Of a stretch of DNA of 64,000 nt, positions 1 through 64,000 are shown piece by piece. Source of the DNA: Tannerella serpentiformis. Its GTDB lineage: Bacteria; Bacteroidota; Bacteroidia; Bacteroidales; Tannerellaceae. Location: positions 558,001-622,000 of the forward strand of contig NZ_CP028365.1 in the NCBI RefSeq assembly GCF_003033925.1, read 5' to 3'. Position numbers and translations under genes: made by a program. The stretch's first letter is position 1; the number at the start of each line of letters is the position of its first letter. The notes below the pieces were generated by a model. The model was not told the origin of the DNA, ran no database searches, and saw only the letters and a program-made list of their open reading frames with translations.

Positions 1-663
1 TCCCAAAAAGAGCGTGTAGGAGAGAAAGGAGCCGCTCCAGAAGCCGAGCACAGCCACGTTAAGCACCTGCTGCACGGTCTGATACGTGCGATTGTACACG
101 AAAAGGGGCAGGATGGCGGCCAGGAGTACGACCAAGAGCGCGGCGATCGACCCGGGCGAGAGGTCGAGCGTGTCCCAGAGCGAGGGTGCGGCGGGATGGT
201 CTGTCGCATAGGCAGCGGCGCGGCGAACGTTTCCGATCAGTGCGCGCGAGGTGAACGTGGCGCCGGAAACGACATCCACCTCCATCGTGGCCGCCTCTTC
301 CGCAGTGTGCCCGACCCAGCGCGCGGGCAGCTCATCGGTCACCGCCTCGAGGAACGAGGGCGTCTCGCTGTTCGGTAGCACCTCGAGGCGCTCAATGCGC
401 CCGTCACGCAGATGGAGTTCGATCGGCACCGGGCCGGCGTAGCCGACAAGGTCGGCCCCCAGCGCGGTGGTGTTGATCACTGTCGTGCCGTCGGACGAGG
501 TGCGTATCGTGGGCACGGTGTCCTTCGGTGCCTCCGTCGAGGTGGATTTTTTGGCCGTAAAATCGTGCCCGAAAAGTTTGCCACCGCGCAACAGGGCGAT
601 GGACATCATCATCAAAAAGCAGGTCACCAAACAAAGGAGCTGCATCCATTTTCTTCTATTCAT
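1..663 (-). CDS. FMN-binding domain membrane protein (3' end off the left edge)
   Basis: The minus-strand reading frame is open from the ATG at 661-663 to the window edge (221 codons seen). An N-terminal membrane segment (about residues 7-25) is followed by an exported domain ending in an SGAT motif (133-136). This is the signature of FMN_bind domains, in which the Thr carries covalent FMN in NqrC/RnfG/NosR-type proteins. Two more hydrophobic stretches follow (about 172-190 and 198-218), so the missing part is probably a multi-span, perhaps ferredoxin-like, region as in NosR/NapH-type proteins. Role by family: electron transfer across the inner membrane. Partner and substrate cannot be told from here. 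The domain call is firm; the exact subfamily is not. Confidence 0.75.
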   Translation of the reverse strand, partial: MNRRKWMQLLCLVTCFLMMMSIALLRGGKLFGHDFTAKKSTSTEAPKDTVPTIRTSSDGTTVINTTALGADLVGYAGPVPIELHLRDGRIERLEVLPNSETPSFLEAVTDELPARWVGHTAEEAATMEVDVVSGATFTSRALIGNVRRAAAYATDHPAAPSLWDTLDLSPGSIAALLVVLLAAILPLFVYNRTYQTVQQVLNVAVLGFWSGSFLSYTLFLG

Positions 664-824
664 TGGGTCTAAAATTCGATAGGGAAAGCGATCGATCTGC
701 CCGCCATCCTCTCGGAAAGGGCAAAAAAAGAAGGTAGGGCATCCGGGGTTTTGGAGATTCATTGCGTAAATGAAAAAAAGATATGGTCCCGGACGCCCCC
801 ACCTAAAGATATGGATTTCGGGGA

Positions 825-832
825 CAAAGATA
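825..832 (-). promoter_or_regulatory. candidate -7 box (TATCTTTG) upstream of the FMN-binding gene
   Basis: The minus strand reads TATCTTTG, a match to the Bacteroidetes -7 consensus TAnnTTTG, about 160 bp upstream of the ATG at 663. I see no good TTTG -33 element at the expected 19-21 bp spacing, so this is tentative. Confidence 0.3.
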
Positions 833-1069
833 AAGCGCTGGCGCCAATTTTTCGGCAGCGATAACTGACGAAGTTCCTCCCCTGCCACGCTGCACACCAA
901 GTAAATATGTCGACTGCCCAACCTGCCCCGCGGAGCATCTCCCCCACTCGATCGATTGCCCCAAGCATTACTTTTTTCAGCCCTACATTTTTCGGAAAGC
1001 ATCTCCCGCCACGCCGCAGATCCTGAAAATAGGCCGCCCCCGACGCCGTGGCGTTTTGGACGGAGATTC

Positions 1070-1077
1070 TACATTTG
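1070..1077 (+). promoter_or_regulatory. candidate -7 box (TACATTTG) for prfB
   Basis: TACATTTG fits TAnnTTTG and lies 56 bp before the prfB ATG. The -33 element is not convincing. Confidence 0.4.
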
Positions 1078-1133
1078 CGACCGCTTCGAACGAGGCTTTT
1101 TATTCACAGAATGAACGAACAAGATTTACGAAC

Positions 1134-2250
1134 ATGATTACGATAGACCAACTGAAGGATATGTTGGAACGCGAGCAGGCGTTGAGGAGGTTTCTTTGAC
1201 GTCGATGCGAAAACCGTTCAATTAGAGGAAGAAGAGCTGCGCACGCGCGACCCGGCCTTCTGGGAAGACGCCCAACGGGCGGAGGCGCAGATGAAAGTGG
1301 TCAAGGATCTGAAGAAATGGATTGAGCTATACCGCGCTGTCCACGATGCGACGGAGGAGCTGAGCCTGGCTTTCGAATACGTCAAGGAGGGCGTGACGAC
1401 CGAGGACGAGGTCGACGCCGCCTATGCGCGCACGAAGGAACTGGTGGAGAACCTCGAATTTCGCAACATGTTGCGCGGCGAGGCCGACGCGATGAACTGC
1501 GTGCTCAAGATTAACTCCGGCGCCGGTGGTACCGAAAGCCAAGACTGGGCTTCGATGCTTATGCGCATGTATATGCGTTGGGGCGAGGCCAATGGATACA
1601 AGGTGACCATCAGCAACCTACAAGAAGGCGACGAGGCAGGCATAAAAACCGTCACGATGAATATCGAAGGTGACTATGCTTACGGCTATCTCAAAGGGGA
1701 GAATGGCGTCCATCGCCTCGTGCGCGTCTCGCCATACAATGCGCAAGGAAAACGCATGACGTCGTTCGCCTCCGTCTTTGTCACACCGCTCGTCGACGAC
1801 ACGATCGAGGTCAACGTGGAGCAGGCGCGCATTTCTTGGGACACTTTCCGCTCCGGCGGCGCGGGAGGTCAGAACGTCAACAAGGTAGAGTCTGGTGTCC
1901 GTCTGCGCTATCAGTACAAAGACCCGTACACGGGTGCCGAGGAGGAGATCCTCATCGAAAACACCGAGACGCGCGATCAGCCGAAGAACCGCGAGAACGC
2001 CCTCCGTCAACTCCGATCCATCCTCTACGACCGCGAAATGCAGCATCGGATGGAGGAGCAAAACAAGGTGGAGGCCGGAAAAAAGAAGATCGAATGGGGG
2101 TCGCAAATCCGCAGCTACGTCTTTGACGACCGCCGCGTGAAGGATCACCGGACGAACTTCCAAACCTCCGACGTGGGCGGCGTGATGGACGGTAAGATTG
2201 ATGGATTTATTAAGGCTTACTTGATGGAGTTCGCAGCCGTAGAAAATTAG
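1134..2250 (+). CDS. prfB: Peptide chain release factor 2, with programmed +1 frameshift
   Basis: RF2 recognises UGA/UAA stop codons in the ribosome and triggers peptide release. The zero frame starts at ATG 1134 and stops after 21 codons at TGA 1197-1199. Just before it are AGGAGG (1185-1190) and then TTT CTT TGA C, the classical RF2 autoregulatory frameshift site (internal Shine-Dalgarno, CTT slip, TGA C). Reading resumes at GAC 1198 and runs to 2250, giving about 371 residues, the normal RF2 length. The catalytic GGQ is at residues 244-246. The tripeptide anticodon region reads SPY (199-201) where E. coli has SPF. Regulation is autogenous: low RF2 favours shifting. The N-terminal 52 residues are lost if the gene is called from the ATG at 1291. 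Confidence 0.97.
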
Positions 2251-2333
2251 GCGAGATCGTCTGTCAGACGTCCAAACAGGTCTACGATTCACTACTTCAA
2301 CTACCTCCGAACTACTTCTGACTCCCTATCCCA

Positions 2334-3452
2334 ATGAATGAAGCAACCCGCCCACTGCGGTTCCTGTTTATTGTCCAAGGTGAGGGGCGCGGCCACCTGA
2401 CGCAAGCGCTCTCACTCGCCGATATGTTGCGGCGCCACGGCCACGAGGTCGTGGAGGTACTGGTCGGTAAGAGTCACGGGCGCGAAGTGCCCTCCTTCTT
2501 TCGATCGAAGGTCAAAGCGCCGGTGCGCGCCTACGAAGCCCCGTCGCTGATCTATAAGAAGGATCATAAGCGTCTCGACAAGCTCCGCACAGCATTTTAC
2601 AACGGCAATCCGCGAAAGCTGCGGCAGTACGGCCAAAGCATTGAAATGATTCACCGACGGATCAAGAAGCAGCAGCCGGACGTGGTGGTGAACTTTTACG
2701 AGATGCTCCCCGCCCTGGCGCAGCTGCGCTTCCGCATAGACATCCCCTTTGTCAACATCGCCCACCAATACCTGCTGCGCCACCCCGATTATCGGCATGG
2801 CACGGGCGACGCACAGAGCCTCCTCGTCCTGCGTCTGCACACGCTGCTGACGGGTATCGGCGCTACGAAGCTCCTGGCCCTATCCTTCTATCCGATGAAG
2901 TCATGCGTCAGGGAACGCATCGTGGTCGTGCCGCCGCTCCTCAGGCGTGAGGTGCTCGACCTGCAAGCCACGGAAGGGGATTACATCCTCGGCTATATGC
3001 TCAATCAGGGCTTTGAGAACGAAGTGCGCCGCTGGCACGACGCCCACCCGGACGTCCGCCTGCATTTCTTCTGGGACAAGCGTGACGCTCCGGCGGAACT
3101 CCGGGTGGACGACACGCTGACGCTTCACCGCATCGACGATGAGCAATTCCTCCATTACATGGCTGGCTGCCGCGGTTACATCACCACGGCCGGATTCGAG
3201 TCGGTCTGCGAAGCGCTCTATCTGAATAAGCCCGTGATGCTCATCCCCGCGCACCTGGAACAAGAGATCAATGCCGCCGACGCCTCGTCGATCCCCGGCG
3301 CCGCCACGACGGGTGACTCGTTCGACCTCTCGCGGCTGCTGAACTTCATGCAGACTCCGCGCACGTTTGATCACGACACCTTCCGCCGCTGGCTGCTCTC
3401 GGCCGAAGAGACTTTCGTCCGCGAACTGACGTCCGTGGTCGATCGGGAGTAG
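2334..3452 (+). CDS. MurG/MJ1255-like glycosyltransferase family protein
   Basis: A 372-residue cytosolic protein beginning with a Rossmann-type nucleotide-sugar fold, with a Gly-rich loop GEGRGH at about residues 17-22 like MurG-type transferases. The C-terminal half holds a second Rossmann domain with a Gly-containing segment (TTAGFESVCEAL, about 283-294) and an acidic helix that usually binds the donor nucleotide. It matches the conserved family sometimes annotated 'glycosyltransferase family protein' in Bacteroidetes. Donor and acceptor are unknown. It sits 83 bp after prfB on the same strand and converges on pldA. Confidence 0.7.
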   Translation: MNEATRPLRFLFIVQGEGRGHLTQALSLADMLRRHGHEVVEVLVGKSHGREVPSFFRSKVKAPVRAYEAPSLIYKKDHKRLDKLRTAFYNGNPRKLRQYGQSIEMIHRRIKKQQPDVVVNFYEMLPALAQLRFRIDIPFVNIAHQYLLRHPDYRHGTGDAQSLLVLRLHTLLTGIGATKLLALSFYPMKSCVRERIVVVPPLLRREVLDLQATEGDYILGYMLNQGFENEVRRWHDAHPDVRLHFFWDKRDAPAELRVDDTLTLHRIDDEQFLHYMAGCRGYITTAGFESVCEALYLNKPVMLIPAHLEQEINAADASSIPGAATTGDSFDLSRLLNFMQTPRTFDHDTFRRWLLSAEETFVRELTSVVDRE

Positions 3453-3519
3453 CGCGTGGAGAGCGGCGCGTTGAGGGGTAGATGACTCTTCGCCCAGCCC
3501 TAAGCGCCATCCTCCGGCC

Positions 3520-4419
3520 TCAGTAAATGGAGAAGCCTTCGGGCTTGATCACCATCCCTAGGCGGAGGACACTCTTGAAACGGTCGTAGTCGAGGAGGTT
3601 TTCGCCGTAGCCGTTGTAGTACTGGAAGAAGAGGTACTGATTGGCGTGACGGCTGATCTTGAGGCTAAGCTCCCATTGGGTGTTGAAGCTGAAGGAGTGC
3701 GCCCGCCAAGTGGCCAGCATGCCTGCCTGCACACGCCGATTGTCCGTGCGATAGAGCAGTCCCATCTGTGCCAAACCCGAGTAGCGGAGGATGTTGCGAT
3801 TGTTCTCGCCGTCCACGATGGGGATCCAGGCCTTGAGCTGCATTTCCATGTGGCGATTGAGGAGGAGGGTGCTGCTGAGCGAGACTTTGTTCCAACTGCG
3901 TGACGCGGGGCCGTCCTTGCCGTTCGACTCATGCTCCAACATGAAGAGGGCGTGACCGATATACTTGTTGTGGTAGACGATGAGGTGGCCCAAGCCTACG
4001 CCGGGATTGAAGTTCAGATCTCGCATCGGGAGCGACTCCTCTAAGACGTTCCAGATCGTCTTCTGCGTGAATTGCAGGAAGAGATACGTGTCGAAAGGCA
4101 GGCGACTCTTGGTCAGGCGATGGATGATGCTGATCTGAAACTTCACGTTGGCGTTGTCGCGGCGGACAGGCCCGCCAATCGGAATGCCGCCGATGAAGTA
4201 GTTGTCGCGGAAGATGCCGAAGTATGGCCCGCTCTCGATGACCGCCCGCACGCTGTCGGCATTGTAGTCCGGGCGTGCATCCTCGATGCGGCGCAGGAGC
4301 TCCGTGCGGAGGCTGTCGCCACGCATGCGGCCACGCTTGAAGGCCGACACGTCTTGTTGCGCATGCGTGGCCGTCGGCAGGGCCAGAAGCAAAAGGGATA
4401 AGAGATAAACGTAATTCAT
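3520..4419 (-). CDS. pldA: Outer-membrane phospholipase A (OMPLA/PldA)
   Basis: A 299-residue beta-barrel lipase. I chose the ATG at 4417-4419 because it begins a clean signal peptide (hydrophobic core LLSLLLLALP, cleavage near ATHAQ); the frame is open further upstream but without a signal. The catalytic triad pattern is explicit: His163 and Ser165 in HESNG and Asn177 in SRSWN. The His-Ser and His-Asn spacings (2 and 14) equal those of E. coli OMPLA (142/144/156). The enzyme hydrolyses phospholipids in the outer leaflet and is activated by dimerisation and calcium in known members. It is divergent from the gene at 4569. Confidence 0.93.
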   Translation of the reverse strand: MNYVYLLSLLLLALPTATHAQQDVSAFKRGRMRGDSLRTELLRRIEDARPDYNADSVRAVIESGPYFGIFRDNYFIGGIPIGGPVRRDNANVKFQISIIHRLTKSRLPFDTYLFLQFTQKTIWNVLEESLPMRDLNFNPGVGLGHLIVYHNKYIGHALFMLEHESNGKDGPASRSWNKVSLSSTLLLNRHMEMQLKAWIPIVDGENNRNILRYSGLAQMGLLYRTDNRRVQAGMLATWRAHSFSFNTQWELSLKISRHANQYLFFQYYNGYGENLLDYDRFKSVLRLGMVIKPEGFSIY

Positions 4420-4568
4420 AAACAGGGGGCGTGATTTTACAGGTGGCAAACGTAGCCACGATGCCCCCACAGCGAGCGTGGGCAGCCACCGGAGGCCCAC
4501 AAAAAGCGCCTTCAGGGGGTTCACCCGAAAGCGCAAGTTTCACCTATTCAAAATATAGATACATAGTC

Positions 4569-5861
4569 ATGGCGAAAAAGAAAAAAGCGGCTGCTACCCA
4601 AGCCCGAAAAGAAGAAGAGGCACGACGATACAACGTCTACAAGAAACGCGTCTTCAACCTGCTCCGCGAGCTGGGGTATAGTGAAGCCATACAGTACATC
4701 GACCGTTCCATGTTGCGCGTCCTCTACTCCGCTCGACCGACGCTGCTCCGCATCAACGCCGCGGATATGACCATCTTCAACAAGGAAGACTTGGACATCA
4801 TCAAGAGCGAGTTCTACTACTACATGGACTTCGACAAGATGCCCTTCACCCTGCGCGAAGGCGAGAAACGCACCATCTCGGCCCTCGACTTCTACGACAT
4901 TTGGATGCCCCTCTCGCTCTACCTCCTGCGCGAGCCCAAGTATCCGGAGGACAAGATCTACGCCCGCATTGTAGACATCATCGAGGCGGGCGGATTCTCC
5001 ATGCGCGGCATCAACAACCCCTACGAGTTCTCGGCCGAGTTCGACCGCGTGCTGGTGCGCATGGAGTATCAGTACACCAGCACCCTGATGACCTACATCT
5101 TCCAGCTCTCCAACCCCTGCATGCACCTCCTGTGGTTCAAGAAGCGCAACTTCGAAATGTTGCGTAACCGCGTCGGACGCACGGTCGACTTCTCCTCCTG
5201 CAAGCCGCAATCCATCTGGGGCACCGACCGCAAGGGCGAGCGACGGCTACTCTTCCGCGTCGGCTTTCCGGACATCCTCAACGACGGCCTCCGCTGGCTC
5301 TCGGCCTGCATCCCCCACAACCCCTACATCCCCGAGCTGGACCCCGACCGCCCCTACGACGTCTACATCCAGGAGCACGCCATCAAGCGCATGTTCGAGC
5401 GCGTCGACGGCCTCTCGCCCAACGTGGTCAATACGTACATGAACTTCTGCTTCACCTCCTTCGACGTGGATTGGTACAAGGGTTCGCTGCTGATCTCCTT
5501 CAGCGTCTTCAGCTTCCGGGTGGGGTATTTCTTTGCCGACTTCACGCGCGACCGTAAGATCGTCATCCGCACCTTCTACTTCATCACCTACGACCACACG
5601 CCCGAGGGAGAGATACTCTCCAGCTACGCCGGCCTCAAGGCCCTCGACAAGCGTTACCTCTGCATCGACCGCCTCAGCACCTTCTTTGCCTCCAAGATCG
5701 ACCAGCGTTCGCGTCTGGCGAGTCTCTTCCGCGAGGCCGGCTGTGAGCACCTGCTCCGCCTCAACGAGATGCGCGAGTTGGCCGACCGCGAAGAGAAGCT
5801 GACCAGCATCTCCAACGAGTTCATCGAGAAATACCTCTCCTCACTCGACGACGACGTCTGA
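4569..5861 (+). CDS. Conserved hypothetical protein, 430 residues
   Basis: The start is the ATG at 4569, giving a very basic N-terminus (MAKKKKAAATQARK); the frame extends upstream to 4431 but that stretch overlaps the pldA promoter region. The protein is rich in aromatic and charged residues, with no signal peptide or transmembrane segment. I do not recognise the family. A block around residues 275-300 (HAIKRMFERVDGL) is helical and His/Arg-rich. Codon use is that of its neighbours, so it is a resident gene. It diverges from pldA and ends 77 bp before a 41-bp repeat array. Confidence 0.75.
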   Translation: MAKKKKAAATQARKEEEARRYNVYKKRVFNLLRELGYSEAIQYIDRSMLRVLYSARPTLLRINAADMTIFNKEDLDIIKSEFYYYMDFDKMPFTLREGEKRTISALDFYDIWMPLSLYLLREPKYPEDKIYARIVDIIEAGGFSMRGINNPYEFSAEFDRVLVRMEYQYTSTLMTYIFQLSNPCMHLLWFKKRNFEMLRNRVGRTVDFSSCKPQSIWGTDRKGERRLLFRVGFPDILNDGLRWLSACIPHNPYIPELDPDRPYDVYIQEHAIKRMFERVDGLSPNVVNTYMNFCFTSFDVDWYKGSLLISFSVFSFRVGYFFADFTRDRKIVIRTFYFITYDHTPEGEILSSYAGLKALDKRYLCIDRLSTFFASKIDQRSRLASLFREAGCEHLLRLNEMRELADREEKLTSISNEFIEKYLSSLDDDV

Positions 5862-5937
5862 CCGCAAGCGAAAACGTGGGGGGGGGCTCACACGCCCCCT
5901 TTCCCGAATCTTTCTACTTTCGCCCCCGCTGCGGGGC

Positions 5938-6268
5938 GGAGGTCCATTTCGGGCAACTTTGGCGAAAGTGATCCGGGGCGAGGTCCATTTCAGGCAACTT
6001 TGGCGAAAGCGATCCGGGGCGAGGTCCATTTCGGGCAACTTTGGCGAAAGTGATCCGGGGCGAGGTCCATTTCGGGCAGCTTTGGCGAAAGTGATCCGGG
6101 GCGAGGTCCATTTCGGGCAGCTTTGGCGAAAGCGACCCGGGGCGAGGTCCATTTCGGGTAGCTTTGGCGAAAGTGACCCGGGGCGAGGTCCATTTGGGGT
6201 AGCTTTGGCGAAAGTGACCCGGGGCGAGGTCCATTTCGGGCAACTTTGGCGAAAGCAACCCGGGGCGC
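5938..6268 (+). repeat. Tandem array A: eight 41-bp units upstream of a DUF6261 gene
   Basis: The motif GGTCCATTTC recurs at 5941, 5982, 6023, 6064, 6105, 6146, 6187 and 6228, exactly 41 bp apart. Each unit can fold on itself: CGGG and CCCG/TCCG flank an inner ACTTT-GGCG-AAAGT hairpin. There are no unique spacers, so it is not CRISPR. Because 41 is not a multiple of 3, the open frames through it are artefacts. About 20 bp beyond the array is a perfect dyad, ACTATGC-A-GCATAGT (6288-6302). The array plus about 75 bp of right flank recurs at 38.9-39.34 kb. Confidence 0.95.
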
Positions 6269-6339
6269 AACAGAAATAGAGCCCCCCACTATGCAGCATA
6301 GTAGTACACGACATAAACGCGAACTAAAAAGTACACACA

Positions 6340-7272
6340 ATGAAAAAGACAGTAGAGATCAGGAAGCCGGGAATGAGCAAATTGGACAATTCCCTGCATG
6401 TGCAATTTCACAGCTTAGCCTATGGCCTGGTTAAGGGTGCCGACATCACCAAACTGGGCATCCCGAACGAGCTGATGGTCGAGTGGGACGGCAATAAGAG
6501 TATCGAGACGGACATCACCAAGGTCTCGCAAATAAGCGCTGAGACAAGGTTGATGCAGGAGAAAGATGGGGAACGCGATGGGCTGTTGACTTACATCATG
6601 GGCACCATTCGCAATGCCCAGTTCCTGCCTGATAAGGACATCGTAGAGGCTGCGATTCGTATTGCGGCAGTAGTCAAACCGTACAACGGGATGCAGAACG
6701 AAGGCTTCGATCGTGAAACGGCGGACATCAGGGGGCTGGTGGCCGACCTGAAAAAGACGGAGAACGCAGCAGATATAGCCAAGCTCGGACTCACGCCGAT
6801 GCTCACAAAACTGGAAACGACGAACCAAGAGTTCGACGACTTATACACGAAGCGCATGACGTCTGACACGGGTGCGAAACTTCCACTTTCCAGCAAGATC
6901 CGCCCCGAAACAGATGCCATCTACGACCGCGTAATCCTCATCCTACAGTGGAACTATCTCAATGGTGCTACGCCGATCGACCCCGAGGTTATCGCTACGT
7001 TGGCTGAGAACCTTTGCAAGCTGGCCGATCGTATCGATGCCGATTATAATCGGAGCCTTGCTCAGAAGAAGGCTGCTGCAAAGAAGAAGCCCAAGGAACC
7101 TAAGCAACCGAAAGAGCCTAAGCAACCCAAGGACCCCAAGACGCCCGATCAGCCGAAGGATCCGAAGCAGCCGGAGACGCCTCAGCCACCGAAACCGGAT
7201 GGCGAGAAACCGAAGGATCCGAAGAAACCGGGTGGCGACGGTAATCCTGACATCACGTTGCCGGAGGAATAG
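6340..7272 (+). CDS. DUF6261-like protein with Lys/Pro-rich tail
   Basis: A 310-residue protein, mostly helical. The first 240 residues match the two other DUF6261-like proteins in this window (21309-22271 and 31908-32645); shared landmarks are QFHxLxYGLVK near the N-terminus, an ERDGLL block and an IRGL block. Residues about 250-310 are a low-complexity tail of KEPKQPKDPKTP-type repeats ending GNPDITLPEE. That tail is nearly the same, also at DNA level, in the 21309-22271 gene. No signal peptide. Function unknown; the family name is from memory. It sits between array A and a terminator. Confidence 0.7.
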   Translation: MKKTVEIRKPGMSKLDNSLHVQFHSLAYGLVKGADITKLGIPNELMVEWDGNKSIETDITKVSQISAETRLMQEKDGERDGLLTYIMGTIRNAQFLPDKDIVEAAIRIAAVVKPYNGMQNEGFDRETADIRGLVADLKKTENAADIAKLGLTPMLTKLETTNQEFDDLYTKRMTSDTGAKLPLSSKIRPETDAIYDRVILILQWNYLNGATPIDPEVIATLAENLCKLADRIDADYNRSLAQKKAAAKKKPKEPKQPKEPKQPKDPKTPDQPKDPKQPETPQPPKPDGEKPKDPKKPGGDGNPDITLPEE

Positions 7273-7320
7273 GGTACCCGGTTGTAGGGGCGAATTGCAT
7301 TCGCCCCACAGGTACCCGGA
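7266..7320. repeat. REP-like palindromic element
   Basis: GGGGCGAATTGCATTCGCCCC is an interrupted palindrome bounded by ACCCGG/GTACCCGG. The same words (GGTACC or CGGGTAC, GCGAATgCaATtCGCC, CCCCTACA) recur at 7366-7487, 21114-21305 and in the phage region, so this is a dispersed family. Confidence 0.7.
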
Positions 7321-7326
7321 ATGATT

Positions 7327-7363
7327 AAAGGGCATCCCCAAACAGATGGGGGTGCCCTTTTTT
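7327..7363 (+). terminator. Rho-independent terminator after the DUF6261 gene
   Basis: GGGCATCCCC and GGGGGTGCCC pair (one G-T) around a short loop and are followed by a T run. It isolates the DUF6261 gene from the riboswitch operon. Confidence 0.85.
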
Positions 7364-7365
7364 GT

Positions 7366-7487
7366 ACCCGGTTGGCATGGATCGTTCGGCCCCGTTGGGA
7401 CCGTTCGGTGGGGCGTATGCAATACGCCCCTACATGGGTACACGCCATTCATGTACCAGGCAAACTTGGCTGGCATCCCTGATGCCT
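7366..7487. repeat. REP-like elements between DUF6261 gene and riboswitch
   Basis: This holds GTACCCGGTTGGCATGG, GCGTATGCAATACGCCCC, and CAAACTTGGCTGGCATCCC near its end. All are variants of words found at 21114-21305, where they occur in the mirror position on the other side of the metal-uptake genes. Confidence 0.65.
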
Positions 7488-7508
7488 TTCTACTTTGCTT
7501 TCTGATTC

Positions 7509-7516
7509 TATTTTTG
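7509..7516 (+). promoter_or_regulatory. candidate -7 box (TATTTTTG) for the riboswitch transcript
   Basis: TATTTTTG fits TAnnTTTG. It would place the transcript start at about 7523, right where the riboswitch fold begins. No clear -33 box. Confidence 0.45.
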
Positions 7517-7524
7517 CCGCCGTT

Positions 7525-7722
7525 TTCGGTGACGCATCGTAGGCCGTCCGGCCCACGGCGTAAAAAGGGAATCCAGTGAAAGACTGGAACAGTGCCCGCT
7601 ACTGTAACACCCCGCCTATCGAACAAAGGAGAGCACCCGCAAGACGTGCCACTGCCGCCCCCGGAGCGGCGGGAAGGCCCACAGCCCCCCTTCAGGGTGA
7701 AGTCAGGAAACCTGCCGGAAAC
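7525..7722 (+). promoter_or_regulatory. Cobalamin riboswitch
   Basis: The class signatures are all present in order: AAAAGGGAATCCAGTG, AAAGACTGGAAC, GTGCCCGCTACTGTAAC, then the B12 box AGTCAGGAAACCTGCC at about 7701-7716. It lies directly upstream of the TonB receptor gene at 7771. Adenosyl- or other cobalamin binding normally shuts off expression. Downstream, 7733-7756 can form a hairpin that may be the expression platform. Confidence 0.96.
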
Positions 7723-7732
7723 AACACGTATA

Positions 7733-7756
7733 CCGCCCCTCGGGGTCAAGGGGCGG
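7733..7756 (+). promoter_or_regulatory. Candidate riboswitch expression-platform hairpin
   Basis: CCGCCCCT (7733-7740) pairs perfectly with AGGGGCGG (7749-7756) across an 8-nt loop. The 3' arm runs into GGAGG (7755-7759), 11 bp before the ATG. There is no T run, so translation-level control is more likely than termination. Inference from sequence only. Confidence 0.5.
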
Positions 7757-7770
7757 AGGTTACAAAAGGG

Positions 7771-10167
7771 ATGTTTCACACATACGAGATACATAGGAGA
7801 TGCCTGTCGGACGTCGCACTGCGGCGCGCCCTGATGCTGCTTGCCGGGCTGCTTTACCTTCTCGACGCCGCCTCACAGGGCACGGTGCGAGGTACGGTGC
7901 GCGACGCTGCGGGTAGACCTGTCGTGGCCGCCACGGTCGCTGCCGGTGCACAGCGTGGCACATCCACCGACGACCGCGGTGCCTATGCCCTCGAACTGCC
8001 CGCCGGACGCACGACGCTCACCGTTTCGTCCGTCGGTTACAAGACGGTTAAGGCCGAGGTGGACGCAGCGCGAACCCCCACGCAGAACTTTGTGCTCGAG
8101 GAAGACGCCGTCACACTCAACGTTGTCGAAGTCTACGCCAAAAGCCCCGCACAGCGTCTCCGCGAGAGCGCCTTCGCCGCCGCGGCCCCCGATGTCAAGG
8201 CGCAGCTGAGTCAGCTGCACGACCTCAACACCCTCGTCGGCCGCACCGCCGGCGTCAAGGTGCGCGAGGAGGGCGGCGTCGGCTCCGACTTCGAGCTATC
8301 GATCAACGGCCTCTCGGGCAACTCCATCCGCTACTTCATGGACGGCCTGCCGCTCGCCACGAAGGGCAGCGGCGTATCGCCCGCCAACCTCCCGGTCAAC
8401 CTCATCGAGCGCGTGGAGATCTACAAAGGCGTCGTCCCGGCCTACCTCGGCGCCGACGCGCTGGGGGGCGCCATCAACATCATCACCCGCCGCGAGCAGC
8501 GCAACTACCTCGACGCTTCGTACGGCATCGGCTCCTTCCACACGCATAAGGCCGACCTCTTTGCGCAGGTCGTCGATCGGCGCACGGGGATTATCGTGCG
8601 GCCTGCGGCAGGCTTCAACTTCTCCAAGAACGACTACCGAGTGCGCGGCGTGGAGCTGTGGGACGAGGCGGCGCAGGAGTTCCGCCTCACCGATCGGCGT
8701 CGCTTCCACGACGACTACCTCTCCGCCCTCATGCAGCTCGAGGCCGGCGTCAGCCGCCGCACCTGGGCCGACGAGCTGTTCGTCTCTGCCTCCTACTCCA
8801 CCACCCGCAAGCAGCTTCAGACGGGCGCCATGCAGACCATCGTCTACGGCGCCGCCGAACGTCAGACGGAGGCCTGGAACATCGCCGCGCGGTATGCCAA
8901 GAAGGCCCTCTTCCTGCCCGGACTCAACGCCTCGCTCTCGGCCTCACACACCTGGGATCACGCCCAGACGATCGACACCACCTTCCGCAAATACCGCTGG
9001 GACGGCTCCTACATCGAGTCCGCCCGCAGCGAGATCTTAGGCCGCGACCGCATGCACCGACACTATCGCCGCCCCTTAATGCTCGTCCGCCTCGGGCTGG
9101 ATTACCACTTCAGCCTGCACCACTCGCTGAACCTGAACTACCTCATGAACCGCACCGGCAATCGCCGTACGGACGACGTGGATTCGGACTTTGCGCCCTC
9201 GGACGACATCTTCGCCAAGCATACACTCGGCCTCTCCTATAGCCAGCTGCTCGTCGAAGACCGTTGGCAGAACACGTTCTTCGTCAAGAACTACACGAAC
9301 TACCTGAAGGTTGGGCAGCAGGAACTCCCCTGGATCACCGGTTCGGGTGAGGTGCAGGGCTCTTCGACAAAGAATCATACGGGCTACGGCCTGGCCACGC
9401 GTTACGCCTTCCCCTCCGACGCCTTCGCTGTGAAAGCCTCCTACGAGCACAGTCTGCGTCTACCCATGTCGCGCGAGCTGCTCGGCAACGGCACCACCGT
9501 CTATGCCAACCTACGTCTGCGTCCGGAGAACAGTCACAATATCAACCTCGGCTTCTTCGGTGCGCTCCGCCCCGCCCCCGGTCATCGGTTGGATTACGAG
9601 TTGAACGCCTTCTATCGCGACGTGAAGGATTACATCCGCCTCGTCGTCTCCGAGACCGAAGGCACCAGCCAGTACGACAACGTGCCCGGCGTGGGCATCC
9701 GGGGCCTCGAGGGCGAGCTGCGCTATGCCTACTCCGACCTGCTGCAGGTCGTGGCCAACGGCAGCTGGGAGGACGCCCGCAGCATGACGCGCTACTATCC
9801 CGACGGCAAGGAGATGATCACCTATCGCAACCGCATCCCCAATCGCCCGTGGCTCTTTGCCCACGTCGAGGCGACGCTGAAGCGGCGCGACCTCCTCATC
9901 CCCCGCAGCACGGTGCGGCTGACGTACAACTTCGACTTTGTCCGCAGCTTCTTCCTCACCTGGGAGGGCTACGGCAGCCTCGACAGCAAGTCGCGCATCC
10001 CCACGCAGTATCGCCACGACGTCTCCCTCTCCGTCTCCTTCGCCGATGAGCGCTACAACATCTCGCTCTCGTGCAACAACCTCTTCGACCGTACGCTCTA
10101 CGACAACTATAAACTCCAGAAGCCGGGCCGTGCCTTCTTCTGCAAGTTCCGTGTGTTCATTAATTAG
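7771..10167 (+). CDS. TonB-dependent outer-membrane receptor under cobalamin riboswitch control
   Basis: 798 residues from ATG 7771; the frame is open upstream but that part is the riboswitch itself. Order: signal segment (about 25-42), a CarboxypepD_reg-like beta-sandwich (about 44-110), plug domain (about 135-240, with RVEIYKG and ADALGGAINIITRR), then the 22-strand barrel. The riboswitch argues for cobalamin or another corrinoid as cargo (BtuB-like). The following DUF4374 and PepSY genes argue for a xusA-like siderophore or metallophore receptor. The chelatase gene downstream fits either a cobalt/corrin or a tetrapyrrole cargo. Cargo is unproven. Confidence 0.88.
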   Translation: MFHTYEIHRRCLSDVALRRALMLLAGLLYLLDAASQGTVRGTVRDAAGRPVVAATVAAGAQRGTSTDDRGAYALELPAGRTTLTVSSVGYKTVKAEVDAARTPTQNFVLEEDAVTLNVVEVYAKSPAQRLRESAFAAAAPDVKAQLSQLHDLNTLVGRTAGVKVREEGGVGSDFELSINGLSGNSIRYFMDGLPLATKGSGVSPANLPVNLIERVEIYKGVVPAYLGADALGGAINIITRREQRNYLDASYGIGSFHTHKADLFAQVVDRRTGIIVRPAAGFNFSKNDYRVRGVELWDEAAQEFRLTDRRRFHDDYLSALMQLEAGVSRRTWADELFVSASYSTTRKQLQTGAMQTIVYGAAERQTEAWNIAARYAKKALFLPGLNASLSASHTWDHAQTIDTTFRKYRWDGSYIESARSEILGRDRMHRHYRRPLMLVRLGLDYHFSLHHSLNLNYLMNRTGNRRTDDVDSDFAPSDDIFAKHTLGLSYSQLLVEDRWQNTFFVKNYTNYLKVGQQELPWITGSGEVQGSSTKNHTGYGLATRYAFPSDAFAVKASYEHSLRLPMSRELLGNGTTVYANLRLRPENSHNINLGFFGALRPAPGHRLDYELNAFYRDVKDYIRLVVSETEGTSQYDNVPGVGIRGLEGELRYAYSDLLQVVANGSWEDARSMTRYYPDGKEMITYRNRIPNRPWLFAHVEATLKRRDLLIPRSTVRLTYNFDFVRSFFLTWEGYGSLDSKSRIPTQYRHDVSLSVSFADERYNISLSCNNLFDRTLYDNYKLQKPGRAFFCKFRVFIN

Positions 10168-10276
10168 AGGGTAGAGGGTAGAGGGTAGAGAGTAGAGAGT
10201 AGAGGGTAGAGAGTAGAGGGTAGAGAGTAGAGGGTAGAGAGTAGAGAGTAGAGGGTAGAGAGTAGAGAGTAGAGGG
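10165..10276 (+). repeat. Heptanucleotide microsatellite, 16 copies
   Basis: Sixteen 7-bp units, TAGAGGG or TAGAGAG, run without a break from the stop codon of the receptor gene (the TAG is the start of unit 1). They fill much of the gap before the lipoprotein gene. The array is likely length-variable by slippage. It is non-coding, so any effect would be on transcript structure or spacing within the operon. Confidence 0.95.
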
Positions 10277-10355
10277 TAGAATAGAGGGCAGAGGGTTGAC
10301 TGAAGCCCTTCCATTAAGAATGACAATTGACTTACACCAATAAATAGACACAGAG

Positions 10356-11621
10356 ATGAAAGCAATCAAATGTTACGCTTGGGCGCTGATCATGGCGCTA
10401 ACGACAGCCGTTTTCACGGCATGTAATGATGATCCGGAACCAACACCGAATCCGGGTCCTACGCAGAAAGCCCACTTCGACCTTTGGGTGGCTGTGGGCG
10501 AAGAGGGTGGCATGGGCTCGACCGCAGCGCTGCTGGTCAAGAGTACCCAGTCGCTCGACGCACAAACGCAGCTCGACTTCAAAGGCTCGGGCGTAGACGT
10601 GACGAAGAAACTCTATCAAGAGACCATCATCCGCGGTAAGTATTACTACCAGATTCCGCAGGAGAAGGATCGCTTCGGCAAGTATCAAATTGTTGACGCC
10701 GGAGGGACGCATCAGATAGCCGTCGTCAAGGAGGTCAGCTTCAAAAAGAACACGCTGAAGGACCGCCGCTACACGCACGCCTGGATCAACGACCACACCC
10801 TGGTGCTGATCGGCTCGAATGGCAAGTCGGACAAGATCCTTTGGATCAAGATCGACACCGAGAACATGACCATCCTCGGCGAGGGCGAGCTCGACCTGCC
10901 CGCACCGCCAGACAAAGACAAGTTCAACACCTCCGGCATCGCTAACTATCGTGACGGCAAGATTCTCTATGCCTTCACCTACAGCAACGATAAGAGTGGC
11001 TTCCAGCTGGCCTTCATCAACGCCGCAGACATGAAGACGGAGAAGGTGGTCAAGGAGACGCGCGCCGAGTTCATGGCCGGCACGGCTTACGGCGAACTGC
11101 TCCAGCACAAGAGCTTCTTCACCCCCAACGGCGACTATTATCTGGCTTGCAACAGTGTGAACGCCGGCGCCAAGAGCTCCACGCAACAGCACGGTGCCCT
11201 GCTGCGCATCAAGAAGGGCGCGACGGAGTTCGACAAGAGCTACCGCGGCTACAACCACCCCAAAGGCAAGATCGTTACCGCCGACTGTCTCTCTCCGACC
11301 AAGGCGCTGCTCTACATCCAAGATCCGGAGCACACCGGTGCCAAGGGCTGGGGTGCTGACTACAACTGCTATTACGCCATCCTCGACCTGACGACGGATC
11401 AGCTGACCGAGATCCAATACAACGGCACCAACCTGCCCTTCAGCAGCGGTACCTTCTCGCAGCGCTCACTCGTCCTCGGTAACAAGGCCTACATCGGTGT
11501 CAACCCGAAGGACGCACCTACGTGTATCTACATCTACGACATCCCGTCGGGCCAGGTGACCAAGGGCATGACCATCGCCAAGGGTTACCACTTCGAACGC
11601 ATCGTGGGCATCGAGGAATAA
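10356..11621 (+). CDS. DUF4374 lipoprotein (XusB-like)
   Basis: 421 residues with a lipoprotein signal (lipobox VFTAC, Cys22) followed by an acidic, Pro-rich linker (NDDPEPTPNPGP). The rest matches the DUF4374 family in sequence character and length. In Bacteroides thetaiotaomicron the DUF4374 lipoprotein XusB, a surface beta-propeller, captures ferric siderophores for the TonB receptor XusA. Here it lies between a TonB receptor and a PepSY membrane protein, the same order as xusABC. The assignment as a substrate-binding partner is inference from that order. Confidence 0.8.
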   Translation: MKAIKCYAWALIMALTTAVFTACNDDPEPTPNPGPTQKAHFDLWVAVGEEGGMGSTAALLVKSTQSLDAQTQLDFKGSGVDVTKKLYQETIIRGKYYYQIPQEKDRFGKYQIVDAGGTHQIAVVKEVSFKKNTLKDRRYTHAWINDHTLVLIGSNGKSDKILWIKIDTENMTILGEGELDLPAPPDKDKFNTSGIANYRDGKILYAFTYSNDKSGFQLAFINAADMKTEKVVKETRAEFMAGTAYGELLQHKSFFTPNGDYYLACNSVNAGAKSSTQQHGALLRIKKGATEFDKSYRGYNHPKGKIVTADCLSPTKALLYIQDPEHTGAKGWGADYNCYYAILDLTTDQLTEIQYNGTNLPFSSGTFSQRSLVLGNKAYIGVNPKDAPTCIYIYDIPSGQVTKGMTIAKGYHFERIVGIEE

Positions 11622-11645
11622 ACGATATCAACGCACAGAAGATTG

Positions 11646-13103
11646 ATGAATAAGTGGCTGTTTCGGATCCACCGCTGGGTGGGCGCAGTCGTCGGACTGT
11701 TCTTTCTGATGTGGTGCTTGTCGGGGTTGGTGCTCGTCTACCATCCTTTCCCCAACGTAGACGAGCGCGACCTGCAAGCGCGCATGGAGCCGCTGCCCGA
11801 CTCCCTTCCCGCCGTCGACTCGGTAGCCAAACGGCTACCCGAGGGCGCGGCGGCGAAGGTGCGGACGGTCACGGTGCGGCGCTTCCAAGGCCAAACGCTC
11901 TTCGACTTTGAGACGAAGGACACGACCTACACCCTCTGCGCCGACTCCGCCGAGGTCCGGCGGCCCGTCACCGCGGAGACCATCCGCAACGTGGCCCGCC
12001 GCTGGGTCGACGCCCCCATCGCACGCATCGACACGCTCCACAGCCGTGATCAGTGGATCATGTACTCCCGCTATCTGGACGAGATGCCCATCGCCAAGTG
12101 CTACTTCGACGATGCCGCGGGCCATGAGCTCTACATCTCTATCCGCACGGGCGAAGTGCTCCAGTTCACCGACCGCAGCAGTCGCCTCTGGGCCTACGTC
12201 GGCGCCATCCCGCACAAGTTCTACCTGCCCATCCTGCGCCGCGATAACGACGTCTGGATCCGCAGCCTGACCACCGGCGGTGTCGTAGCGCTCATCGCGA
12301 TACTCACCGGTATCATCGTCGGCCTCATCATGCTCCGGCGTAACCGGAAGGCGCGGGGTAAGCTCGGCAGCCCTTATAAGAAGGCCTGGTTGAAGGCGCA
12401 CCACGTCACCGGACTCACGTTCGGACTCGTCCTCATCGGCTTTGCCTTCAGCGGCGCAATGGCCCTGCAACGCATCCCCGAATGGGTCATCCCTACGCAC
12501 GGCGACTATCGCGTGTCGGACGCCAAGATGCGTGGCAAGTCACTGCCCCTCTCGGCCTACACGGACTATCGCGCCGTCCGGCAGTTGCACCCCGAAGCGC
12601 GGCAAATCGTCTGGAACCACTTCCGCGATGTGCCTATCTACGACGTGACGACCGACACAGCCACCTTCAGCCTCGATGCCTCCACGCCCGACTTGCCCCC
12701 GCTCCAACTCTCTCCGGCCACGGTAGAGAAAGCGATCGGCGCACTGCACAAGGGTGAGTCTTTCACCATCTCGCAGATCGAACGCTACGAAGAGTATTAC
12801 ATCTCCCGCTGGACAGCACTCCCGCTCCCGGCCTACAAGGTGATGGTGGACAACGCCGACCGGACCCGTTACTACGTCGATCCGGCCACGGGCAACTTCC
12901 GCAACCTCAACCGCGCGCGCATGGCCAAGAAGTGGGTCTTCAGCGGCTTGCACTACTTCAACATCCGCTGGCTCGTAGAGCGCCCCACGCTCTGGACCAT
13001 CGCTATCTGGACGGCCTGCCTCGGTGGTGCCTTTGTCTCCCTCTCTGGCGTGTGGATCAACCTCAAGCGACTCCGCCGCAAAAGCAAAAAGCGGAGAGCT
13101 TGA
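11646..13103 (+). CDS. PepSY-associated transmembrane protein (XusC-like)
   Basis: 485 residues; I use the ATG at 11646 rather than the TTG one codon earlier. Predicted membrane segments lie near residues 12-35, 207-232, 252-275 and 435-460, each following a basic or His-containing boundary (FRIHRWVG, AHHVTG, GLHYFN). This is the PepSY_TM layout. Large periplasmic PepSY regions lie between them. Known relatives act as inner-membrane reductases of ferric siderophores or haem, passing electrons to the periplasm. It is 24 bp after the DUF4374 gene and clearly cotranscribed. Confidence 0.85.
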   Translation: MNKWLFRIHRWVGAVVGLFFLMWCLSGLVLVYHPFPNVDERDLQARMEPLPDSLPAVDSVAKRLPEGAAAKVRTVTVRRFQGQTLFDFETKDTTYTLCADSAEVRRPVTAETIRNVARRWVDAPIARIDTLHSRDQWIMYSRYLDEMPIAKCYFDDAAGHELYISIRTGEVLQFTDRSSRLWAYVGAIPHKFYLPILRRDNDVWIRSLTTGGVVALIAILTGIIVGLIMLRRNRKARGKLGSPYKKAWLKAHHVTGLTFGLVLIGFAFSGAMALQRIPEWVIPTHGDYRVSDAKMRGKSLPLSAYTDYRAVRQLHPEARQIVWNHFRDVPIYDVTTDTATFSLDASTPDLPPLQLSPATVEKAIGALHKGESFTISQIERYEEYYISRWTALPLPAYKVMVDNADRTRYYVDPATGNFRNLNRARMAKKWVFSGLHYFNIRWLVERPTLWTIAIWTACLGGAFVSLSGVWINLKRLRRKSKKRRA

Positions 13104-13158
13104 GGCTGTTTGACTACGCTGACTACTACTTCTTATTACCCCCTAACTGCTTATTCGA

Positions 13159-14076
13159 ATGAAAACCTATTTCATCGCCTTTCTACTGATGATTACCGCA
13201 ATCAGCTACGCGCATGACGGAGAGAATTTCGTCGCCTCCGACATGCTCAAGTCCATGCAGCCCGGCGACAAAGCCGCCATCGTCATGGTCTATTTCGGGT
13301 CCACGCACGACGACACCCGAGCTCTCACCATCGATGCCCTGACCCGCGAGGTACGCGCCGCCTACCCGACGCTGGAGGTACGCGAGGCCTACACCTCACG
13401 CATCGTGCGCCGCCGGCTTCGCGATCGCGGCGTTGAGACATCTGCTCCGCTTGAAGTGCTGAAGCAGCTCAAATCCGACGGCTTCACCCACCTTGTCATC
13501 CAATCCGCCAACATCATCGAAGGCGTGGAGATGGAGGCCTTGCGTCGCGAGGTGGCGTCCGTAGCCGCTGACTTCAAGGAGGTGCGTATCGGCACCCCGC
13601 TGCTCTACATGCCGGAGGATTACGCGGCCGTGATCCGCGCCCTCGCCCCCGCGCCCGCTGATGACGCCGCCGACGTCTGGGTGGGCCACGGCAGCTACGA
13701 TCCCGCCACGGCACAGTACGCCATGCTCGGCTACATGCTCGCCGCCGAGGGCCGCGCACGCTGCTTCGTGACCACCATCGAGGGCTACCCCACGTTCGAC
13801 GACCTCCGGGCAAAGCTCAAGCAGAGCGGTGCGAAACGCGTCACCCTGCGCCCCTTCATGTTCGTCGCTGGAGACCACGCTAAGAATGACATCGCCACCG
13901 ATATGAAGCAAGAGCTCGAAAAGGAAGGCTACCGCGTCAACGTCCTCCTCGAAGGCCTCGGCCAGAGCGACGCCATCCGTGCCCTCTACCTGGCCCACAT
14001 CCGCTTTGCACTGAACCACCGCATGTTCGACATCCTCTCCAAAAAGAAACATTACGAGACGAACGATCGCGACTAA
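13159..14076 (+). CDS. Exported CbiK-type sirohydrochlorin cobaltochelatase-like protein
   Basis: 305 residues. The N-terminus is a signal peptide (hydrophobic IAFLLMITAISYA), so the enzyme is periplasmic, unlike Salmonella CbiK but like the periplasmic CbiK of Desulfovibrio. Two metal-site His are recognisable: His177 in VGHGS and His240 in AGDHAKND, the class II chelatase pair. The family inserts Co2+ or Fe2+ into sirohydrochlorin and, in some members, protoporphyrin. In a cobalamin-riboswitch operon with no cytosolic corrin pathway genes, a periplasmic metal-loading or metal-removing role on an imported tetrapyrrole is plausible but inferred. Confidence 0.88.
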   Translation: MKTYFIAFLLMITAISYAHDGENFVASDMLKSMQPGDKAAIVMVYFGSTHDDTRALTIDALTREVRAAYPTLEVREAYTSRIVRRRLRDRGVETSAPLEVLKQLKSDGFTHLVIQSANIIEGVEMEALRREVASVAADFKEVRIGTPLLYMPEDYAAVIRALAPAPADDAADVWVGHGSYDPATAQYAMLGYMLAAEGRARCFVTTIEGYPTFDDLRAKLKQSGAKRVTLRPFMFVAGDHAKNDIATDMKQELEKEGYRVNVLLEGLGQSDAIRALYLAHIRFALNHRMFDILSKKKHYETNDRD

Positions 14077-14090
14077 GACGCTGACACAAA

Positions 14091-14157
14091 TGCGGGGACG
14101 GATTCTCCCCCTCTTAGAACAACACTACACTACACATTACACCCATCCGTCCCCGCA
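14091..14157. terminator. Long inverted repeat after the chelatase gene
   Basis: TGCGGGGACGGAT (14091-14103) is perfectly complemented by ATCCGTCCCCGCA (14145-14157), with a 41-nt loop. There is no T run. It could be a bidirectional or processing-type 3' structure separating the riboswitch operon from the next receptor gene. Similar G-rich hairpins follow the next two receptor genes. Confidence 0.5.
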
Positions 14158-14276
14158 CACTTATGGAACGCATCGAATCAGTCCTCCCTCGTCGTCGATT
14201 GAATTGACGAGGCTATCTCACCAATTAAGTAACGTGAGTTCGACGAAAGCATGAGGCGTCTTGTCTCTGGAGAAGG

Positions 14277-14563
14277 TCTTGCAGCAATGCTGCAAATGCT
14301 TCGAAAAACTTTTCAGCGTTTGCAACACCGTTGCGAGTCTCACGAAAAACTTTTCGGCGTTTGCAACACCGTTGCAAGTCTCACGAAAAACTTTCTGGCG
14401 TTTGCAACACTGTTGCAAGTCTCACGAAAAACTTTCTGGCGTTTGCAACACCGTTGCAAGTCTCACGAAAAACTTTTTGGTGTTTGCAACACCGTTGCAA
14501 GTCCCACGAAAAACTTTTTGGCGTTTGCAACACTGTTGCAAGCATTTCCAAAAGCGTTTTGGC
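14277..14563 (+). repeat. Tandem array B: seven 41-bp units upstream of a TonB receptor
   Basis: GTTTGCAAC recurs at 14318, 14359, 14400, 14441, 14482 and 14523, all 41 bp apart. A divergent unit starts at 14277. Each unit carries a dyad TTGCAAC-ACC/T-GTTGCAA. In the first unit the dyad is TTGCAGC-AAT-GCTGCAA: both arms changed and the symmetry survived. The spacer contains CTCACGAAAAACTTTTTGGC. The array ends 85 bp before the receptor start at 14649. Open frames through it are artefacts. Confidence 0.95.
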
Positions 14564-14648
14564 TATCGCGTGGCTTCCGTAAAGAGTCTCTGCTGGTTTT
14601 ATGCTTACATCGAACTCACATTAAGTATCACCCAAACATTATATCAGA

Positions 14649-17003
14649 ATGAAATCATCACTTACCCTTTTCCTCGGCCTCGGCCTTACCCTCACCACCA
14701 CACTTCACGCGCAGGACGGTCAGCCCAAACGCGAGTACACCAACTTCCAGGACACCACCTTCCAGCTCTCCGAAATTTCTGTCACCGCCAAGCGCCCCAT
14801 GCAAGTGGAGGTGATGAAGCTGGGTGTCCCTGCGGCTTACCTGCCCGTCACCACCAACACCCTGCCCTCACGGCTGCTTGCCAACCACGGCATCACGAAC
14901 ATTCAAGACGCCGCACGCTTCCTGCCCGGCGTACGCGTACAGACCAGCTACGGCGCCTTCCAGCAGATTTCCATCCGCGGTTTTGACCACTCTATCATCA
15001 TGGTCGACGGCGTGCGTGACGAGCGTTCGTCCATCAACAATTCCTACCCTTTCATGGATCTGACTTCCGTGGAGCGTATTGAACTGCTCAAAGGCCCGGC
15101 ATCGGTGCTCTACGGACAATCGGCCGTGGGCGGCGTGCTCAACATCGTGCGTAAGGCACCTACCGCACAGCAACACGTCAATGCACGCGTGGCTTATGGC
15201 AGCTATCAGAACCTGCAAACGACGCTCGGCTTCGGCGGACGCCTCTTTGGCCCGCTCAACTACTCCGCCAACTTCAATTATCAAACGCAAGATGGCTGGC
15301 GAGACAACGCCATGCGACGCCTCTCGGGCTACCTCGCCTTGGGTGGTAAACTCTCTGAAGCGGACGAATTAGATATCCGCATCGGCGCCCTCCGCGACTT
15401 TTACCCGACGGAGATCGGTCTGCCCGACGTCATGCCCGCTGACATCTATCGCACGGCCGACGACACAAAGGCTTACGACCGTGGCGACATGTTGCCCGGC
15501 CTCGACAAGAAAGCCCGCTACAACAGCGAGTCGGACTTCATGTACAACCGTAACTTCAACGCCTCCATCATGTGGCGGCACACCTTTGGCGAAGCAGCTC
15601 GCCTAACCGACAAGCTCTCCTACACCTACGACGACATTGACTACTTCGGCACCGAGGACTTGGCCTACCTTACCAGCGATAAGCCCATCTATAAACACTA
15701 TTACAAGTCGGGCAACCGCAAGGTCTACATCAACCTCGACTCCCTGCGCTACGACTTTCCCCTGCGCTTCGAGCACATCGCCCGCACTTGGAACAACCAG
15801 TTAGAGCTGAACGGACGTTTCGCCACCGGATCTGTCAAGCACAACTACCTCGGCGGCTATTCGCTCATCGCCCTCTACCGCAACTCCTTCAGCGGCTACG
15901 ACCTCGGGAAGGATGTTTACGGCCCCGGACTCACGGGCATCGGCTCGGTCTACAATCCGCACAGCATCGGTTGGATGGAGACACGCTTCAGCAAAGCCTT
16001 CGTGTCACGCATCTACATGCACGGCTTCTACCTGCAAGACCTGCTCGAGCTGAACGAGAAGCTGAAGATGCTACTGGCCGGGCGTTACGACCTCTATTCC
16101 TACAAGCGCGTCTCCGGTGTCCCCACCATTGACGGACGCGCAGAATTTGAGATGCCTGCAGACAGTCTCTTCACTCGCACCGCCACGAGCACCTTCTCCT
16201 TCCGCACCGGGTTGGTTTACATTCCCGTCCAGCCGCTGTCCCTCTTCGCCTCGGTCGGCTCCTACTTCAAGCCCGACAACACCACCTACAGTGACAACAC
16301 CCGCTACTTCGACCGGAACGGCCGCGAGTTCTTCCCCAACAAAGACAGCCGCAAGATCTTCGACCCCGAGCGCGGCATACAAGTGGAGGTCGGGGCGCGC
16401 TATGAGCTGGACGATAAGCTGAGCGCTGACTTCAGCCTCTTCTACATCAATCGCGAGAACGAGCGCCAATACATGGCCTACAAGGGCGAAGTCATCAATG
16501 GCGAGAAGCTCGACAAATACGTCGTGGGCCAGGTGGGACGCATGGATTCGCGCGGCTTCGATTTAGAGCTGACTTATCGCCCCATCCGCGGTCTTTCGCT
16601 CACGGCCGGCTATGGCTACACCGATACCCGCCTTCGTAAGATCGCCACCAATCCTTACTTGGACGGCGAGAATCTGGTCGGTAAGCGCTACGCCTATTCG
16701 CCACTCCACTCTTTCTACGTCTACGCCGACTATACGATTCGCGAAGGTGTGTTGCGCGGATTAGGCTTCAACTTCGACGTCACGTATCAAGATGAGGTCT
16801 ACCGCGACTTCTCCAACACCTCCACCTTCCCTTCGTATTGGATGACTGACGCCAGCATCTCTTACCGCCTGCCCAACCGCGTCCGGCTGCGTTTGAACGT
16901 CAACAACGTCTTCAACACAGACTACTACAACGAAGCCCTCGACAGCCAGTACGTGCCCGGCATGCCCCGCAACTTCCTCATCTCTGCTGCGTACAGCCTG
17001 TAA
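14649..17003 (+). CDS. TonB-dependent siderophore-type receptor, copy 1
   Basis: 784 residues with a signal peptide (MKSSLTLFLGLGLTLTTTLHA) and no CarboxypepD_reg domain. The plug domain (about 45-190) contains QISIRGFDHS and ERIELLKGPASVLYGQSAVGG, typical of FhuA/FoxA-class siderophore receptors. The barrel ends in a short aromatic-poor tail (RNFLISAAYSL). It is a close paralogue of the next gene: the first 25 codons are almost the same at DNA level, so a tandem duplication is likely. The ligand is unknown; ferric siderophore uptake is the family role. Confidence 0.88.
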   Translation: MKSSLTLFLGLGLTLTTTLHAQDGQPKREYTNFQDTTFQLSEISVTAKRPMQVEVMKLGVPAAYLPVTTNTLPSRLLANHGITNIQDAARFLPGVRVQTSYGAFQQISIRGFDHSIIMVDGVRDERSSINNSYPFMDLTSVERIELLKGPASVLYGQSAVGGVLNIVRKAPTAQQHVNARVAYGSYQNLQTTLGFGGRLFGPLNYSANFNYQTQDGWRDNAMRRLSGYLALGGKLSEADELDIRIGALRDFYPTEIGLPDVMPADIYRTADDTKAYDRGDMLPGLDKKARYNSESDFMYNRNFNASIMWRHTFGEAARLTDKLSYTYDDIDYFGTEDLAYLTSDKPIYKHYYKSGNRKVYINLDSLRYDFPLRFEHIARTWNNQLELNGRFATGSVKHNYLGGYSLIALYRNSFSGYDLGKDVYGPGLTGIGSVYNPHSIGWMETRFSKAFVSRIYMHGFYLQDLLELNEKLKMLLAGRYDLYSYKRVSGVPTIDGRAEFEMPADSLFTRTATSTFSFRTGLVYIPVQPLSLFASVGSYFKPDNTTYSDNTRYFDRNGREFFPNKDSRKIFDPERGIQVEVGARYELDDKLSADFSLFYINRENERQYMAYKGEVINGEKLDKYVVGQVGRMDSRGFDLELTYRPIRGLSLTAGYGYTDTRLRKIATNPYLDGENLVGKRYAYSPLHSFYVYADYTIREGVLRGLGFNFDVTYQDEVYRDFSNTSTFPSYWMTDASISYRLPNRVRLRLNVNNVFNTDYYNEALDSQYVPGMPRNFLISAAYSL

Positions 17004-17023
17004 TCTCATCCTTCAAGGATATG

Positions 17024-17064
17024 GGGGGCGAATCGCACTACACCCTATTCACCGATTCGCCCCC
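17024..17064 (+). terminator. Hairpin between the tandem receptor genes
   Basis: GGGGGCGAATCG (17024-17035) pairs perfectly with CGATTCGCCCCC (17053-17064) over a 17-nt loop, 20 bp after the stop codon. With no T run it may attenuate rather than end transcription, or protect the upstream mRNA. Confidence 0.55.
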
Positions 17065-17140
17065 GCTACCCTAAGCATGCATTTACCTGTCGCAGAAATA
17101 ATCGCACAAAACATTTGTCACAATCAAACACTACACGAGA

Positions 17141-19516
17141 ATGAAATCATCCCTTACCCTTTTCCTCGGCCTTGCCCTCTGCCCGATGCTTCACGCGCAG
17201 GACGGCCACACCAAACGCGAGTACACCAACTTCCAGGACACCACCTTCCGACTCGACGAGGTATCCGTCACCGCCACGCGCCAGCGGCCGATGTCAATCA
17301 CGAAGCTCGGTGTGCCCAATGCTTACCTGCCCGTATCGGGCTCCGTGATCCCCACCTCCATGCTCACAGACCGCGGCATCGTCAACCTGCAAGACGCCGT
17401 CAAGTTCCTGCCCGGCACCCGCATGCGCACTACTTATGGCGCCTACCAACAGTTCCAAGTGCGCGGCTTCGACCACACCCCGGTGATGATCGACGGTGTG
17501 CGTGACGAGCGCACCTCGATCAACAACTCCGCTCCGATGGGCGACTTAGCTTCCGTAGAGCGTATCGAGCTGCTCAAAGGCCCTGCCTCCGTGCTCTATG
17601 GCCACTCGACCGTCGGCGGCATCCTCAACATCATCCGTAAATCGCCTACCGCCCGCACGACGCTCAACACGCGCCTCACCTACGGCTCATGGAACGACCG
17701 CCGCGCCATGATCGACATAGGCGGACGACTCATCGGACCGTTCAACTACCGCGCCGTCCTCAACTGGCAAGACGTGGAGGGTTATCGCTACGCCAACGAC
17801 CGCCGCTTCTCGGGCTACGCCGCCATCGGTGCCCGCTGGGAGAATCAGGAGCTGGACATCCGCGGCGGCTTCAACCGTGACAGTTATGGCACGGATATCG
17901 GTCTGCCGAAGCTCATGGCTAACGACATCTTCAACGCCGACGGCACGCCGTATCTCTCCAAGGGCGAGAGCCTGCCGGGACTCAATCCTCGCTGGCGCTA
18001 CAATAATGAATCGGACTTCATGCTGCACCACGGCTCGAACGTATCGGTGAAGTACAACTACCGCTTCTCGCCCGCTTTCAAGCTCGAGAATCGATTGGCG
18101 TACACCTACGACAACATTGACTACTTCAGCACCGAGGAGCTCAGCTATCCCACCAGCGATGAGCCGATCTACAAGCATTACTATATGGCTGGCGGCAAGA
18201 AGAAGTTCATCGACCTCGACACCGTGCAGCTGACCTACCCGCTGCGATTCGCCTACACCGTGCACACCGTCAACGAGCAGCTCGAGGCTTCCGGTAGCGT
18301 CTCGCTCGGCCGCGGCATGAAGTACAATTACCTCGCGGGCTACAACTATGTCTATTTCTTCCGTGACACCTATCGCGGCTATGGCGGCGGTTACAAGCTC
18401 TCTGACCTGATCGAGGGCCCTGGGTTGAACTCTAAAGTGGCCGTCCGCAACCCGCACAGCATGGGTTACATGGAGCCTCATTTCAGCGGCGGAACGTCCA
18501 CGCGTAACTATACGCATAGCGTCTACCTGCAAAACCTCTTGGAGCTCTCTGAGAAGTTCAAAGTGATGGTCTCCGGCCGCTTCGATCAGTTCATTTTCAA
18601 GACCGCCACGGCCAAGATCAACCGCCTCAAGACGCGCGAATACAGCGAACTGCCGGACTACGACCAGACGTCTACCTCGGCCTTCACCTACCGCATCGGC
18701 GCCGTCTACCTGCCTACGCCGGGCCTCTCCCTCTATGGCTCATTCGCCAACTTCTTCCAGCCCTACCGCAACATCGTGAATACGGCCACCACGGTCTACA
18801 TCGGCGCCGACGGCAACCGCTTCTATCCGACCTCGGGCGAAGAAGCATTCAAAGCGCAGAAGGGGTATCAGGGTGAGATCGGTGCCCGTTACAACCTCAC
18901 GTCTCGCCTCCAGGCCACGGCCAGCCTCTTCTACATCCGCCGCGAAAACGAGAACAAGACGCTCAACAGTCGCTACGTCGATCCCACGGACGGGAAGACG
19001 AAGAGCGTGGTCGCTCAGGTGGCCGGATCAGACTCTAAGGGCCTTGAGGTGGAAGTGGCTTACACGCCGACGGAAGGTCTTTCACTCCTGGCCGGCTACG
19101 GCTACACCGACGCCCGTATCCGCAAGTTCAGCTTCAGCCCCGAACGCCTGATCGAAGACGGGTTCATGGACAAGGGAACCAAAATGCAGGACGGCATGCG
19201 CCAGGCCGGTATCCCCATGAACACGTTCTACCTCGCAGCCGGCTACACCTTCACCCGCGGACCGCTCCAGGGCCTCGGCTTGAACGCCACGGCCAACTAC
19301 ATGGATAACGTCTACCGCGACCTGAACAAGACCCTCATCTACGGCGCCTATTGGGACACCGACCTCGGCATCGCTTATCGCCTGAAGAATGGTATTCGTC
19401 TGCAAGTGAACATCAACAACGTCCTCGACGACCGCACCTTTACGCAGTCGCTCGGCACACAGATCACGCCCCGCACACCGCGCAGCTACTTGTTTACGAT
19501 CGGGTACAGTCTGTAA
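17141..19516 (+). CDS. TonB-dependent siderophore-type receptor, copy 2
   Basis: 791 residues with the same layout as copy 1: signal peptide, the KREYTNFQDTTF segment, plug with FQVRGFDHTP and ERIELLKGPASVLYGHSTVGG, then the barrel ending PRSYLFTIGYSL. The pair is strongly similar near the N-terminus and diverges in the extracellular loops, as expected if the copies serve different ligands. It is followed by a PepSY gene, giving a second receptor-PepSY module. Confidence 0.88.
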   Translation: MKSSLTLFLGLALCPMLHAQDGHTKREYTNFQDTTFRLDEVSVTATRQRPMSITKLGVPNAYLPVSGSVIPTSMLTDRGIVNLQDAVKFLPGTRMRTTYGAYQQFQVRGFDHTPVMIDGVRDERTSINNSAPMGDLASVERIELLKGPASVLYGHSTVGGILNIIRKSPTARTTLNTRLTYGSWNDRRAMIDIGGRLIGPFNYRAVLNWQDVEGYRYANDRRFSGYAAIGARWENQELDIRGGFNRDSYGTDIGLPKLMANDIFNADGTPYLSKGESLPGLNPRWRYNNESDFMLHHGSNVSVKYNYRFSPAFKLENRLAYTYDNIDYFSTEELSYPTSDEPIYKHYYMAGGKKKFIDLDTVQLTYPLRFAYTVHTVNEQLEASGSVSLGRGMKYNYLAGYNYVYFFRDTYRGYGGGYKLSDLIEGPGLNSKVAVRNPHSMGYMEPHFSGGTSTRNYTHSVYLQNLLELSEKFKVMVSGRFDQFIFKTATAKINRLKTREYSELPDYDQTSTSAFTYRIGAVYLPTPGLSLYGSFANFFQPYRNIVNTATTVYIGADGNRFYPTSGEEAFKAQKGYQGEIGARYNLTSRLQATASLFYIRRENENKTLNSRYVDPTDGKTKSVVAQVAGSDSKGLEVEVAYTPTEGLSLLAGYGYTDARIRKFSFSPERLIEDGFMDKGTKMQDGMRQAGIPMNTFYLAAGYTFTRGPLQGLGLNATANYMDNVYRDLNKTLIYGAYWDTDLGIAYRLKNGIRLQVNINNVLDDRTFTQSLGTQITPRTPRSYLFTIGYSL

Positions 19517-19534
19517 TCTGTTCTTTTTATGCCT

Positions 19535-19569
19535 GGGGGCGGATCAGCAATGATTCGCCCCCTCTATTT
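19535..19569 (+). terminator. Hairpin with T-rich tail after receptor copy 2
   Basis: GGGGGCGGATCA and TGATTCGCCCCC pair (one G-T) over a GCAA tetraloop (19535-19562), followed by TCTATTTTA. Probably a partial terminator before the PepSY gene. Confidence 0.65.
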
Positions 19570-19605
19570 TATCTCACCCTCTAAAGATTCAAACCTTCAT
19601 CCGCT

Positions 19606-21108
19606 ATGTTCACCCGCTTTATGTTCACCCTGCATCGTGTCACGGGCACGCTGCTGAGTCTACTCTTCGTCGCCTGGTTCGTCTCCGGGATTGTGATGAT
19701 GTACCACGGCTTCCCACGCGTCACAGCCGACGATCGACTCGCCCGACTCGACCCCTTAGACACGGCCGATCTGCCTCCGGTCGAGTCCGTGCTTTGCCGA
19801 GTGCCCGACTCGCTCGGCCACATCGACGGACTTTCCGTCAGCCGTTATCTCGGGCAGACGGTCTTTGAGGTGCACGCTGGCGACGAGACACTCCGCCTCC
19901 CGGCCGACAGCACCCAGTCGCTGCCCACCATCGACGCAGCCTACCTCCGCCGCGTGGCCGCCGCGTGGTGCGACGCACCCATAGCCGCCGTCGACACCCT
20001 CCGCGACCTCGACCAGTGGATCCCCTTCGGCCGACTGCGCGAGGAGCTGCCCATCCTCCGCTTCCGCTTTGCCGACGCCGACCATACGCAGCTCTACGTC
20101 GCCTCACGCACCGGCGAAGTGCTCCAACGCACCACCCTCAAAGAGCGCATCTGGGCTTGGCTCGGGCCCATCCCGCATTGGGTCTACTTCACCCGCCTCA
20201 GGCAGGACGTCGACCTCTGGCGCCGCACCGTCATCTGGCTCTCCGGCATTGGTTGCATCATGGTCATCGCCGGCCTCTACGTCGGCATCTACACCACCGT
20301 CCAGGCGCGGCGCCGCCGACAGAAACGGTTCATCCCTTACAAAAAGCGGTGGTATTACTGGCACCACCTCACGGGGCTCGTCTTCGGCCTCTTCACCCTC
20401 ACGTGGGCCTTCAGCGGCATGATGTCGCTGGCCGATCCGCCCGAATGGTTTATGCCGCAACATGCGCCCTCGGCCGCCCAAGACACGATCAAGGCCCTCG
20501 CGCCCAACCCCGCGTCGTACCCGATGGACTACCGCGAGGCCTTTACGACGGACTATACCTACTTCGAAGCGCCCATCACGCAGATCCGCTGGACGCACTT
20601 CTTCGGCCGCCCCGCTTATGAGGTGCGTCTACAAGACGAAAAAGAGGGACAGACCTTGGACGCCACTACGCTCCGTCCGCTGGCTCTCACCCGCGAGCAA
20701 GTGACCGAAGCCGTTCGGCGACTCCACGCTTCAGACGCCCAACTCAGCACGGAATCGATGGTAGACTATGACACCTATTACTTCGACCGCAAGGGGCGCC
20801 TCCCGCTGCCCGTCTACCGCATTCGCGTAGCCGACGCCGATCATACCACGTACTACATCAACCCCGCGAACGGCCAGCTGCGCGACTACAGCGACCACCG
20901 CCGCGCGGGCTTTTGGATGTACAAGGGGCTGCACAGTCTACGGTTCCCGTTCCTGATCGATCATCCCGCGCTGTGGACGGTCGTCATGTGGGTGTTACTG
21001 CTTGGCGGCACGGCCGTTTCGGTCAGCGGCTTTGTCCTCGGCCTGCGTTACATCGGCCGTCTCTTCCGCCGCAAGCGACGGGGAAAACGAAAAGCTGGAG
21101 ACGTGTAG
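19606..21108 (+). CDS. PepSY-associated transmembrane protein, second copy
   Basis: 500 residues, homologous to the 11646-13103 product. Membrane segments lie near residues 10-33, 205-230, 245-268 and 455-480, again with His-containing boundaries (TLHRVTG, YYWHHLTG, KGLHSL) that may be haem or metal ligands. The C-terminus is highly basic (RRKRRGKRKAGDV), hence cytoplasmic. Likely the inner-membrane reductase partner of the two receptors upstream. Confidence 0.82.
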   Translation: MFTRFMFTLHRVTGTLLSLLFVAWFVSGIVMMYHGFPRVTADDRLARLDPLDTADLPPVESVLCRVPDSLGHIDGLSVSRYLGQTVFEVHAGDETLRLPADSTQSLPTIDAAYLRRVAAAWCDAPIAAVDTLRDLDQWIPFGRLREELPILRFRFADADHTQLYVASRTGEVLQRTTLKERIWAWLGPIPHWVYFTRLRQDVDLWRRTVIWLSGIGCIMVIAGLYVGIYTTVQARRRRQKRFIPYKKRWYYWHHLTGLVFGLFTLTWAFSGMMSLADPPEWFMPQHAPSAAQDTIKALAPNPASYPMDYREAFTTDYTYFEAPITQIRWTHFFGRPAYEVRLQDEKEGQTLDATTLRPLALTREQVTEAVRRLHASDAQLSTESMVDYDTYYFDRKGRLPLPVYRIRVADADHTTYYINPANGQLRDYSDHRRAGFWMYKGLHSLRFPFLIDHPALWTVVMWVLLLGGTAVSVSGFVLGLRYIGRLFRRKRRGKRKAGDV

Positions 21109-21113
21109 GCCGG

Positions 21114-21305
21114 GGTACACGTGGGGAACCGAATAATCGTACCCGGGTAGAGGCGTATTGCATACGGGCGTCTGCGGACGCCGGCGAATTTGGCCGGGTA
21201 CCTGTGGGGCGAATGCAATTCGCCCCTACAACCGGATACAAAAAAGCCGGGTACATGTGAATCGAATCAACATGTACCCGGCCAATTTGGCAGGCGTCCC
21301 TGACG
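21114..21305. repeat. Cluster of REP-like elements
   Basis: Several dispersed-repeat words occur in a row: GGCGTCTGCGGACGCCGG with CGAATTTGGCCGGGTAC, GGGGCGAATGCAATTCGCCCC, and at the far end GGCCAATTTGGCAGGCGTCC. They mirror the elements at 7266-7487 on the other side of the uptake cluster. Confidence 0.75.
21238..21282 (-). terminator. Terminator for the minus-strand DUF6261 gene, built from a REP element
   Basis: GCCGGGTACATGT (21246-21258) pairs perfectly with ACATGTACCCGGC (21270-21282). On the minus strand the hairpin is followed by six T (the A run before 21246). It lies 27 bp past the stop codon of the gene at 21309. Confidence 0.85.
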
Positions 21306-21308
21306 CCC

Positions 21309-22271
21309 CTATTCCTCCGGCAACGTGATGTCAGGGTTACCGTCGTCACCCGGTTTCTTCGGATCCTTCGGTTTCTCGTCCGGTTTCTTGGGCTGTTCGC
21401 CAGCGCCACCACCGGGCTTCTCCGGCTGCTTCGGTTCCTTCGGCTGATCGGGAGTCTTGGGGTCCTTGGGTTGCTTGGGGTCTTTCGGTTGCTTGGGCTC
21501 TTTAGGAGCGTTCGGATCCTTAGGCTTGCGACTGGCCAAGATCTGACGCTGGTTGCCCTTAATGTCGATCACAACCTTATTCATACGATCGACGAGCTGC
21601 TCAATCATCGCCTTGTCCTCGTCGGCCGTAGCGGTGAGGTAGGCTGACTGAATGTACTGGCAAACGACATCGTAGGCGGCGTCAGTCAGCGGACGCACCT
21701 GCTGAGCTGTCGGGAGTTTCTCGTCGGAGGTTTGGATACGGCGATCGGTGCGGAGCTTTTCGTACTCCTCATTGACGGTATGCAGTCGCGTCAGAACGTC
21801 GGTGAGGCCAACGGCTGCAATGTCCGCCGTCTTTGTCTTCATGTCGTCTTCCAAGCCGCGTATACCCACACTTTCCATTTCGAACGGGCGACTGCGGAGG
21901 TTGGTGTACGGTTTCAGTTTGGCCTCGAGGCGTAGCGCGGCTTCGCGGGTAGCTTCCGTGGGCGAGTACTTCAAACCGCTGACGACATGAAAGATGCCGT
22001 CCAGCAGGTTGTCGCGTTCGTTGTCCAGAGCCAGCATTTTGGCGGTACGCTCGGAAGCGGCCGATTGTTCGACGAGCTTCGTCTGCGCGCCGATCGTCGT
22101 GTCCCAAGCGTTCATCACTGTGACAGGGATTTTGAGCTTTGTCTGATCCACCGCCTTCACCAGTCCGTATTGCAGGTAGTGAAACTGGGTGTGGAGCGAG
22201 ATGTTCAACATCTGTCTGTTGCCCCCTTCAAATTTCATGACCCGGGGCAAGGTCACTTCGAGTATTTTCAT
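21309..22271 (-). CDS. DUF6261-like protein with Lys/Pro-rich tail, inverted partner of 6340-7272
   Basis: 320 residues from the ATG at 22269-22271; the frame extends upstream into repeat DNA. The first 250 residues share QFHYLQYGLVK, an ERDNLL block and an IRGLEDD block with the 6340-7272 product. The tail of KEPKQPKDPKTPDQPK repeats ending GNPDITLPEE is almost the same. The two genes face each other across the whole metal-uptake cluster. Function unknown. Confidence 0.7.
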   Translation of the reverse strand: MKILEVTLPRVMKFEGGNRQMLNISLHTQFHYLQYGLVKAVDQTKLKIPVTVMNAWDTTIGAQTKLVEQSAASERTAKMLALDNERDNLLDGIFHVVSGLKYSPTEATREAALRLEAKLKPYTNLRSRPFEMESVGIRGLEDDMKTKTADIAAVGLTDVLTRLHTVNEEYEKLRTDRRIQTSDEKLPTAQQVRPLTDAAYDVVCQYIQSAYLTATADEDKAMIEQLVDRMNKVVIDIKGNQRQILASRKPKDPNAPKEPKQPKDPKQPKDPKTPDQPKEPKQPEKPGGGAGEQPKKPDEKPKDPKKPGDDGNPDITLPEE

Positions 22272-22450
22272 TTCTCTCAGGGTGTTTATTAACCATGCAA
22301 AGGTGCATGAAATGCCAGAAGATTCGATGCTCCCCCTGAATTGGAGCAAGATGTTTTTGAAGCAGAAAGGTCGTCCTCAAACACGAAATGGATCTCTGCT
22401 CCCGTGAAACGCCAAAATGAAACGCGAAACCGATCGCTGATTTCCAAAAA

Positions 22451-22741
22451 CGCCTTCCCGCCGCGGGAAACCGATCAAAACTTCCGAAAAACGCCTTCCC
22501 GCGGCGGGAAATGGGGTAAATTCTCAGAAAAACGCCTTCCCGCGGCGGGAAATGGGAAAAATTCTCAGAAAAACGGTTTCCCGCGGCGGGAAAGCGATAA
22601 AATCTCCCGAAAAACGGTTTCGTGCGGCGGGAAGGCGGTAAAATTTGCTGGAGATCGGTTTCCCGCGGCGGGAAATGGGGCAAATTCTCCGAAAAACGCT
22701 TTCCGCCGCGCGAAGAGCATTTTCAAGAAGCCGCCGTCCCC
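22451..22741. repeat. Tandem array C: seven 41-bp units, GC-rich dyads
   Basis: The dyad recurs with its reference T at 22455, 22496, 22537, 22578, 22619, 22660 and 22701, always 41 bp apart; a degenerate, slightly out-of-phase eighth follows near 22736. Most units carry TTCCCGC-N-GCGGGAA (7-bp arms, 1-bp centre) next to a TCTCAGAAAAAC spacer. That spacer resembles array B's CTCACGAAAAAC. The array lies 180 bp upstream of the minus-strand DUF6261 start. Confidence 0.95.
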
Positions 22742-23031
22742 GCCGCGGGAAGGTACAGGGTTGCGATTCCTTATCTATTTCTTTCGCGGGGTATAATGTC
22801 GATAGTGTAAGCTGTAATGGTTCATTTTCTTCTTTTCTGAAGGGTGATTGCGGCGACAAAAGTAACCGGAGATGTGAAATGTGAAAATCGTATGACTACA
22901 CCTCCCTTATAGAGGTCAAAAAGGGGCGACCACTGAGGGCCGCCCCACACGTACGATTGCACCACCAGATTCACTTACCCGCTTATGCCTATTGCGATAA
23001 TAGGGCTATGGGGTGGGGCGCGGAGGGTTAA
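22742..23031. other. Intergenic region with no recognised gene
   Basis: This is the 3' side of both array C and the small-gene operon. Near 22920-22945 a weak G/C-rich inverted pair (GGGGCGACCA and GGCCGCCCC) may be a terminator remnant for the minus-strand operon. Nothing else stands out. Confidence 0.35.
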
Positions 23032-23160
23032 TCAGTTCTTCTTGTTTCCGGACAACACGTTCAAGACAAGTCCTACTGCAGTAGCGACCTCGATCACGAC
23101 TTTGGCGATCTCGCCAACCGTCTTGACATGCTTCTTTGTGTTCTCAATTTTTTGTCCCAT
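23032..23160 (-). CDS. 42-residue peptide, last gene of a small-protein operon
   Basis: The ATG is at 23158-23160 and TGA at 23032-23034. The peptide starts MGQKIENTKKHVKTVGE, continues as a hydrophobic helix (IAKVVIEVATAVGLVLNVL) and ends GNKKN, so it is amphipathic or membrane-active. Its first 17 residues match the 30-residue peptide at 23887-23979 at M1, I5, N7, K9, H11, K13, V15 and E17. No known family. Confidence 0.55.
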   Translation of the reverse strand: MGQKIENTKKHVKTVGEIAKVVIEVATAVGLVLNVLSGNKKN

Positions 23161-23267
23161 AAGAAATCTCGTTATTCAGTTAGTAGTATGAAGCTCCAAG
23201 TCATGCCACAAAAGCATGCCCCGTCGCTGTTTCCCTTTTATTCATTCCGTGACTATCATTGGAGGGC

Positions 23268-23555
23268 TTACTTCGACCGTACATCAAAATCGTCGTCGAT
23301 AATGCCCTTGTTAGTAAGTCGAATGTCAACCGTACTAAAATTCCCAGCTTTCAAATTCTCTTCAGTAAGCCGCGTGATACTTGACCGTTGTCGCCGCTCT
23401 TCGCTCTTCTTCTGCATGAATGCCGAAGCCGCACCGATTCCCTTCGCGATGTTTGCGATGTCATCACCATGCTTATCTATAAAGTTGTGTGCGGACTTGA
23501 ACCGCTCCTTGGTTGCGAACTTGCCCAGCATGAGGGCTGCTTTTATTAAATCCAT
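23268..23555 (-). CDS. Small hypothetical protein, 95 residues
   Basis: A soluble, charged protein without signal peptide. The first half is helical (MDLIKAALMLGKFATKERF); the middle has GDDIANIAKGIGAASAF; the end is acidic (IIDDDFDVRSK). It starts 28 bp after the DUF1232 gene's stop, so it is cotranscribed. Not recognised. Confidence 0.6.
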   Translation of the reverse strand: MDLIKAALMLGKFATKERFKSAHNFIDKHGDDIANIAKGIGAASAFMQKKSEERRQRSSITRLTEENLKAGNFSTVDIRLTNKGIIDDDFDVRSK

Positions 23556-23583
23556 GAGTGTAGATAATCTAAAGCCCCCCTTG

Positions 23584-23883
23584 TTACGAGGCTACGAGTT
23601 TGTAAACCAATCCACCCAGCAAGGCTATCAATAGCACAGCTATACCTCCCAGCAACCACAGTGTCCACTTGAAGAATTTCAGTATCCCTGCAAAGGCCGC
23701 ATTGCTATCTTGAGCGAATCCTTGCATGACGCCCAATATGCTGCCTCCGGTAAACACCAAATCATCTACCCAGCCAAACACCGGCACGACGTCCGGCAAT
23801 ATGTCAACCGGACTGATCCCATATAAAACACCTAATACACCGATAATAATCGGCACAATCTTGTTACTGCTTTCTCCTGCCAT
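23584..23883 (-). CDS. DUF1232 (YkvA-like) small membrane protein
   Basis: 99 residues. The diagnostic DUF1232 core YGISPVDILPDVVPVFGWVD is at about residues 21-40, followed by a Gly-rich stretch and a C-terminal transmembrane segment (WTLWLLGGIAVLLIALLGG). DUF1232 proteins are widespread small membrane-associated proteins without a settled role. It starts only 3 bp after the stop of the 30-residue peptide gene. Confidence 0.85.
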   Translation of the reverse strand: MAGESSNKIVPIIIGVLGVLYGISPVDILPDVVPVFGWVDDLVFTGGSILGVMQGFAQDSNAAFAGILKFFKWTLWLLGGIAVLLIALLGGLVYKLVAS

Positions 23884-23886
23884 AGT

Positions 23887-23979
23887 TCAATTAGTTGTTT
23901 GGGGAGTGCATACGAAAGATCTAACAACCTCATGGACATACTTCAGATGTCCCTTTACATTTCTAATTTCCTTTCTCAT
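23887..23979 (-). CDS. 30-residue peptide related to the one at 23032
   Basis: The ATG is at 23977-23979 and TGA at 23887-23889. It begins MRKEIRNVKGHLKYVHE, sharing eight of the first 17 positions with the 42-residue peptide, in an alternating pattern. The rest (VVRSFVCTPQTTN) lacks the hydrophobic helix. It sits 3 bp before the DUF1232 gene and 41 bp after the zinc-ribbon gene. Confidence 0.45.
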   Translation of the reverse strand: MRKEIRNVKGHLKYVHEVVRSFVCTPQTTN

Positions 23980-24020
23980 ATAATACCTATCTATTAGTTG
24001 GTGCTTCATTGTACTCTTTT

Positions 24021-24281
24021 CTACAGCGCCGGCTCATGGTGGCCGCGATGGTGACCCTTGGGATGGTGTACGCAGGTGGAGGCCGTCAGGCGATCGATCG
24101 TGCGGGCTTCCGCGCCGCAGTATTTGCAGGTGTAGACCGTCTTCTCGGTCCCCTCATAGAGTTTGTGTTTCCCTCGGACGGGGCCGTCGGGGTGGCGCGC
24201 ACACAGTCCTGCTCGCGTCAGCTCACTGACGCTCTTGAACGACTGGCCGCAGTAGGCACAATAACATTTTCCGTTACTCAT
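24021..24281 (-). CDS. Small double zinc-ribbon protein
   Basis: 86 residues from the ATG at 24279-24281 (MSNGKCYC); the frame is open upstream but without family character. Two repeats of a CxxC...C(x)2-3HP module are seen: CAYCGQSF...LCARHP and CKYCGAEA...TCVHHP, each with four likely zinc ligands. The tail is His-rich (GHHRGHHEP). It resembles small zinc-finger proteins of Bacteroidetes of unknown role. First gene of a five-gene minus-strand set. Confidence 0.75.
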   Translation of the reverse strand: MSNGKCYCAYCGQSFKSVSELTRAGLCARHPDGPVRGKHKLYEGTEKTVYTCKYCGAEARTIDRLTASTCVHHPKGHHRGHHEPAL

Positions 24282-24632
24282 ATTTCGTGCTTGTTTGTTT
24301 CTCAGTTCTCCCTCCCCAACGGACACACCGACACGGCACGCATCCCCGGCAAAAGGGTGCGCGAACATGGCTGCGGACGGCAACAAGCATCCGCAGACAA
24401 GTAGGAGTCCGTAAATAATGGGCTTAACTGTTAAATAGGGGGGGGGTATTTTTAACAACCAGATCGCCAAACGCCTGCATAGGCGCTTGTTCGTGCAGCT
24501 CGTCGGAGGAGTGCGGTATGTCGAGGCTTGAAATAGTCATTCGGTTCTGTGTGGATCGGATGGTTGTCGTTTTTCTTCTTGCGGCCGCAAATATAGGTGG
24601 GGGGATCTAACGGCTAAAATCAAAAGCTAAAA
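24282..24632. other. Intergenic region upstream of the small-protein operon
   Basis: About 350 bp between the small-protein operon and the ppiD terminator. The open frame that extends the zinc-ribbon gene upstream to 24470 includes a signal-like stretch but seems to be by-product. Presumably it holds the operon promoter on the minus strand; I could not fix a convincing -7/-33 pair. Confidence 0.4.
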
Positions 24633-24672
24633 AAACTGCCGCAACGACTTTCGTCGCTACGGCAGCAAAAAA
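24629..24672 (-). terminator. Terminator downstream of ppiD
   Basis: CTGCCG and CGGCAG (24636-24665) flank an inner CGAC/GTCG pairing, with A runs on the left and right, so it can end transcription on both strands. It is 40 bp past the ppiD stop. Confidence 0.85.
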
Positions 24673-24711
24673 ATTATGTACAAAGTGCCTCCTCAGAGAG
24701 AGGAGGAAGTA

Positions 24712-26898
24712 TCATTCGAATCGAATGCGATTGTCGGTGATCTTCGAGTCCTCCACCAACTTTTGAAGGGCGAAATAGCCCACGCGCGGTGCGGTGTTGG
24801 CCTCAATCTCCCGCATTTGCGCCTTCTCGTTGTAGGGCGTGGCGTCCTTCGTGCGGTTGTAGACTTGGAAGACGTAAACGCCGTTGTATCCCGCTACGGG
24901 TCCAGAGAGTGTGTTCGGCTTTGCATAGGCCACGTAGGCGTTCAGGATCGGTTCGAGTCCGATACCGTTGATGCGTGCCGTGTTCATCGTAATGAACTTC
25001 ACGGTGTCAATGCGTGAGTTCATGGCCGAAGCGTAGGCCTGAAGCGAGGTCAGGTTCTTGGCCTTCAGTGCTGCGGCTACGTCCTCGCTCTTCTTGCGCA
25101 TGGCCAGTTCACGACGGATCAGCGGGGCCACGGTCTCAAACGATTGATAACCCTCTTTCAACACATCGCGCAGGATAGCCACGACGTAGGTCGTCTTGTA
25201 ATCGCTCGTGCCTGGGATGCGCGACTTGCACTCCTTGATGTCGGACACCTTGCCTTTCGACTTGTTCTCAAAGGCCCAGCGCACTACCTGGCGGGCATCT
25301 TGGATCATGCCCAGCTGATGGTCTTCACCCGTTACGGTCACGTCTGGCGTCAACTCATAGCCATTCTCTTTAGCGGCAGCAGCGATCTGATCAGCCGTTT
25401 TATTCTTCGCCACAAAAGCGTTGAGGTCGTTGAAGACCTTGCTGTAAGTCTTGTTGGTCGGGCGCACATCCATGTAGACGACGGCTACCTTATACTTCGA
25501 TACGGCGGCGGTACGCTCCGTCACCTTCAGCAGGTGATAGCCATTGTTGGTCTTGACCAGCGTCGGCTGGTTGATAGGGGCGCTGAAGACTTCACGGTCG
25601 AAGTCCTTGCCAAGGTTGGCTTGGGTAAGAGAGGCCTCGGTAAGCCAACCCAGATCGCCACCATTCTCGGCCGATCCGAAGGAGGAGTACTTCTTGGCCA
25701 GCTCGGCAAAGTCGGCGCCGCCCTTGAGCAGCGTCATGAGGCTGTCGGCCAGTCGGGTTAGGTCAGCGGTAATCGATCCGCTGGGGGCAGCCAGGAAGAT
25801 GTCGCTGATTTTGGCGGAGTCCGGTGCAGACTTGCGACCGAGGAGCTTGTAGAGGCGATAGCTGTCATCCTTGAAGATCGGGCCTTCCATAGTGCCCACT
25901 TCAGCATTCTGAACGAAGCGTTTGAGGTCTTCGTCTCGCATATCGTTTTCGGAGATATAGAAGTCCATGTATGGCGTGCGGGAATATTTCGAGATCACAT
26001 TCTCCACGCTGCTGCTACTGTCCGTAGCGGCAAGCTGCGCACGGGCCTCCTGCATGTCTTTATTGATGGCGTCGTAATCTTCCTTGCTCGGGCGAACCTC
26101 GACGGCCAGGTAATCGATCACGCGCGAATCTTTCTGCTTGAACTGCTCCTTGCGCTCGTTGTAGAGCTTGCGAATGGCCGACTCGTCCACCTGCACCGTA
26201 GAATCAGGTATCGAAGCCAGCGACTGCACGGCGTAAACAATGTCCGAGCTTACCACCGATCCTTCGTAAGCATCCTTGGCGTCGATGGGGTTGGCTACGA
26301 TTGCTTTCGTTAAGAGGTTCATGTATTTCTCTTGCATGCGTTGCAGCTTCATGTTCTTCTCCCAGAAGAGCCAGAAGTTGCGCATCTGCTGCATTTCTTC
26401 GCGCTGCTCTTCGGGCACAGCGTCGATGTTCTCTAAGGCCTTCAACACACCCAGTGCACGTGCCTTGCTGAATCGCCGCGTCTGTGGATCCAAAAACAGC
26501 GGATTCTGCTGCACAATCGGGGGGATGTTGTCACCTTGAATCATGTCGAAGAGCTCGTCTGACGTCACGTCAATACCGATCTTATCCGCCACGTCTTTCA
26601 TCACAATCTCACTCACGATCGAGTTATATACGCTCTGGCGGAGGTCCAGCGTCTGCTCTTCATTCAGGCTTTGGAGGCCGTACTGCAGCTTGGTGACTTC
26701 CGTCATTTCCTCGATGCGTTTTTGATATTCTTGATAGTCGACGGAGGTACCGTTGACGGTAACCACCTGGTTTTTTGATTGACGGAAATAGGTCGAACCC
26801 GAGTTCAGAAAGTCCTCGATGATGAACCCTAACAGGGCCAGACCGACGATAGTAACCAACAGCGGTGCGTGCCCTCTAATCTTCTCTAATGTAGCCAT
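24712..26898 (-). CDS. ppiD: PpiD-type periplasmic peptidyl-prolyl isomerase/chaperone
   Basis: 728 residues. One N-terminal membrane anchor (about 12-30, LLVTIVGLALLGFIIEDFL) places the body in the periplasm. A SurA_N-type chaperone region (about 40-200) is followed by a parvulin domain around 345-455 (GADFAELAKKYSSF, GGDLGWL, LVKTNNGYHLLKV). The C-terminal third is a second chaperone-like region. It assists folding of outer-membrane proteins. It is the last gene of the coaX-lptC minus-strand run. From memory, relatives often carry a CorC/haemolysin-like gene between lptC and ppiD; here there is none. Confidence 0.93.
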   Translation of the reverse strand: MATLEKIRGHAPLLVTIVGLALLGFIIEDFLNSGSTYFRQSKNQVVTVNGTSVDYQEYQKRIEEMTEVTKLQYGLQSLNEEQTLDLRQSVYNSIVSEIVMKDVADKIGIDVTSDELFDMIQGDNIPPIVQQNPLFLDPQTRRFSKARALGVLKALENIDAVPEEQREEMQQMRNFWLFWEKNMKLQRMQEKYMNLLTKAIVANPIDAKDAYEGSVVSSDIVYAVQSLASIPDSTVQVDESAIRKLYNERKEQFKQKDSRVIDYLAVEVRPSKEDYDAINKDMQEARAQLAATDSSSSVENVISKYSRTPYMDFYISENDMRDEDLKRFVQNAEVGTMEGPIFKDDSYRLYKLLGRKSAPDSAKISDIFLAAPSGSITADLTRLADSLMTLLKGGADFAELAKKYSSFGSAENGGDLGWLTEASLTQANLGKDFDREVFSAPINQPTLVKTNNGYHLLKVTERTAAVSKYKVAVVYMDVRPTNKTYSKVFNDLNAFVAKNKTADQIAAAAKENGYELTPDVTVTGEDHQLGMIQDARQVVRWAFENKSKGKVSDIKECKSRIPGTSDYKTTYVVAILRDVLKEGYQSFETVAPLIRRELAMRKKSEDVAAALKAKNLTSLQAYASAMNSRIDTVKFITMNTARINGIGLEPILNAYVAYAKPNTLSGPVAGYNGVYVFQVYNRTKDATPYNEKAQMREIEANTAPRVGYFALQKLVEDSKITDNRIRFE

Positions 26899-27032
26899 CT
26901 TTACTTCTGCAAATATGAATTGTCTTTTGATTTAGCGCGCGCAAAGGAGGTGCAAAAATTGGTATACGGCAAATTTGACGCGCTTTTTAGGTGGTGTTTG
27001 TGGGTTGTTTCGGGGGGATAAATACGTTCGTC

Positions 27033-27653
27033 TTATGTCGGCGGAAGTGGTGGCGCGACACCCATCGAATCGGACGAGGAGCGCTCATCAAAAGGGATCT
27101 CTGCTGCCGAATTAAAGATTCTGTATTGTGTCAACGCCTGATTCGATTCAAAGCCCTGCCCCGTGTTGACAAACTCGCCCTTCGTGATACGAATGAATTG
27201 GTCGGAGTAGATTTTCTCCGTGTTCTGATCCCAATAGAGGACGCTCGTTTCGAACTGTTCGCCTTGTAAGCTGCGGACACGCACGTTGCCAATTAGCTTC
27301 CAGAGCTTGCGCCGCTGATAGAAATAGGCCGTGTCGGCATCCACGCTGGCTTCGACGCGAAAGAGCGAGTCGAACTTTTCCAGATGCAGCTTTTTAGGGA
27401 AGTACCAATACGGTTCCGATGCCTCACCGAACATGTACCATTCATGCGTCTCCACCTTGTAGCGCGTGACCCCGGAGTCAGAGACGAGCGTGACCACGTC
27501 CACCGCCTTCATCGTGTAGGTGCTGTCGGGGTTGAAGCCAATTTCTACCTCCTCTTTCTTTTCGCGACTACACGAGACGATCGAGCAAAAAAGAAGCATA
27601 GCAACCGCTACAGAAGCGATTGCTATGCTGGGATTGTTTCTCTTGTGAATCAT
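27033..27653 (-). CDS. lptC: LptC-like LPS export protein (lipoprotein form)
   Basis: 206 residues from the ATG at 27651-27653. The N-terminus is a lipoprotein signal with lipobox IVSC. The remainder matches the LptC/YrbK beta-jellyroll: an MKAVDVVTLVSDSGVTRYKVE strand pair, WYFPKKLHLEKFDS, VRVRSLQGEQFETSVLYWDQ and IRITKGEFVNTGQGFES. LptC passes LPS from the LptBFG transporter to the periplasmic bridge. It is 34 bp after the TPR gene. Confidence 0.88.
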   Translation of the reverse strand: MIHKRNNPSIAIASVAVAMLLFCSIVSCSREKKEEVEIGFNPDSTYTMKAVDVVTLVSDSGVTRYKVETHEWYMFGEASEPYWYFPKKLHLEKFDSLFRVEASVDADTAYFYQRRKLWKLIGNVRVRSLQGEQFETSVLYWDQNTEKIYSDQFIRITKGEFVNTGQGFESNQALTQYRIFNSAAEIPFDERSSSDSMGVAPPLPPT

Positions 27654-27687
27654 CACCTCTTCGATGGAGGGGGGGAAGAGGTTGGAG

Positions 27688-29055
27688 TTAGCGTATCGTA
27701 GTATGCTCACCGATCCAGCCACCGACGGTGAATCCAGCGCCCTTATTCAGATCGGGGTGCATGAAGATCTCTTCCGTCGAGGGGAAATACGAGCTGTAAC
27801 GTCCGATCAGTGCATTAGCCTCAGAGGCCACCGAGGGGTCTACCGAGCGTGCCTTCTGGAGCTTGTCCACAGCGGCGTAGTAGACACATTTACGCTTCAC
27901 AGGATCGTCCGGATAGATACCGCCAGCCGTGGCTGCGTACGCATTGCCGATCAGGATATACGCCTTGCCATTGTTTGGATTGAACTCCAGCGCCTTGTAG
28001 CAGTAGGTGCGCATTTTCGGATACGCACGCTGCTGAGAAGCCAGTACGGCCAGCGTATAGTAGACGTTCTCCTTCATCTCTTTGTCCTTAGCCATGTCGG
28101 CGGCCTCCAAGAGGTAACGCTCGGCGCTGGCGTAGTCACGCTTCTTGATAGCCTGATTACCCATGCCGAAAGCAATCTCTGCCGTCTTCTCCTTCTGGTA
28201 AGCGTACTCAGAGGCTTTGAAGTAGGCCTCGATCTCCTGGCATCCAGCACGGCGGAGCAGCGTGAGGGTCTCCTTCAGGAAGTCCAGATTGTCCTTGTTG
28301 GCCTCGATCTGATCGGCGTAGATGCTCTGGAGCGTCTGACAGTCGGCGGCACCACTACCCGAGAATCCTTTCTCGATACCGGCCTTCATGGCCATCAGGT
28401 TGTCCAGCTGCTTTTGGTTGTTAGCCTCCTGAGCAGCCTTGATTTGGGTGTCGAAGATGGATGAGCAGCGGAGGAAGTCCTGCACGAATTTGGCTTTGTG
28501 TCCGGCCTCGTCCTTCTCCATCATCTTATGCGAAAGGAACATGTACTCCGATACGGCCAACTCGTCCGTCTTCTCCTTGTACTCGTCCAGCACCTGAGTC
28601 AGCCAACCGTAGGCGGCAGCGATGTCGGCCTTATCGCCCTTGAGACGGAGATAATCCTCCACCTTACGCGCCAAGATCCAGTCCTTACCATATTTCTGAT
28701 CGCCACCGAAGTATTTCACACGCTTGTCATAGACGGCCATCAGCTCATCGATGAGCGCAGCCTGCTTCGTCGGGTCTTTCTCCTGCGCAATCTTCCAATT
28801 CATGATGCGGACACCATAGAGATAGATGTCCTTCGTAGCAGCTGGGCATTCGTCGTAGGCGATCTTCCAATACGGATAGGCGTCCTGGAAGTTGTTCACC
28901 TTGGCATAAGGGATAAACAGGCTGATATTCGTCAGACACCGAATGCTGTCTTCTCCGGAACCGAATTGCGTCCCGTTGTCCACACCTTTTTGTGCATTTG
29001 CACTCATTACCGTCGCCAGGAACAGGGCGACACTCAAGAATCCTTTGATGTTCAT
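27688..29055 (-). CDS. Exported TPR-repeat protein
   Basis: 455 residues with a signal peptide (MNIKGFLSVALFLATVMSANA). Most of the chain is alpha-alpha hairpin repeats of TPR type; a clear one is AEKALEFNPNNGKAYILIG-like (CYKALEFNPNNGKAYILIG, near residues 350-368). It is conserved in this gene neighbourhood of Bacteroidetes (coaX - outer-membrane protein - TPR - lptC) and is likely an envelope assembly or scaffold factor. Partner unknown. Confidence 0.78.
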   Translation of the reverse strand: MNIKGFLSVALFLATVMSANAQKGVDNGTQFGSGEDSIRCLTNISLFIPYAKVNNFQDAYPYWKIAYDECPAATKDIYLYGVRIMNWKIAQEKDPTKQAALIDELMAVYDKRVKYFGGDQKYGKDWILARKVEDYLRLKGDKADIAAAYGWLTQVLDEYKEKTDELAVSEYMFLSHKMMEKDEAGHKAKFVQDFLRCSSIFDTQIKAAQEANNQKQLDNLMAMKAGIEKGFSGSGAADCQTLQSIYADQIEANKDNLDFLKETLTLLRRAGCQEIEAYFKASEYAYQKEKTAEIAFGMGNQAIKKRDYASAERYLLEAADMAKDKEMKENVYYTLAVLASQQRAYPKMRTYCYKALEFNPNNGKAYILIGNAYAATAGGIYPDDPVKRKCVYYAAVDKLQKARSVDPSVASEANALIGRYSSYFPSTEEIFMHPDLNKGAGFTVGGWIGEHTTIR

Positions 29056-29113
29056 ATCCTCATTGTCTTTTTGTATTCACTAATCCGAAACAAGTCTCTC
29101 TCTGTTTTCTCTT

Positions 29114-30358
29114 TCAATCTATCTTGCGTTTGAAGAACCAATACTCATTAAACGTATAACTTACCGTCAACCGGAGGTACTGCTCATCGATCAGGCCCTT
29201 GCGTTCTGGCGCCACCTTGATGTACTCCAGCGAGGCGTTGATGAACGACCGATTGTCGAGCATCGGCAGGCCTACACCCAGCGTCACTCCGTACTCCTTA
29301 TACCCACCGTTGCCATTCACCTTGACGTATGAATTGCCGTAGTGCAGACCGGCACGATAGCGAATGCGTTGCAGGTAGGCGCGGGTGAAGGCGTTGGGGA
29401 TGTATTCGCCACCGAGGCCGACGCGGATCTGATCGTTGAAGTCGCCTTCGCGGTTGTAGAACTGCGCCTTCGACCATTGCCTGTAGGAGACGTCAGCCGC
29501 CAGCACCATCCGATTGTCTCTTGTGAAGGACAGCCCCACGCCGTACATATCCGGAAGGTCGAAGCCTGCGTTGCGCATCGTGTCGCCCTCGACGACGGTG
29601 GAGAAGTCTTCGCGGAAGCTGGTCTCGTTGCTCACCGTAGTGCCGAGGCGGAGCTTGGGCGAATAGACCGCGCCGAGGGTAAGTCGATCGGTCTTCGAGA
29701 GGGGATGCGTGTATTGCAGGCCGAAGTCGTACTTGACGTTGTGTACCCGGATCTTATTCCGCCAGTAAAACGTGTTCGTCAAGTTCGTCACGCTGCTGTG
29801 GGTGATCGTCCCGAACATGTAACTGATGTTGGCGCCTATGGATAATCTCTCTTTCCACGGCGCGAATGACAGGCCCCCGTAGATTTCGTTTAATCCCCCC
29901 GTGCCGCTGAATCGATCCGTATAGCGGGTGTCGCCCTGGCTGGGCGCGGTATAGTTGTAACCGACGGACGAGAAAGGCAGGAGGCCGATACTAACGGCCA
30001 GGCGACGATGGAGTGGGAACTGCATAGCAGCGTAATTGAAGCCGCCATTGAGGTCGCGCTGCCGATGGGTGCCATCGTTGAACCAGGACATTTGCGCCGA
30101 TATGCCGCCGTCGAAAAGGAAGGTCAGCGAGTCCATGCCGGTGTACGACGCGGGGTTCATCGGATTGATTTGGCGTGCGGAGCGGAGGCCGTATCCGATG
30201 CCGCCCATCGCTCGCCCGGCCGCAAAGGAGCGGTCGGCCTGCATGCCATATCCGAAACGTGTATAAGGGGAGTTTGTGCTGTTTTGTGCCATCATCGGCA
30301 GGGCGCCACAAAGGAGGATGCCAAGGAGGAGGGAGAGGACTGACCTACTTGTCTTCAT
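29114..30358 (-). CDS. Outer-membrane beta-barrel protein
   Basis: 414 residues from the ATG at 30356-30358 (a TTG lies three codons upstream). Signal peptide LLLGILLCGALPMMAQ, then SPYTRFGYG, alternating hydrophobic strands throughout, and a C-terminal strand ending EYWFFKRKID. It resembles the FadL/OmpP1-like conserved outer-membrane proteins found beside coaX in Bacteroidetes. Transport role not shown. It overlaps the end of coaX by 14 bp, so it is translationally coupled. Confidence 0.75.
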   Translation of the reverse strand: MKTSRSVLSLLLGILLCGALPMMAQNSTNSPYTRFGYGMQADRSFAAGRAMGGIGYGLRSARQINPMNPASYTGMDSLTFLFDGGISAQMSWFNDGTHRQRDLNGGFNYAAMQFPLHRRLAVSIGLLPFSSVGYNYTAPSQGDTRYTDRFSGTGGLNEIYGGLSFAPWKERLSIGANISYMFGTITHSSVTNLTNTFYWRNKIRVHNVKYDFGLQYTHPLSKTDRLTLGAVYSPKLRLGTTVSNETSFREDFSTVVEGDTMRNAGFDLPDMYGVGLSFTRDNRMVLAADVSYRQWSKAQFYNREGDFNDQIRVGLGGEYIPNAFTRAYLQRIRYRAGLHYGNSYVKVNGNGGYKEYGVTLGVGLPMLDNRSFINASLEYIKVAPERKGLIDEQYLRLTVSYTFNEYWFFKRKID

Positions 30359-31079
30359 TATATTCAATAATTCGATTTAATCCGAGCCACACTAAATTTT
30401 CAGAGGCAAAGGTGCGGCATTTGAGCCTTCTATCAAAATAGGGGGCATGTCCGCCGGTGAGGAAGACAGCCGCATGAGGGTGCTTGGCGTGCATGGTCTC
30501 GATGTAGCCATTCATCTCGTAGACAATGCCGCGGACGACGCCCGAGAGGATCGCCTCTTCGGTGGTGACGCCCAGATCGGGCACCTCGTCGCGCTCGCTG
30601 ATGAGGGGTAGGCGACGGGTGTAATCGTGCAGGGCACGGAAGCGGGTGGTGAGGCCGGGCGAGATGTTTCCGCCCACGAAATGGCCCGGCGGGAGGACGA
30701 CGTCGTACGTGATGGCCGTACCCGCATCGATGATCAACAGCGGCACCTCTGGGCGGAGCGTCCAGGCCCCAACGGCAGCGGCGATGCGGTCGCGGCCGAG
30801 GGTCTCGGGCGTACGATAGCCGAGGGTGATGGGTAGGCGGATCGTCGGGTCGTCATTGAGGGAGAGGAAGCGGCAGAGGCGCCGGCGGAGCAACGGGAGC
30901 CAGGCGGGATCGGGCGTGGCGACGGAGGCGATGATGCCGCGCTCGGGGCGGTATCGATCGATGAGTGCAGCGAGCTCCTCCGACGTCAGGCGGGAGCAGG
31001 CGGCGGTGTAGACGGCCTCTCCGCGGTCGACGAGGACAATTTTCGTGGCCGTGTTGCCTTGATCCAATATGAGATTCAT
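30345..31079 (-). CDS. coaX: Type III pantothenate kinase
   Basis: 244 residues. First step of coenzyme A synthesis: ATP-dependent phosphorylation of pantothenate. The three CoaX motifs are present: DQGNTATK (6-13), GRDR (95-98) with the following AAAVGA, and IIDAGTAITYD (116-126). Length is typical. Probably first gene of the envelope operon that runs leftward to ppiD. Confidence 0.93.
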   Translation of the reverse strand: MNLILDQGNTATKIVLVDRGEAVYTAACSRLTSEELAALIDRYRPERGIIASVATPDPAWLPLLRRRLCRFLSLNDDPTIRLPITLGYRTPETLGRDRIAAAVGAWTLRPEVPLLIIDAGTAITYDVVLPPGHFVGGNISPGLTTRFRALHDYTRRLPLISERDEVPDLGVTTEEAILSGVVRGIVYEMNGYIETMHAKHPHAAVFLTGGHAPYFDRRLKCRTFASENLVWLGLNRIIEYNEDK

Positions 31080-31907
31080 CTAAAAACGAGTTACGAGCGA
31101 ATGGTTACGAGTTACAAGAGCTAAGTGACCGTAGATTGGGGGTCGAAAGCGGCGGCAAAGAAAGAGAAAAGCGAAAGCGAACATCCGACGGTGATCACGA
31201 TGAGGCTGTCTGACGTTGTAAAGCCGCTCACGGGATAAAAATTCAGATCTTCGTGCACGCACATCAATCTTTGATGAATTATCTATACTGAAAAATGCAC
31301 ACACATATAGGATGTTATATTCGTTTGAAATTCATCCTGCACACACGAAATAGCAAATAACTATATGCTAAATAATTCGTGTATACCTATCGCAACACAA
31401 AAATAGATTATAGATTTCACTCCAAGCATGTACAGTTAAGAATGATCATATCTATATATTCATCCATACCATAGAATAGAATATCATCTATATGCAGTTC
31501 ATACTGCATGGATTTTAATTACTATACAATATGATTAAACTATACACGCATGGAAGTGAACATAGATATCATATTCATATAATATACATGCGCGCACAGA
31601 AATAATCAAATCATTTTTTCTTATCTCCGTGACATCATGAAGTAGAGAACTCTATCTGATCTATTTTATAGGACATCCATATAATCATAGAGATAAGTAA
31701 ATACAGATTCATGTTCGCGCACGAAGCGAATAAGATCATTTTAGACTTATCTTTGTGGCATCAAACAGAGATAAAACGAAAGGATGAGAACCTATTGCGA
31801 GGTCACACGACAGCGAAAATATTTCAGCGAAAGCTCCTCCAACGATCATCGACCCAAACGATTTTTGGTGGAACCTTTCTGCAAACGGAACTTACACCAT
31901 TAATTAT
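31080..31907. other. 828-bp AT-rich intergenic region
   Basis: From about 31210 the base composition drops sharply in GC relative to the GC-rich genes on both sides. It has TATA-rich text and one perfect dyad, ATGCAGT-TCAT-ACTGCAT (31492-31509). Two imperfect direct copies of a segment (CGCGCAC...ATCATTTT...TTATCT...GTG.CATCA) start at 31591 and 31716. The second contains TATCTTTG (31748-31755), a plausible -7 box for the rightward genes. No gene is convincing here. Confidence 0.6.
31748..31755 (+). promoter_or_regulatory. candidate -7 box (TATCTTTG) for the third DUF6261 gene
   Basis: A match to TAnnTTTG, 152 bp before the ATG at 31908. No TTTG at the usual -33 distance. Confidence 0.35.
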
Positions 31908-32645
31908 ATGAAGGAGATCGATTATCCCGACATGAGGCGTGCGAACAACGGGGCGCATGGCATGTTCATGCAATCAGTCAGCGAGCGGCTGGAGAAGGAA
32001 TCGGAGGTGATGAAAAACGCCGTGATGCAACGGGCGGCTATGGCGCTGAAGGCAGCTATGGAAGAGGAATCACTCTATCTGGGACGGTCACGCAAAAGCC
32101 TACTGACGGACGAAATCAAGACTGCGGACAAGGAGCGAGATGGCCTACTAACGGGCCTCCGTGCCACGGTGCGCGGACTTCGGCGTCTGCCCGATCCTGA
32201 GAAGGCCAAGGCTGCTCAAGAATTGGAGGTGATGCTGAGCGGCAACCGGGTAAAACGCAGCATGCAGCTGGATCGCGAAACAGGCATGATCACGAAGCTC
32301 ACGGAGGAGCTGGAAACGACGTATGCCTCGCAAGTGTCACTACTTAGCATAGGCCTGTTCGTGAGTGGGCTCAAAGCGGCCAACGAGCGGGTGAAAGGCC
32401 TAATCGACGAACGATCAAATGGCGAGGTGGAGCGTAAACCGGCGGCTATGCAGCAGGCGCGGCTGCGGACCGATGCGGCCTTTAGGCAGGTGGCCCGGGT
32501 GGCCAACGCCATGGCTGTGCTGGAGGACGAAGCGGTGGTGGCGCCGTTCATCAACTTCGTGAACGAGCTGGTGCGGCGCTATCGGCAGCAGGTCTTCCCC
32601 AAACGGAAAAAGAAGGCGGAAAGCACAAAGACGGAAAACGCATGA
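31908..32645 (+). CDS. DUF6261-like protein without the Lys/Pro tail
   Basis: 245 residues, helical and charged. It aligns with the first 240 residues of the other two family members (an ERDGLL block at about 72, a following RGLRRLPDPEKAKAA segment, and LRTDAAFRQV near 195). It ends in a short basic tail (RKKKAESTKTENA) instead of PKEPK repeats. Its stop overlaps the acyltransferase start (ATGA), so it leads the polysaccharide operon. Confidence 0.65.
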   Translation: MKEIDYPDMRRANNGAHGMFMQSVSERLEKESEVMKNAVMQRAAMALKAAMEEESLYLGRSRKSLLTDEIKTADKERDGLLTGLRATVRGLRRLPDPEKAKAAQELEVMLSGNRVKRSMQLDRETGMITKLTEELETTYASQVSLLSIGLFVSGLKAANERVKGLIDERSNGEVERKPAAMQQARLRTDAAFRQVARVANAMAVLEDEAVVAPFINFVNELVRRYRQQVFPKRKKKAESTKTENA

Positions 32646-33640
32646 CAAAGCGAACCTACAACAGCATCGATGTGGCCAAATTGGTCAGCGCCTTTTTCGT
32701 GGCCGCCATCCACGCCAATCCCTTCAGCGGCCTCAGCTCCACGATTGCCATCAGCCTGTTTGCCCGCATGGCGGTGCCCTTTTTCTTCATGGTGAGCGCC
32801 TTTTTCTTCTTCCGGGCGGGGTGCGACGGGGAGAAGCTCGTCGCCTATCTGAAGCGCTTAGGGCGCCTGTATCTGATCTGGTTCATCGTCGGACTGCCGG
32901 TCATCATCAAGCGCTCATTCCTCGATCATGAGGGTGGATTCGGAGCGGATCTGCTCGTCCTGATTCGCAACTTTTTTCTGGGCAGCACCTTCCGCGGCTC
33001 CTGGTTCGTCATGGCGCTGATGATAGCCATCCCGTTGGTGTACGCCATCAGCAAACGGCTATCCACGCGGTGGGCCATCGGCATCGGGGCGCTCTGCTAC
33101 CTGCCCGTGACGTTGCTCTCGAACTACCACAACTATCTGCCAGCGGGCGTCCAGCAATTCCACGACTGGACGGTGGCCACTTTCGGCCCGATACAATTCA
33201 CCTTTTTGGCTGCCATCGTGTTTTGCAGCATCGGCAAATACCTCTCGGAAAAGCAAGACGCCATCGAGCGGATACCACGTTGGGCGACTGACACGGCTTT
33301 ACTGCTAAGCATGGCCGGTGCGGCCCTCGAGGTGCTCTCTCACACGGCTTTTTCGGACGACACCTACTTCATGTTAGTGCCCGTGACGACCCTGCTTCTG
33401 GTGTTCGTTTTGCGTCATGAGGTGCATTGGAAGGTGAACTACGCCTTCATCCGCAATCAAAGTACAGTGACCTACTTCGCTCACTTCACCTTCATCAACT
33501 TCCTGGACGACATCATCGGCCTTGAGATGCACACGTGGCTGTTCTACGTTTTGGTCGTGGCGCCGTGCTTCTTCCTGACCATCTTCATGCGATGGATCGC
33601 GGAGAAGAAGTACTTCGGCTGGGTGAAGTACAGTTTCTAA
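32642..33640 (+). CDS. Acyltransferase family 3 membrane protein
   Basis: 332 residues, about ten membrane segments. The N-terminal motif SIDVAKLVSAFFVAAIHAN contains the family His (His24). It fits OafA/NodX-type O-acyltransferases that decorate surface glycans. Start overlaps the DUF6261 stop by 4 bp. Acceptor unknown; the neighbouring glycan genes suggest a surface polysaccharide. Confidence 0.85.
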   Translation: MTKRTYNSIDVAKLVSAFFVAAIHANPFSGLSSTIAISLFARMAVPFFFMVSAFFFFRAGCDGEKLVAYLKRLGRLYLIWFIVGLPVIIKRSFLDHEGGFGADLLVLIRNFFLGSTFRGSWFVMALMIAIPLVYAISKRLSTRWAIGIGALCYLPVTLLSNYHNYLPAGVQQFHDWTVATFGPIQFTFLAAIVFCSIGKYLSEKQDAIERIPRWATDTALLLSMAGAALEVLSHTAFSDDTYFMLVPVTTLLLVFVLRHEVHWKVNYAFIRNQSTVTYFAHFTFINFLDDIIGLEMHTWLFYVLVVAPCFFLTIFMRWIAEKKYFGWVKYSF

Positions 33641-33668
33641 CCGTGTAGACGCCTCCCCTCCGGCACGC

Positions 33669-33702
33669 TTTTGCAAAGGTTTAGCCCCCCGGCTTACTTT
33701 TG
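33669..33702 (+). promoter_or_regulatory. Promoter with both Bacteroidetes elements
   Basis: TTTTG ends at 33673 and TACTTTTG spans 33695-33702, a 21-bp spacing that fits the Bacteroidetes -33/-7 pair. It lies in the only gap of the glycan cluster and would start a transcript about 30 bp before the ATG at 33737. Confidence 0.8.
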
Positions 33703-33736
33703 CCGCGCTCTTAGGAACAACAGTAAAAACCACACG

Positions 33737-34999
33737 ATGCAGGATTATATCAACAAGAGCTTCTTCGCGCTACTGGTCTTCACGCTCATCTTCGGCGTGA
33801 TGTTTTACGACATGATCGACCGGCTGGGCTTTAGTTACGTCGACGAGATCTGCGCGCTGCTCATCTTCGGCCTTTTCGGCTACCACACGTCGCAGTCGCG
33901 CACGTGGGCCTTCAACCGAGGCTTCCTTTTCGTGATCGGCGTCTTCGTCTTCTACTTCATTTATTCCCTCCTCATCGGCAGCAACTCGGTGCAGGGTATC
34001 GCCATGGATTTCCTGATTCAGATCAAGCCCTACATCGCCTTCTTCTGCATCTATTCGCTCAGGACGAAGCTGACGGAGAACCAAAAGAGCATCCTGCGCA
34101 ACTTGGTGGTACTCTTCACGCTTTACATGATTCCCATCGGGCTGGCCGAAGCCGTCTACGGAGGGCACATCATTCAAGCCTTCTTCGGCCACGAATCGCG
34201 TCTGGCCACATCGGCCACCATCCTGGCCATGATCTACCTTTATTGCAGCGACTTCACGTCGAAGGACAAGTTCGTCTACGTCTGCATTCTGGCCGTGGGG
34301 CTCTTCTCCGGGCGCTCGAAGCTGTTCGGCTTCTTGGCCCTATCCACCCTGATGCTGATCTACATGAACCGCTCGTTCCGCATGCGGTTCGACCTGCGCA
34401 ACACCTTCTTCCTGCTCATGGCACTGGCGGCGACGGCCTATGTGGCTAAGGATAAGATCGAGCTTTACTTCATCACGGGAGGCTTCGGCGGTGGACGGTC
34501 GGAGGAGGATCTCTACGCCCGCATGGCGCTCTACTACTTCTCGATCCCGATTTTCCTGCAATACATCCCCTTCGGTTCCGGCTTCGCCTCGTACGGCACC
34601 TACGCCTCGGGCGTCTACTATTCCAAGCTCTACAATCGCTTCGGCATGGACCATTTATATGGCCTGACGGAATCGAATCCCAACTTCGTAGCCGACACGT
34701 ATTACCCGGTGCTGGCCCAGTTCGGGTTCGTCGGTGTGGCGCTCTTTTTCTCCTTCTGGATCTACCTAACCTCGCGGGCCATGAAGGCCTATCGGGTGGG
34801 GATGAAAAAGGAGTCGATACTCGTCTTGCTGATCGTCTTCTTTTTCGCGATCGAAAGCACGTCCGACGCCACCATCACGCACAACCGCGGACTGTTTATT
34901 ATGATGCTGCTCGGACTGCTCATGTCCGACATCCGTAGCGGGATGCAAGTCGCCACGGGCCCGAATCGTTACCCCGAAAGAAATCGCTTGAACGAATGA
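33737..34999 (+). CDS. O-antigen ligase/polymerase-like membrane protein
   Basis: 420 residues from the ATG at 33737, chosen because the promoter at 33669-33702 lies inside the longer frame. About 10-12 hydrophobic segments with a larger soluble loop near residues 245-330 (GGFGGGRSEEDLYARMALYY), the layout of Wzy/WaaL proteins. Role: polymerisation or ligation of lipid-linked glycan. Overlaps the next gene by 4 bp. Confidence 0.75.
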   Translation: MQDYINKSFFALLVFTLIFGVMFYDMIDRLGFSYVDEICALLIFGLFGYHTSQSRTWAFNRGFLFVIGVFVFYFIYSLLIGSNSVQGIAMDFLIQIKPYIAFFCIYSLRTKLTENQKSILRNLVVLFTLYMIPIGLAEAVYGGHIIQAFFGHESRLATSATILAMIYLYCSDFTSKDKFVYVCILAVGLFSGRSKLFGFLALSTLMLIYMNRSFRMRFDLRNTFFLLMALAATAYVAKDKIELYFITGGFGGGRSEEDLYARMALYYFSIPIFLQYIPFGSGFASYGTYASGVYYSKLYNRFGMDHLYGLTESNPNFVADTYYPVLAQFGFVGVALFFSFWIYLTSRAMKAYRVGMKKESILVLLIVFFFAIESTSDATITHNRGLFIMMLLGLLMSDIRSGMQVATGPNRYPERNRLNE

Positions 35000-36246
35000 A
35001 AGTGCTCTTGATCGACGTGTACCATTACAACCGCGGCGGCGCCGAGACGGTCTGCTTCAATACCGGACAGCTATTGCAAGCACACGGCCACGAGGTGGTC
35101 TATTTCTGCCTCAAATGGAAGCGCAACCTCCCCTCCCCCTTCGAACACTACTTCCCCGAATCGAAAGAGACGCGCCGCGGGGTATTTCGCCAGGCCAAGA
35201 ACCTCGTCAATTACTTCTACCACTTTGAGGCGGCCCGTAAGATGGACCAACTGCTCCGCGACGAGCAGCCAGACATCGCTCACATCCACCTTATCTGGGG
35301 ACAGATCACGGAGTCCATCCTGCCCGTCCTGCGTCGCCACGGTGTGCCTGTCGTGCTGACGGCGCACGACTTCCGGGTGGTCTGCCCCGCCTACGTCTTT
35401 CGTGACGGCCGCGGACAGATCTGCGAGCGTTGCCAGGGGCGATCCTTCTACCACTGCTTCCTGCACAAATGCGCGAAAAACAACTGGGTAATGAGCGGCG
35501 TAATGGCCACCGAACAGTATTTCCGCAACGCCTTTTTCAACCCCTCGAAGCTGATCGACGGCTTTATCTATGTCAGCCATTTCACGAAGAAGAAGCACGA
35601 AACCTACATGCCCGCCCTGCGCCAAAAACCCAACATGGTACTCTATAACAGTGCGCCGGAGATCGCCGCGGAGCCATATAAGAAGCAAGGCGAACCGTAT
35701 TTCCTATTCATGGGTCGGCTATCGGGCGAGAAGGGCATCCGCACCTTGGTGGAGGCCATGAACGGTCTGCCGTCATGTAGACTGAAGGTGGCCGGCACGG
35801 GTCCGCAGGAGGCCGAGTTGAAGCGTTACGCAGCGGAGCACGGGCTGAGCAACGTAGACTTTTGCGGCTACCAAACGGGCGAGCCACTGGCCACATTGGT
35901 ACGGAATGCGCGCTTCATCGTCGTGCCGTCGGAGTGCTACGAGAACAATCCGATGAGCATCATCGAGGCCTACGCCATCGGTACGCCTGTCGTCGGTGCC
36001 AACATCGGCGGCATCCCTGAGATCGTACCCGAGGGCGTCACCGGCTTCCGCTTCGAGAGTCGCAACACCGACGATCTGCGTGCCAAACTGACCGCCGCCG
36101 CAAGCCTCTCGAGCGATGCCTATGCCGCTATGCAACGCGCCGCACTCGACTTCGCCCGCGAACATTTCAACACGGAGAACTACTACCCGCGGCTCATCGC
36201 GTTCTACCGACAGTGCATGAAAGCCCCATCGACAGCCCGCCCATGA
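34996..36246 (+). CDS. Family 4 glycosyltransferase
   Basis: 416 residues, GT-B fold. N-terminal YNRGGAE loop (12-18), C-terminal donor domain beginning YFLFMGRLSGEKGI (about 234-247), and the family signature SECYENNPMSIIEAYAIGTP (about 315-334) with its EX7E glutamates. It transfers a sugar onto a lipid-linked intermediate at the inner membrane. A Cys-rich insert (CERCQGRSFYHCFLHKCAK, about 142-160) is typical of one GT4 subgroup. Four-base overlaps on both sides show tight coupling. Confidence 0.88.
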   Translation: MKVLLIDVYHYNRGGAETVCFNTGQLLQAHGHEVVYFCLKWKRNLPSPFEHYFPESKETRRGVFRQAKNLVNYFYHFEAARKMDQLLRDEQPDIAHIHLIWGQITESILPVLRRHGVPVVLTAHDFRVVCPAYVFRDGRGQICERCQGRSFYHCFLHKCAKNNWVMSGVMATEQYFRNAFFNPSKLIDGFIYVSHFTKKKHETYMPALRQKPNMVLYNSAPEIAAEPYKKQGEPYFLFMGRLSGEKGIRTLVEAMNGLPSCRLKVAGTGPQEAELKRYAAEHGLSNVDFCGYQTGEPLATLVRNARFIVVPSECYENNPMSIIEAYAIGTPVVGANIGGIPEIVPEGVTGFRFESRNTDDLRAKLTAAASLSSDAYAAMQRAALDFAREHFNTENYYPRLIAFYRQCMKAPSTARP

Positions 36247-37073
36247 GACCGATCGACATCCACGAATGCCACCGCTTGCTGCTCGACATGGCCGCCATCC
36301 TCGACCGTGTCTGCCGAGAGAACGCCATCCCTTACTACATGCTCGGCGGCACCATGCTCGGCGCTGTCCGTCACGGCGGATTTATCCCCTGGGACGACGA
36401 CATGGATTTCGGTATCCCCCGCGACCACTTCGACCGCCTCACCCACCTGCTCACCGACGCCCTACGCGGCACACCCTACCGACTGCACACCTACCACAAC
36501 TCGCCCAACAAGATCAACTATCTGAAGATGGTCGACACCCGCACCTGCATCCGCGGCGCATGGGAGACGACCGACACGGGCGTCAACATCGACCTCTTCC
36601 CGCTCGATCGCGGCCCACGTGTGGAGCTCCTCACGCGCCCTTTCGCCACCTACATCCACCTCCTGCTCTTCGTCAAGGATTACAAGCAACTCGACGCCTC
36701 GCCCCGACGCGGCCTGAAGCGCCTCATTGCCGACACGCTGAAGCGCCTGCCCTTCCGCACGGACACACTGATCGCGCATATCGACCGCTGCATCCTGCGC
36801 CACAGTCGGTCGGGGGCATCACGGTGCATCAACTATTTCGGCCATTGGCGGGCGCGCGAGATCTTCTCCGCCGACGTCTTCGGCGCGCCGGTGGACTACG
36901 CCTTCGAGGACATGACACTGAGTGGCGTCACCCATCCCGACGCCTACCTCGCCCAGCTCTACGGCGACTATATGCAGCTGCCTCCGCCCGAAAAACGCCT
37001 GGCGCACACGGACACGATCTTCTGGGCGTCTGCGGACGCCAGCGAAGTTGCCTCACGTGCACCCTCGGCTTAG
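36243..37073 (+). CDS. LicD-family phosphotransferase
   Basis: 276 residues; I chose ATG 36243 because it makes the ATGA overlap used by the other genes here. The LicD signature is clear: YYMLGGTMLGAVRHGGFIPW followed by DDDMDFGI (about 34-60). The family transfers phosphocholine or similar groups to surface glycans. The last 14 residues (SADASEVASRAPSA) are encoded by GGCGTCTGCGGACGCC-type repeat DNA, so the original C-terminus appears to have been replaced. Confidence 0.88.
   Translation: MRPIDIHECHRLLLDMAAILDRVCRENAIPYYMLGGTMLGAVRHGGFIPWDDDMDFGIPRDHFDRLTHLLTDALRGTPYRLHTYHNSPNKINYLKMVDTRTCIRGAWETTDTGVNIDLFPLDRGPRVELLTRPFATYIHLLLFVKDYKQLDASPRRGLKRLIADTLKRLPFRTDTLIAHIDRCILRHSRSGASRCINYFGHWRAREIFSADVFGAPVDYAFEDMTLSGVTHPDAYLAQLYGDYMQLPPPEKRLAHTDTIFWASADASEVASRAPSA
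37022..37055 (+). repeat. REP-like fragment inside the 3' end of the LicD gene
   Basis: GGCGTCTGCGGACGCCAGCGAAGTTGCC matches the element at 21166 (GGCGTCTGCGGACGCCGG CGAATTTGGCC) almost base for base and is read in frame as the LicD tail. Confidence 0.65.
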
Positions 37074-37161
37074 CTCTTAGCTCTTCATTTTTAGATGTAC
37101 CCTCTACCTTTACCGCGAAAATCAGAGCCATAGATCAGTGATAGAGAGGAGAAGGCAACCC

Positions 37162-38784
37162 ATGCAACGGGATTTACGCATCTGTTTATACATCATTCTG
37201 TGTGTCTGCTGCGCGGGCGGCGTGCAGGCGGGCGGCCGGCGTGACGCGCTCCGGAGGCTGGACGACGTGATCCGACGACGGGCCGCTTTTCAGGCCGATA
37301 AGGAACGTGCGATCGACAGCCTGCGACGCCGTCTCTACAGGGCCCACACGGACGCCGCGCGGTTCGATCTCTACAGCCGACTCTATGAGGCTTACGTGGC
37401 CTATCAAACGGACTCCGCCCTGAAGCTGATCCATGAGAAGGAACGCCTGCTGCCCCGACTCACCGAACCCCGATTCCGTATCGACGCCCGACTCAACCGT
37501 GCCGGCGCACTCACCATCGCGGGCATGTATAAGGAAGCGCTGGAGGTGCTCCAAGAAACGACTCGCAGCGACATCCCGCCCGACCTCCTCCAGGCCTACT
37601 TCCACCACTTCCGCACCCTCTACGGACACATGGCAGGCTATGCCCTGACCCCCGACGAACGCCGCGAATACCTCCTCCGCGCCGACCGTTACCGCGACTC
37701 GCTCCTCTCCGTCATCCCCCCCGCGGACGTCAACCATCGCATCATCCGCGCCGACCAGCTCATTGCCCGCGGCCGACCGGCCGAAGCCGTCCGTCTGCTC
37801 CAGCCCGTGGCCGACACCTGCAGCCAGTCCGCCGTCATGCGCTTCTTGGCCTATACCCTGGCCGACGCTTACGGCCGACTGGGCGACCGCGAGCGGCAAA
37901 AGCGTTACCTGGCCCTATCGGCCGAGGCTGACCTCCGACTCTCTGTCCGCGAATACATCTCGCTGCGCCAACTGGCCTTCCTGCTCTACGAGGACGGCGA
38001 CATTGACCGCGCCTACGACTACATGAAGTGCGCCCTCGAGGACGCCGGCGCCTGCAACGCCCGGGCACGCATCGTGGAGGCTGCCGAGATCTACCCCGTC
38101 ATCGATCGCGCCTACCGTATCCGTAGCGACCGCAAGCAGCGCACCATCGTCGGACTGCTCTTGGGCAGCGTCCTTCTAGCCGCCAGCCTCGTCCTCAGCC
38201 TCCTGCATGTCTACCGACAAATGCAGCGCCTCCGCCAGGCCCGCCGCGCCCTCTCCGACGCCAACGCCCGTCTGCAAACCGCCAACGACGCCCTCTCCGA
38301 CGTCAACCGCACCCTCCTTGAGGCCAACGCCATCAAAGAGGAATACATCGCCCAGTACATCAACCGCTGCTCCGTCTATATCGACAAGCTCGACCACTAC
38401 CGCCGCCGACTGATGAAGCTCGCCCAGAGTGGCCGCACGGACGAACTGCTGCGCACGGTCCGCTCCACGGAGCTTATCGCCGACGAGCGCCGCGAGTTCT
38501 ACGCCGAGTTCGACCGCACCTTCCTCGGCCTCTTCCCCCATTTCGTGGAGGAGTTCAACGCCCTGCTCCACCCCGCCGACCGCATCACGCCCAAAGCAGG
38601 CGAACGGCTCACGACCGAGCTGCGCATCTTCGCCCTCATCCGCCTCGGCATCACCGACAGCGCCCGCATAGCCGAATTCCTCGGCTACTCCGTGACCACC
38701 ATCTACAACTACCGCAGCAAGACCCGTGGCAAGTCCACCCTCGACCGCGACGCCTTCGAATCCGCCGTCATGCGCATCGGCTGA
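37162..38784 (+). CDS. DUF6377 family regulator: TPR sensor, membrane segment, coiled coil, HTH
   Basis: 540 residues from ATG 37162, preceded by GAGGAGAAGG; a GTG eight codons earlier is possible. Signal or anchor at residues 7-22, TPR-like helices to about 300, a transmembrane segment (about 320-342, IVGLLLGSVLLAASLVLSLL), a coiled coil (about 345-390), then a DUF6377 region ending in a helix-turn-helix (ARIAEFLGYSVTTIYNYRSK, about 503-522). Such proteins sense in the periplasm and act as transcription regulators. Likely target: the adjacent glycan genes, by position only. Confidence 0.8.
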   Translation: MQRDLRICLYIILCVCCAGGVQAGGRRDALRRLDDVIRRRAAFQADKERAIDSLRRRLYRAHTDAARFDLYSRLYEAYVAYQTDSALKLIHEKERLLPRLTEPRFRIDARLNRAGALTIAGMYKEALEVLQETTRSDIPPDLLQAYFHHFRTLYGHMAGYALTPDERREYLLRADRYRDSLLSVIPPADVNHRIIRADQLIARGRPAEAVRLLQPVADTCSQSAVMRFLAYTLADAYGRLGDRERQKRYLALSAEADLRLSVREYISLRQLAFLLYEDGDIDRAYDYMKCALEDAGACNARARIVEAAEIYPVIDRAYRIRSDRKQRTIVGLLLGSVLLAASLVLSLLHVYRQMQRLRQARRALSDANARLQTANDALSDVNRTLLEANAIKEEYIAQYINRCSVYIDKLDHYRRRLMKLAQSGRTDELLRTVRSTELIADERREFYAEFDRTFLGLFPHFVEEFNALLHPADRITPKAGERLTTELRIFALIRLGITDSARIAEFLGYSVTTIYNYRSKTRGKSTLDRDAFESAVMRIG

Positions 38785-38898
38785 GGCAATGACCCATAGG
38801 CCATTCTAAAAGGGAGAGATGCCGGCTGCGGAGACAACTGAATCTTTCCAGATCTCCCCGCGGGGTGGAGGCTTCGGGGGATTACAAATGCTTTTTGA

Positions 38899-39267
38899 GG
38901 TCCATTTCGGGTTGTTTTGACGAAAGTGACCCGGGGCGAGGTCCATTTCGGGCTGCTTTGGCGAAAGTGACCCGAGGCGAGGTCCATTTCGGGCTACTTT
39001 GGCGAAAGTGACCCGGGGCGAGGTCCATTTCGGGCTGCTTTGGCGAAAGTGACCCGGGGCGAGGTCCATTTCGGGTTGCTTTGGCGAAAGTGATCCGGGG
39101 CGAGGTCCATTTCGGGCAGCTTTGGCGAAAGTGATCCGAGGCGAGGTCCATTTCGGGTTGCTTTGACGAAAGTAACCCGGGGCGAGGTCCATTTCAGGCC
39201 GCTTTGGCGAAAGTGACCCGGGGCGAGGTCCATTTCGGACAGCTTTGGCGAAAGCGATCCGGAGCAC
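38899..39267 (+). repeat. Tandem array D: nine 41-bp units, same family as array A
   Basis: GGTCCATTTC recurs at 38899, 38940, 38981, 39022, 39063, 39104, 39145, 39186 and 39227, exactly 41 bp apart. Units are about 90 percent alike with array A. The right flank also matches array A's for about 75 bp, including ACTACGC-A-GCATAGC (39287-39301) and CATAAACACGAACTAAAAAG. It lies between the DUF6377 gene and nqrA. Confidence 0.95.
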
Positions 39268-39428
39268 AACGGAAACAGAGGTTCCCACTACGCAGCATAG
39301 CATTACACCACATAAACACGAACTAAAAAGTATACGCCCTACAGGTATCAGGTCCATTTCGCCGGCATCCGAAGATGCCCCAGCGCGCCTCGGATAATCG
39401 CCGATCATTAAACCTGAAGGAAAGCACC

Positions 39429-39436
39429 TATTTTTG
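39429..39436 (+). promoter_or_regulatory. candidate -7 box (TATTTTTG) for the nqr operon
   Basis: A TAnnTTTG match 40 bp before the nqrA ATG. The -33 element is weak. Confidence 0.5.
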
Positions 39437-39475
39437 GCGTCGCAAACAGAAAATAATAATAGAACCAGAAGTAAC

Positions 39476-40834
39476 ATGGCAAATGTGGTTAATATCAAAC
39501 GGGGGCTCAACATCCAGCTGAAAGGCAAAGCCCCCCTGTCGGAACTGGAAAGGCACCAGTCCGAGGATTACGCCGTTGAGCCGGGCTGTTTCGCTGGCAT
39601 TGTGCCCAAGGTCTTGGTCAAAGTCGGCGATAAAGTCAAGGTCGGTACGCCGCTGATGTGGGACAAGGTCCACCCGGAGATCCGCCTCGTAGCGCCCGTC
39701 AGCGGCGAAGTGACCGCCGTCCATCGCGGCGAGAAACGCAAGGTGCTCAGCGTCGTAGTCCGACCCGATGGCAGCTCAGACAGCGAGCCCTTCGACGCCC
39801 CCAAGAGTCCCGCCACGGCGGAACCGGAGGCCATCCGCACCCTCCTCCTCCAAACGGGCATATGGCCCTACATCAAGCAACGCCCGTACGATCGCGTGGC
39901 AGACCCGACGGTGACACCGCGCGACATTTTCGTGTCCGCACTCGACACCGCCCCCCTGGCGCCCGACTTTGACTACGTCGTCAACGGTCAGGAGGACACC
40001 CTCCAGGCTGGCCTCGCGGCCCTCGCCCGACTCACCCCGGGGCGCGTCTACCTCGGCGTCCGCCGCGGATCGCCGCTGCGCAACATGCAGGGCGTGGAGG
40101 TCGTCGAGCTTGAAGGCCCCCACCCGGCCGGCAACGTGGGCGTGATCATCAACCACGTCAAGCCCGTCAACAAGGGCGAGACGGTCTGGACCCTCCGCGC
40201 CGCCGACGTGCTCTTTATCGGCCGACTCTTCACCGCAGGCCGCATCGACTTCACCCGCACCGTAGCCCTCGTAGGCTCCGAGATGACGGAGCGCGGCTAC
40301 GTCAAGGCCATCGCCGGATGCCGCATCAACAGCCTCATCGAAGAGCGGACGAAGCCTAACCTCGCGGCCCTTCGCATCATCAGCGGCAACGTCCTGACGG
40401 GTCACAAGGTCGACCCCGCCACCGGTTGGCTCGGCGCCTACGACACGCAAATCACAGCCATCCCCGAGGGCAACGACGTCAACGAGTTCCTCGGCTGGGG
40501 CATGCCCGGCCTCGGGAAATACAGCATGTCGCACAGCTACTTCTCCTGGCTCATGGGCTCCAAAAAGGAATATACCCTCGACGCCCGCATCAAGGGCGGC
40601 CGCCGCGCTATGATCATGTCCGGCGAATACGACCGCGTCTTCCCGATGGATATCTACCCCGAATACCTCCTCAAAGCCATCATCGCCTACGACATCGATA
40701 AGATGGAAGCCCTCGGCATCTACGAAGTGGCGCCAGAGGACTTCGCCCTTTGTGAGTTCGTAGACACCTCCAAGATCGAGATCCAACGGATCGTGCGTGG
40801 TGGCCTCGACCTACTCTACAAAGAGATGAATTGA
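39476..40834 (+). CDS. nqrA: Na+-translocating NADH:quinone reductase subunit A
   Basis: 452 residues from ATG 39476. Peripheral subunit of the sodium pump, at the cytoplasmic face. The family N-terminus (INIKRGLNIQLKG-like; here NIKRGLNIQLKGKAP) and the lipoyl-like beta region (PEIRLVAPVSGEVTAVHRGE) are clear. First gene of the complete nqrABCDEF set; length is normal. Confidence 0.95.
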   Translation: MANVVNIKRGLNIQLKGKAPLSELERHQSEDYAVEPGCFAGIVPKVLVKVGDKVKVGTPLMWDKVHPEIRLVAPVSGEVTAVHRGEKRKVLSVVVRPDGSSDSEPFDAPKSPATAEPEAIRTLLLQTGIWPYIKQRPYDRVADPTVTPRDIFVSALDTAPLAPDFDYVVNGQEDTLQAGLAALARLTPGRVYLGVRRGSPLRNMQGVEVVELEGPHPAGNVGVIINHVKPVNKGETVWTLRAADVLFIGRLFTAGRIDFTRTVALVGSEMTERGYVKAIAGCRINSLIEERTKPNLAALRIISGNVLTGHKVDPATGWLGAYDTQITAIPEGNDVNEFLGWGMPGLGKYSMSHSYFSWLMGSKKEYTLDARIKGGRRAMIMSGEYDRVFPMDIYPEYLLKAIIAYDIDKMEALGIYEVAPEDFALCEFVDTSKIEIQRIVRGGLDLLYKEMN

Positions 40835-40862
40835 TCAACCACCATTAATCGGAAAATAGAAA

Positions 40863-42050
40863 GTGAAAGCATTAAGGAATTACCTCAATAAGATCAAGCC
40901 GACCTTCGAGGAGGGTGGCCGCCTGTCGATGTTTCGCTCCGTATTCGAGGGGTTCGAAACGTTCCTGTTCGTCCCCAGCGACACGTCGCAATCGGGCGTA
41001 CACATCCACGACAGCATCGACTCCAAGCGCACGATGACGGTCGTCGTCATCGCCCTCATCCCAGCGCTGCTGTTCGGCATGTACAACGTGGGCTATCAGC
41101 ACAACCTGGCCATCGGCGCCGAACAGCTCTTCTGGCCTGCGTTCCTCTTCGGCTTCCTGGCCGTGCTGCCCAAGATCATCGTCTCGTACGTCGTCGGGCT
41201 CGGCATCGAGTTCGCGGTGGCGCAATGGAAGAAAGAAGAGATACAGGAAGGCTTCCTCGTCTCGGGTATGCTGATCCCTATGATCGTGCCCGTGGATACG
41301 CCCCTGTGGATGATTGCCCTGGCCACGGCCTTCGCCGTCGTCTTCGCCAAGGAAGTGTTTGGCGGCACGGGCTACAACATTTTTAATGTCGCCCTCGTCA
41401 CCCGCGCCTTCCTCTTCTTCGCCTACCCCGCCGCCATGTCGGGCGACAAGATCTTCGTCCGCACCGCCGACACGTTCGGCTTAGGCACCGGTAGCGTCGT
41501 CGACGGTTTCTCAGGCGCCACACCGCTGGGCATCGCCTCCACAGCCACATCGGGCACAGGCTATCCGGCCTTCTCAATGGATATGATCACCGGTCTCATC
41601 CCCGGCTCCATCGGCGAGACGAGCGTCATCGCCATCGCCATCGGCGCCGTGCTGCTGCTCTGGACGGGCATAGCCAGCTGGAAAACGATGCTGTCCGTCT
41701 TCGTGGGCGGCGCACTCACGGCCTGCATGTTCAACGCCATCGGTATGGAGAACAACGCCATGGCCAACATGCCGTGGTACGAGCACCTCGTGCTGGGCGG
41801 CTTCTGCTTCGGCGCCGTCTTCATGGCCACCGACCCGGTGACCTCAGCCCGCACCGAACGCGGCAAGTGGATCTACGGCTTCCTCATCGGCTTCTTGGCC
41901 ATCTGCATCCGTGTCCTCAACCCGGGCTATCCCGAAGGCATGATGCTGGCCATATTGATGATGAACATCTTCGCTCCGCTGATCGACTATTACGTGGTCG
42001 ACGCCAACATCAAACGTCGGGCTGCCCGACTCAAACAAACCGCTAACTAA
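40863..42050 (+). CDS. nqrB: Na+-translocating NADH:quinone reductase subunit B
   Basis: 395 residues from GTG 40863. Multi-span membrane subunit. Its covalent FMN site SGAT is at 217-220 (Thr220), and GFLVSGMLIPMIVPVDTPLW is the conserved channel region. It starts 28 bp after nqrA. Confidence 0.96.
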   Translation: MKALRNYLNKIKPTFEEGGRLSMFRSVFEGFETFLFVPSDTSQSGVHIHDSIDSKRTMTVVVIALIPALLFGMYNVGYQHNLAIGAEQLFWPAFLFGFLAVLPKIIVSYVVGLGIEFAVAQWKKEEIQEGFLVSGMLIPMIVPVDTPLWMIALATAFAVVFAKEVFGGTGYNIFNVALVTRAFLFFAYPAAMSGDKIFVRTADTFGLGTGSVVDGFSGATPLGIASTATSGTGYPAFSMDMITGLIPGSIGETSVIAIAIGAVLLLWTGIASWKTMLSVFVGGALTACMFNAIGMENNAMANMPWYEHLVLGGFCFGAVFMATDPVTSARTERGKWIYGFLIGFLAICIRVLNPGYPEGMMLAILMMNIFAPLIDYYVVDANIKRRAARLKQTAN

Positions 42051-42072
42051 TCATGGGGAGACGGATAACATT

Positions 42073-42768
42073 ATGGCAACTAAGTTGAATACAAACGGAA
42101 ACGGATACACCGTGATTTATGCCACGGTGATGGTCGTCGTCGTGGCCCTGCTCTTGGCCTTCACCTCGCAGGCGCTCAGCTCGGCCCAGAAGGCGAACCA
42201 GGACAACGACAAGCGACAGCAGATCCTCCGCGCGGTGAACGTCAGCGTGCCCGCCAGTGAGGCTGAAGCGAAATACAAGGAACTGATCAAGGAGGCCTTC
42301 CTGGTCGATGCCGACGGCAATCGCGTAGACGGCGACGCCTTCAGCGACGACGTCAAGAAGCAGTTTGCCCGCGGCGTCTTCCCCGTCTTTGTCGCCACGG
42401 TAGACGGACAGACGAAGTACATTCTGGCCATGCGTGGCACCGGCCTCTGGGGTCCGCTGTGGGGCTATATGTCGGTCAACGACGACTGCAACACGGTCTT
42501 CGGCGCCGACTTTAGCCACGAGAGCGAAACGCCCGGTCTGGGTGCCGAGATCGTACAAAAAGCCTTCTCCGGACAGTTCGCCGGCAAAGAGCTCTTCAAG
42601 GACGGCGCCTTCAAATCGATCGCCGTCGTGAAGCATGGCAACAAAGCCGACGGCCAGGACTATGTGGACGGCATCTCTGGCGGCACCATCACCAGCAACG
42701 GCGTCAACGCCATGATCCAGACCAGCCTGGGGCACTACGCCGGATTCCTAACCAAGCAAAAACAATAA
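42073..42768 (+). CDS. nqrC: Na+-translocating NADH:quinone reductase subunit C
   Basis: 231 residues, one N-terminal membrane segment (about 12-33) and a periplasmic FMN_bind domain. The flavinylation motif reads SGGTIT (202-207, acceptor Thr205), with Gly in place of the common Ala of SGAT. Confidence 0.95.
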   Translation: MATKLNTNGNGYTVIYATVMVVVVALLLAFTSQALSSAQKANQDNDKRQQILRAVNVSVPASEAEAKYKELIKEAFLVDADGNRVDGDAFSDDVKKQFARGVFPVFVATVDGQTKYILAMRGTGLWGPLWGYMSVNDDCNTVFGADFSHESETPGLGAEIVQKAFSGQFAGKELFKDGAFKSIAVVKHGNKADGQDYVDGISGGTITSNGVNAMIQTSLGHYAGFLTKQKQ

Positions 42769-42774
42769 AGAGAT

Positions 42775-43401
42775 ATGGGTTTATCAGCAAAGAATAAAGA
42801 GATCCTGTTCAACCCCCTGAGCAAGGACAATCCGGTCATCGTGCAAATGCTGGGCATCTGCTCGGCCCTGGCCGTGACCGTCAAACTGCAGCCGGCGCTC
42901 GTCATGGCCATCTCCGTGACGGCCGTCGTGGCCTTCGCCAACGTCATCATTTCGCTGCTCCGCAAAACGATCCCCAACCGCATCCGCATCATCATCCAGT
43001 TGGTCGTTGTGGCCGCGTTGGTGACGATCGTCAACGAGATACTCAAGGCCTTCGCCTACGATGTCAGCAAGCAGCTCTCCGTCTACGTCGGGCTGATCAT
43101 CACGAACTGTATCCTGATGGGGCGCCTCGAGGCCTTCGCCTTGGGCAACAAGCCCTGGGAGTCGTTCCTCGACGGTGTGGGCAATGGCGCCGGCTACGGC
43201 ATTATCCTCGTCGTCGTAGCCTTCGTCCGCGAGCTCTTCGGATCGGGCACACTGCTCGGTTTCCGCATCATCCCGCAAGCTGTCTACGATGCAGGCTACG
43301 TCAACAACGGCCTGATGATCATGCCTCCGATGGCCCTCATCCTCTGCGCCGTCATCGTATGGATACACCGTGCACGCAACAAGGATTTGCAAGAGAAGTA
43401 A
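42775..43401 (+). CDS. nqrD: Na+-translocating NADH:quinone reductase subunit D
   Basis: 208 residues with six predicted membrane helices. The conserved VYVGLIITNCILMGRLEAFA block holds the Cys that, with NqrE, coordinates the membrane iron centre. Starts 6 bp after nqrC. Confidence 0.95.
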   Translation: MGLSAKNKEILFNPLSKDNPVIVQMLGICSALAVTVKLQPALVMAISVTAVVAFANVIISLLRKTIPNRIRIIIQLVVVAALVTIVNEILKAFAYDVSKQLSVYVGLIITNCILMGRLEAFALGNKPWESFLDGVGNGAGYGIILVVVAFVRELFGSGTLLGFRIIPQAVYDAGYVNNGLMIMPPMALILCAVIVWIHRARNKDLQEK

Positions 43402-43440
43402 CACACATGTCACTGACGAAAAAGAAAGGAGTAAACAATC

Positions 43441-44058
43441 ATGGATAACCTATTAAGCACATTCATCCGGTCGATCTTCGTCGACAACATGATCTTCGCC
43501 TACTACTTAGGCATGTGTTCCTACCTCGCCGTGTCGAAGAACGTCAAGACCGCCCTCGGCCTCGGTCTGGCCGTCACCTTCGTCCAAGTCTGCACGCTAC
43601 CGATCAACTACCTGCTCGAGAATTACGTCCTCAAAGAGGGCGCACTGGCCTGGCTCGGTGCGGGCTTCCAGGACGTCAACCTGAGCTTCCTGGCCTTCAT
43701 CCTCTTCATCGCCGTGATCGCCTCGTTCGTGCAACTGGTCGAGATGGTAATCGAAAAGTTCGCCCCCGCGCTCTATTCATCGCTCGGCATCTTCCTGCCG
43801 CTCATCGCCGTGAACTGCGCCATCATGGGCGGCTCGCTCTTCATGCAGCAGAAAGCCTTCGACAACGTCGGCATCGCCACCGTCTACGGCCTCGGGTCGG
43901 GCATTGGCTGGATGCTGGCCATCGTCGGCATGGCCGCTATTCGCGAGAAGCTGGCCTATTCCGATGTCCCCAAACCGCTGCGTGGACTGGGCATCGCCTT
44001 CATCCTGACCGGCCTCATGGGTATGGCCTTCATGTGCTTCTCAGGGTTCAAAATTTGA
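43441..44058 (+). CDS. nqrE: Na+-translocating NADH:quinone reductase subunit E
   Basis: 205 residues, six membrane helices, inverted topology relative to NqrD. AYYLGMCSYLAVSKNVKTA and PLIAVNCAIMGGSLFMQQ carry the conserved Cys residues of the iron site. Confidence 0.95.
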   Translation: MDNLLSTFIRSIFVDNMIFAYYLGMCSYLAVSKNVKTALGLGLAVTFVQVCTLPINYLLENYVLKEGALAWLGAGFQDVNLSFLAFILFIAVIASFVQLVEMVIEKFAPALYSSLGIFLPLIAVNCAIMGGSLFMQQKAFDNVGIATVYGLGSGIGWMLAIVGMAAIREKLAYSDVPKPLRGLGIAFILTGLMGMAFMCFSGFKI

Positions 44059-44090
44059 GTGGTTTATAAACGTATAAGCAAGAATACAAG

Positions 44091-45377
44091 ATGGTTTTAT
44101 TGGAAATCTCAGGACTGACGATCGGAGCCAGCGTAGCGGTGTTTCTCATCATCGTGCTGCTGCTGGTCGTACTGCTGCTGGTTGCAAAAGCCAAGCTCAT
44201 GCCGTCGGGCAACGTCAAGCTGACCGTCAACGGCGAAAAAGAAATCGAAACGCCCATCGGCGGCACCCTGCTCGGAGCCCTTCAGAGCGGCAACATCTTC
44301 CTCTCCTCCGCCTGCGGTGGCGGCGGTAAATGCGGCCAGTGCCGCGCGCAAGTCATCGAGGGAGGCGGCGACATTTTGCCCACCGAAAAGGTCTTCTTCA
44401 GCCGCAAACAGATGAAAGACCACTGGCGACTGGCCTGCCAAACGAAGGTCAGGAACGACATGACGGTGCAAGTGCCCGACGAAGTCTTCGGCGTCAAGGA
44501 GTACGAGTGCACCGTGGTCTCGAACAAGAACGTGGCCACCTTCATCAAGGAGTTCATCGTGGCCCTGCCCCCGGGCGAGCACATGGACTTCATCCCCGGC
44601 TCCTACGCCCAGATCAACATCCCCAAATTCTCGATGGATTACAACGTCGACATCGACAAAGACTCCATCGGCGCCGAGTACCTGCCCGCGTGGGAAAAGT
44701 TCGGCCTCTTCACCCTCAAATGTCGCAACGACGAGGAGACGATCCGCGCCTATTCCATGGCCAACTATCCGGCCGAGGGCGACCGCTTCATGCTGACCGT
44801 CCGCATCGCCACCCCGCCCTTCAAGCCGAAGCCCCAGGTGGGATTCATGGACGTCATGCCCGGCATCGCATCCTCTTACATCTTCACCCTCAAGCCTGGC
44901 GACAAGGTGAAAATGAGCGGCCCCTATGGCGACTTCCACCCGATCTTCAACTCCAAGAACGAGATGATCTGGATCGGCGGTGGCGCCGGTATGGCCCCCC
45001 TGCGCGCACAGATTATGCACATGACCAAGACGCTCCACACGCGCGATCGGAAGATGTCCTACTTCTACGGCGCCCGCGCCCTGAACGAAGTCTTCTACCT
45101 CGACGACTTCCTGGCCATAGAGAAGGAATACCCCAACTTCTCCTTCCACCTCGCCCTCGACCGACCCGATCCGGCCGCCGATGCTGCAGGCGTGAAGTAC
45201 ACCGCTGGATTCGTTCACAACGTCCTGCACGACACCTACCTCAAGGATCACGACGCACCCGAAGACATCGAGTACTACATGTGCGGCCCCGGCCCCATGT
45301 CGAAAGCCGTAGAGGGCATGCTCGACAGCCTCGGCGTACCGCCCGAGAACCTCATGTTTGACAACTTCGGAGGCTGA
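44091..45377 (+). CDS. nqrF: Na+-translocating NADH:quinone reductase subunit F
   Basis: 428 residues. Membrane anchor (about 12-32), [2Fe-2S] ferredoxin domain with Cys75, Cys81, Cys84 and Cys116, then an FAD/NADH reductase domain (RAYSMANYP for FAD, MIWIGGGAGMAPLRAQ for NADH). It is the electron entry point of the pump and the last gene of the operon, followed by two terminators. Confidence 0.96.
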   Translation: MVLLEISGLTIGASVAVFLIIVLLLVVLLLVAKAKLMPSGNVKLTVNGEKEIETPIGGTLLGALQSGNIFLSSACGGGGKCGQCRAQVIEGGGDILPTEKVFFSRKQMKDHWRLACQTKVRNDMTVQVPDEVFGVKEYECTVVSNKNVATFIKEFIVALPPGEHMDFIPGSYAQINIPKFSMDYNVDIDKDSIGAEYLPAWEKFGLFTLKCRNDEETIRAYSMANYPAEGDRFMLTVRIATPPFKPKPQVGFMDVMPGIASSYIFTLKPGDKVKMSGPYGDFHPIFNSKNEMIWIGGGAGMAPLRAQIMHMTKTLHTRDRKMSYFYGARALNEVFYLDDFLAIEKEYPNFSFHLALDRPDPAADAAGVKYTAGFVHNVLHDTYLKDHDAPEDIEYYMCGPGPMSKAVEGMLDSLGVPPENLMFDNFGG

Positions 45378-45406
45378 AACATCAGCCTGCTGTTTTTTTC
45401 TTCTGG

Positions 45407-45475
45407 ATATGCGGGGGACCCGTCGGGTCTTCCGCATATTTTTTGCCTCGTCGCCCCCCTTGCCGGGGCTTTTTT
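45407..45475 (+). terminator. Tandem terminators after nqrF
   Basis: First hairpin: ATATGCGG/CCGCATAT (45407-45439) with inner GACCCG/GGGTC pairing and a T run. Second: GCCCC/GGGGC (45453-45469) with a T run to 45475. Confidence 0.9.
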
Positions 45476-45565
45476 GTGTCACAATCTGCCGTCGTACGCC
45501 CCACCAGCACTTCTACACCCGTCGCCTCTACAGATCCTACCATGATATATCTTATCGGCACAAAA

Positions 45566-45992
45566 CATCACTTTCATAGCCTATAAAAGTTCTTATTCAT
45601 ACAAAACACAACTTTCATAGCCTATGAATCTCTCTCTGCATCTAAAAACCTACTGAAATAGCCTATAGGAATCATTCCCACTATCTATTCCTATCCTCAT
45701 AGTCTATAAGCATTCCTATCCACATAAAAATCTACTTTCATTGCCTATAAAAGTTCTTATTCATATAGATAACAACTTTCATAGCTTATGAAGCTCTCTA
45801 TTCATCCAAACTCCTATCCATATAGCCAATAAAAACAACTATCATTATCAAAGCAACTTATCATAGCCTATAATGCTTTCTATCTATAGAGAGAACTATT
45901 TCCGTAGGCTATAAAAGTTATATTTCATACGCGGAATAACTTTCATAGCTTATAAATCTTGTACTCCCTATCTACACAAACCATTTTTATAG
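45566..45992 (+). repeat. Tandem array E: AT-rich 41-bp units, about eleven copies
   Basis: The TAG of the core word CATAGCCTAT recurs with its G at 45579, 45620, 45661, 45702, 45743, 45784, 45825, 45866, 45907 and 45948: ten units at exactly 41 bp although the units are only about 60-80 percent alike. An eleventh is shifted by 3 bp (45992). The best unit has a perfect 7+1+7 dyad, TTCATAG-C-CTATGAA. The composition is far more AT-rich than the neighbours. It lies between the nqr terminators and the rmlA promoter. Confidence 0.93.
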
Positions 45993-46074
45993 ACTACGGC
46001 GCCTCCTCTTGCATCGAAGCCCTGATGAGGCCGTCAACAGCAGGTCGGACGCCAGTCACCTGACAAGATTGGCA

Positions 46075-46082
46075 TACTTTTG
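46075..46082 (+). promoter_or_regulatory. candidate -7 box (TACTTTTG) for rmlA
   Basis: A TAnnTTTG match about 90 bp before the rmlA start; it has the same TACTTTTG-CG context as the promoter at 33695. Confidence 0.6.
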
Positions 46083-46173
46083 CGCCATATCCGCCGCTCC
46101 AACCCCCGAAAGCGGAACAAGCACGACGGATAAACAAACCCATCATAACAACCCCGTAAATACAACACTACAG

Positions 46174-47055
46174 ATGAAAGGAATCGTACTGGCCGGAGGC
46201 TCCGGCACACGCCTCTACCCCATCACCAAGGGCATCTCCAAACAGATGATCCCCGTCTACGACAAACCCATGATTTATTACCCCATCTCGGTGCTCATGC
46301 TGTCCGGCATCCGCGAGATACTCGTCATCTCCACCCCCCAAGACCTACCCGCCTTCCGCCGTCTCCTGGGCGACGGATCGGATTGGGGCGTTCGCTTCGA
46401 ATACGCCGAACAGCCTTCGCCCGACGGACTGGCACAAGCCTTCCTCATCGGAGCCGATTTCATTGGCAATGACGACGTCTGCCTCGTCCTGGGCGACAAT
46501 ATCTTCTACGGCCAGAGCTTCACCCGAATGTTAAAAAGCGCCGTTTTCAACGCAACTGACAAACAAAATGCAACCGTATTCGGTTATTACGTCAACGACC
46601 CCGAGCGGTACGGCGTAGCGACGTTCGACACTCAGGGCAACGTACTCACGATTGAAGAAAAACCCGAGCATCCCAAGTCGAACTACGCCGTGGTTGGCCT
46701 CTACTTCTATCCCAACGAAGTAGTCGAAGTGGCACGCCACGTCAAGCCATCGGCCCGCGGAGAGCTGGAGATCACGTCCGTCAATCAAGCCTTCTTGGAC
46801 AAGCATCGCCTGAAAGTCGAACTCCTCGGACGCGGCTTTGCTTGGCTTGACACCGGCACACACGCCTCACTGGCCGAAGCCTCCACCTTCGTCGAAGTCA
46901 TCGAGAAGCGTCAAGGCCTCAAAATTGCCTGTGTTGAAGAGATCGCCTATCGGCAAGGCTGGATCGACGCCGCCCAACTGGAGCGTAACGCCACTCCAAT
47001 GGCCAAGAACCCCTACGGACAGTACCTATTGAATCTGCTGAAAGGGGAAAAGTAA
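46174..47055 (+). CDS. rmlA: Glucose-1-phosphate thymidylyltransferase
   Basis: 293 residues from ATG 46174; the frame runs upstream through the promoter, so the longer call is rejected. Makes dTDP-glucose, the first step to dTDP-rhamnose. The nucleotidyltransferase signature [11 protein letters not shown] (8-18), the Lys of SKQM and the LGDNIFYG block are all present. The other rml genes are not in the window. Confidence 0.96.
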
Positions 47056-47126
47056 CGGCAGTTGGTGTGAAATCGAACGTGAAGTGTATATAGATGGGGC
47101 CTCCAGAGCAAAGCAAGCGCTTCCCT

Positions 47127-47156
47127 TGCTAGGGAAGAAAAAACATTTACCTTTGC
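47127..47156 (+). promoter_or_regulatory. Promoter of the OmpA-family gene
   Basis: TTG (47127-47129) and TACCTTTG (47149-47156) are 19 bp apart, the Bacteroidetes consensus spacing. Expected transcript start about 47163, leaving a leader of about 85 nt. Confidence 0.8.
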
Positions 47157-47247
47157 CGCAAATAATTGAGAGATAACGAATGAGTTAAGTAAGAGATCAC
47201 AAAACAGAAAGGAAAAGAAGATTGTTTAATAAGAAATTGAATAGATT

Positions 47248-48429
47248 ATGAAGACTAAGGCATTACTTTTAGCCGTTTTATTCGGTTCTGCATTGGCGGT
47301 TTCAGCGCAAAACGCGCAGAGATATGAACCGCAAGTTGGCTTCAGCACGGAGAGAGGTTCTAAGACGAACTTCAAGAAAAACAAAGCGACGGACAACGTA
47401 TTTATTTCGCTGGCCGGAGGTGCGAACGTCCTGTTTGGCGACTTGAATGGCAATGCTGAGTTGATGGACCGCATTGCACCGTCAGGTGCTATTTCTGTCG
47501 GAAAGTGGTACAACCCGTACTTGGCTTTCCGCTTGCAGGTAAACGGTGGTAAGATGAGAAACTACAGCTACGTAACGGACTACAAGAGCGATAACGCTCA
47601 GGAGTTCTGGTGGATCAATCCTCACCTAGACTTGATGTGGGATGTAACCAACTTCTTTGCTCCGTACAAAGAGTCTAAGGTGTTCCGTTTCATTCCGTTC
47701 GTGGGTCTTGGTTACGCACTGCGTCCGGGCTATACGGATGATAAGACGCACACCAGTTTCCCGAGAGCTGAATCGGCATCGCTCAACGGTGGTGCTCAGT
47801 TTATGTTCCGCCTTTCTAAGCGTGTAGACCTGTTCTTGGAAGGACAGTACACACTGCTGGGTGAGCACTGGAACTGGGATTCGCATCCACGGCCCCGTTA
47901 CGATCGCGCTGTACAGGCTATGCTTGGTTTGAACTTCAACTTGGGTCGCAAGGAGTTCGAGGTGATCGAGCCGATGGACTACAACCTGTTGAACGACCTG
48001 AACGATCAGATCAACAGACTGCGTGAAGAGAATGCTGAGCTGGCTAAGCGTCCGGAGTTCTGCCCCGAATGCCCGAAGTGCCCCGAAGCCTCTGAGCAGA
48101 AGGAGAATCTCGAGAATGTCGTTTACTTCCGTCTGAATAGCGCGAAGATCGACAAGCATCAAGAGATCAGCATCTTCAACACGGCTGAGTACGCTAAGAA
48201 GTACAACTTGCCGATCAAGTTGGTAGGTTATGCTGACAAGAAGACGGGTAACCCGGACTACAACAAGGGTATCTCTGAAAGACGTGCAAGAGCCGTCGCT
48301 AAGCGCCTTATCGACAAGTATGGCGTTTCGTCTGACAACATCTCCATCGAATGGATGGGCGACACGGTTCAGCCGTACGCTGAGAATGCTTGGAACCGCG
48401 TGGTTATCATGAATACCGATAACAAATAA
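47248..48429 (+). CDS. OmpA-family outer-membrane porin-like protein
   Basis: 393 residues. Signal peptide (LLLAVLFGSALAVSAQ), an eight-strand-type barrel (about 45-235), a Cys-containing hinge (FCPECPKCPE, about 271-280) and a C-terminal OmpA domain (about 290-390, NSAKIDK...GYADKKTGNPDYNKGISERRARAV) that binds peptidoglycan. It resembles the paired Pgm6/Pgm7 proteins of Porphyromonas gingivalis. Codon use is less GC-rich at third positions than its neighbours, which fits high expression. It has a strong promoter and its own terminator. Confidence 0.92.
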   Translation: MKTKALLLAVLFGSALAVSAQNAQRYEPQVGFSTERGSKTNFKKNKATDNVFISLAGGANVLFGDLNGNAELMDRIAPSGAISVGKWYNPYLAFRLQVNGGKMRNYSYVTDYKSDNAQEFWWINPHLDLMWDVTNFFAPYKESKVFRFIPFVGLGYALRPGYTDDKTHTSFPRAESASLNGGAQFMFRLSKRVDLFLEGQYTLLGEHWNWDSHPRPRYDRAVQAMLGLNFNLGRKEFEVIEPMDYNLLNDLNDQINRLREENAELAKRPEFCPECPKCPEASEQKENLENVVYFRLNSAKIDKHQEISIFNTAEYAKKYNLPIKLVGYADKKTGNPDYNKGISERRARAVAKRLIDKYGVSSDNISIEWMGDTVQPYAENAWNRVVIMNTDNK

Positions 48430-48454
48430 GCGATTCCCCTAACATTTAGAAAAA

Positions 48455-48487
48455 GCCGACGGAAGTTTCTTTCCGCCGGCTTTTTTT
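48455..48487 (+). terminator. Terminator of the OmpA-family gene
   Basis: GCCGACGGAA and TTCCGCCGGC (one mismatch) around a 6-nt loop, then seven T. Confidence 0.92.
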
Positions 48488-48700
48488 GTGTCTATCCTTT
48501 GATCTCGCCTTTGTATTTGTAGTTTTGGCCGCCCGACAAAAAACGTGTCGTGAAGCCGCATTGGAACACACTTCTGCTCGAACTACATACACTTCCCCGA
48601 GTGTGCCTCTGCGAACTCCTTACGACTGTTGAAGTGGGCCTCCCTCAACAGAAAGAATATCAGAGATCATAAAATAGAAGTATCAATCAACCGTAAAAAC

Positions 48701-51256
48701 ATGATGAAAAAGAACTTGATGATGCGAAAGATGCAAGTGGCGCTCCTGCTTGCGTCATATGTGACAGTCGGCTTCGCACAGGGCGAGACCTTGAAGAAGA
48801 TCGTCGCCACTACACCGCTGGAAGTTCGGGCACCGCTAATGGTGGACCCGGCAAAAGATGCAAAGGATCCGTTCGGAGCAGACAAGCTCCTAAAACTCGG
48901 ACTGACGATCCCCGAACAGACGGGATTCACTCAAAAGTATGACGCCGATGCTGACGGATTTTTCCAGGTTGGAAAGGTGGCACAAGGTGCGTCTGTGCAA
49001 CTGTTCGCCTTTTATGTGAGGGGGGACCGATACGGGAACGTGAAAGTGACCGTAACAACGCCCGACTTGGCCGAGCTGTTCGTGAATGGTAAATCGGTAG
49101 CGACCAAAACGACCTCGGAGGACGGACGAAAGGAGGCCAAAGAGCTGTCGACGACGTTAACGCCCTATCCGGAGACGGATCGCGTGGTAGTCAAACTGCT
49201 GCGACCGGCCGGTGCGAAGGCGGAACCGGTGATCAAGGTCGCCCTTGAACCAGACTCGACGGAAAAGGACATGAAGCTCTCCACCTGGGAGAGTGGCAAG
49301 CGACCCATCGAACTGAACGACGCCATCAAAGGCAAACGCGTCTATGACACCAAAGTATCGCCCAAGGGGAACTACGTCTTGATGACCTACACCTACAACC
49401 ACGGCGAGACTTCCACTTACCCCAAAGAACTCTACTCTATCAAGACCGGCCGACGCGTCACCATCGCGCCCAACAACGACAAGCACGCCCTGGGATGGAT
49501 GCCACGGAGCGAGCGCCTGTTCTACCTCTCCAAGGATGACGGCAACGTGGCCAACCTCATCACCATCGATCCGGAGACACTCGAGGAGAAAGTCATGGCT
49601 CGCAACGTGCCTTACGAATGGGTCACCTTCTCGCCCGACGAGAAAGCGCTCTTCTACAGTAAGGGCGATGAGCCGAAGAAGACCGAAGACGTCTACCGCA
49701 TGCAGACCGTCACCGACCGTTCCGGAGGCGCCGTGCCCCTGACCTTCATCTACCGCTACGACCTCGGCACAGGCCTGACCACGCAGCTCACCTTTGGCGA
49801 TCGCACCGCCACACTCAACGACATCGCCCATGACGGACAGTCGATCCTCTTCACCATCACCGACGAGACCATCACCGAGCAGCCCTTCACCGTCAACAGC
49901 CACTATCGCCTCGACCTCCGCACCATGCGCGTCGACACGCTCTGCGCACGCGAAGCGCACACCACCGAGGCGCTCTTCTCACCCGACGGACGCAAGGTGC
50001 TCTTCCTCGGCGATCCCGAGGCTTTCGGACGCATCGGCTTGAACGTCGGCCAAGGGCAGACGCCAAACAGTTTCGACGTCCAGGCTTACCTCATGGACGT
50101 GGCCACAAAGAAGGTGGAGCCGCTCACGCGAGACTTTAATCCGAGCATCTCCAAGGCCAAATGGAGCGGCGACGGACGCACGATCTACTTTGAAGTAGCT
50201 GACGAAGACCATGTCTACGTCTACGCCTACGACGTGGCCGCGAAGAAGTTCAACCGATTGCCCTCGGAGGAGGACGTGGTCAACGCCTTCGATGTCGCCA
50301 ACCAAGCGCCCGTCATGGCCTACAGCGGTGAGGGACTCATGAACTCCACCCGCGCCTACGTCTACGATCTGAACACGAAAAAGACGACTCGCATCGCCGA
50401 TCCCTACGCTGAGCACCTGGCCCAGCTGAAGCTGCAACCCGTCAAGGACTGGAACTTCACCAACTCCGACGGACAGGAAATCAAGGGCTTCTACTACCTG
50501 CCGCCCGACTTTGACCCGAACAAGAAGTACCCCATGATCGTCTTCTACTACGGCGGCACGCTGCCCAACGCCCGCTACTTCGGCGGCCGTTACCCGATGC
50601 ACGTCTACGCCTCGCTCGGCTACGTCGTCTATGAGCTCCAGCCCAGCGGCGCCATCGGTTTCGGGCAGAAGTTCTCCGCCCTGCACGTCAACGCATGGGG
50701 CAAACGCTCCTCGGACGACATCATCGAGGGCACCCGCAAGTTCATCGCCGACCACCCCTTTGTCGACGGCAAGAAAGTAGGCTGCATCGGCGCCTCCTAC
50801 GGTGGCTTCATGACCATGCACCTGCAAACGCGCACCGACCTCTTCGCTGCCGCTGTGGCCCACGCCGGCATCAGCTCCATCGCCGGATACTGGGGTGAGG
50901 GCCACTGGGGTTACTCCTACAGCACCGCCGCCAGCGCCGGCAGCTACCCCTGGAACAACAAGGCCCTCTACGTCGACCAGAGCCCCCTCTTCAACGCCGA
51001 CAAGATCAACACCCCGATCCTGCTCATCAACGGCACCTCGGACACGAACGTCCCCCCCGGACAGAGCGTCCAGATGTACGTCGCCCTCAAGATCCTCGGC
51101 AAGCCCGTCGAGCTCGTTCAGGTCAAGGGCGAAGACCACTTCATCATGGATTACAACAAGCGTGTGAAGTGGACGCGCTCGATTCTGGCCTTTTTTGATC
51201 GCTGGCTGAAGGGCCAGCCGGCTTGGTGGAACAGCATGTATGACCCGAAGCCTTGA
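48701..51256 (+). CDS. S9 family prolyl oligopeptidase/dipeptidyl-peptidase
   Basis: 851 residues from ATG 48701 (ATG 48704 is equally possible); signal peptide hydrophobic core VALLLASYVTVGFA. A middle beta-propeller region carries WD-like blades (YVLMTYTYNHG, WVTFSPDEKALFYS, EALFSPDGRKVLF). The C-terminal alpha/beta-hydrolase has Ser699 in GASYGGF, Asp781 in GTSDTNV and His813 in GEDHFI. Exported peptidases of this kind feed peptide-fermenting oral Bacteroidetes. Exact specificity (DPP-type or acylaminoacyl) is not decided by sequence. Confidence 0.92.
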   Translation: MMKKNLMMRKMQVALLLASYVTVGFAQGETLKKIVATTPLEVRAPLMVDPAKDAKDPFGADKLLKLGLTIPEQTGFTQKYDADADGFFQVGKVAQGASVQLFAFYVRGDRYGNVKVTVTTPDLAELFVNGKSVATKTTSEDGRKEAKELSTTLTPYPETDRVVVKLLRPAGAKAEPVIKVALEPDSTEKDMKLSTWESGKRPIELNDAIKGKRVYDTKVSPKGNYVLMTYTYNHGETSTYPKELYSIKTGRRVTIAPNNDKHALGWMPRSERLFYLSKDDGNVANLITIDPETLEEKVMARNVPYEWVTFSPDEKALFYSKGDEPKKTEDVYRMQTVTDRSGGAVPLTFIYRYDLGTGLTTQLTFGDRTATLNDIAHDGQSILFTITDETITEQPFTVNSHYRLDLRTMRVDTLCAREAHTTEALFSPDGRKVLFLGDPEAFGRIGLNVGQGQTPNSFDVQAYLMDVATKKVEPLTRDFNPSISKAKWSGDGRTIYFEVADEDHVYVYAYDVAAKKFNRLPSEEDVVNAFDVANQAPVMAYSGEGLMNSTRAYVYDLNTKKTTRIADPYAEHLAQLKLQPVKDWNFTNSDGQEIKGFYYLPPDFDPNKKYPMIVFYYGGTLPNARYFGGRYPMHVYASLGYVVYELQPSGAIGFGQKFSALHVNAWGKRSSDDIIEGTRKFIADHPFVDGKKVGCIGASYGGFMTMHLQTRTDLFAAAVAHAGISSIAGYWGEGHWGYSYSTAASAGSYPWNNKALYVDQSPLFNADKINTPILLINGTSDTNVPPGQSVQMYVALKILGKPVELVQVKGEDHFIMDYNKRVKWTRSILAFFDRWLKGQPAWWNSMYDPKP

Positions 51257-51392
51257 CCACCTCCGCGGCCTCGCAACCCGAGCAGCAGCTGCATCCCGCG
51301 CTGCCACGCCCCGTAAAGAATCGGTATAACCTCCAGCCTACGACGCCAAACGCCGCTAGGCCAATCAGAATGACAATGATTTCCTGCCACAT
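51144..51392 (-). CDS. FeoB-associated-type Cys-rich small membrane protein
   Basis: 82 residues from the ATG at 51390-51392. One membrane helix (about 4-22, EIIVILIGLAAFGVVGWRLY) is followed by RFFTGRGSAGCSCCSGC and two further Cys pairs (HTCC, HACC). The first half closely matches the small proteins often annotated FeoB-associated Cys-rich membrane protein; no feoB is visible here. Its last 113 bp overlap the 3' end of the S9 peptidase gene on the other strand. The Cys-rich end makes chance coding unlikely, but the exact 3' extent is unusual. Confidence 0.65.
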   Translation of the reverse strand: MWQEIIVILIGLAAFGVVGWRLYRFFTGRGSAGCSCCSGCEAAEVVKASGHTCCSTKPAGPSASDQKRPESSASTSHACCNP

Positions 51393-51446
51393 ATCTATAA
51401 GTGTATAAGGGATTAACGGAGGCAAAACGCCCCCGCCGTATTGTCA

Positions 51447-51454
51447 CAAAAATA
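51447..51454 (-). promoter_or_regulatory. candidate -7 box (TATTTTTG) for the Cys-rich protein gene
   Basis: On the minus strand TATTTTTG lies 55 bp upstream of the ATG at 51392. It also forms the T-rich side of the adjoining hairpin. Confidence 0.5.
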
Positions 51455-51499
51455 GAGCCAGCCCTGTCGGATCACCTCCGGCGGGGCTGGCTCCGTTTT
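51455..51499 (+). terminator. Terminator after the S9 peptidase gene
   Basis: GAGCCAGCCC (51455-51464) and GGGCTGGCTC (51484-51493) pair perfectly and are followed by CGTTTTT. Confidence 0.85.
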
Positions 51500-51572
51500 T
51501 GGGGGTCGTCTCCCCGGTGCCTCCGCCTGATCTATCCATCAAACACACTCTTAAGTCTTCCCTTCTAGCCTG

Positions 51573-51740
51573 TGCGTGATCAAATTTTGTTCATGCACCA
51601 ACTCCTCCTTGCTCATTAGTCATCAAATTTCGTTCACGCACCAGCTCCCTCTTACTCATCTGTCATCAAAATTTGATCATGCGCCAGCTTATCCTCACTC
51701 ATACGTGATCAAATTTCGTTCACGCGTGATCAACTATTCC
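51573..51740. repeat. Tandem array F: four 43-bp units with dyads
   Basis: CAAATTT/CAAAATTT recurs at 51581, 51624, 51667 and 51710, exactly 43 bp apart, with a partial copy 21 bp later. Units contain symmetric blocks such as GCGTGATCAAA-TTTCG-TTCACGC and ATCAAA-A-TTTGAT. The design is as in the 41-bp arrays but with a different period. It lies between the peptidase terminator and the integrase. Confidence 0.85.
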
Positions 51741-51858
51741 CCTTAAAAGCAGAAGAGCTGATGTCGAAGCAAGTGGACTGATTGTTAGGTGGAAAGAAGG
51801 AGATATGCTTTGGGTTGCGTCGAGCGTAAAAGGCAGAAAAGTGCGGATCCGAGCAGAA

Positions 51859-51925
51859 GTTCAGTTACCAAACCGTTACCCGGTCCCTCTACAGGTAACT
51901 ATGGTACAAAAGCAGGTAACTGAAC
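51859..51925. repeat. Inverted repeat upstream of the integrase gene
   Basis: GTTCAGTTACC (51859-51869) is perfectly complemented by GGTAACTGAAC (51915-51925). Further GGTAAC words lie between and after them (near 51895 and 51976). This may be an integrase or excisionase binding region or the element end; inference from position. Confidence 0.5.
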
Positions 51926-52022
51926 CTTTCTCGCACACGATTCTTTTACATTGATATACAGCAATCTGCACAGGTAACGGGCGCTTTGAGCCGGGTAATT
52001 TTTCCCACAGTTTTCAAAGCGT

Positions 52023-53252
52023 ATGAATGACAAGAAAATGAAGGTGTTGCTCTACCTCAAAAAGAGCACTCGTGACAGGTCAGGCAAGGCGCCGATCATG
52101 GGACGCATCACGCTGGGGCGTTCCATTGCACAGTTCAGTTGCAAGCTGTTCTGCAATCCCGATTTGTGGAACCCGCGCGAAAGTCGGATGGACGGGAAGA
52201 GTCGCGAAGCCGTTGAAGTCAATGCCAAATTGGACAACCTCCTTCTCGCCGTTCAGGCCTCCTATCAATCCTTGCTTGCCAAGGGCTTACCGTTTGACGC
52301 AACCGACATCAAGGAGGATTTCCAAGGCAGCGTGCAGAGTCGAACCATGCTATTGGAGCGGTTTGACGGCTTGATCGAGGAAATGAGGGATCACGTCGGT
52401 GTAGACATCAAGGAAAATTCTTTGGCCTCATATCGTCAGACAAGAGCGCGATTGCAGCAGTTCATCCAAGCGAAATACAAAGTCTCCGACTTGGCCTTTT
52501 CGCAGCTGACGGAGGACTTCATCAAACAATTCGAGCAGTATGTAATCGGAGAAGTTGGTCTGAAACAAAGCACCTGCTATAACATGATCGTCCTTATCAA
52601 GAAGGTCTGCAAACTGGCTTATCGCGAAGGAGCGGCAGACTCCTTGTTATTCGACAATGTGCACGTGGACAAGGGAGATAACCGGCTACCCAAAGCGCTC
52701 GATAAGGATGCGTTAGACAAGTTGAAAGCACTGCGTTTTGACGGTTTGGACGGGGATATGGAAACCTCCCGCGATGTGTTTCTTTTCGCCTGTTATACCG
52801 GTGCGGCCTATTGCGATCTGATGGCACTGAACCGTGAGCATCTTGTTCGCGACGATGAGGGCAATCTTTGGCTGAAGTTCAGCAGGCAGAAGACAGGCGT
52901 CCTCTGCCGCGTAAAGCTGTTGCCCGAAGCTCTTCGATTGTTGGAGCAGCTACACAGCGATGCCAGAGAAACACTGCTTCCTTATATGAACTATGCCACC
53001 TATTTATCTTGTCTGAAAGCGATCTCGCTAAGGGCCGGACTGTCTTTGCCGATCACCACGCACACGGCCCGACACACCTTCGCAACACTCGTCACCTTGG
53101 AACAGGGCGTGCCCATTGAGACCGTGAGCAAGATGCTTGGGCATAGCACGGTGCGCATGACCGAGCGATATGCGAAAGTCACTCCCCAAAAGCTATTTGA
53201 AGAGTTCGATCGCTTGATCGCCTTCACCGAAGATTTACACCTGACCATTTAA
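52023..53252 (+). CDS. Tyrosine-type site-specific recombinase (integrase)
   Basis: 409 residues. An N-terminal Arm-type DNA-binding segment, a SAM-like core-binding domain (about 100-200), and a C-terminal catalytic domain with HTARHTFAT (His/Arg), GHSTVRMTERY (His and the Tyr nucleophile). The usual first Arg (TGLRxxDL) is replaced: the text reads TGAAYCDLMAL. Loss of that Arg is known in IntDOT-type Bacteroidetes recombinases. Likely integrates a mobile or conjugative element; 53265 is its tandem partner. Confidence 0.9.
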   Translation: MNDKKMKVLLYLKKSTRDRSGKAPIMGRITLGRSIAQFSCKLFCNPDLWNPRESRMDGKSREAVEVNAKLDNLLLAVQASYQSLLAKGLPFDATDIKEDFQGSVQSRTMLLERFDGLIEEMRDHVGVDIKENSLASYRQTRARLQQFIQAKYKVSDLAFSQLTEDFIKQFEQYVIGEVGLKQSTCYNMIVLIKKVCKLAYREGAADSLLFDNVHVDKGDNRLPKALDKDALDKLKALRFDGLDGDMETSRDVFLFACYTGAAYCDLMALNREHLVRDDEGNLWLKFSRQKTGVLCRVKLLPEALRLLEQLHSDARETLLPYMNYATYLSCLKAISLRAGLSLPITTHTARHTFATLVTLEQGVPIETVSKMLGHSTVRMTERYAKVTPQKLFEEFDRLIAFTEDLHLTI

Positions 53253-53264
53253 CCACAAAGCACT

Positions 53265-53743
53265 ATGAGAAGTACATTCAAGATCCTGTTTTACATCAAC
53301 AGACAGAAGACGAAGACAGACGGCAAGACAGCCATCTTTTGCCGCGTCACCATCGATGGCAGAAGTGCGGTGATGACAACCGGCGAGGAATGTCTGCCGA
53401 CCGAATGGAACAGTGGACAGGGAACAACCGGCGAAAAGAAAATCAATCAACGCCTCGCGACGTTCAGGGAGCTTGTGGAAAAGACTTACGTGGAAATGCT
53501 TACGAAGGACGGCGTGGTCAGTGCAGAACTGCTCAAGAATCGCTTGCAGGGCGTTGCCGCCGCACCGACCACCCTTTTGGCCATGAGCGAAGCGGAACTG
53601 CAATCTGTAAAAGCATGCGTGGGTAAGTCAAGATCTGAGGGCACCTATCGCAATCACACCTATTCGGACAAGATGCTTCGCGAGTGGATAGAAGACAAAG
53701 GGCGAAAGGACGTGCCCATTGACTCTGTTACAGATGGGATGTT
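53265..53743 (+). pseudogene. Second tyrosine integrase, front half only
   Basis: About 160 residues match the N-terminal part of Bacteroidetes integrases: Arm domain (FKILFYINRQKTKTDGKTAIFCRVT-type start, TEWNSGQG) and the first helices of the SAM-like domain (YSDKMLREWIEDKG). The catalytic domain is missing. The frame runs into unrelated sequence near 53744 and stops at 53765. Just past the break the text starts TGTATGCCCC, which would fit the TG end of a Mu-like phage. The rest of the gene is expected beyond the prophage's right end, outside the window. Confidence 0.75.
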
Positions 53744-54003
53744 TGTATGCCCCACAAATCATTAAGTACAACGGGGAAAACGGAAAACACTGATAGACAG
53801 GGATGTGAGAAAAAGGGGCGCCAAACATTCAGTACATTTTGCTTGGATTTCGGTTGGATTCGAGGGGATGGAATTGGGGGCCTACAACGGGCGGGTTGGA
53901 TTGAGGCCACCCAAAGGGCCAAAAACGCGCGAAAAGGCGCATGAATACTGATGATCTGAGGGGATAAACAAAGGCGCTCAGAGGCCTTAAAAAGGGCCTA
54001 AAA

Positions 54004-54042
54004 AGGGGTGTTCGGACGTGGGTTCGGGCACCCCTCTTTTTT
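54004..54042 (+). terminator. Terminator near the prophage left end
   Basis: AGGGGTGTTCG and CGGGCACCCCT pair (two G-T) over a 10-nt loop, followed by a T run. It could shield the phage from host transcription entering from the integrase side. Confidence 0.75.
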
Positions 54043-54054
54043 ACCCCTCAAAAT

Positions 54055-54109
54055 CGAATAATGACGCGATAATGACAATCCTGGCGCCGAATAATGACAA
54101 AATATTGAC
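54055..54109. promoter_or_regulatory. Four helically phased ATAATGAC-type sites
   Basis: ATAATGAC at 54058, 54069 and 54091 and ATATTGAC at 54102, so spacings are 11, 22 and 11 bp, one or two helical turns. Three are preceded by CGA or GCG. Likely a cooperative protein-binding array; the transposase (end sites) or the repressor are the obvious candidates. Confidence 0.7.
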
Positions 54110-54266
54110 AACGAAGGGGGGTGAGTGCCCCCCGCTTACGGGTTAAGAATGTGTTAAGTTGTGGACTTTTTGAGGTGAGTTTTGCCCCCTATTACGGCGT
54201 AGGAGCGCGAGTTGCGACGGGTGGGACACAACAAAGGGGGCTTAAAACCAGCGTTTTAGGCCGTTT

Positions 54267-54863
54267 TCAGGGGGTAAAGAGGGCTTCTTGGGGCTGAGAT
54301 TTTAACAGTTCGGCGGATTCTACGGGGTTTTCGGGGGGTAGAGGTGCGTGGGCAGGTTCGAGATATTGAGTATGAATATCGGGTTCCTCTTTTTTCAGGT
54401 GATCAATGCGCATCAGCTTGATCTGTCGTTCCTTATCCTCGATCTCTTTTTGCCTGGCCTCAATCTTCATTCGCTGGGCTTCGATCTCTCTTTGTTTGGC
54501 CTCGATCTCCCTCTGTTTGGCTTCGATGACGGCGCGCAAGTGCTCATTCTCAGCTTCTAAGCGGCCGACTTTGACGGATAGATCCTGTATTTTCTCGATA
54601 AAGCCGGGGAAGGCCGGTTCTGATGGTGGGGGAGCCACTTCCGGCGCCGATTGCTCGCGCAGCATAGACCCCTGACCCGTCAAAAGCCATCGGGGATTTA
54701 CATCGGGATACTCAGCTAATAAATTAGCTAATGCATCAGAATTTACGGGCCTTTTCTTGTTCTCACCCGTGAAACCGCCATAAGTCAAACCGATTTTCTG
54801 ACAGATTTCTCGATTTGTAATTCCCTTTCTCTTAGCTATTTGCAAGATTCTTTCCTTGATCAT
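54267..54863 (-). CDS. Prophage repressor-like HTH protein with coiled coil
   Basis: 198 residues. An N-terminal HTH (about 1-65: GITNREICQKIGLTYGGFTG, then NPRWLLTGQGSML, typical of Bacteroidetes phage repressors), a Pro-rich link, then a heptad coiled coil (about 95-150, AKQREIEAKQREIEA repeats) for oligomerisation, and a disordered tail. No S24 peptidase domain. It is transcribed leftward, away from the early genes, as Mu c. Confidence 0.8.
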   Translation of the reverse strand: MIKERILQIAKRKGITNREICQKIGLTYGGFTGENKKRPVNSDALANLLAEYPDVNPRWLLTGQGSMLREQSAPEVAPPPSEPAFPGFIEKIQDLSVKVGRLEAENEHLRAVIEAKQREIEAKQREIEAQRMKIEARQKEIEDKERQIKLMRIDHLKKEEPDIHTQYLEPAHAPLPPENPVESAELLKSQPQEALFTP

Positions 54864-54976
54864 ACTGGTTTTTGAGCTAAAATATTTTGCCAGACAGAAA
54901 ATATATTAGTTGCTTTGCAGCGCCTTCCAAAAGGGAAGACGCGCTAAAAATAGGAATAAACGTAACGAACGAAGAA

Positions 54977-55165
54977 ATGGGAAAGATTCTAAGAGACCCC
55001 GAAACAGTAAAGGAGTTGGCTAAGACCTTCGAGGTGAGTACGAGGAGCGTACGATCGGCCTTGGATGGCGTAACGCAGAGTGACCTGGCCAAGCGGATCC
55101 GGCAACGGGCGCTGGATATGGGTCTGAAAGAGAAAGGAAAGGAACGAGTAACTGTATTAAAATGA
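54977..55165 (+). CDS. Small HTH protein (Ner-like position)
   Basis: 62 residues from ATG 54977 (a TTG at 54887 would add 30 poor residues). A compact helix-turn-helix, PETVKELAKTFEVSTRSVRS, is followed by ALDGVTQSDLAKRIRQRALDMG. Similar small proteins occur at this place in Bacteroidetes Mu-like phages. First gene of the rightward early operon; likely a transcription switch like Mu ner. Confidence 0.65.
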   Translation: MGKILRDPETVKELAKTFEVSTRSVRSALDGVTQSDLAKRIRQRALDMGLKEKGKERVTVLK

Positions 55166-55178
55166 AGGAGTAAGAAGA

Positions 55179-55778
55179 ATGGAAACGAGCATTTTACAAT
55201 GGAAAGAAGGGGCATCCGTACGGATGCAGATGATTAAGGATGAGCCGTGGTTTGCGGCTAAAGATCTGTGCGAGGTACTGGGTATTAAAAACAGTAGAGA
55301 TGCCGTCCAAGGATTGGACGACGATGAAAAGGGGGTAGCTAATACCGACACCCTTGGTGGAAAACAGGAGCTTACGTTCGTCAATGAGTCCGGTATGTAT
55401 GCGCTGATCTTTCAAAGCAGGAAGCCGCAGGCGCGGGCGTTTCGGAAATGGGTGACGGGCGAGGTGCTGCCGAGCCTTCGGAAATATGGCTACTACGTGG
55501 ATCCGGGAGCTCAGCTGACCGATGAGCAACGGGAAGAGCTGGAACGGGTAATGATGGGGCGGATGAGGCGCTACCTGTCGCGGCGGGACTACATACAGGT
55601 GGCGCGCTCGACGGGTTACCCGGTGTGGTTCGTGCAGCGGGTAGTGGCTGGCCAGGCCGGTGGGCATGCCGGGAGCGTGATGCTGGCTTTGCAGGAACGG
55701 GCGCTAAAGAACTGTCAGGAGTATGTCGATCCGCTGTCGGAGGCGCGGATGACGTCCGTCATCGAACAACTGAGCTGA
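55179..55778 (+). CDS. Bro-N domain (BRO family) protein
   Basis: 199 residues. The N-terminal Bro-N domain (about 5-105) is explicit: EPWFAAKDLCEVLGIKNSRDA, then LDDDEKGV, FVNESGMYALIFQSRKPQAR and FRKWVTGEVLPSLRKYGYY. Phage Bro-N proteins are usually antirepressors or DNA-binding regulators. The C-terminal part is helical and specific to this phage. Confidence 0.9.
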   Translation: METSILQWKEGASVRMQMIKDEPWFAAKDLCEVLGIKNSRDAVQGLDDDEKGVANTDTLGGKQELTFVNESGMYALIFQSRKPQARAFRKWVTGEVLPSLRKYGYYVDPGAQLTDEQREELERVMMGRMRRYLSRRDYIQVARSTGYPVWFVQRVVAGQAGGHAGSVMLALQERALKNCQEYVDPLSEARMTSVIEQLS

Positions 55779-55999
55779 TGGCAATGAAAAACGACGTGAT
55801 GGAAACGAAGTATGAATCTGTAATCGGCGAGCTGGGCCAGCGGTTGGAGTTGGCGCAGGCGGACGCGGAACGACTGGAAGAGGAACTGATGGACGAACAG
55901 ATCGTCCAAGTGGCGCACCCGCTATATGTGGAGTTGCTGCGTGCGCAGGCACGCATCGACGCGCTGAGTGATGCGATAGAATTGATCATTAAGAGCTAA
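55778..55999 (+). CDS. Small coiled-coil phage protein
   Basis: 73 residues; the ATG overlaps the Bro-N stop (TGATG). The chain is Glu/Leu-rich (LGQRLELAQADAERLEEELM), predicted helical. No family recognised. Confidence 0.6.
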   Translation: MAMKNDVMETKYESVIGELGQRLELAQADAERLEEELMDEQIVQVAHPLYVELLRAQARIDALSDAIELIIKS

Positions 56000-56020
56000 A
56001 AACGAAAAGTGAAAAACGAA

Positions 56021-56338
56021 ATGAATACGGATAAGGATATGAGACCAGCGGATGTCTCGGAGGTGAATAGCACGCTGATTCTGCGGGCTGATGAGATAGG
56101 AAATGAGCTGCGGAAGTTGGTCAAGGAGAAATCCGAAGATCGTGCGGCGGTGTTGGTTACGATGGATCAGATGGACGGCGAGGAAGAGTCAGAGGCTATG
56201 CTGGCGGTGTGCGGCCGGGGCTACATGCTGATAGAGCTGTGCCGGCTGATGTGGAACGATCCGCGGATCGGAGTGGCGCTGCGGGTGTTTTTGATGAGTG
56301 AAATCGAGAAAATCAAGCTGAGCGATGAAAACAAGTGA
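56021..56338 (+). CDS. Small phage protein, 105 residues
   Basis: I use ATG 56021; a GTG four codons earlier is possible. An acidic soluble protein (VLVTMDQMDGEEESEAMLAV), probably helical. Not recognised. It overlaps the next start by 14 bp, as in a compact phage operon. Confidence 0.6.
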   Translation: MNTDKDMRPADVSEVNSTLILRADEIGNELRKLVKEKSEDRAAVLVTMDQMDGEEESEAMLAVCGRGYMLIELCRLMWNDPRIGVALRVFLMSEIEKIKLSDENK

Positions 56339-56501
56339 TTTGAGGCCCGGCGCGTGCTATTGGTACACGGGTCGGGGGCGGCGCGAAATGCTGCGATACC
56401 GATACCGGGAGTTGGATGTCTACTTGTTCGATTCGGACGATGGGCAGTCGGTCAGACTGACGGCCGAACGGGTGGAACGATATATCCAAGGGAGGGCGTA
56501 A
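56325..56501 (+). CDS. Small basic phage protein, 58 residues
   Basis: ATG 56325, TAA 56499-56501. The sequence MKTSDLRPGACYWYTGRGRR, then LDVYLFDSDDGQSVRLTAER suggests a small beta-sheet (SH3-like) fold. No family recognised. Confidence 0.5.
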   Translation: MKTSDLRPGACYWYTGRGRREMLRYRYRELDVYLFDSDDGQSVRLTAERVERYIQGRA

Positions 56502-56554
56502 GTGCAACGAAAAACGAAAAGTGAAAAATGGAAAACGGAAGATACAAGAGCGGG

Positions 56555-56612
56555 CATTCATCCCTCACGGGATGCCCGGAGGCGTATGCGTGTGCGCCCC
56601 TACGCATGTTTT
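56555..56612. repeat. REP-like palindromes in the phage early region
   Basis: GGGCATTCATCCC-TCAC-GGGATGCCC is followed by GGCGTATGCGTGTGCGCCCCTACGCATG, variants of the host dispersed repeats. The host element has therefore entered the prophage. Confidence 0.55.
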
Positions 56613-56707
56613 TGGGCGCGCTCAGAATGACAAGCGTGGGGATGTGGCTTCGGTTCGGATGCCTTGGGGTGTTGCTCTCGTGCAGCCCGACGGAAGGATC
56701 GGAGACG

Positions 56708-56815
56708 ATGACAGACATTGCCCTGTACCTGGTTGCAGGTGTTATGGTGGGGCTGATTTGGTGGCTCGACCGGGAACGGATGAAACGCATAGCCGACCAC
56801 TTCGGCGAGGATTAG
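56708..56815 (+). CDS. Possible small membrane protein, 35 residues
   Basis: From ATG 56708: MTDIALYLVAGVMVGLIWWL, then a charged tail (DRERMKRIADHFGED). One membrane helix. The longer open frame from 56528 runs through repeat DNA and is less likely. Holin-like or accessory role only guessed. Confidence 0.35.
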   Translation: MTDIALYLVAGVMVGLIWWLDRERMKRIADHFGED

Positions 56816-56904
56816 AAGAATACTTTTTTGCTCGACATAGATGCTTATTTCTTAGAACTGTTTGACGTGAGTCCCCAAGGGGGTGCCTGATCCCTAAGGG
56901 GGCG

Positions 56905-56963
56905 CCGGTTCAGGGTTTTGACGGCCGAAAGTGGCCGCGGGGGTTCGACTCCCCCGAACCGGA
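56905..56963 (+). ncRNA. tRNA-like structure upstream of the transposase gene
   Basis: A 7-bp acceptor-type stem CCGGTTC (56905-56911)/GAACCGG (56956-56962) stacks directly on a 5-bp stem GGGGG/CCCCC closing a 7-nt loop TTCGACT, a perfect T-loop consensus. A follows as discriminator base; CCA is not encoded. Between acceptor and T arm there are only 27 nt, with one hairpin CGGCC-GAAAGT-GGCCG, so a D arm plus anticodon arm cannot form. GGTTTTGACGG there recalls the tmRNA GGaTTcGACGG region. Not a normal tRNA; a truncated, tmRNA-like or decoy RNA are options. Confidence 0.5.
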
Positions 56964-56987
56964 CATTGAAAGGAGATAAAAAGAACG

Positions 56988-59000
56988 ATGCCCGCTTACG
57001 CATATATAGATGGTGTGCCCGCCCTGACGGTGAACGACTGGTGTGAGTCGGGGCTGACGTATCGGCAGTTTTGTTATGACAGACAAAACGGCGATGTATC
57101 CATCATCAGCCAACGCAAAGGAGGTGAGACGGTGATCGACGCGCGTTCGATCCGCCGGGCCGACCGGCTGCGGGTGATCGAACGGGTGATGGGGCGTGTG
57201 CCGCGTGAGGAACACCGGCCGCTCTACACCGTGGACATGGATCGGGAGGCGGAGGCCTTCTTCGCCGCTTACGAAAAGGCGGACGGCGGGCGCCTCTCGG
57301 AAGAGACCGTCCGGCAGCTCACGGCCAAAGCCTCAATCTTCAACGCCCTCCGCGAGGGACTCGCCCGGCAGACGGAACGTCGCGCGGCCAGTGGCTCCAA
57401 ACTTCGGAAAGGTGCCTACTGGCAGACGATGCTCCGTTGGCACACTGACGAGTGCCGGCGGTCGGCCGAAACGTACGGCGTGGCCGTACCGGAGTACACC
57501 AACGCACGCAGCCTCGAGCGCGCCTTCCGCGCCTATGTGGCTGAGGGGTACGCCGCGCTGCTGCCCCGCAACATGGGCAACGACGCGGCGCGGAAGGTGT
57601 CCCGCCGGGCTGAAAACCTGATCGTGGCGCTTTGGCGAACGAACGACAAGCCGTTTGCAGCCCGCGTGCACGAGCTCTACATGGAGTTCGCGGCGGGCGA
57701 TACGGAGCTGTTCGACCGGGAGACGGGCGAAGTGTTCCGCCCCGAGGATTACCGTTACAAAGGCCGCCCGCAGGCGGTGAGCTGCTCGACCATCCGGCGG
57801 TACCTGAAAAACGTGGTCAACGAGACGGCTGTCTATGCCGACCGCAACGGCCAGTTCGACTACGCCAACTCGCAACGCCCGAAGCATGTGCGACACAATG
57901 GCCGATTTGCCCTCTCCAAAATCTCGATGGACGACGCCGTCCTGTCCCGAAAAAGCACCCGCGGCTGGGTGGCCAAATACCTCTGCGTGGACGTCGTCTC
58001 GGGCTACTGGTTCCGCCCGGCCTACACCGTGGGCACGCCCACGCTGGACACCGTGATAGAGGCCTTCCGCAACGTCTTTTGCGAGCTCACGGAGCTGGGT
58101 TTGCCCATGCCGGCCGAGCTGGAAGTGGAGCATCACCTGATGCAAAACATCGACTGGCTGCCTGAGGCCTTCCAATTCGTCCGATTCTGTTCGTCGCCCA
58201 CCGAGAAACGGGCCGAGCACAACATCCGGTCGCTCAAATGGGGCACATCGAAGAAGCAAGGGCACATGCGCGGCCGTTGGTACGGCAAGGCGGAGGCCTT
58301 CAAAAGCGTGCGCAACAAGGTGCACGGCGATTTCATCGATCCCACCTTTCAACCGCAAACGATCATTGCCGACGATTTAGCAGACATTGAGTTGCATAAT
58401 AACGCCTTGCATCCACGGCAGAAAGAGTTCCCCGGGCTGACCCGCCGCGAGGTGCTTTTGAAGCACGCCAACCCGACGCTGCGGCCGATCGCGCCGGAAA
58501 GGCTGTATAAACACATCGGCAACGTGACGGAAACGACCATCCGCAACAACGACTACGTGCGGGTAGCCAGTGCCGAGTTCGCCCTTGCGGACTTCGATAT
58601 GCTCAGCCGCCTTCAGCCGAACGATCGGCGCGTCACGGCCTACTGGCTGCCCCTCGAGGATGGCTCGGTGCCATGTGTCTACCTCTATCAGGGCGATGTC
58701 TACATCGGTCAGGCCACGGCGCGGGCGGAGATGGCCTACAACGAATGCGCCGCGGAACGCACTGAGGAAGACGAGGCGCGGATGCTCGTGCAACACAAGC
58801 GGGCGGCGCGCTTCGACCGGATGATCCGCGAGCGACGCGAAGAGATTCCCCAGGTGGGTCGGGTGGATCGGGAGACGGCTGAGGCTGTGGCCGCGGCGCC
58901 GGTCAAAATCGTCGAGACCCGTCAGCCGATCGGCTACGAGGAAGACGAACTCACGGCCTCGATGGAGGATTGGGCCGCCCGCGCGATCGATCAATTATGA
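56988..59000 (+). CDS. MuA-like DDE transposase
   Basis: 670 residues. An N-terminal DNA-binding part, then an RNase-H-type integrase core: ISMDD (Asp315/316), the second acidic position in ELEVEHHLMQ (Glu381 where Mu has Asp), and the Glu of SPTEKRAEHNIRSLKWG (Glu406 or Glu410). GRWYGKAEAF follows, as in Bacteroidetes Mu-like transposases. A Mu-type C-terminal beta domain and a basic-acidic tail end the protein. It catalyses strand transfer for integration and replicative transposition. Confidence 0.9.
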   Translation: MPAYAYIDGVPALTVNDWCESGLTYRQFCYDRQNGDVSIISQRKGGETVIDARSIRRADRLRVIERVMGRVPREEHRPLYTVDMDREAEAFFAAYEKADGGRLSEETVRQLTAKASIFNALREGLARQTERRAASGSKLRKGAYWQTMLRWHTDECRRSAETYGVAVPEYTNARSLERAFRAYVAEGYAALLPRNMGNDAARKVSRRAENLIVALWRTNDKPFAARVHELYMEFAAGDTELFDRETGEVFRPEDYRYKGRPQAVSCSTIRRYLKNVVNETAVYADRNGQFDYANSQRPKHVRHNGRFALSKISMDDAVLSRKSTRGWVAKYLCVDVVSGYWFRPAYTVGTPTLDTVIEAFRNVFCELTELGLPMPAELEVEHHLMQNIDWLPEAFQFVRFCSSPTEKRAEHNIRSLKWGTSKKQGHMRGRWYGKAEAFKSVRNKVHGDFIDPTFQPQTIIADDLADIELHNNALHPRQKEFPGLTRREVLLKHANPTLRPIAPERLYKHIGNVTETTIRNNDYVRVASAEFALADFDMLSRLQPNDRRVTAYWLPLEDGSVPCVYLYQGDVYIGQATARAEMAYNECAAERTEEDEARMLVQHKRAARFDRMIRERREEIPQVGRVDRETAEAVAAAPVKIVETRQPIGYEEDELTASMEDWAARAIDQL

Positions 59001-59016
59001 ACCAACAAAATAGAAA

Positions 59017-59292
59017 CTACTTAACACGAATAGGACATGTTTCGACAGGATAGCATTGTAGAGAATGAGCAATCTGATAAAGTGGGCAAAACGCCTCAAA
59101 CGCATTTATCGCCTCGCAGAAAGCATATGGGTCAGCCGGCAATTCAACTAACCAATAGTTTTCCCCTTGCACCTGCCGGCAAGGGCATTTCATCAGCCGG
59201 GAAAACGACAAAAGAGCTTTGGTACTCTCGACGAACTGCTTGTCGGGCAGCTCGTCAGGGATCATGCATTCAAGCAAATAATACTCAGTCAT
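59017..59292 (-). CDS. Leftward small gene between transposase A and B (moron-like)
   Basis: 91 residues from the ATG at 59290-59292. The composition is protein-like: MTEYYLLECMIPDELPDKQF, several Cys (CPCRQ, FCPLY, CYPVETCPI), no repeats. It is opposite in strand to every other early gene. The plus-strand frame over the same bases is Arg/Ser-rich and unconvincing. No family recognised; a small accessory cargo gene is a reasonable guess. Confidence 0.55.
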   Translation of the reverse strand: MTEYYLLECMIPDELPDKQFVESTKALLSFSRLMKCPCRQVQGENYWLVELPADPYAFCEAINAFEAFCPLYQIAHSLQCYPVETCPIRVK

Positions 59293-59328
59293 AAGCAAGT
59301 AAGAATAACGTTAAAAACACGCGAATAT

Positions 59329-60216
59329 ATGAGCCTCACGAACGAATACAAAGAGAAAATCCGGGCTGCGCTGGCGGCGCGTCGGGCCAATTTCGACGGC
59401 TCGGACGCCCGCTTTGCCGCCACGCTTGGCATAGGCAGCGCGCAATACAGCCGCATCAAGCGGGGCGAGACGGTCGGGGTGCTGGCCGACGAAAAGTGGA
59501 TCAGCATCGCCCGCCGCTTGGGCGTCGGCCTGACCGATGCGCCGGCATGGCAGACGGCCGAAACGCCCGTCTTCAAATACATCACGGCGCAGCTCGAAAT
59601 GTGCCAGCAGAACGGCCTCTCGGCCATGCTCTGCGACCTGACCGACATCGGAAAGACCTACACCGCCCGGCAATATGTCAAAACGCACCGCAATGCCGTC
59701 TACGTGGATTGCTCGCAGGTCAAAACGCGGCAAAAGCTGCTGCGGGGCATCGCCCGAGAGTTTGGCGTGGGTAGCACGGGGCGGCTGGCGGACGTCTACA
59801 ACGACCTCGTGTTCTACCTCAAAACGCTCGATCGGCCGCTGGTCATCCTCGACGAGGCGGGCGACCTCAGCTATGAGGCTTTCCTCGAGATCAAAGCCCT
59901 ATGGAACGCCACGGAGCACTGCTGCGGGTATTACATGATGGGCGCTGACGGTCTCAGCGAAAAGATCCGCCGAGCCATCGACAATAAGAAGGTGGGCTAC
60001 GCCGAAATCTTCGGCCGCTTTGGCAAGCGCTACGGCAAGGTCGTGCCCACGGCCCGCGAAGAGGCCGAGCGCTTCCTGCAACTGACGGCCGCGATGATCA
60101 TCAAAGCCAACGCCGGGGCGGATACGGACGTGAACCGCCTGCTGCGCCGCCTGATGGGTGAGGATAACACGCCATCCCTCCGACGGATAAACATCGAACT
60201 GTCAAAAAGAGCATAA
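59329..60216 (+). CDS. MuB-like ATP-binding target-DNA activator
   Basis: 295 residues from ATG 59329. An N-terminal HTH (ARFAATLGIGSAQYSRIKRG) is followed by an AAA domain: P-loop region LTDIGKTYTARQY (the GKT is kept, but the first Gly is lost relative to GxxGxGKT) and Walker B LVILDEAGDL. It matches MuB/TniC-like ATPases that bring the transposase to target DNA and give immunity. Confidence 0.85.
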   Translation: MSLTNEYKEKIRAALAARRANFDGSDARFAATLGIGSAQYSRIKRGETVGVLADEKWISIARRLGVGLTDAPAWQTAETPVFKYITAQLEMCQQNGLSAMLCDLTDIGKTYTARQYVKTHRNAVYVDCSQVKTRQKLLRGIAREFGVGSTGRLADVYNDLVFYLKTLDRPLVILDEAGDLSYEAFLEIKALWNATEHCCGYYMMGADGLSEKIRRAIDNKKVGYAEIFGRFGKRYGKVVPTAREEAERFLQLTAAMIIKANAGADTDVNRLLRRLMGEDNTPSLRRINIELSKRA

Positions 60217-60221
60217 CGACG

Positions 60222-60866
60222 ATGAAGAAGGGACTGACAGCGCGCAATGTGTTGGCCACGAAGTTCAACACGCTCGGGTTTGATGGCGTGTGGCGCGATG
60301 CGGTGGGTGATCCCCAGCTGACGGGCAGCTGGATCATTTACGGGGATACGAAAAACGGCAAAACGACCTTCGCGATGATGCTATCCAAGTATCTGACCGC
60401 CTTCGGCCGCGTGGCCTACAACAGCGTCGAGGAGGGCAATTCGCGAACGATCCAGATGGCTGTCGACCGCGCTGGAATGCTCGAAGCGGGCGCCCGCTGG
60501 ATACTGCTCGACCGCGAAAGCAAGGACGAGCTTTGCGAAAGGCTGCGGCGGCAACGCAGTGCGGACATCATCTTTATCGATTCCGTGCAATTCATGGATC
60601 TGAAGTTTTCAGAATACAAAGACCTCAAACGACGCTTTCCCACGAAGCTGTTCGTCTACATCAGTCACGTGGACGGCCGTCGCCCCTCGACGCCCACGGC
60701 CCTGCGCATCCTGCGCGATGCCAACGTGGCTTTCCGCATCGAAGGGTTCAAAGCCTTCCCCACGAGCCGTTACGGCGGCGGTCGGCCGGTGGTGATCTGG
60801 GATAAAGGCGCGGATGAATACTGGGGGCGAGAAAAAGAAGTAGGGGCGGGTAAGGCCGCCCGGTAG
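60222..60866 (+). CDS. RecA-like ATPase
   Basis: 214 residues. Walker A GDTKNGKTTFA (about 41-51), Walker B-like ADIIFIDSVQFMD, and a later FVYISHVDGRRPS segment. It resembles AAA/DnaB-type ATPases carried beside MuB in Bacteroidetes Mu-like phages. Starts 5 bp after the MuB-like gene. Exact function unknown. Confidence 0.75.
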   Translation: MKKGLTARNVLATKFNTLGFDGVWRDAVGDPQLTGSWIIYGDTKNGKTTFAMMLSKYLTAFGRVAYNSVEEGNSRTIQMAVDRAGMLEAGARWILLDRESKDELCERLRRQRSADIIFIDSVQFMDLKFSEYKDLKRRFPTKLFVYISHVDGRRPSTPTALRILRDANVAFRIEGFKAFPTSRYGGGRPVVIWDKGADEYWGREKEVGAGKAAR

Positions 60867-60903
60867 TTACGGGCTTCGCCCGGGTAGTTAGAAGAAGTAG
60901 AGA

Positions 60904-61404
60904 ATGATGAAAACAATAGATAACGATCACCGGAAGCGGCAACTGCTAAAGCGCTTCCACATGCTGCTAAACAGGGCGCGGATCGATGAGGACGGTAAGC
61001 GCGAAATCCTCGCCTCGTATGGCGTAGAGCATTCCTCGGAAATGGATTGCGCGGGGCTGGCCGACGTGTGTAGTAAACTGGCCGTGGCGATGACCCCGCG
61101 GGCGTCCGAGGCAGACCGCTGGCGCAAGCGGGTGATGGCCGCCGTGTTCGGCTACTGCCAAGCAATGGACTATGAGGCGGATGTGAATCGGGTAAAGGCC
61201 ATTGCCTGCCGGGCTGCCGGGGCTACGAACTTCAACCGCATCCCGCTGGAGCGTTTACGCAGCCTTTACAACGCCTTTATGCAGCGTGTAAAAGACATTG
61301 AAAAGGTCGGCCGAATGGCGGATACACCCCAGGGCGGCGGGGGCTTCCTCTATGTGATGTTCCCCGACGGACGGAAAGAGATCCCTGGGCGCATAAACAG
61401 ATAA
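60904..61404 (+). CDS. GemA/Gp16-like phage protein
   Basis: 166 residues, helical and basic. RKRQLLKRFHMLLNRARID...KREILASYGVEHSSEMD resembles the Mu gp16/GemA family (DUF1018), as does its place in the operon. Homology is moderate. Confidence 0.6.
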   Translation: MMKTIDNDHRKRQLLKRFHMLLNRARIDEDGKREILASYGVEHSSEMDCAGLADVCSKLAVAMTPRASEADRWRKRVMAAVFGYCQAMDYEADVNRVKAIACRAAGATNFNRIPLERLRSLYNAFMQRVKDIEKVGRMADTPQGGGGFLYVMFPDGRKEIPGRINR

Positions 61405-61426
61405 ACACCTAAACGCATAAACAGAA

Positions 61427-62074
61427 ATGACAACAGTAGAAATGACGGCCGAGGAGCGCCAAGAGTTTGAGGCCTACAAACTGGCCAAAGAGAAGAAAGC
61501 GGCGGAGGCCAAACGGAAGTCCGATCGCGAAGCCTACACGGAATTGGTGGATGAGACGATCGCGGCCGTAATGCCCGAGCTGACGAATATCAGCGAGGCT
61601 ATCGCCCAGAAAAAGACGGCCGCGGCGGAGGCCTTCCGCGGGGCATTGGAGATGAAGGCGGAGCTGTTCGGCGTGAAAGACGATCAGCAGTCGCACACGT
61701 TCACCAACTCCGAGGGCACGATGCGCATCACCATCGGGCACTACATGCTCGACAATTACCGCGACACGGTGAACGAGGGTATCGCGATGGTCAAAACGTA
61801 CATCGAATCGCAGGCCCGCGACGATGCCAGCCGCGCGCTGGTCAAGGCCATCCTGCGGCTGCTGTCGCGCGACGAGGCGGGCAATCTGAAGGCCTCCCGC
61901 GTGCTACAGCTGCAAAAGATGGCCGAGGAAACGGGCGACGAACGCTTTATAGAGGGCGTGCGCATCATCCAAGAGAGCTACCAACCCACGCCCTCGAAAG
62001 ACTACATCCGCGCGGCGGTACGTGACGAGTCGGGCGCCTGGGTGCCCATCCCCTTAAGCATGACGGACGTATGA
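61427..62074 (+). CDS. DUF3164 phage protein
   Basis: 215 residues. A charged N-terminal helix is followed by the DUF3164 body (about 60-205, with MRITIGHYMLDNYRDTVNEG and SKDYIRAAVRDESGAWVPIP). The family is common in Mu-like phages of Gram-negatives; its function is not known. Overlaps the next gene by 4 bp (ATGA). Confidence 0.8.
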   Translation: MTTVEMTAEERQEFEAYKLAKEKKAAEAKRKSDREAYTELVDETIAAVMPELTNISEAIAQKKTAAAEAFRGALEMKAELFGVKDDQQSHTFTNSEGTMRITIGHYMLDNYRDTVNEGIAMVKTYIESQARDDASRALVKAILRLLSRDEAGNLKASRVLQLQKMAEETGDERFIEGVRIIQESYQPTPSKDYIRAAVRDESGAWVPIPLSMTDV

Positions 62075-62529
62075 TCATCGCAGTAGACTTTGATGGAACG
62101 ATCCACGACGGCCAGTGGCCGAGGATCGGCGAGGCGATGCCTGGGGCGCGTGAGGCGATCAACGCTCTGCGCGCCGAAGGGCACTATATCATTATCTGGA
62201 CATGCCGCGAAGGGCGCCAGCAAACGGAGATGGTGAACTGGCTGCTTGAAAAGGGCATCGGCTTCGATCGCATCAATGATCATCAGCCGGATCAGGTGGT
62301 GGCCTATGGTAGCGACGCGCGCAAGGTGTATGCGCATTGCTACGTGGATGATAAAAACGTAGGCGGGATGCTCCCGTGGAAAGATATTGCCGCGTGGATC
62401 CGAAGCCGGGAAGCGACTTACCAGGGGCGTCTGCGGACGCCGGCGAAGTTTGGCCGGGTACATGCCGGCGAAGTTTGCCGGGCGCATGCCGCTGGGAATA
62501 ACACATCGGAAACGGACGACGAGGTGTAA
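62071..62529 (+). CDS. HAD-like phosphatase
   Basis: 152 residues. HAD motif I DFDGTI (6-11) and motif II in IIIWTCREG; acidic motif IV near CYVDDKN. It matches the small BT0820-like HAD proteins of Bacteroidetes. The last 35 or so residues (GRLRTPAKFGRVHAGEVCRA) come from REP-like DNA (62425-62490), so the natural C-terminus was probably shorter. Confidence 0.8.
   Translation: MIIAVDFDGTIHDGQWPRIGEAMPGAREAINALRAEGHYIIIWTCREGRQQTEMVNWLLEKGIGFDRINDHQPDQVVAYGSDARKVYAHCYVDDKNVGGMLPWKDIAAWIRSREATYQGRLRTPAKFGRVHAGEVCRAHAAGNNTSETDDEV
62419..62500. repeat. REP-like element in the 3' end of the HAD gene
   Basis: GGGGCGTCTGCGGACGCCGG with CGAAGTTTGGCCGGGTACATG, then a second CCGGCGAAGTTTGCCGGG. The same words lie at 21166-21200. 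Confidence 0.7.
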
Positions 62530-62554
62530 AACAGGATGGCAGCGGGGATGATTC

Positions 62555-62682
62555 ATATCGGGGCGGCTGCGGCCGCCTGCGAAGTTTGGCCGGGTACATG
62601 AATCCCGCGGGAGTCTTTTGTCTCAAGGGTAGAGACACTGGTACCCGGCAGACTTCGCCGGCGCCCGCAGGCGCCCCACCGA
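62555..62682. repeat. REP-like element splitting a methyltransferase remnant
   Basis: GCGAAGTTTGGCCGGGTACATG at the left and GGTACCCGGCAGACTTCGCC (inverted) at the right make a large inverted repeat, with GCGCCCGCAGGCGCC at its right border. Confidence 0.65.
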
Positions 62683-62829
62683 GCCGATAAACGATTCAAC
62701 GAAGAAGCCCTAAGAGCGGCCGGCAACGCGATTGTCCCGCAAGTGGCTTATGAGATTATACGGGGGATCATAGAGATAGAGCGGGGGGAGCATTTTCCTG
62801 ACGTCAGGAAAGAAGCAGACAAGGTATAA
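62683..62829 (+). pseudogene. C-terminal remnant of a DNA (cytosine-5-) methyltransferase
   Basis: The open frame reads RFNEEALRAAGNAIVPQVAY then EIIRGIIEIERGEHFP to TAA 62827-62829. ALGNAIVPQVAY-type text is the usual end of phage C5-methyltransferases. The catalytic part is absent. An ATG at 62543 (MIHIG...) before the REP element could be the original start region, but that is a guess. Confidence 0.6.
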
Positions 62830-63004
62830 GAGTAAGATGCTATAAATTTCTTTTGATAGGGGCGGCCGGAGTCCGGGATGGATAGGCCGCCTTTGCTGTA
62901 TATAGGCAGATGACATTGTGTCTATCTTTTCACCTGCTCTGAATCGTCGCTCTTTCCCTACGCTTTTGCTTTCTTTGCAAAAGCAAGAACAAGCAATCAA
63001 GGTA
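62830..63004. other. Short non-coding stretch
   Basis: An AT-richer gap with no recognised gene; it may hold a promoter for the 63005 gene. Confidence 0.3.
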
Positions 63005-63313
63005 ATGGCCGGACAGCATCAGACCAAAGAGACGGAGGGGGTACCCCCGATGTGTATGACACGCGAGGAACGAATCGATGCACGCAACCAGCTGATGGCT
63101 GCGCGTTTCTATTATTGGACAGAGGTACGCCGGCGCCGCTTCGATGATGTGATGCACATACTTTCTGAGTCTGAATTTTTCATGTCTGAGCGAACGATCA
63201 CGGATGTGCTGCGCGATGCGGGCCAGCTCCTATCCGACCTGCATACCCGCCGCGAAACGCCCGCTGCCCTTCGACGTGCCTACCCTTCGTGGAGTTGGGA
63301 GGCGGCCGGCTAA
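63005..63313 (+). CDS. Small phage protein of unknown function
   Basis: 102 residues if started at ATG 63005; later ATGs at 63050 and 63056 are possible. A charged helical protein (TREERIDARNQLMAARFYYW, then RRRFDDVMHILSESEFFMSE) of the kind found before the late genes of Bacteroidetes Mu-like phages. No family name. Confidence 0.6.
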   Translation: MAGQHQTKETEGVPPMCMTREERIDARNQLMAARFYYWTEVRRRRFDDVMHILSESEFFMSERTITDVLRDAGQLLSDLHTRRETPAALRRAYPSWSWEAAG

Positions 63314-63367
63314 TGAGCAATTCTTAATTATCCGGATCAACTTCGCCAGCGGCCGTAGCTGTCCCCC

Positions 63368-64000
63368 TTAATATCTCTTCTTATTCACTGGCCGCGTGCC
63401 AATCGACCACGCCGTGGGGGTGATGGCGGCAACCTTACGCTGAGCCACGAAGTAACCCCCTTCCACAGCATCCGGGCCGTCGGCTGGGGCGGGGAGTCCA
63501 TCATCGAAGAGCTTAAACTGTTCCTCGAGTCGCTGCATGTGGGGATTCTCTTTTTCGGCAATGTTGAAAATCAGATTGCCCGCCCGATTGAGCGGCTCGA
63601 GGTTGCCTTCAATTCGGGCGAACTTATCCGGTTTGGCTCGCTCGTCGGGTGCGATAGAGATGATGAATTTCCGTTCGACGGCCTTTTGCAGAAAAAGCGG
63701 CTTGAAAACCTGTTCGTAGAAGGGATCCTGTAACTTGTTATTCTCGATGTAGTTGTAGATCGTCGTACGGTCACGGACGTAATCCTTTTGGTAGTAATAC
63801 CAATTGACGAACTCATCATTGGTGACATGATCGAGGAAGGCCGTAATGACATACAGGCGGCCATCCAAAATACCCAAAAGCACATTCGACTTAAACGATC
63901 CGAGCGCTTTCACGCCCTTGCGGTGCGTCGTGCGATTGGAGGGCGCCGGGTCGCCATAACTAATGAGGAAAGGAAACTTATTAAGCGGGGGCACGGCGCC
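63368..64000 (-). CDS. Phage terminase large subunit, C-terminal part (5' end off the right edge)
   Basis: The frame is open from the window edge to the stop at 63368 (about 210 residues). It holds the RNase-H-like nuclease domain: YGDPAPSNRTTHRKGVKALG with its metal-site Asp, VLLGILDGRLYVITAFLDHV and the C-terminal Asp region. This is the DNA-packaging nuclease (Mu gp28-like). It is on the strand opposite to the early genes, so the late region is transcribed leftward here. Confidence 0.82.
   Translation of the reverse strand, partial: GAVPPLNKFPFLISYGDPAPSNRTTHRKGVKALGSFKSNVLLGILDGRLYVITAFLDHVTNDEFVNWYYYQKDYVRDRTTIYNYIENNKLQDPFYEQVFKPLFLQKAVERKFIISIAPDERAKPDKFARIEGNLEPLNRAGNLIFNIAEKENPHMQRLEEQFKLFDDGLPAPADGPDAVEGGYFVAQRKVAAITPTAWSIGTRPVNKKRY

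Follow-up and report, generated by a model that had tools for sequence, protein, structure and literature searches.

Tandem arrays of variable dyads at a 41-42-bp step lie upstream of DUF6261 genes in Tannerella serpentiformis and other Bacteroidales

Several families of bacterial repeats resemble, in one respect or another, the tandem arrays considered here. REP/BIME elements, together with their RAYT (TnpA-REP) partners, are high-copy extragenic palindromes with a tagged end, a variable stem and a linked gene family, while the iterons of Rep proteins, at about 20-22 bp, keep a single sequence within each replicon and, like multi-operator arrays, are helically spaced direct repeats beside the gene of a presumed binder. 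The tie between REP/RAYT palindromes and a gene family is set out in excerpts of two reports (PMC8266576, PMC3733652). Within the Bacteroidales, two intergenic repeats can be compared, namely (i) BrickBuilt of Porphyromonas gingivalis, a single family of minisatellite-bearing MITE with a 23-nt repeat unit, a leader, a tail and promoter activity, for which the excerpted text mentions no linked gene family (PMC4596501), and (ii) PINSR of Prevotella intermedia, a high-copy 188-bp dispersed single sequence without fixed-period array, likewise with no linked gene mentioned in the excerpted text (PMC4755523). The arrays described below differ from REP/RAYT by their strict 41-42-bp tandem organisation and by a linked product, DUF6261, without HUH/Y1 match, and from iterons by a core that varies. 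BrickBuilt, to which a relation had been suggested at the outset, is a different element, a 23-nt unit in the excerpted account of that MITE (PMC4596501) being opposed to periods of 40-43 bp here. No description of such a gene-plus-array system was found in the open-access literature on DUF6261, Tannerella and Bacteroidales repeats, nor are such repeats mentioned in the excerpted text of a paper on T. serpentiformis (PMC13298647).

In the window, i.e., the whole stretch of 64,000 nucleotides analysed, five arrays (A to E) were found where the original prediction had located them. Their whole-array self-match at lag 41 amounts to 0.92, 0.86, 0.68, 0.90 and 0.54, respectively, against a maximum over lags 15-139 of 0.38-0.40 in 200 shuffles; lag 41 tops all lags of this range in arrays A to D, and the top lag of array E is 123, i.e., 3 x 41 (self-match 0.55). 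Array A (5932..6267, plus strand; TRF period 41, 8.2 copies) stands before a DUF6261 gene (6340..7272, plus strand; locus L029), with 72 bp separating it from the ATG; the gene product has 310 residues, matches Pfam PF19775 (E 2.7e-39) and carries K/P-rich C-terminal repeats with PDITLPEE as last residues. Array D (38897..39262, plus strand; TRF period 41, 8.9 copies) is its sister, and both form one family, as anticipated, with 90% identity and the motif TTTC-N13-GAAA in common. It is followed by a leader (39263..39335, plus strand) homologous to the one between array A and its gene; this leader ends 3 bp short of the expected DUF6261 start codon, and the DUF6261 gene is absent 3' of it.

Array B (14277..14570; TRF period 41 over 14302-14542, 5.9 copies) is an orphan, i.e., without adjoining DUF6261 gene, and exhibits the dyad TTGC-AACACCGTT-GCAA with the linker CGAAAAACTTTTTGG, the frame TTGC-N9-GCAA being present in all units; it is related (72% over 240 bp) to the array of a DUF6261 gene with its domain start at genome position 1647120. 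Array C (22446..22714; TRF period 41 over 22446-22704, 6.3 copies) lies upstream of a minus-strand DUF6261 gene (21309..22271; 320 residues counted from the first ATG) and has the dyad TTTC-CCGCGGCGG-GAAA in its TRF consensus, with TTTC-N9-GAAA exact in two units. Array E (45566..45992) is AT-rich, was not called by TRF and comprises ten diverged units in 41-bp register around the core TTTC-ATAGCCTAT, where the frame is only approached: two units come as far as TTTC-N9-GAA, and none matches exactly. With its first ten units cut at 41 bp, the core columns agree at 76% and the other columns at 48%; as 30% is expected from composition, the 41-bp register has been kept, although the linkers diverged. 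Arrays B, C and E had been counted as unrelated sequences, and the families are indeed not united by local alignment, but these three are not wholly unrelated to one another since the dyad frame is partly common. The window has a third DUF6261 gene (31908..32645, plus strand; 245 residues, without K/P-rich tail, predicted all-helical), preceded by a degenerate 42-bp array (31254..31540), whose self-match of 0.49 is weak and barely above 50 shuffles.

Beyond the window, 83 arrays were found in a 464-kb sample of the same genome (two of its stretches overlapping by 2 kb), with a period of 41 bp in 28 cases, 42 in 27, 40 in five and 43 in one, the rest having other periods or multiples. Similarly, the 99 arrays resolved by TRF upstream of 153 DUF6261 genes have a period of 42 (54 arrays), 41 (40), 43 (three) or 40 bp (two). 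As such, the exact 41-bp period of the original prediction stands for arrays A to E and gives way genome-wide to a sharp 41/42 peak. The tandem-repeat check it called for, run on this sample and on the DUF6261 loci, revealed one sharp period, within 40-43 bp, common to many families; the periods are not broadly spread and the families not joined by local alignment, so that the prediction survives the refuting test it had set itself. A common length-keeping factor, as proposed there, is likely, and a spacing that stays constant under changing sequence points to a gene-plus-array system not described so far. Fresh arrays repeat the whole unit at 90% or more, the units being homogenised within an array, and lack the variable spacers of CRISPR arrays; among ten proteins flanking the arrays of the window, none matched a Cas family and two had no match.

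Dyads of about 15-20 bp occur in many units, and many of these measure 17-19 bp, with TTKC...GMAA as fixed ends and a core that is variable yet self-complementary. These features were assessed on TRF-resolved units only (99 of 153 loci, and 46 of 61 sample arrays with at least 3 copies and at least 80% matches), so that weak arrays are unrepresented; in the own genome, the 35 gene-linked and 46 sample units partly overlap. Of the 64 unit consensuses drawn from other genomes, 37 have dyad arms scoring at least 6 (4.4 expected), as have 19 of the 35 gene-linked consensuses of the own genome (2.6 expected); the dyad originally claimed for each unit is borne out in many units. The exact frame TTKC-N9to11-GMAA is present in 24 of the 64 consensuses of other genomes (0.6 expected) and absent from 40; when one mismatch is tolerated, TTKC ranks first among 12 permuted half-sites in each of the three unit sets. 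The main peak of the spacer is N=10 in other genomes and N=9 in the own genome, where AAAC...GTTT (22/81) outnumbers TTTC...GAAA (15/81). As regards the core, the 24 frame instances hold 14 different inner triplets, and pairing at all three inner positions is found in 12 of them, against 3.6% for arms taken from different arrays (6/15 against 6.7% in the own genome). Among sister arrays of the B superfamily, both-side changes are seen in three of seven pairs (reached by 28 of 500 shuffles) and the covariation score is reached by three of 500; further pair types are not above shuffles (429/500), and the innermost pair fails in five of eight sequences. A second dyad half a unit off (score of at least 5 in 12/34, 7.6% expected) was not relied on, its centre distance of 19-21 bp being partly forced by masking of the first dyad, and a preference for odd centres, limited to the own genome and not seen in others, was likewise set aside.

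The arrays are closely associated with DUF6261 genes, of which the genome has 55. An array lies within 700 bp upstream in 51 of these 55 (50 shuffles) versus 66 of 268 other genes (20 shuffles). Among other Bacteroidales loci, arrays are upstream in 77 of 101 (100 testable) and downstream in four (95 testable), the 101 including three duplicates (L132, L137 and L146, among 45 named loci); no upstream array was seen in the remaining 24, one of them untestable. Five rows (L149, L167, L168, L173 and L175) were dropped before some counts of the analysis. Nine DUF6261-free genomes yielded a single two-copy repeat in 811 kb. With this association, the uncharacterised family DUF6261 gains a first functional context. 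While the period, the dyads and the need for more than slippage had been rightly perceived in the original prediction, the DUF6261 link and the common dyad frame had escaped it. Between array and start codon, a TAnnTTTG box, likely a -7 promoter box judging from its sequence, occurs in 15 of the 55 genes (1.8 expected), downstream of the array and mostly at -60 to -31.

It is considered about an even chance that each array forms the cis component of a module that joins a DUF6261 gene to an upstream array with a 41-42-bp step, in which a multimerising protein would bind the dyads and the array would set the output of the DUF6261 promoter. Dyad sites stand at fixed spacing near whole helical turns, as in operator arrays, and from this spacing, dyads four turns apart would face the same side of the helix. 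A putative dimeric protein, which may be DUF6261 itself, aided by its basic C terminus, or another protein of the host, would bind them as double-stranded DNA and multimerise along the array; as the step of such a multimer would be fixed, the spacing would be selected and the sequence free to drift. Each array probably serves such a protein as a helically phased platform ahead of the DUF6261 promoter, with array copies spread elsewhere. The core sequence may be an address, and orphan arrays that share it may be copies or targets of a module. More tentatively, and with some doubt, DUF6261-array modules could be Bacteroidales genetic elements of a new class, where a protein assembly would read the spacing and the dyad ends, the symmetric core would be a fast-changing identity tag separating up to 55 paralogous modules per genome, and array copies would take the tag to other genes. 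The arrays offer a natural case where DNA spacing is kept and sequence is not, which is open to simple tests.

Several observations on the protein run against the module reading. DUF6261 is predicted all-helical; no PDB fold match was obtained at E 0.001, and sequence search of the PDB gave weak matches only, mostly helical bundles. In the proteins scanned, PF19775 alone was above the cut-off, without any helix-turn-helix, Rep, winged-helix, transposase or nuclease family. Most of 43 aligned proteins are acidic over their first 215 residues (median charge -8, range -16 to +3; +2, -4 and 0 for the three proteins of the window). Among 32 own arrays, array similarity does not follow protein similarity (Mantel r 0.05, a value reached in 186 of 999 permutations), and co-divergence was set aside; L029 and L037, for instance, have a normalised protein similarity of 0.77 and unrelated arrays.

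The foremost competing explanation, though unlikely, is that of selfish repeats similar to REP/RAYT, where DUF6261, or something it needs, would make, spread or homogenise the arrays, orphans would be their offspring and the step would come from the copying machinery. Dispersed extragenic palindromes do resemble gene-linked copies: by local alignment in the own-genome sample, 39 of 61 orphan rows have some similarity to a gene-linked array, often only about 60%, and 22 have none. In 22 orphan/gene-linked pairs compared, homology is mostly confined to the array, in either orientation. DUF6261-rich genomes yielded arrays with no DUF6261 gene on their stretch (G000, 61 of 68 rows; G219, five of seven; G305, three of four, one at a stretch edge); four genomes with 1-11 copies, in a count that stops at 12 scored candidates, yielded no array in samples of 80 kb each. 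In addition, array and gene can move together, the block ending with the stop codon, as for array C and its gene, present in three copies at three genome sites (95-97% alike) with homology ceasing at most 2 bp from the stop codon. Against this, the DUF6261 proteins scanned match no transposase or nuclease, the own genome has one Y1 transposase match, and G026 has one gene with its array and no further array in its sample. The REP tags are not enriched either, GTAG anywhere in the unit being found in 5/64 consensuses of other genomes (16.5 expected) and 6/46 of the own (12.4 expected), and CGTC in 12/64 (17.4 expected) and 13/46 (13.7 expected); membership of REP/RAYT was rejected on these tags and on the absence of Y1 match. 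As to location, 54 of 61 sample arrays were classed as intergenic; the sample has 121 gaps of at least 150 bp, several arrays may occupy one gap, and arrays may make up much of the intergenic DNA in one genome. Arrays also occur within three lenient gene calls, and by a stop-to-stop filter 13 of 61 fall inside long open frames, which are common in GC-rich DNA. Gene-linked ones included, 38 arrays lie in co-directional, nine in divergent and seven in convergent gaps, versus 80, 18 and 23 for all gaps of at least 150 bp; such absence of a strong gene-start preference is as expected of dispersed repeats.

Extrusion of cruciforms, by which an array of hairpins would sense or absorb supercoiling upstream of the promoter without sequence-specific binder, appears improbable: a core free in sequence but paired, and the lack of co-divergence between protein and array, would suit it, but extrusion requires neither TTKC/GMAA ends nor a fixed step, and the arms are short. 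Even less probable is a role of transcribed arrays as repeated RNA hairpins, since arm mismatches exhibit no G-T excess over A-C (105 versus 97 cells; 20 arrays G-T-richer, 18 A-C-richer) and the promoter box, where seen, is downstream of the array, although the dyads of many units would fold into short stems around 0-5 central nt. Finally, ordinary minisatellites arising by slippage and unequal recombination, and near DUF6261 by chance, are scarcely credible: units are homogenised within arrays and a quarter of the other genes of the genome also have an array within 700 bp upstream, but slippage alone, as originally argued, does not account for a sharp, quantised period with dyads and frame common to many sequences, nor for an order-wide link to DUF6261 and near absence from sampled DUF6261-free genomes.

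Some loci of the own genome depart from the module organisation preferred here, with an array about 956 bp upstream of the DUF6261 gene (L041), 389 and 361 bp downstream (L045 and L046) or not found (L051). The one Y1 transposase match of the genome lies upstream of L051, with about 540 bp between its end and the start of the gene. A defence or phage origin of DUF6261 was dismissed, the best PADLOC and PHROG matches of three proteins having E of 0.018 and 0.043, respectively. A tblastn search with one DUF6261 protein retrieved one record of Prevotella nigrescens and two short, unannotated faecal records labelled "Bacteriophage sp.", all three with lag 41 or 83 above 50 shuffles upstream; in the P. 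nigrescens record, a higher score is reached at lag 120, further upstream.

The original prediction held that arrays A (5932..6267), B (14277..14570), C (22446..22714), D (38897..39262) and E (45566..45992) all keep a period of exactly 41 bp. Within the window this stood, as the self-match at a lag of 41 reached 0.92 in A, 0.86 in B, 0.68 in C, 0.90 in D and 0.54 in E, 200 shuffles giving no more than 0.40, and 41 bp was the strongest lag in A to D, that of array E being 123 (i.e., 3 x 41). Cut into ten 41-bp units, array E showed 76% agreement in its core columns and 48% in the remaining ones, against 30% expected from composition. Genome-wide, the step is instead 41 or 42 bp. The window occupies positions 558001-622000 of a single contig of 3,013,500 bp. 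Across 464 kb of the Tannerella serpentiformis genome (the window and 20 stretches of 20 kb at even intervals, with a 2 kb overlap), the TRF periods were concentrated as anticipated, 55 of the 83 arrays (merged, 80 bp or longer) having a period of 41 (n = 28) or 42 (n = 27), with 40 (n = 5), 43 (n = 1) and, in six arrays, 84, 123 or 126 besides.

Arrays A and C each lie directly upstream of a gene for a DUF6261 protein (PF19775), namely at 6340..7272 (+) and 21309..22271 (-), and the third such gene of the window (31908..32645, +) is preceded by a degenerate 42-bp array. All 55 DUF6261 matches of the genome were submitted to a test on 700 bp, in which the strongest lag from 20 to 130 was compared with 50 shuffles and considered positive when significant at 40-43, or at the double or triple thereof; this was the case upstream of 51 genes and downstream of 13. 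Since 66 of 268 other genes in the sample also scored (20 shuffles), arrays are common in this genome and near-universal upstream of DUF6261. The converse link fails, a DUF6261 domain being found within 900 bp downstream for only 7 of the sample's 68 array rows. The sole Y1 transposase match of the genome (L260, C1:1380004-1380351) precedes the start of L051 by about 540 bp, this being the one own DUF6261 gene with no array detected on either side.

Outside this genome, where loci were picked by protein alone, arrays were found upstream at 23 of 28 loci in relatives, 21 of 28 in the wider order and 33 of 45 named loci (three of them duplicates), and downstream at 1, 0 and 3, respectively. Of 295 genomes examined from the order, 32 carry DUF6261, Tannerella serpentiformis included, as do 20 of 184 genera, the named hosts including Tannerella, Paludibacter, Prevotellaceae MAGs, Prolixibacteraceae MAGs and Prevotella nigrescens; in the latter, the 41-bp array extends to the annotated start of a gene itself annotated as a DUF6261 family protein. 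Nine genomes free of DUF6261, some of them incomplete, yielded a single two-copy 42-bp repeat over 811 kb. In 600 kb from six further DUF6261-bearing genomes, 11 arrays were found: G219 had seven and G305 four, and the samples from G088, G243, G026 and G065 had none. Both DUF6261 genes sampled in G219 have an array just upstream, five more arrays having no DUF6261 gene in the stretch, and the sole one in G305 likewise has an upstream array, one of the three remaining arrays lying at a stretch edge. Arrays lying apart from DUF6261 genes thus came only from genomes rich in the family. As judged from sequence, the pairing of the DUF6261 family with an upstream array, the step of which is held at 41-42 bp, demonstrably extends across the order; no earlier description of it was found in the open-access literature searched.

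The original prediction gave each unit of the five arrays one dyad. Dyads exceed shuffles in the TRF unit consensuses, with 37 of 64 in other genomes (4.4 expected), 19 of 35 among gene-linked arrays of the own genome (2.6 expected) and 34 of 46 arrays of the own-genome sample (6.8% of shuffles). When all 256 tetranucleotides were ranked as inverted pairs within units, TTTC...GAAA (17/64) and TTGC...GCAA (15/64) came first in other genomes, the median being 1, and the spans of the leading pairs clustered at 17-19 bp. The exact frame TTKC-N9to11-GMAA occurred there in 24 of 64 units (0.6 expected), and in 4 of 35 and 11 of 46 in the own genome (0.3 and 0.4 expected); when a single mismatch was tolerated, TTKC ranked top among its 12 permutations in all three unit sets. 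The frame is not universal, since AAAC...GTTT is commoner still in the own genome (22/81). Between these ends the core varies, with 14 different inner triplets among the 24 frame instances, 12 of which self-pair at all three positions, against 3.6% with arms taken from different arrays. By these unit counts, array sites often combine fixed ends with a core that is symmetric yet free in sequence. The superfamily of array B keeps its linker and ends but changes its core; changes affect both sides in 3 of 7 pairs. Of 500 shuffles, 28 attain this count and 3 attain the covariation score, and 5 of 8 sequences lack pairing at the innermost position, so that the evidence here is modest. In some arrays of the superfamily, the terminal linker is a variant resembling CCAAAAGCGTTTTGG and adjoining AAATGC (e.g., window about 14540-14565), so that arrays may have defined ends.

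TAnnTTTG is the -7 box motif of Bacteroidetes type. Between -120 and -15 it was present at 15 of the 55 own DUF6261 genes (1.8 expected) and at 16 of 97 loci elsewhere (4.9 expected), peaking over all loci at -60 to -31, so that the array lies upstream of the promoter where the box is seen. Arm mismatches were equal by type (G-T 105, A-C 97), which argues for dyads acting as double-stranded DNA and not as RNA. In our working model, the array would constitute a platform, in phase with the helix, on which a protein multimerises; this protein would control the DUF6261 promoter, and array copies would have spread through DUF6261-rich genomes. The main rival is a selfish-repeat system working like REP/RAYT.

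Regarding movement, array and gene, including those of array C, occur together in three copies that are 95-97% alike across some 1,440 bp, the homology running from the first array unit to the stop codon between unrelated flanks. Array D matches array A through the leader, stopping 3 bp short of the missing gene. In most of the remaining 21 comparisons only the array itself matches, in either orientation; a few matches, weak ones of about 60%, extend beyond it. Among 61 rows of orphan arrays, i.e., those without a DUF6261 gene beside them, 39 resemble a gene-linked array to some extent and 22 resemble none.

The DUF6261 protein is predicted by AlphaFold to form nine helices (mean pLDDT 90.1 for a window protein and 94.5 for the relative L133). 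Over its first 215 residues it is acidic in most relatives (median -8 of 43), the three window proteins being close to neutral, and a short basic end is present in many members. Foldseek gave no match in the PDB at E 0.001 or better and no covariation of protein and array similarity was seen; by these data, DUF6261 may be the array binder or may not. A C-terminal P[DE]IxLP motif is found in 37 of the 55 own copies, mostly after K/P-rich repeats, several relatives having a C-terminal extension of another kind. The DNA of the K/P-rich tails is 81-93% alike between otherwise different own genes (e.g., loci L029/L032 and L025/L036), as if these 3' ends had been swapped through recombination.

Other repeats were also encountered. 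A second class, dyadic in appearance and ACGTTCCGGAACGTGGT-like, has a 22-bp period, about two helical turns (L003:17648-17970, L014:13464-13777, L018:17993-18120), and in L003 adjoins ATTAAATACCCCTCG-like units. Repeats based on GGGGCGTATTGCATACGCCCC (L022:306-2256, L020:16014-18190) often adjoin DUF6261 genes, as in the flanks of L031, L048 and L049, with periods in places multiples of 42 (84, 168, 210, 252, 378). Within the window, TAGAGGG forms a 7-bp tandem array of 19 copies at 10165-10296, six units making 42 bp, and a 43-bp array of 3.4 copies at 51579-51725 has no similarity to other sampled arrays. A cobalamin riboswitch (Rfam RF00174, 83.4 bits) is located at 7510-7733, and a CbiK gene comes after it at 13159.
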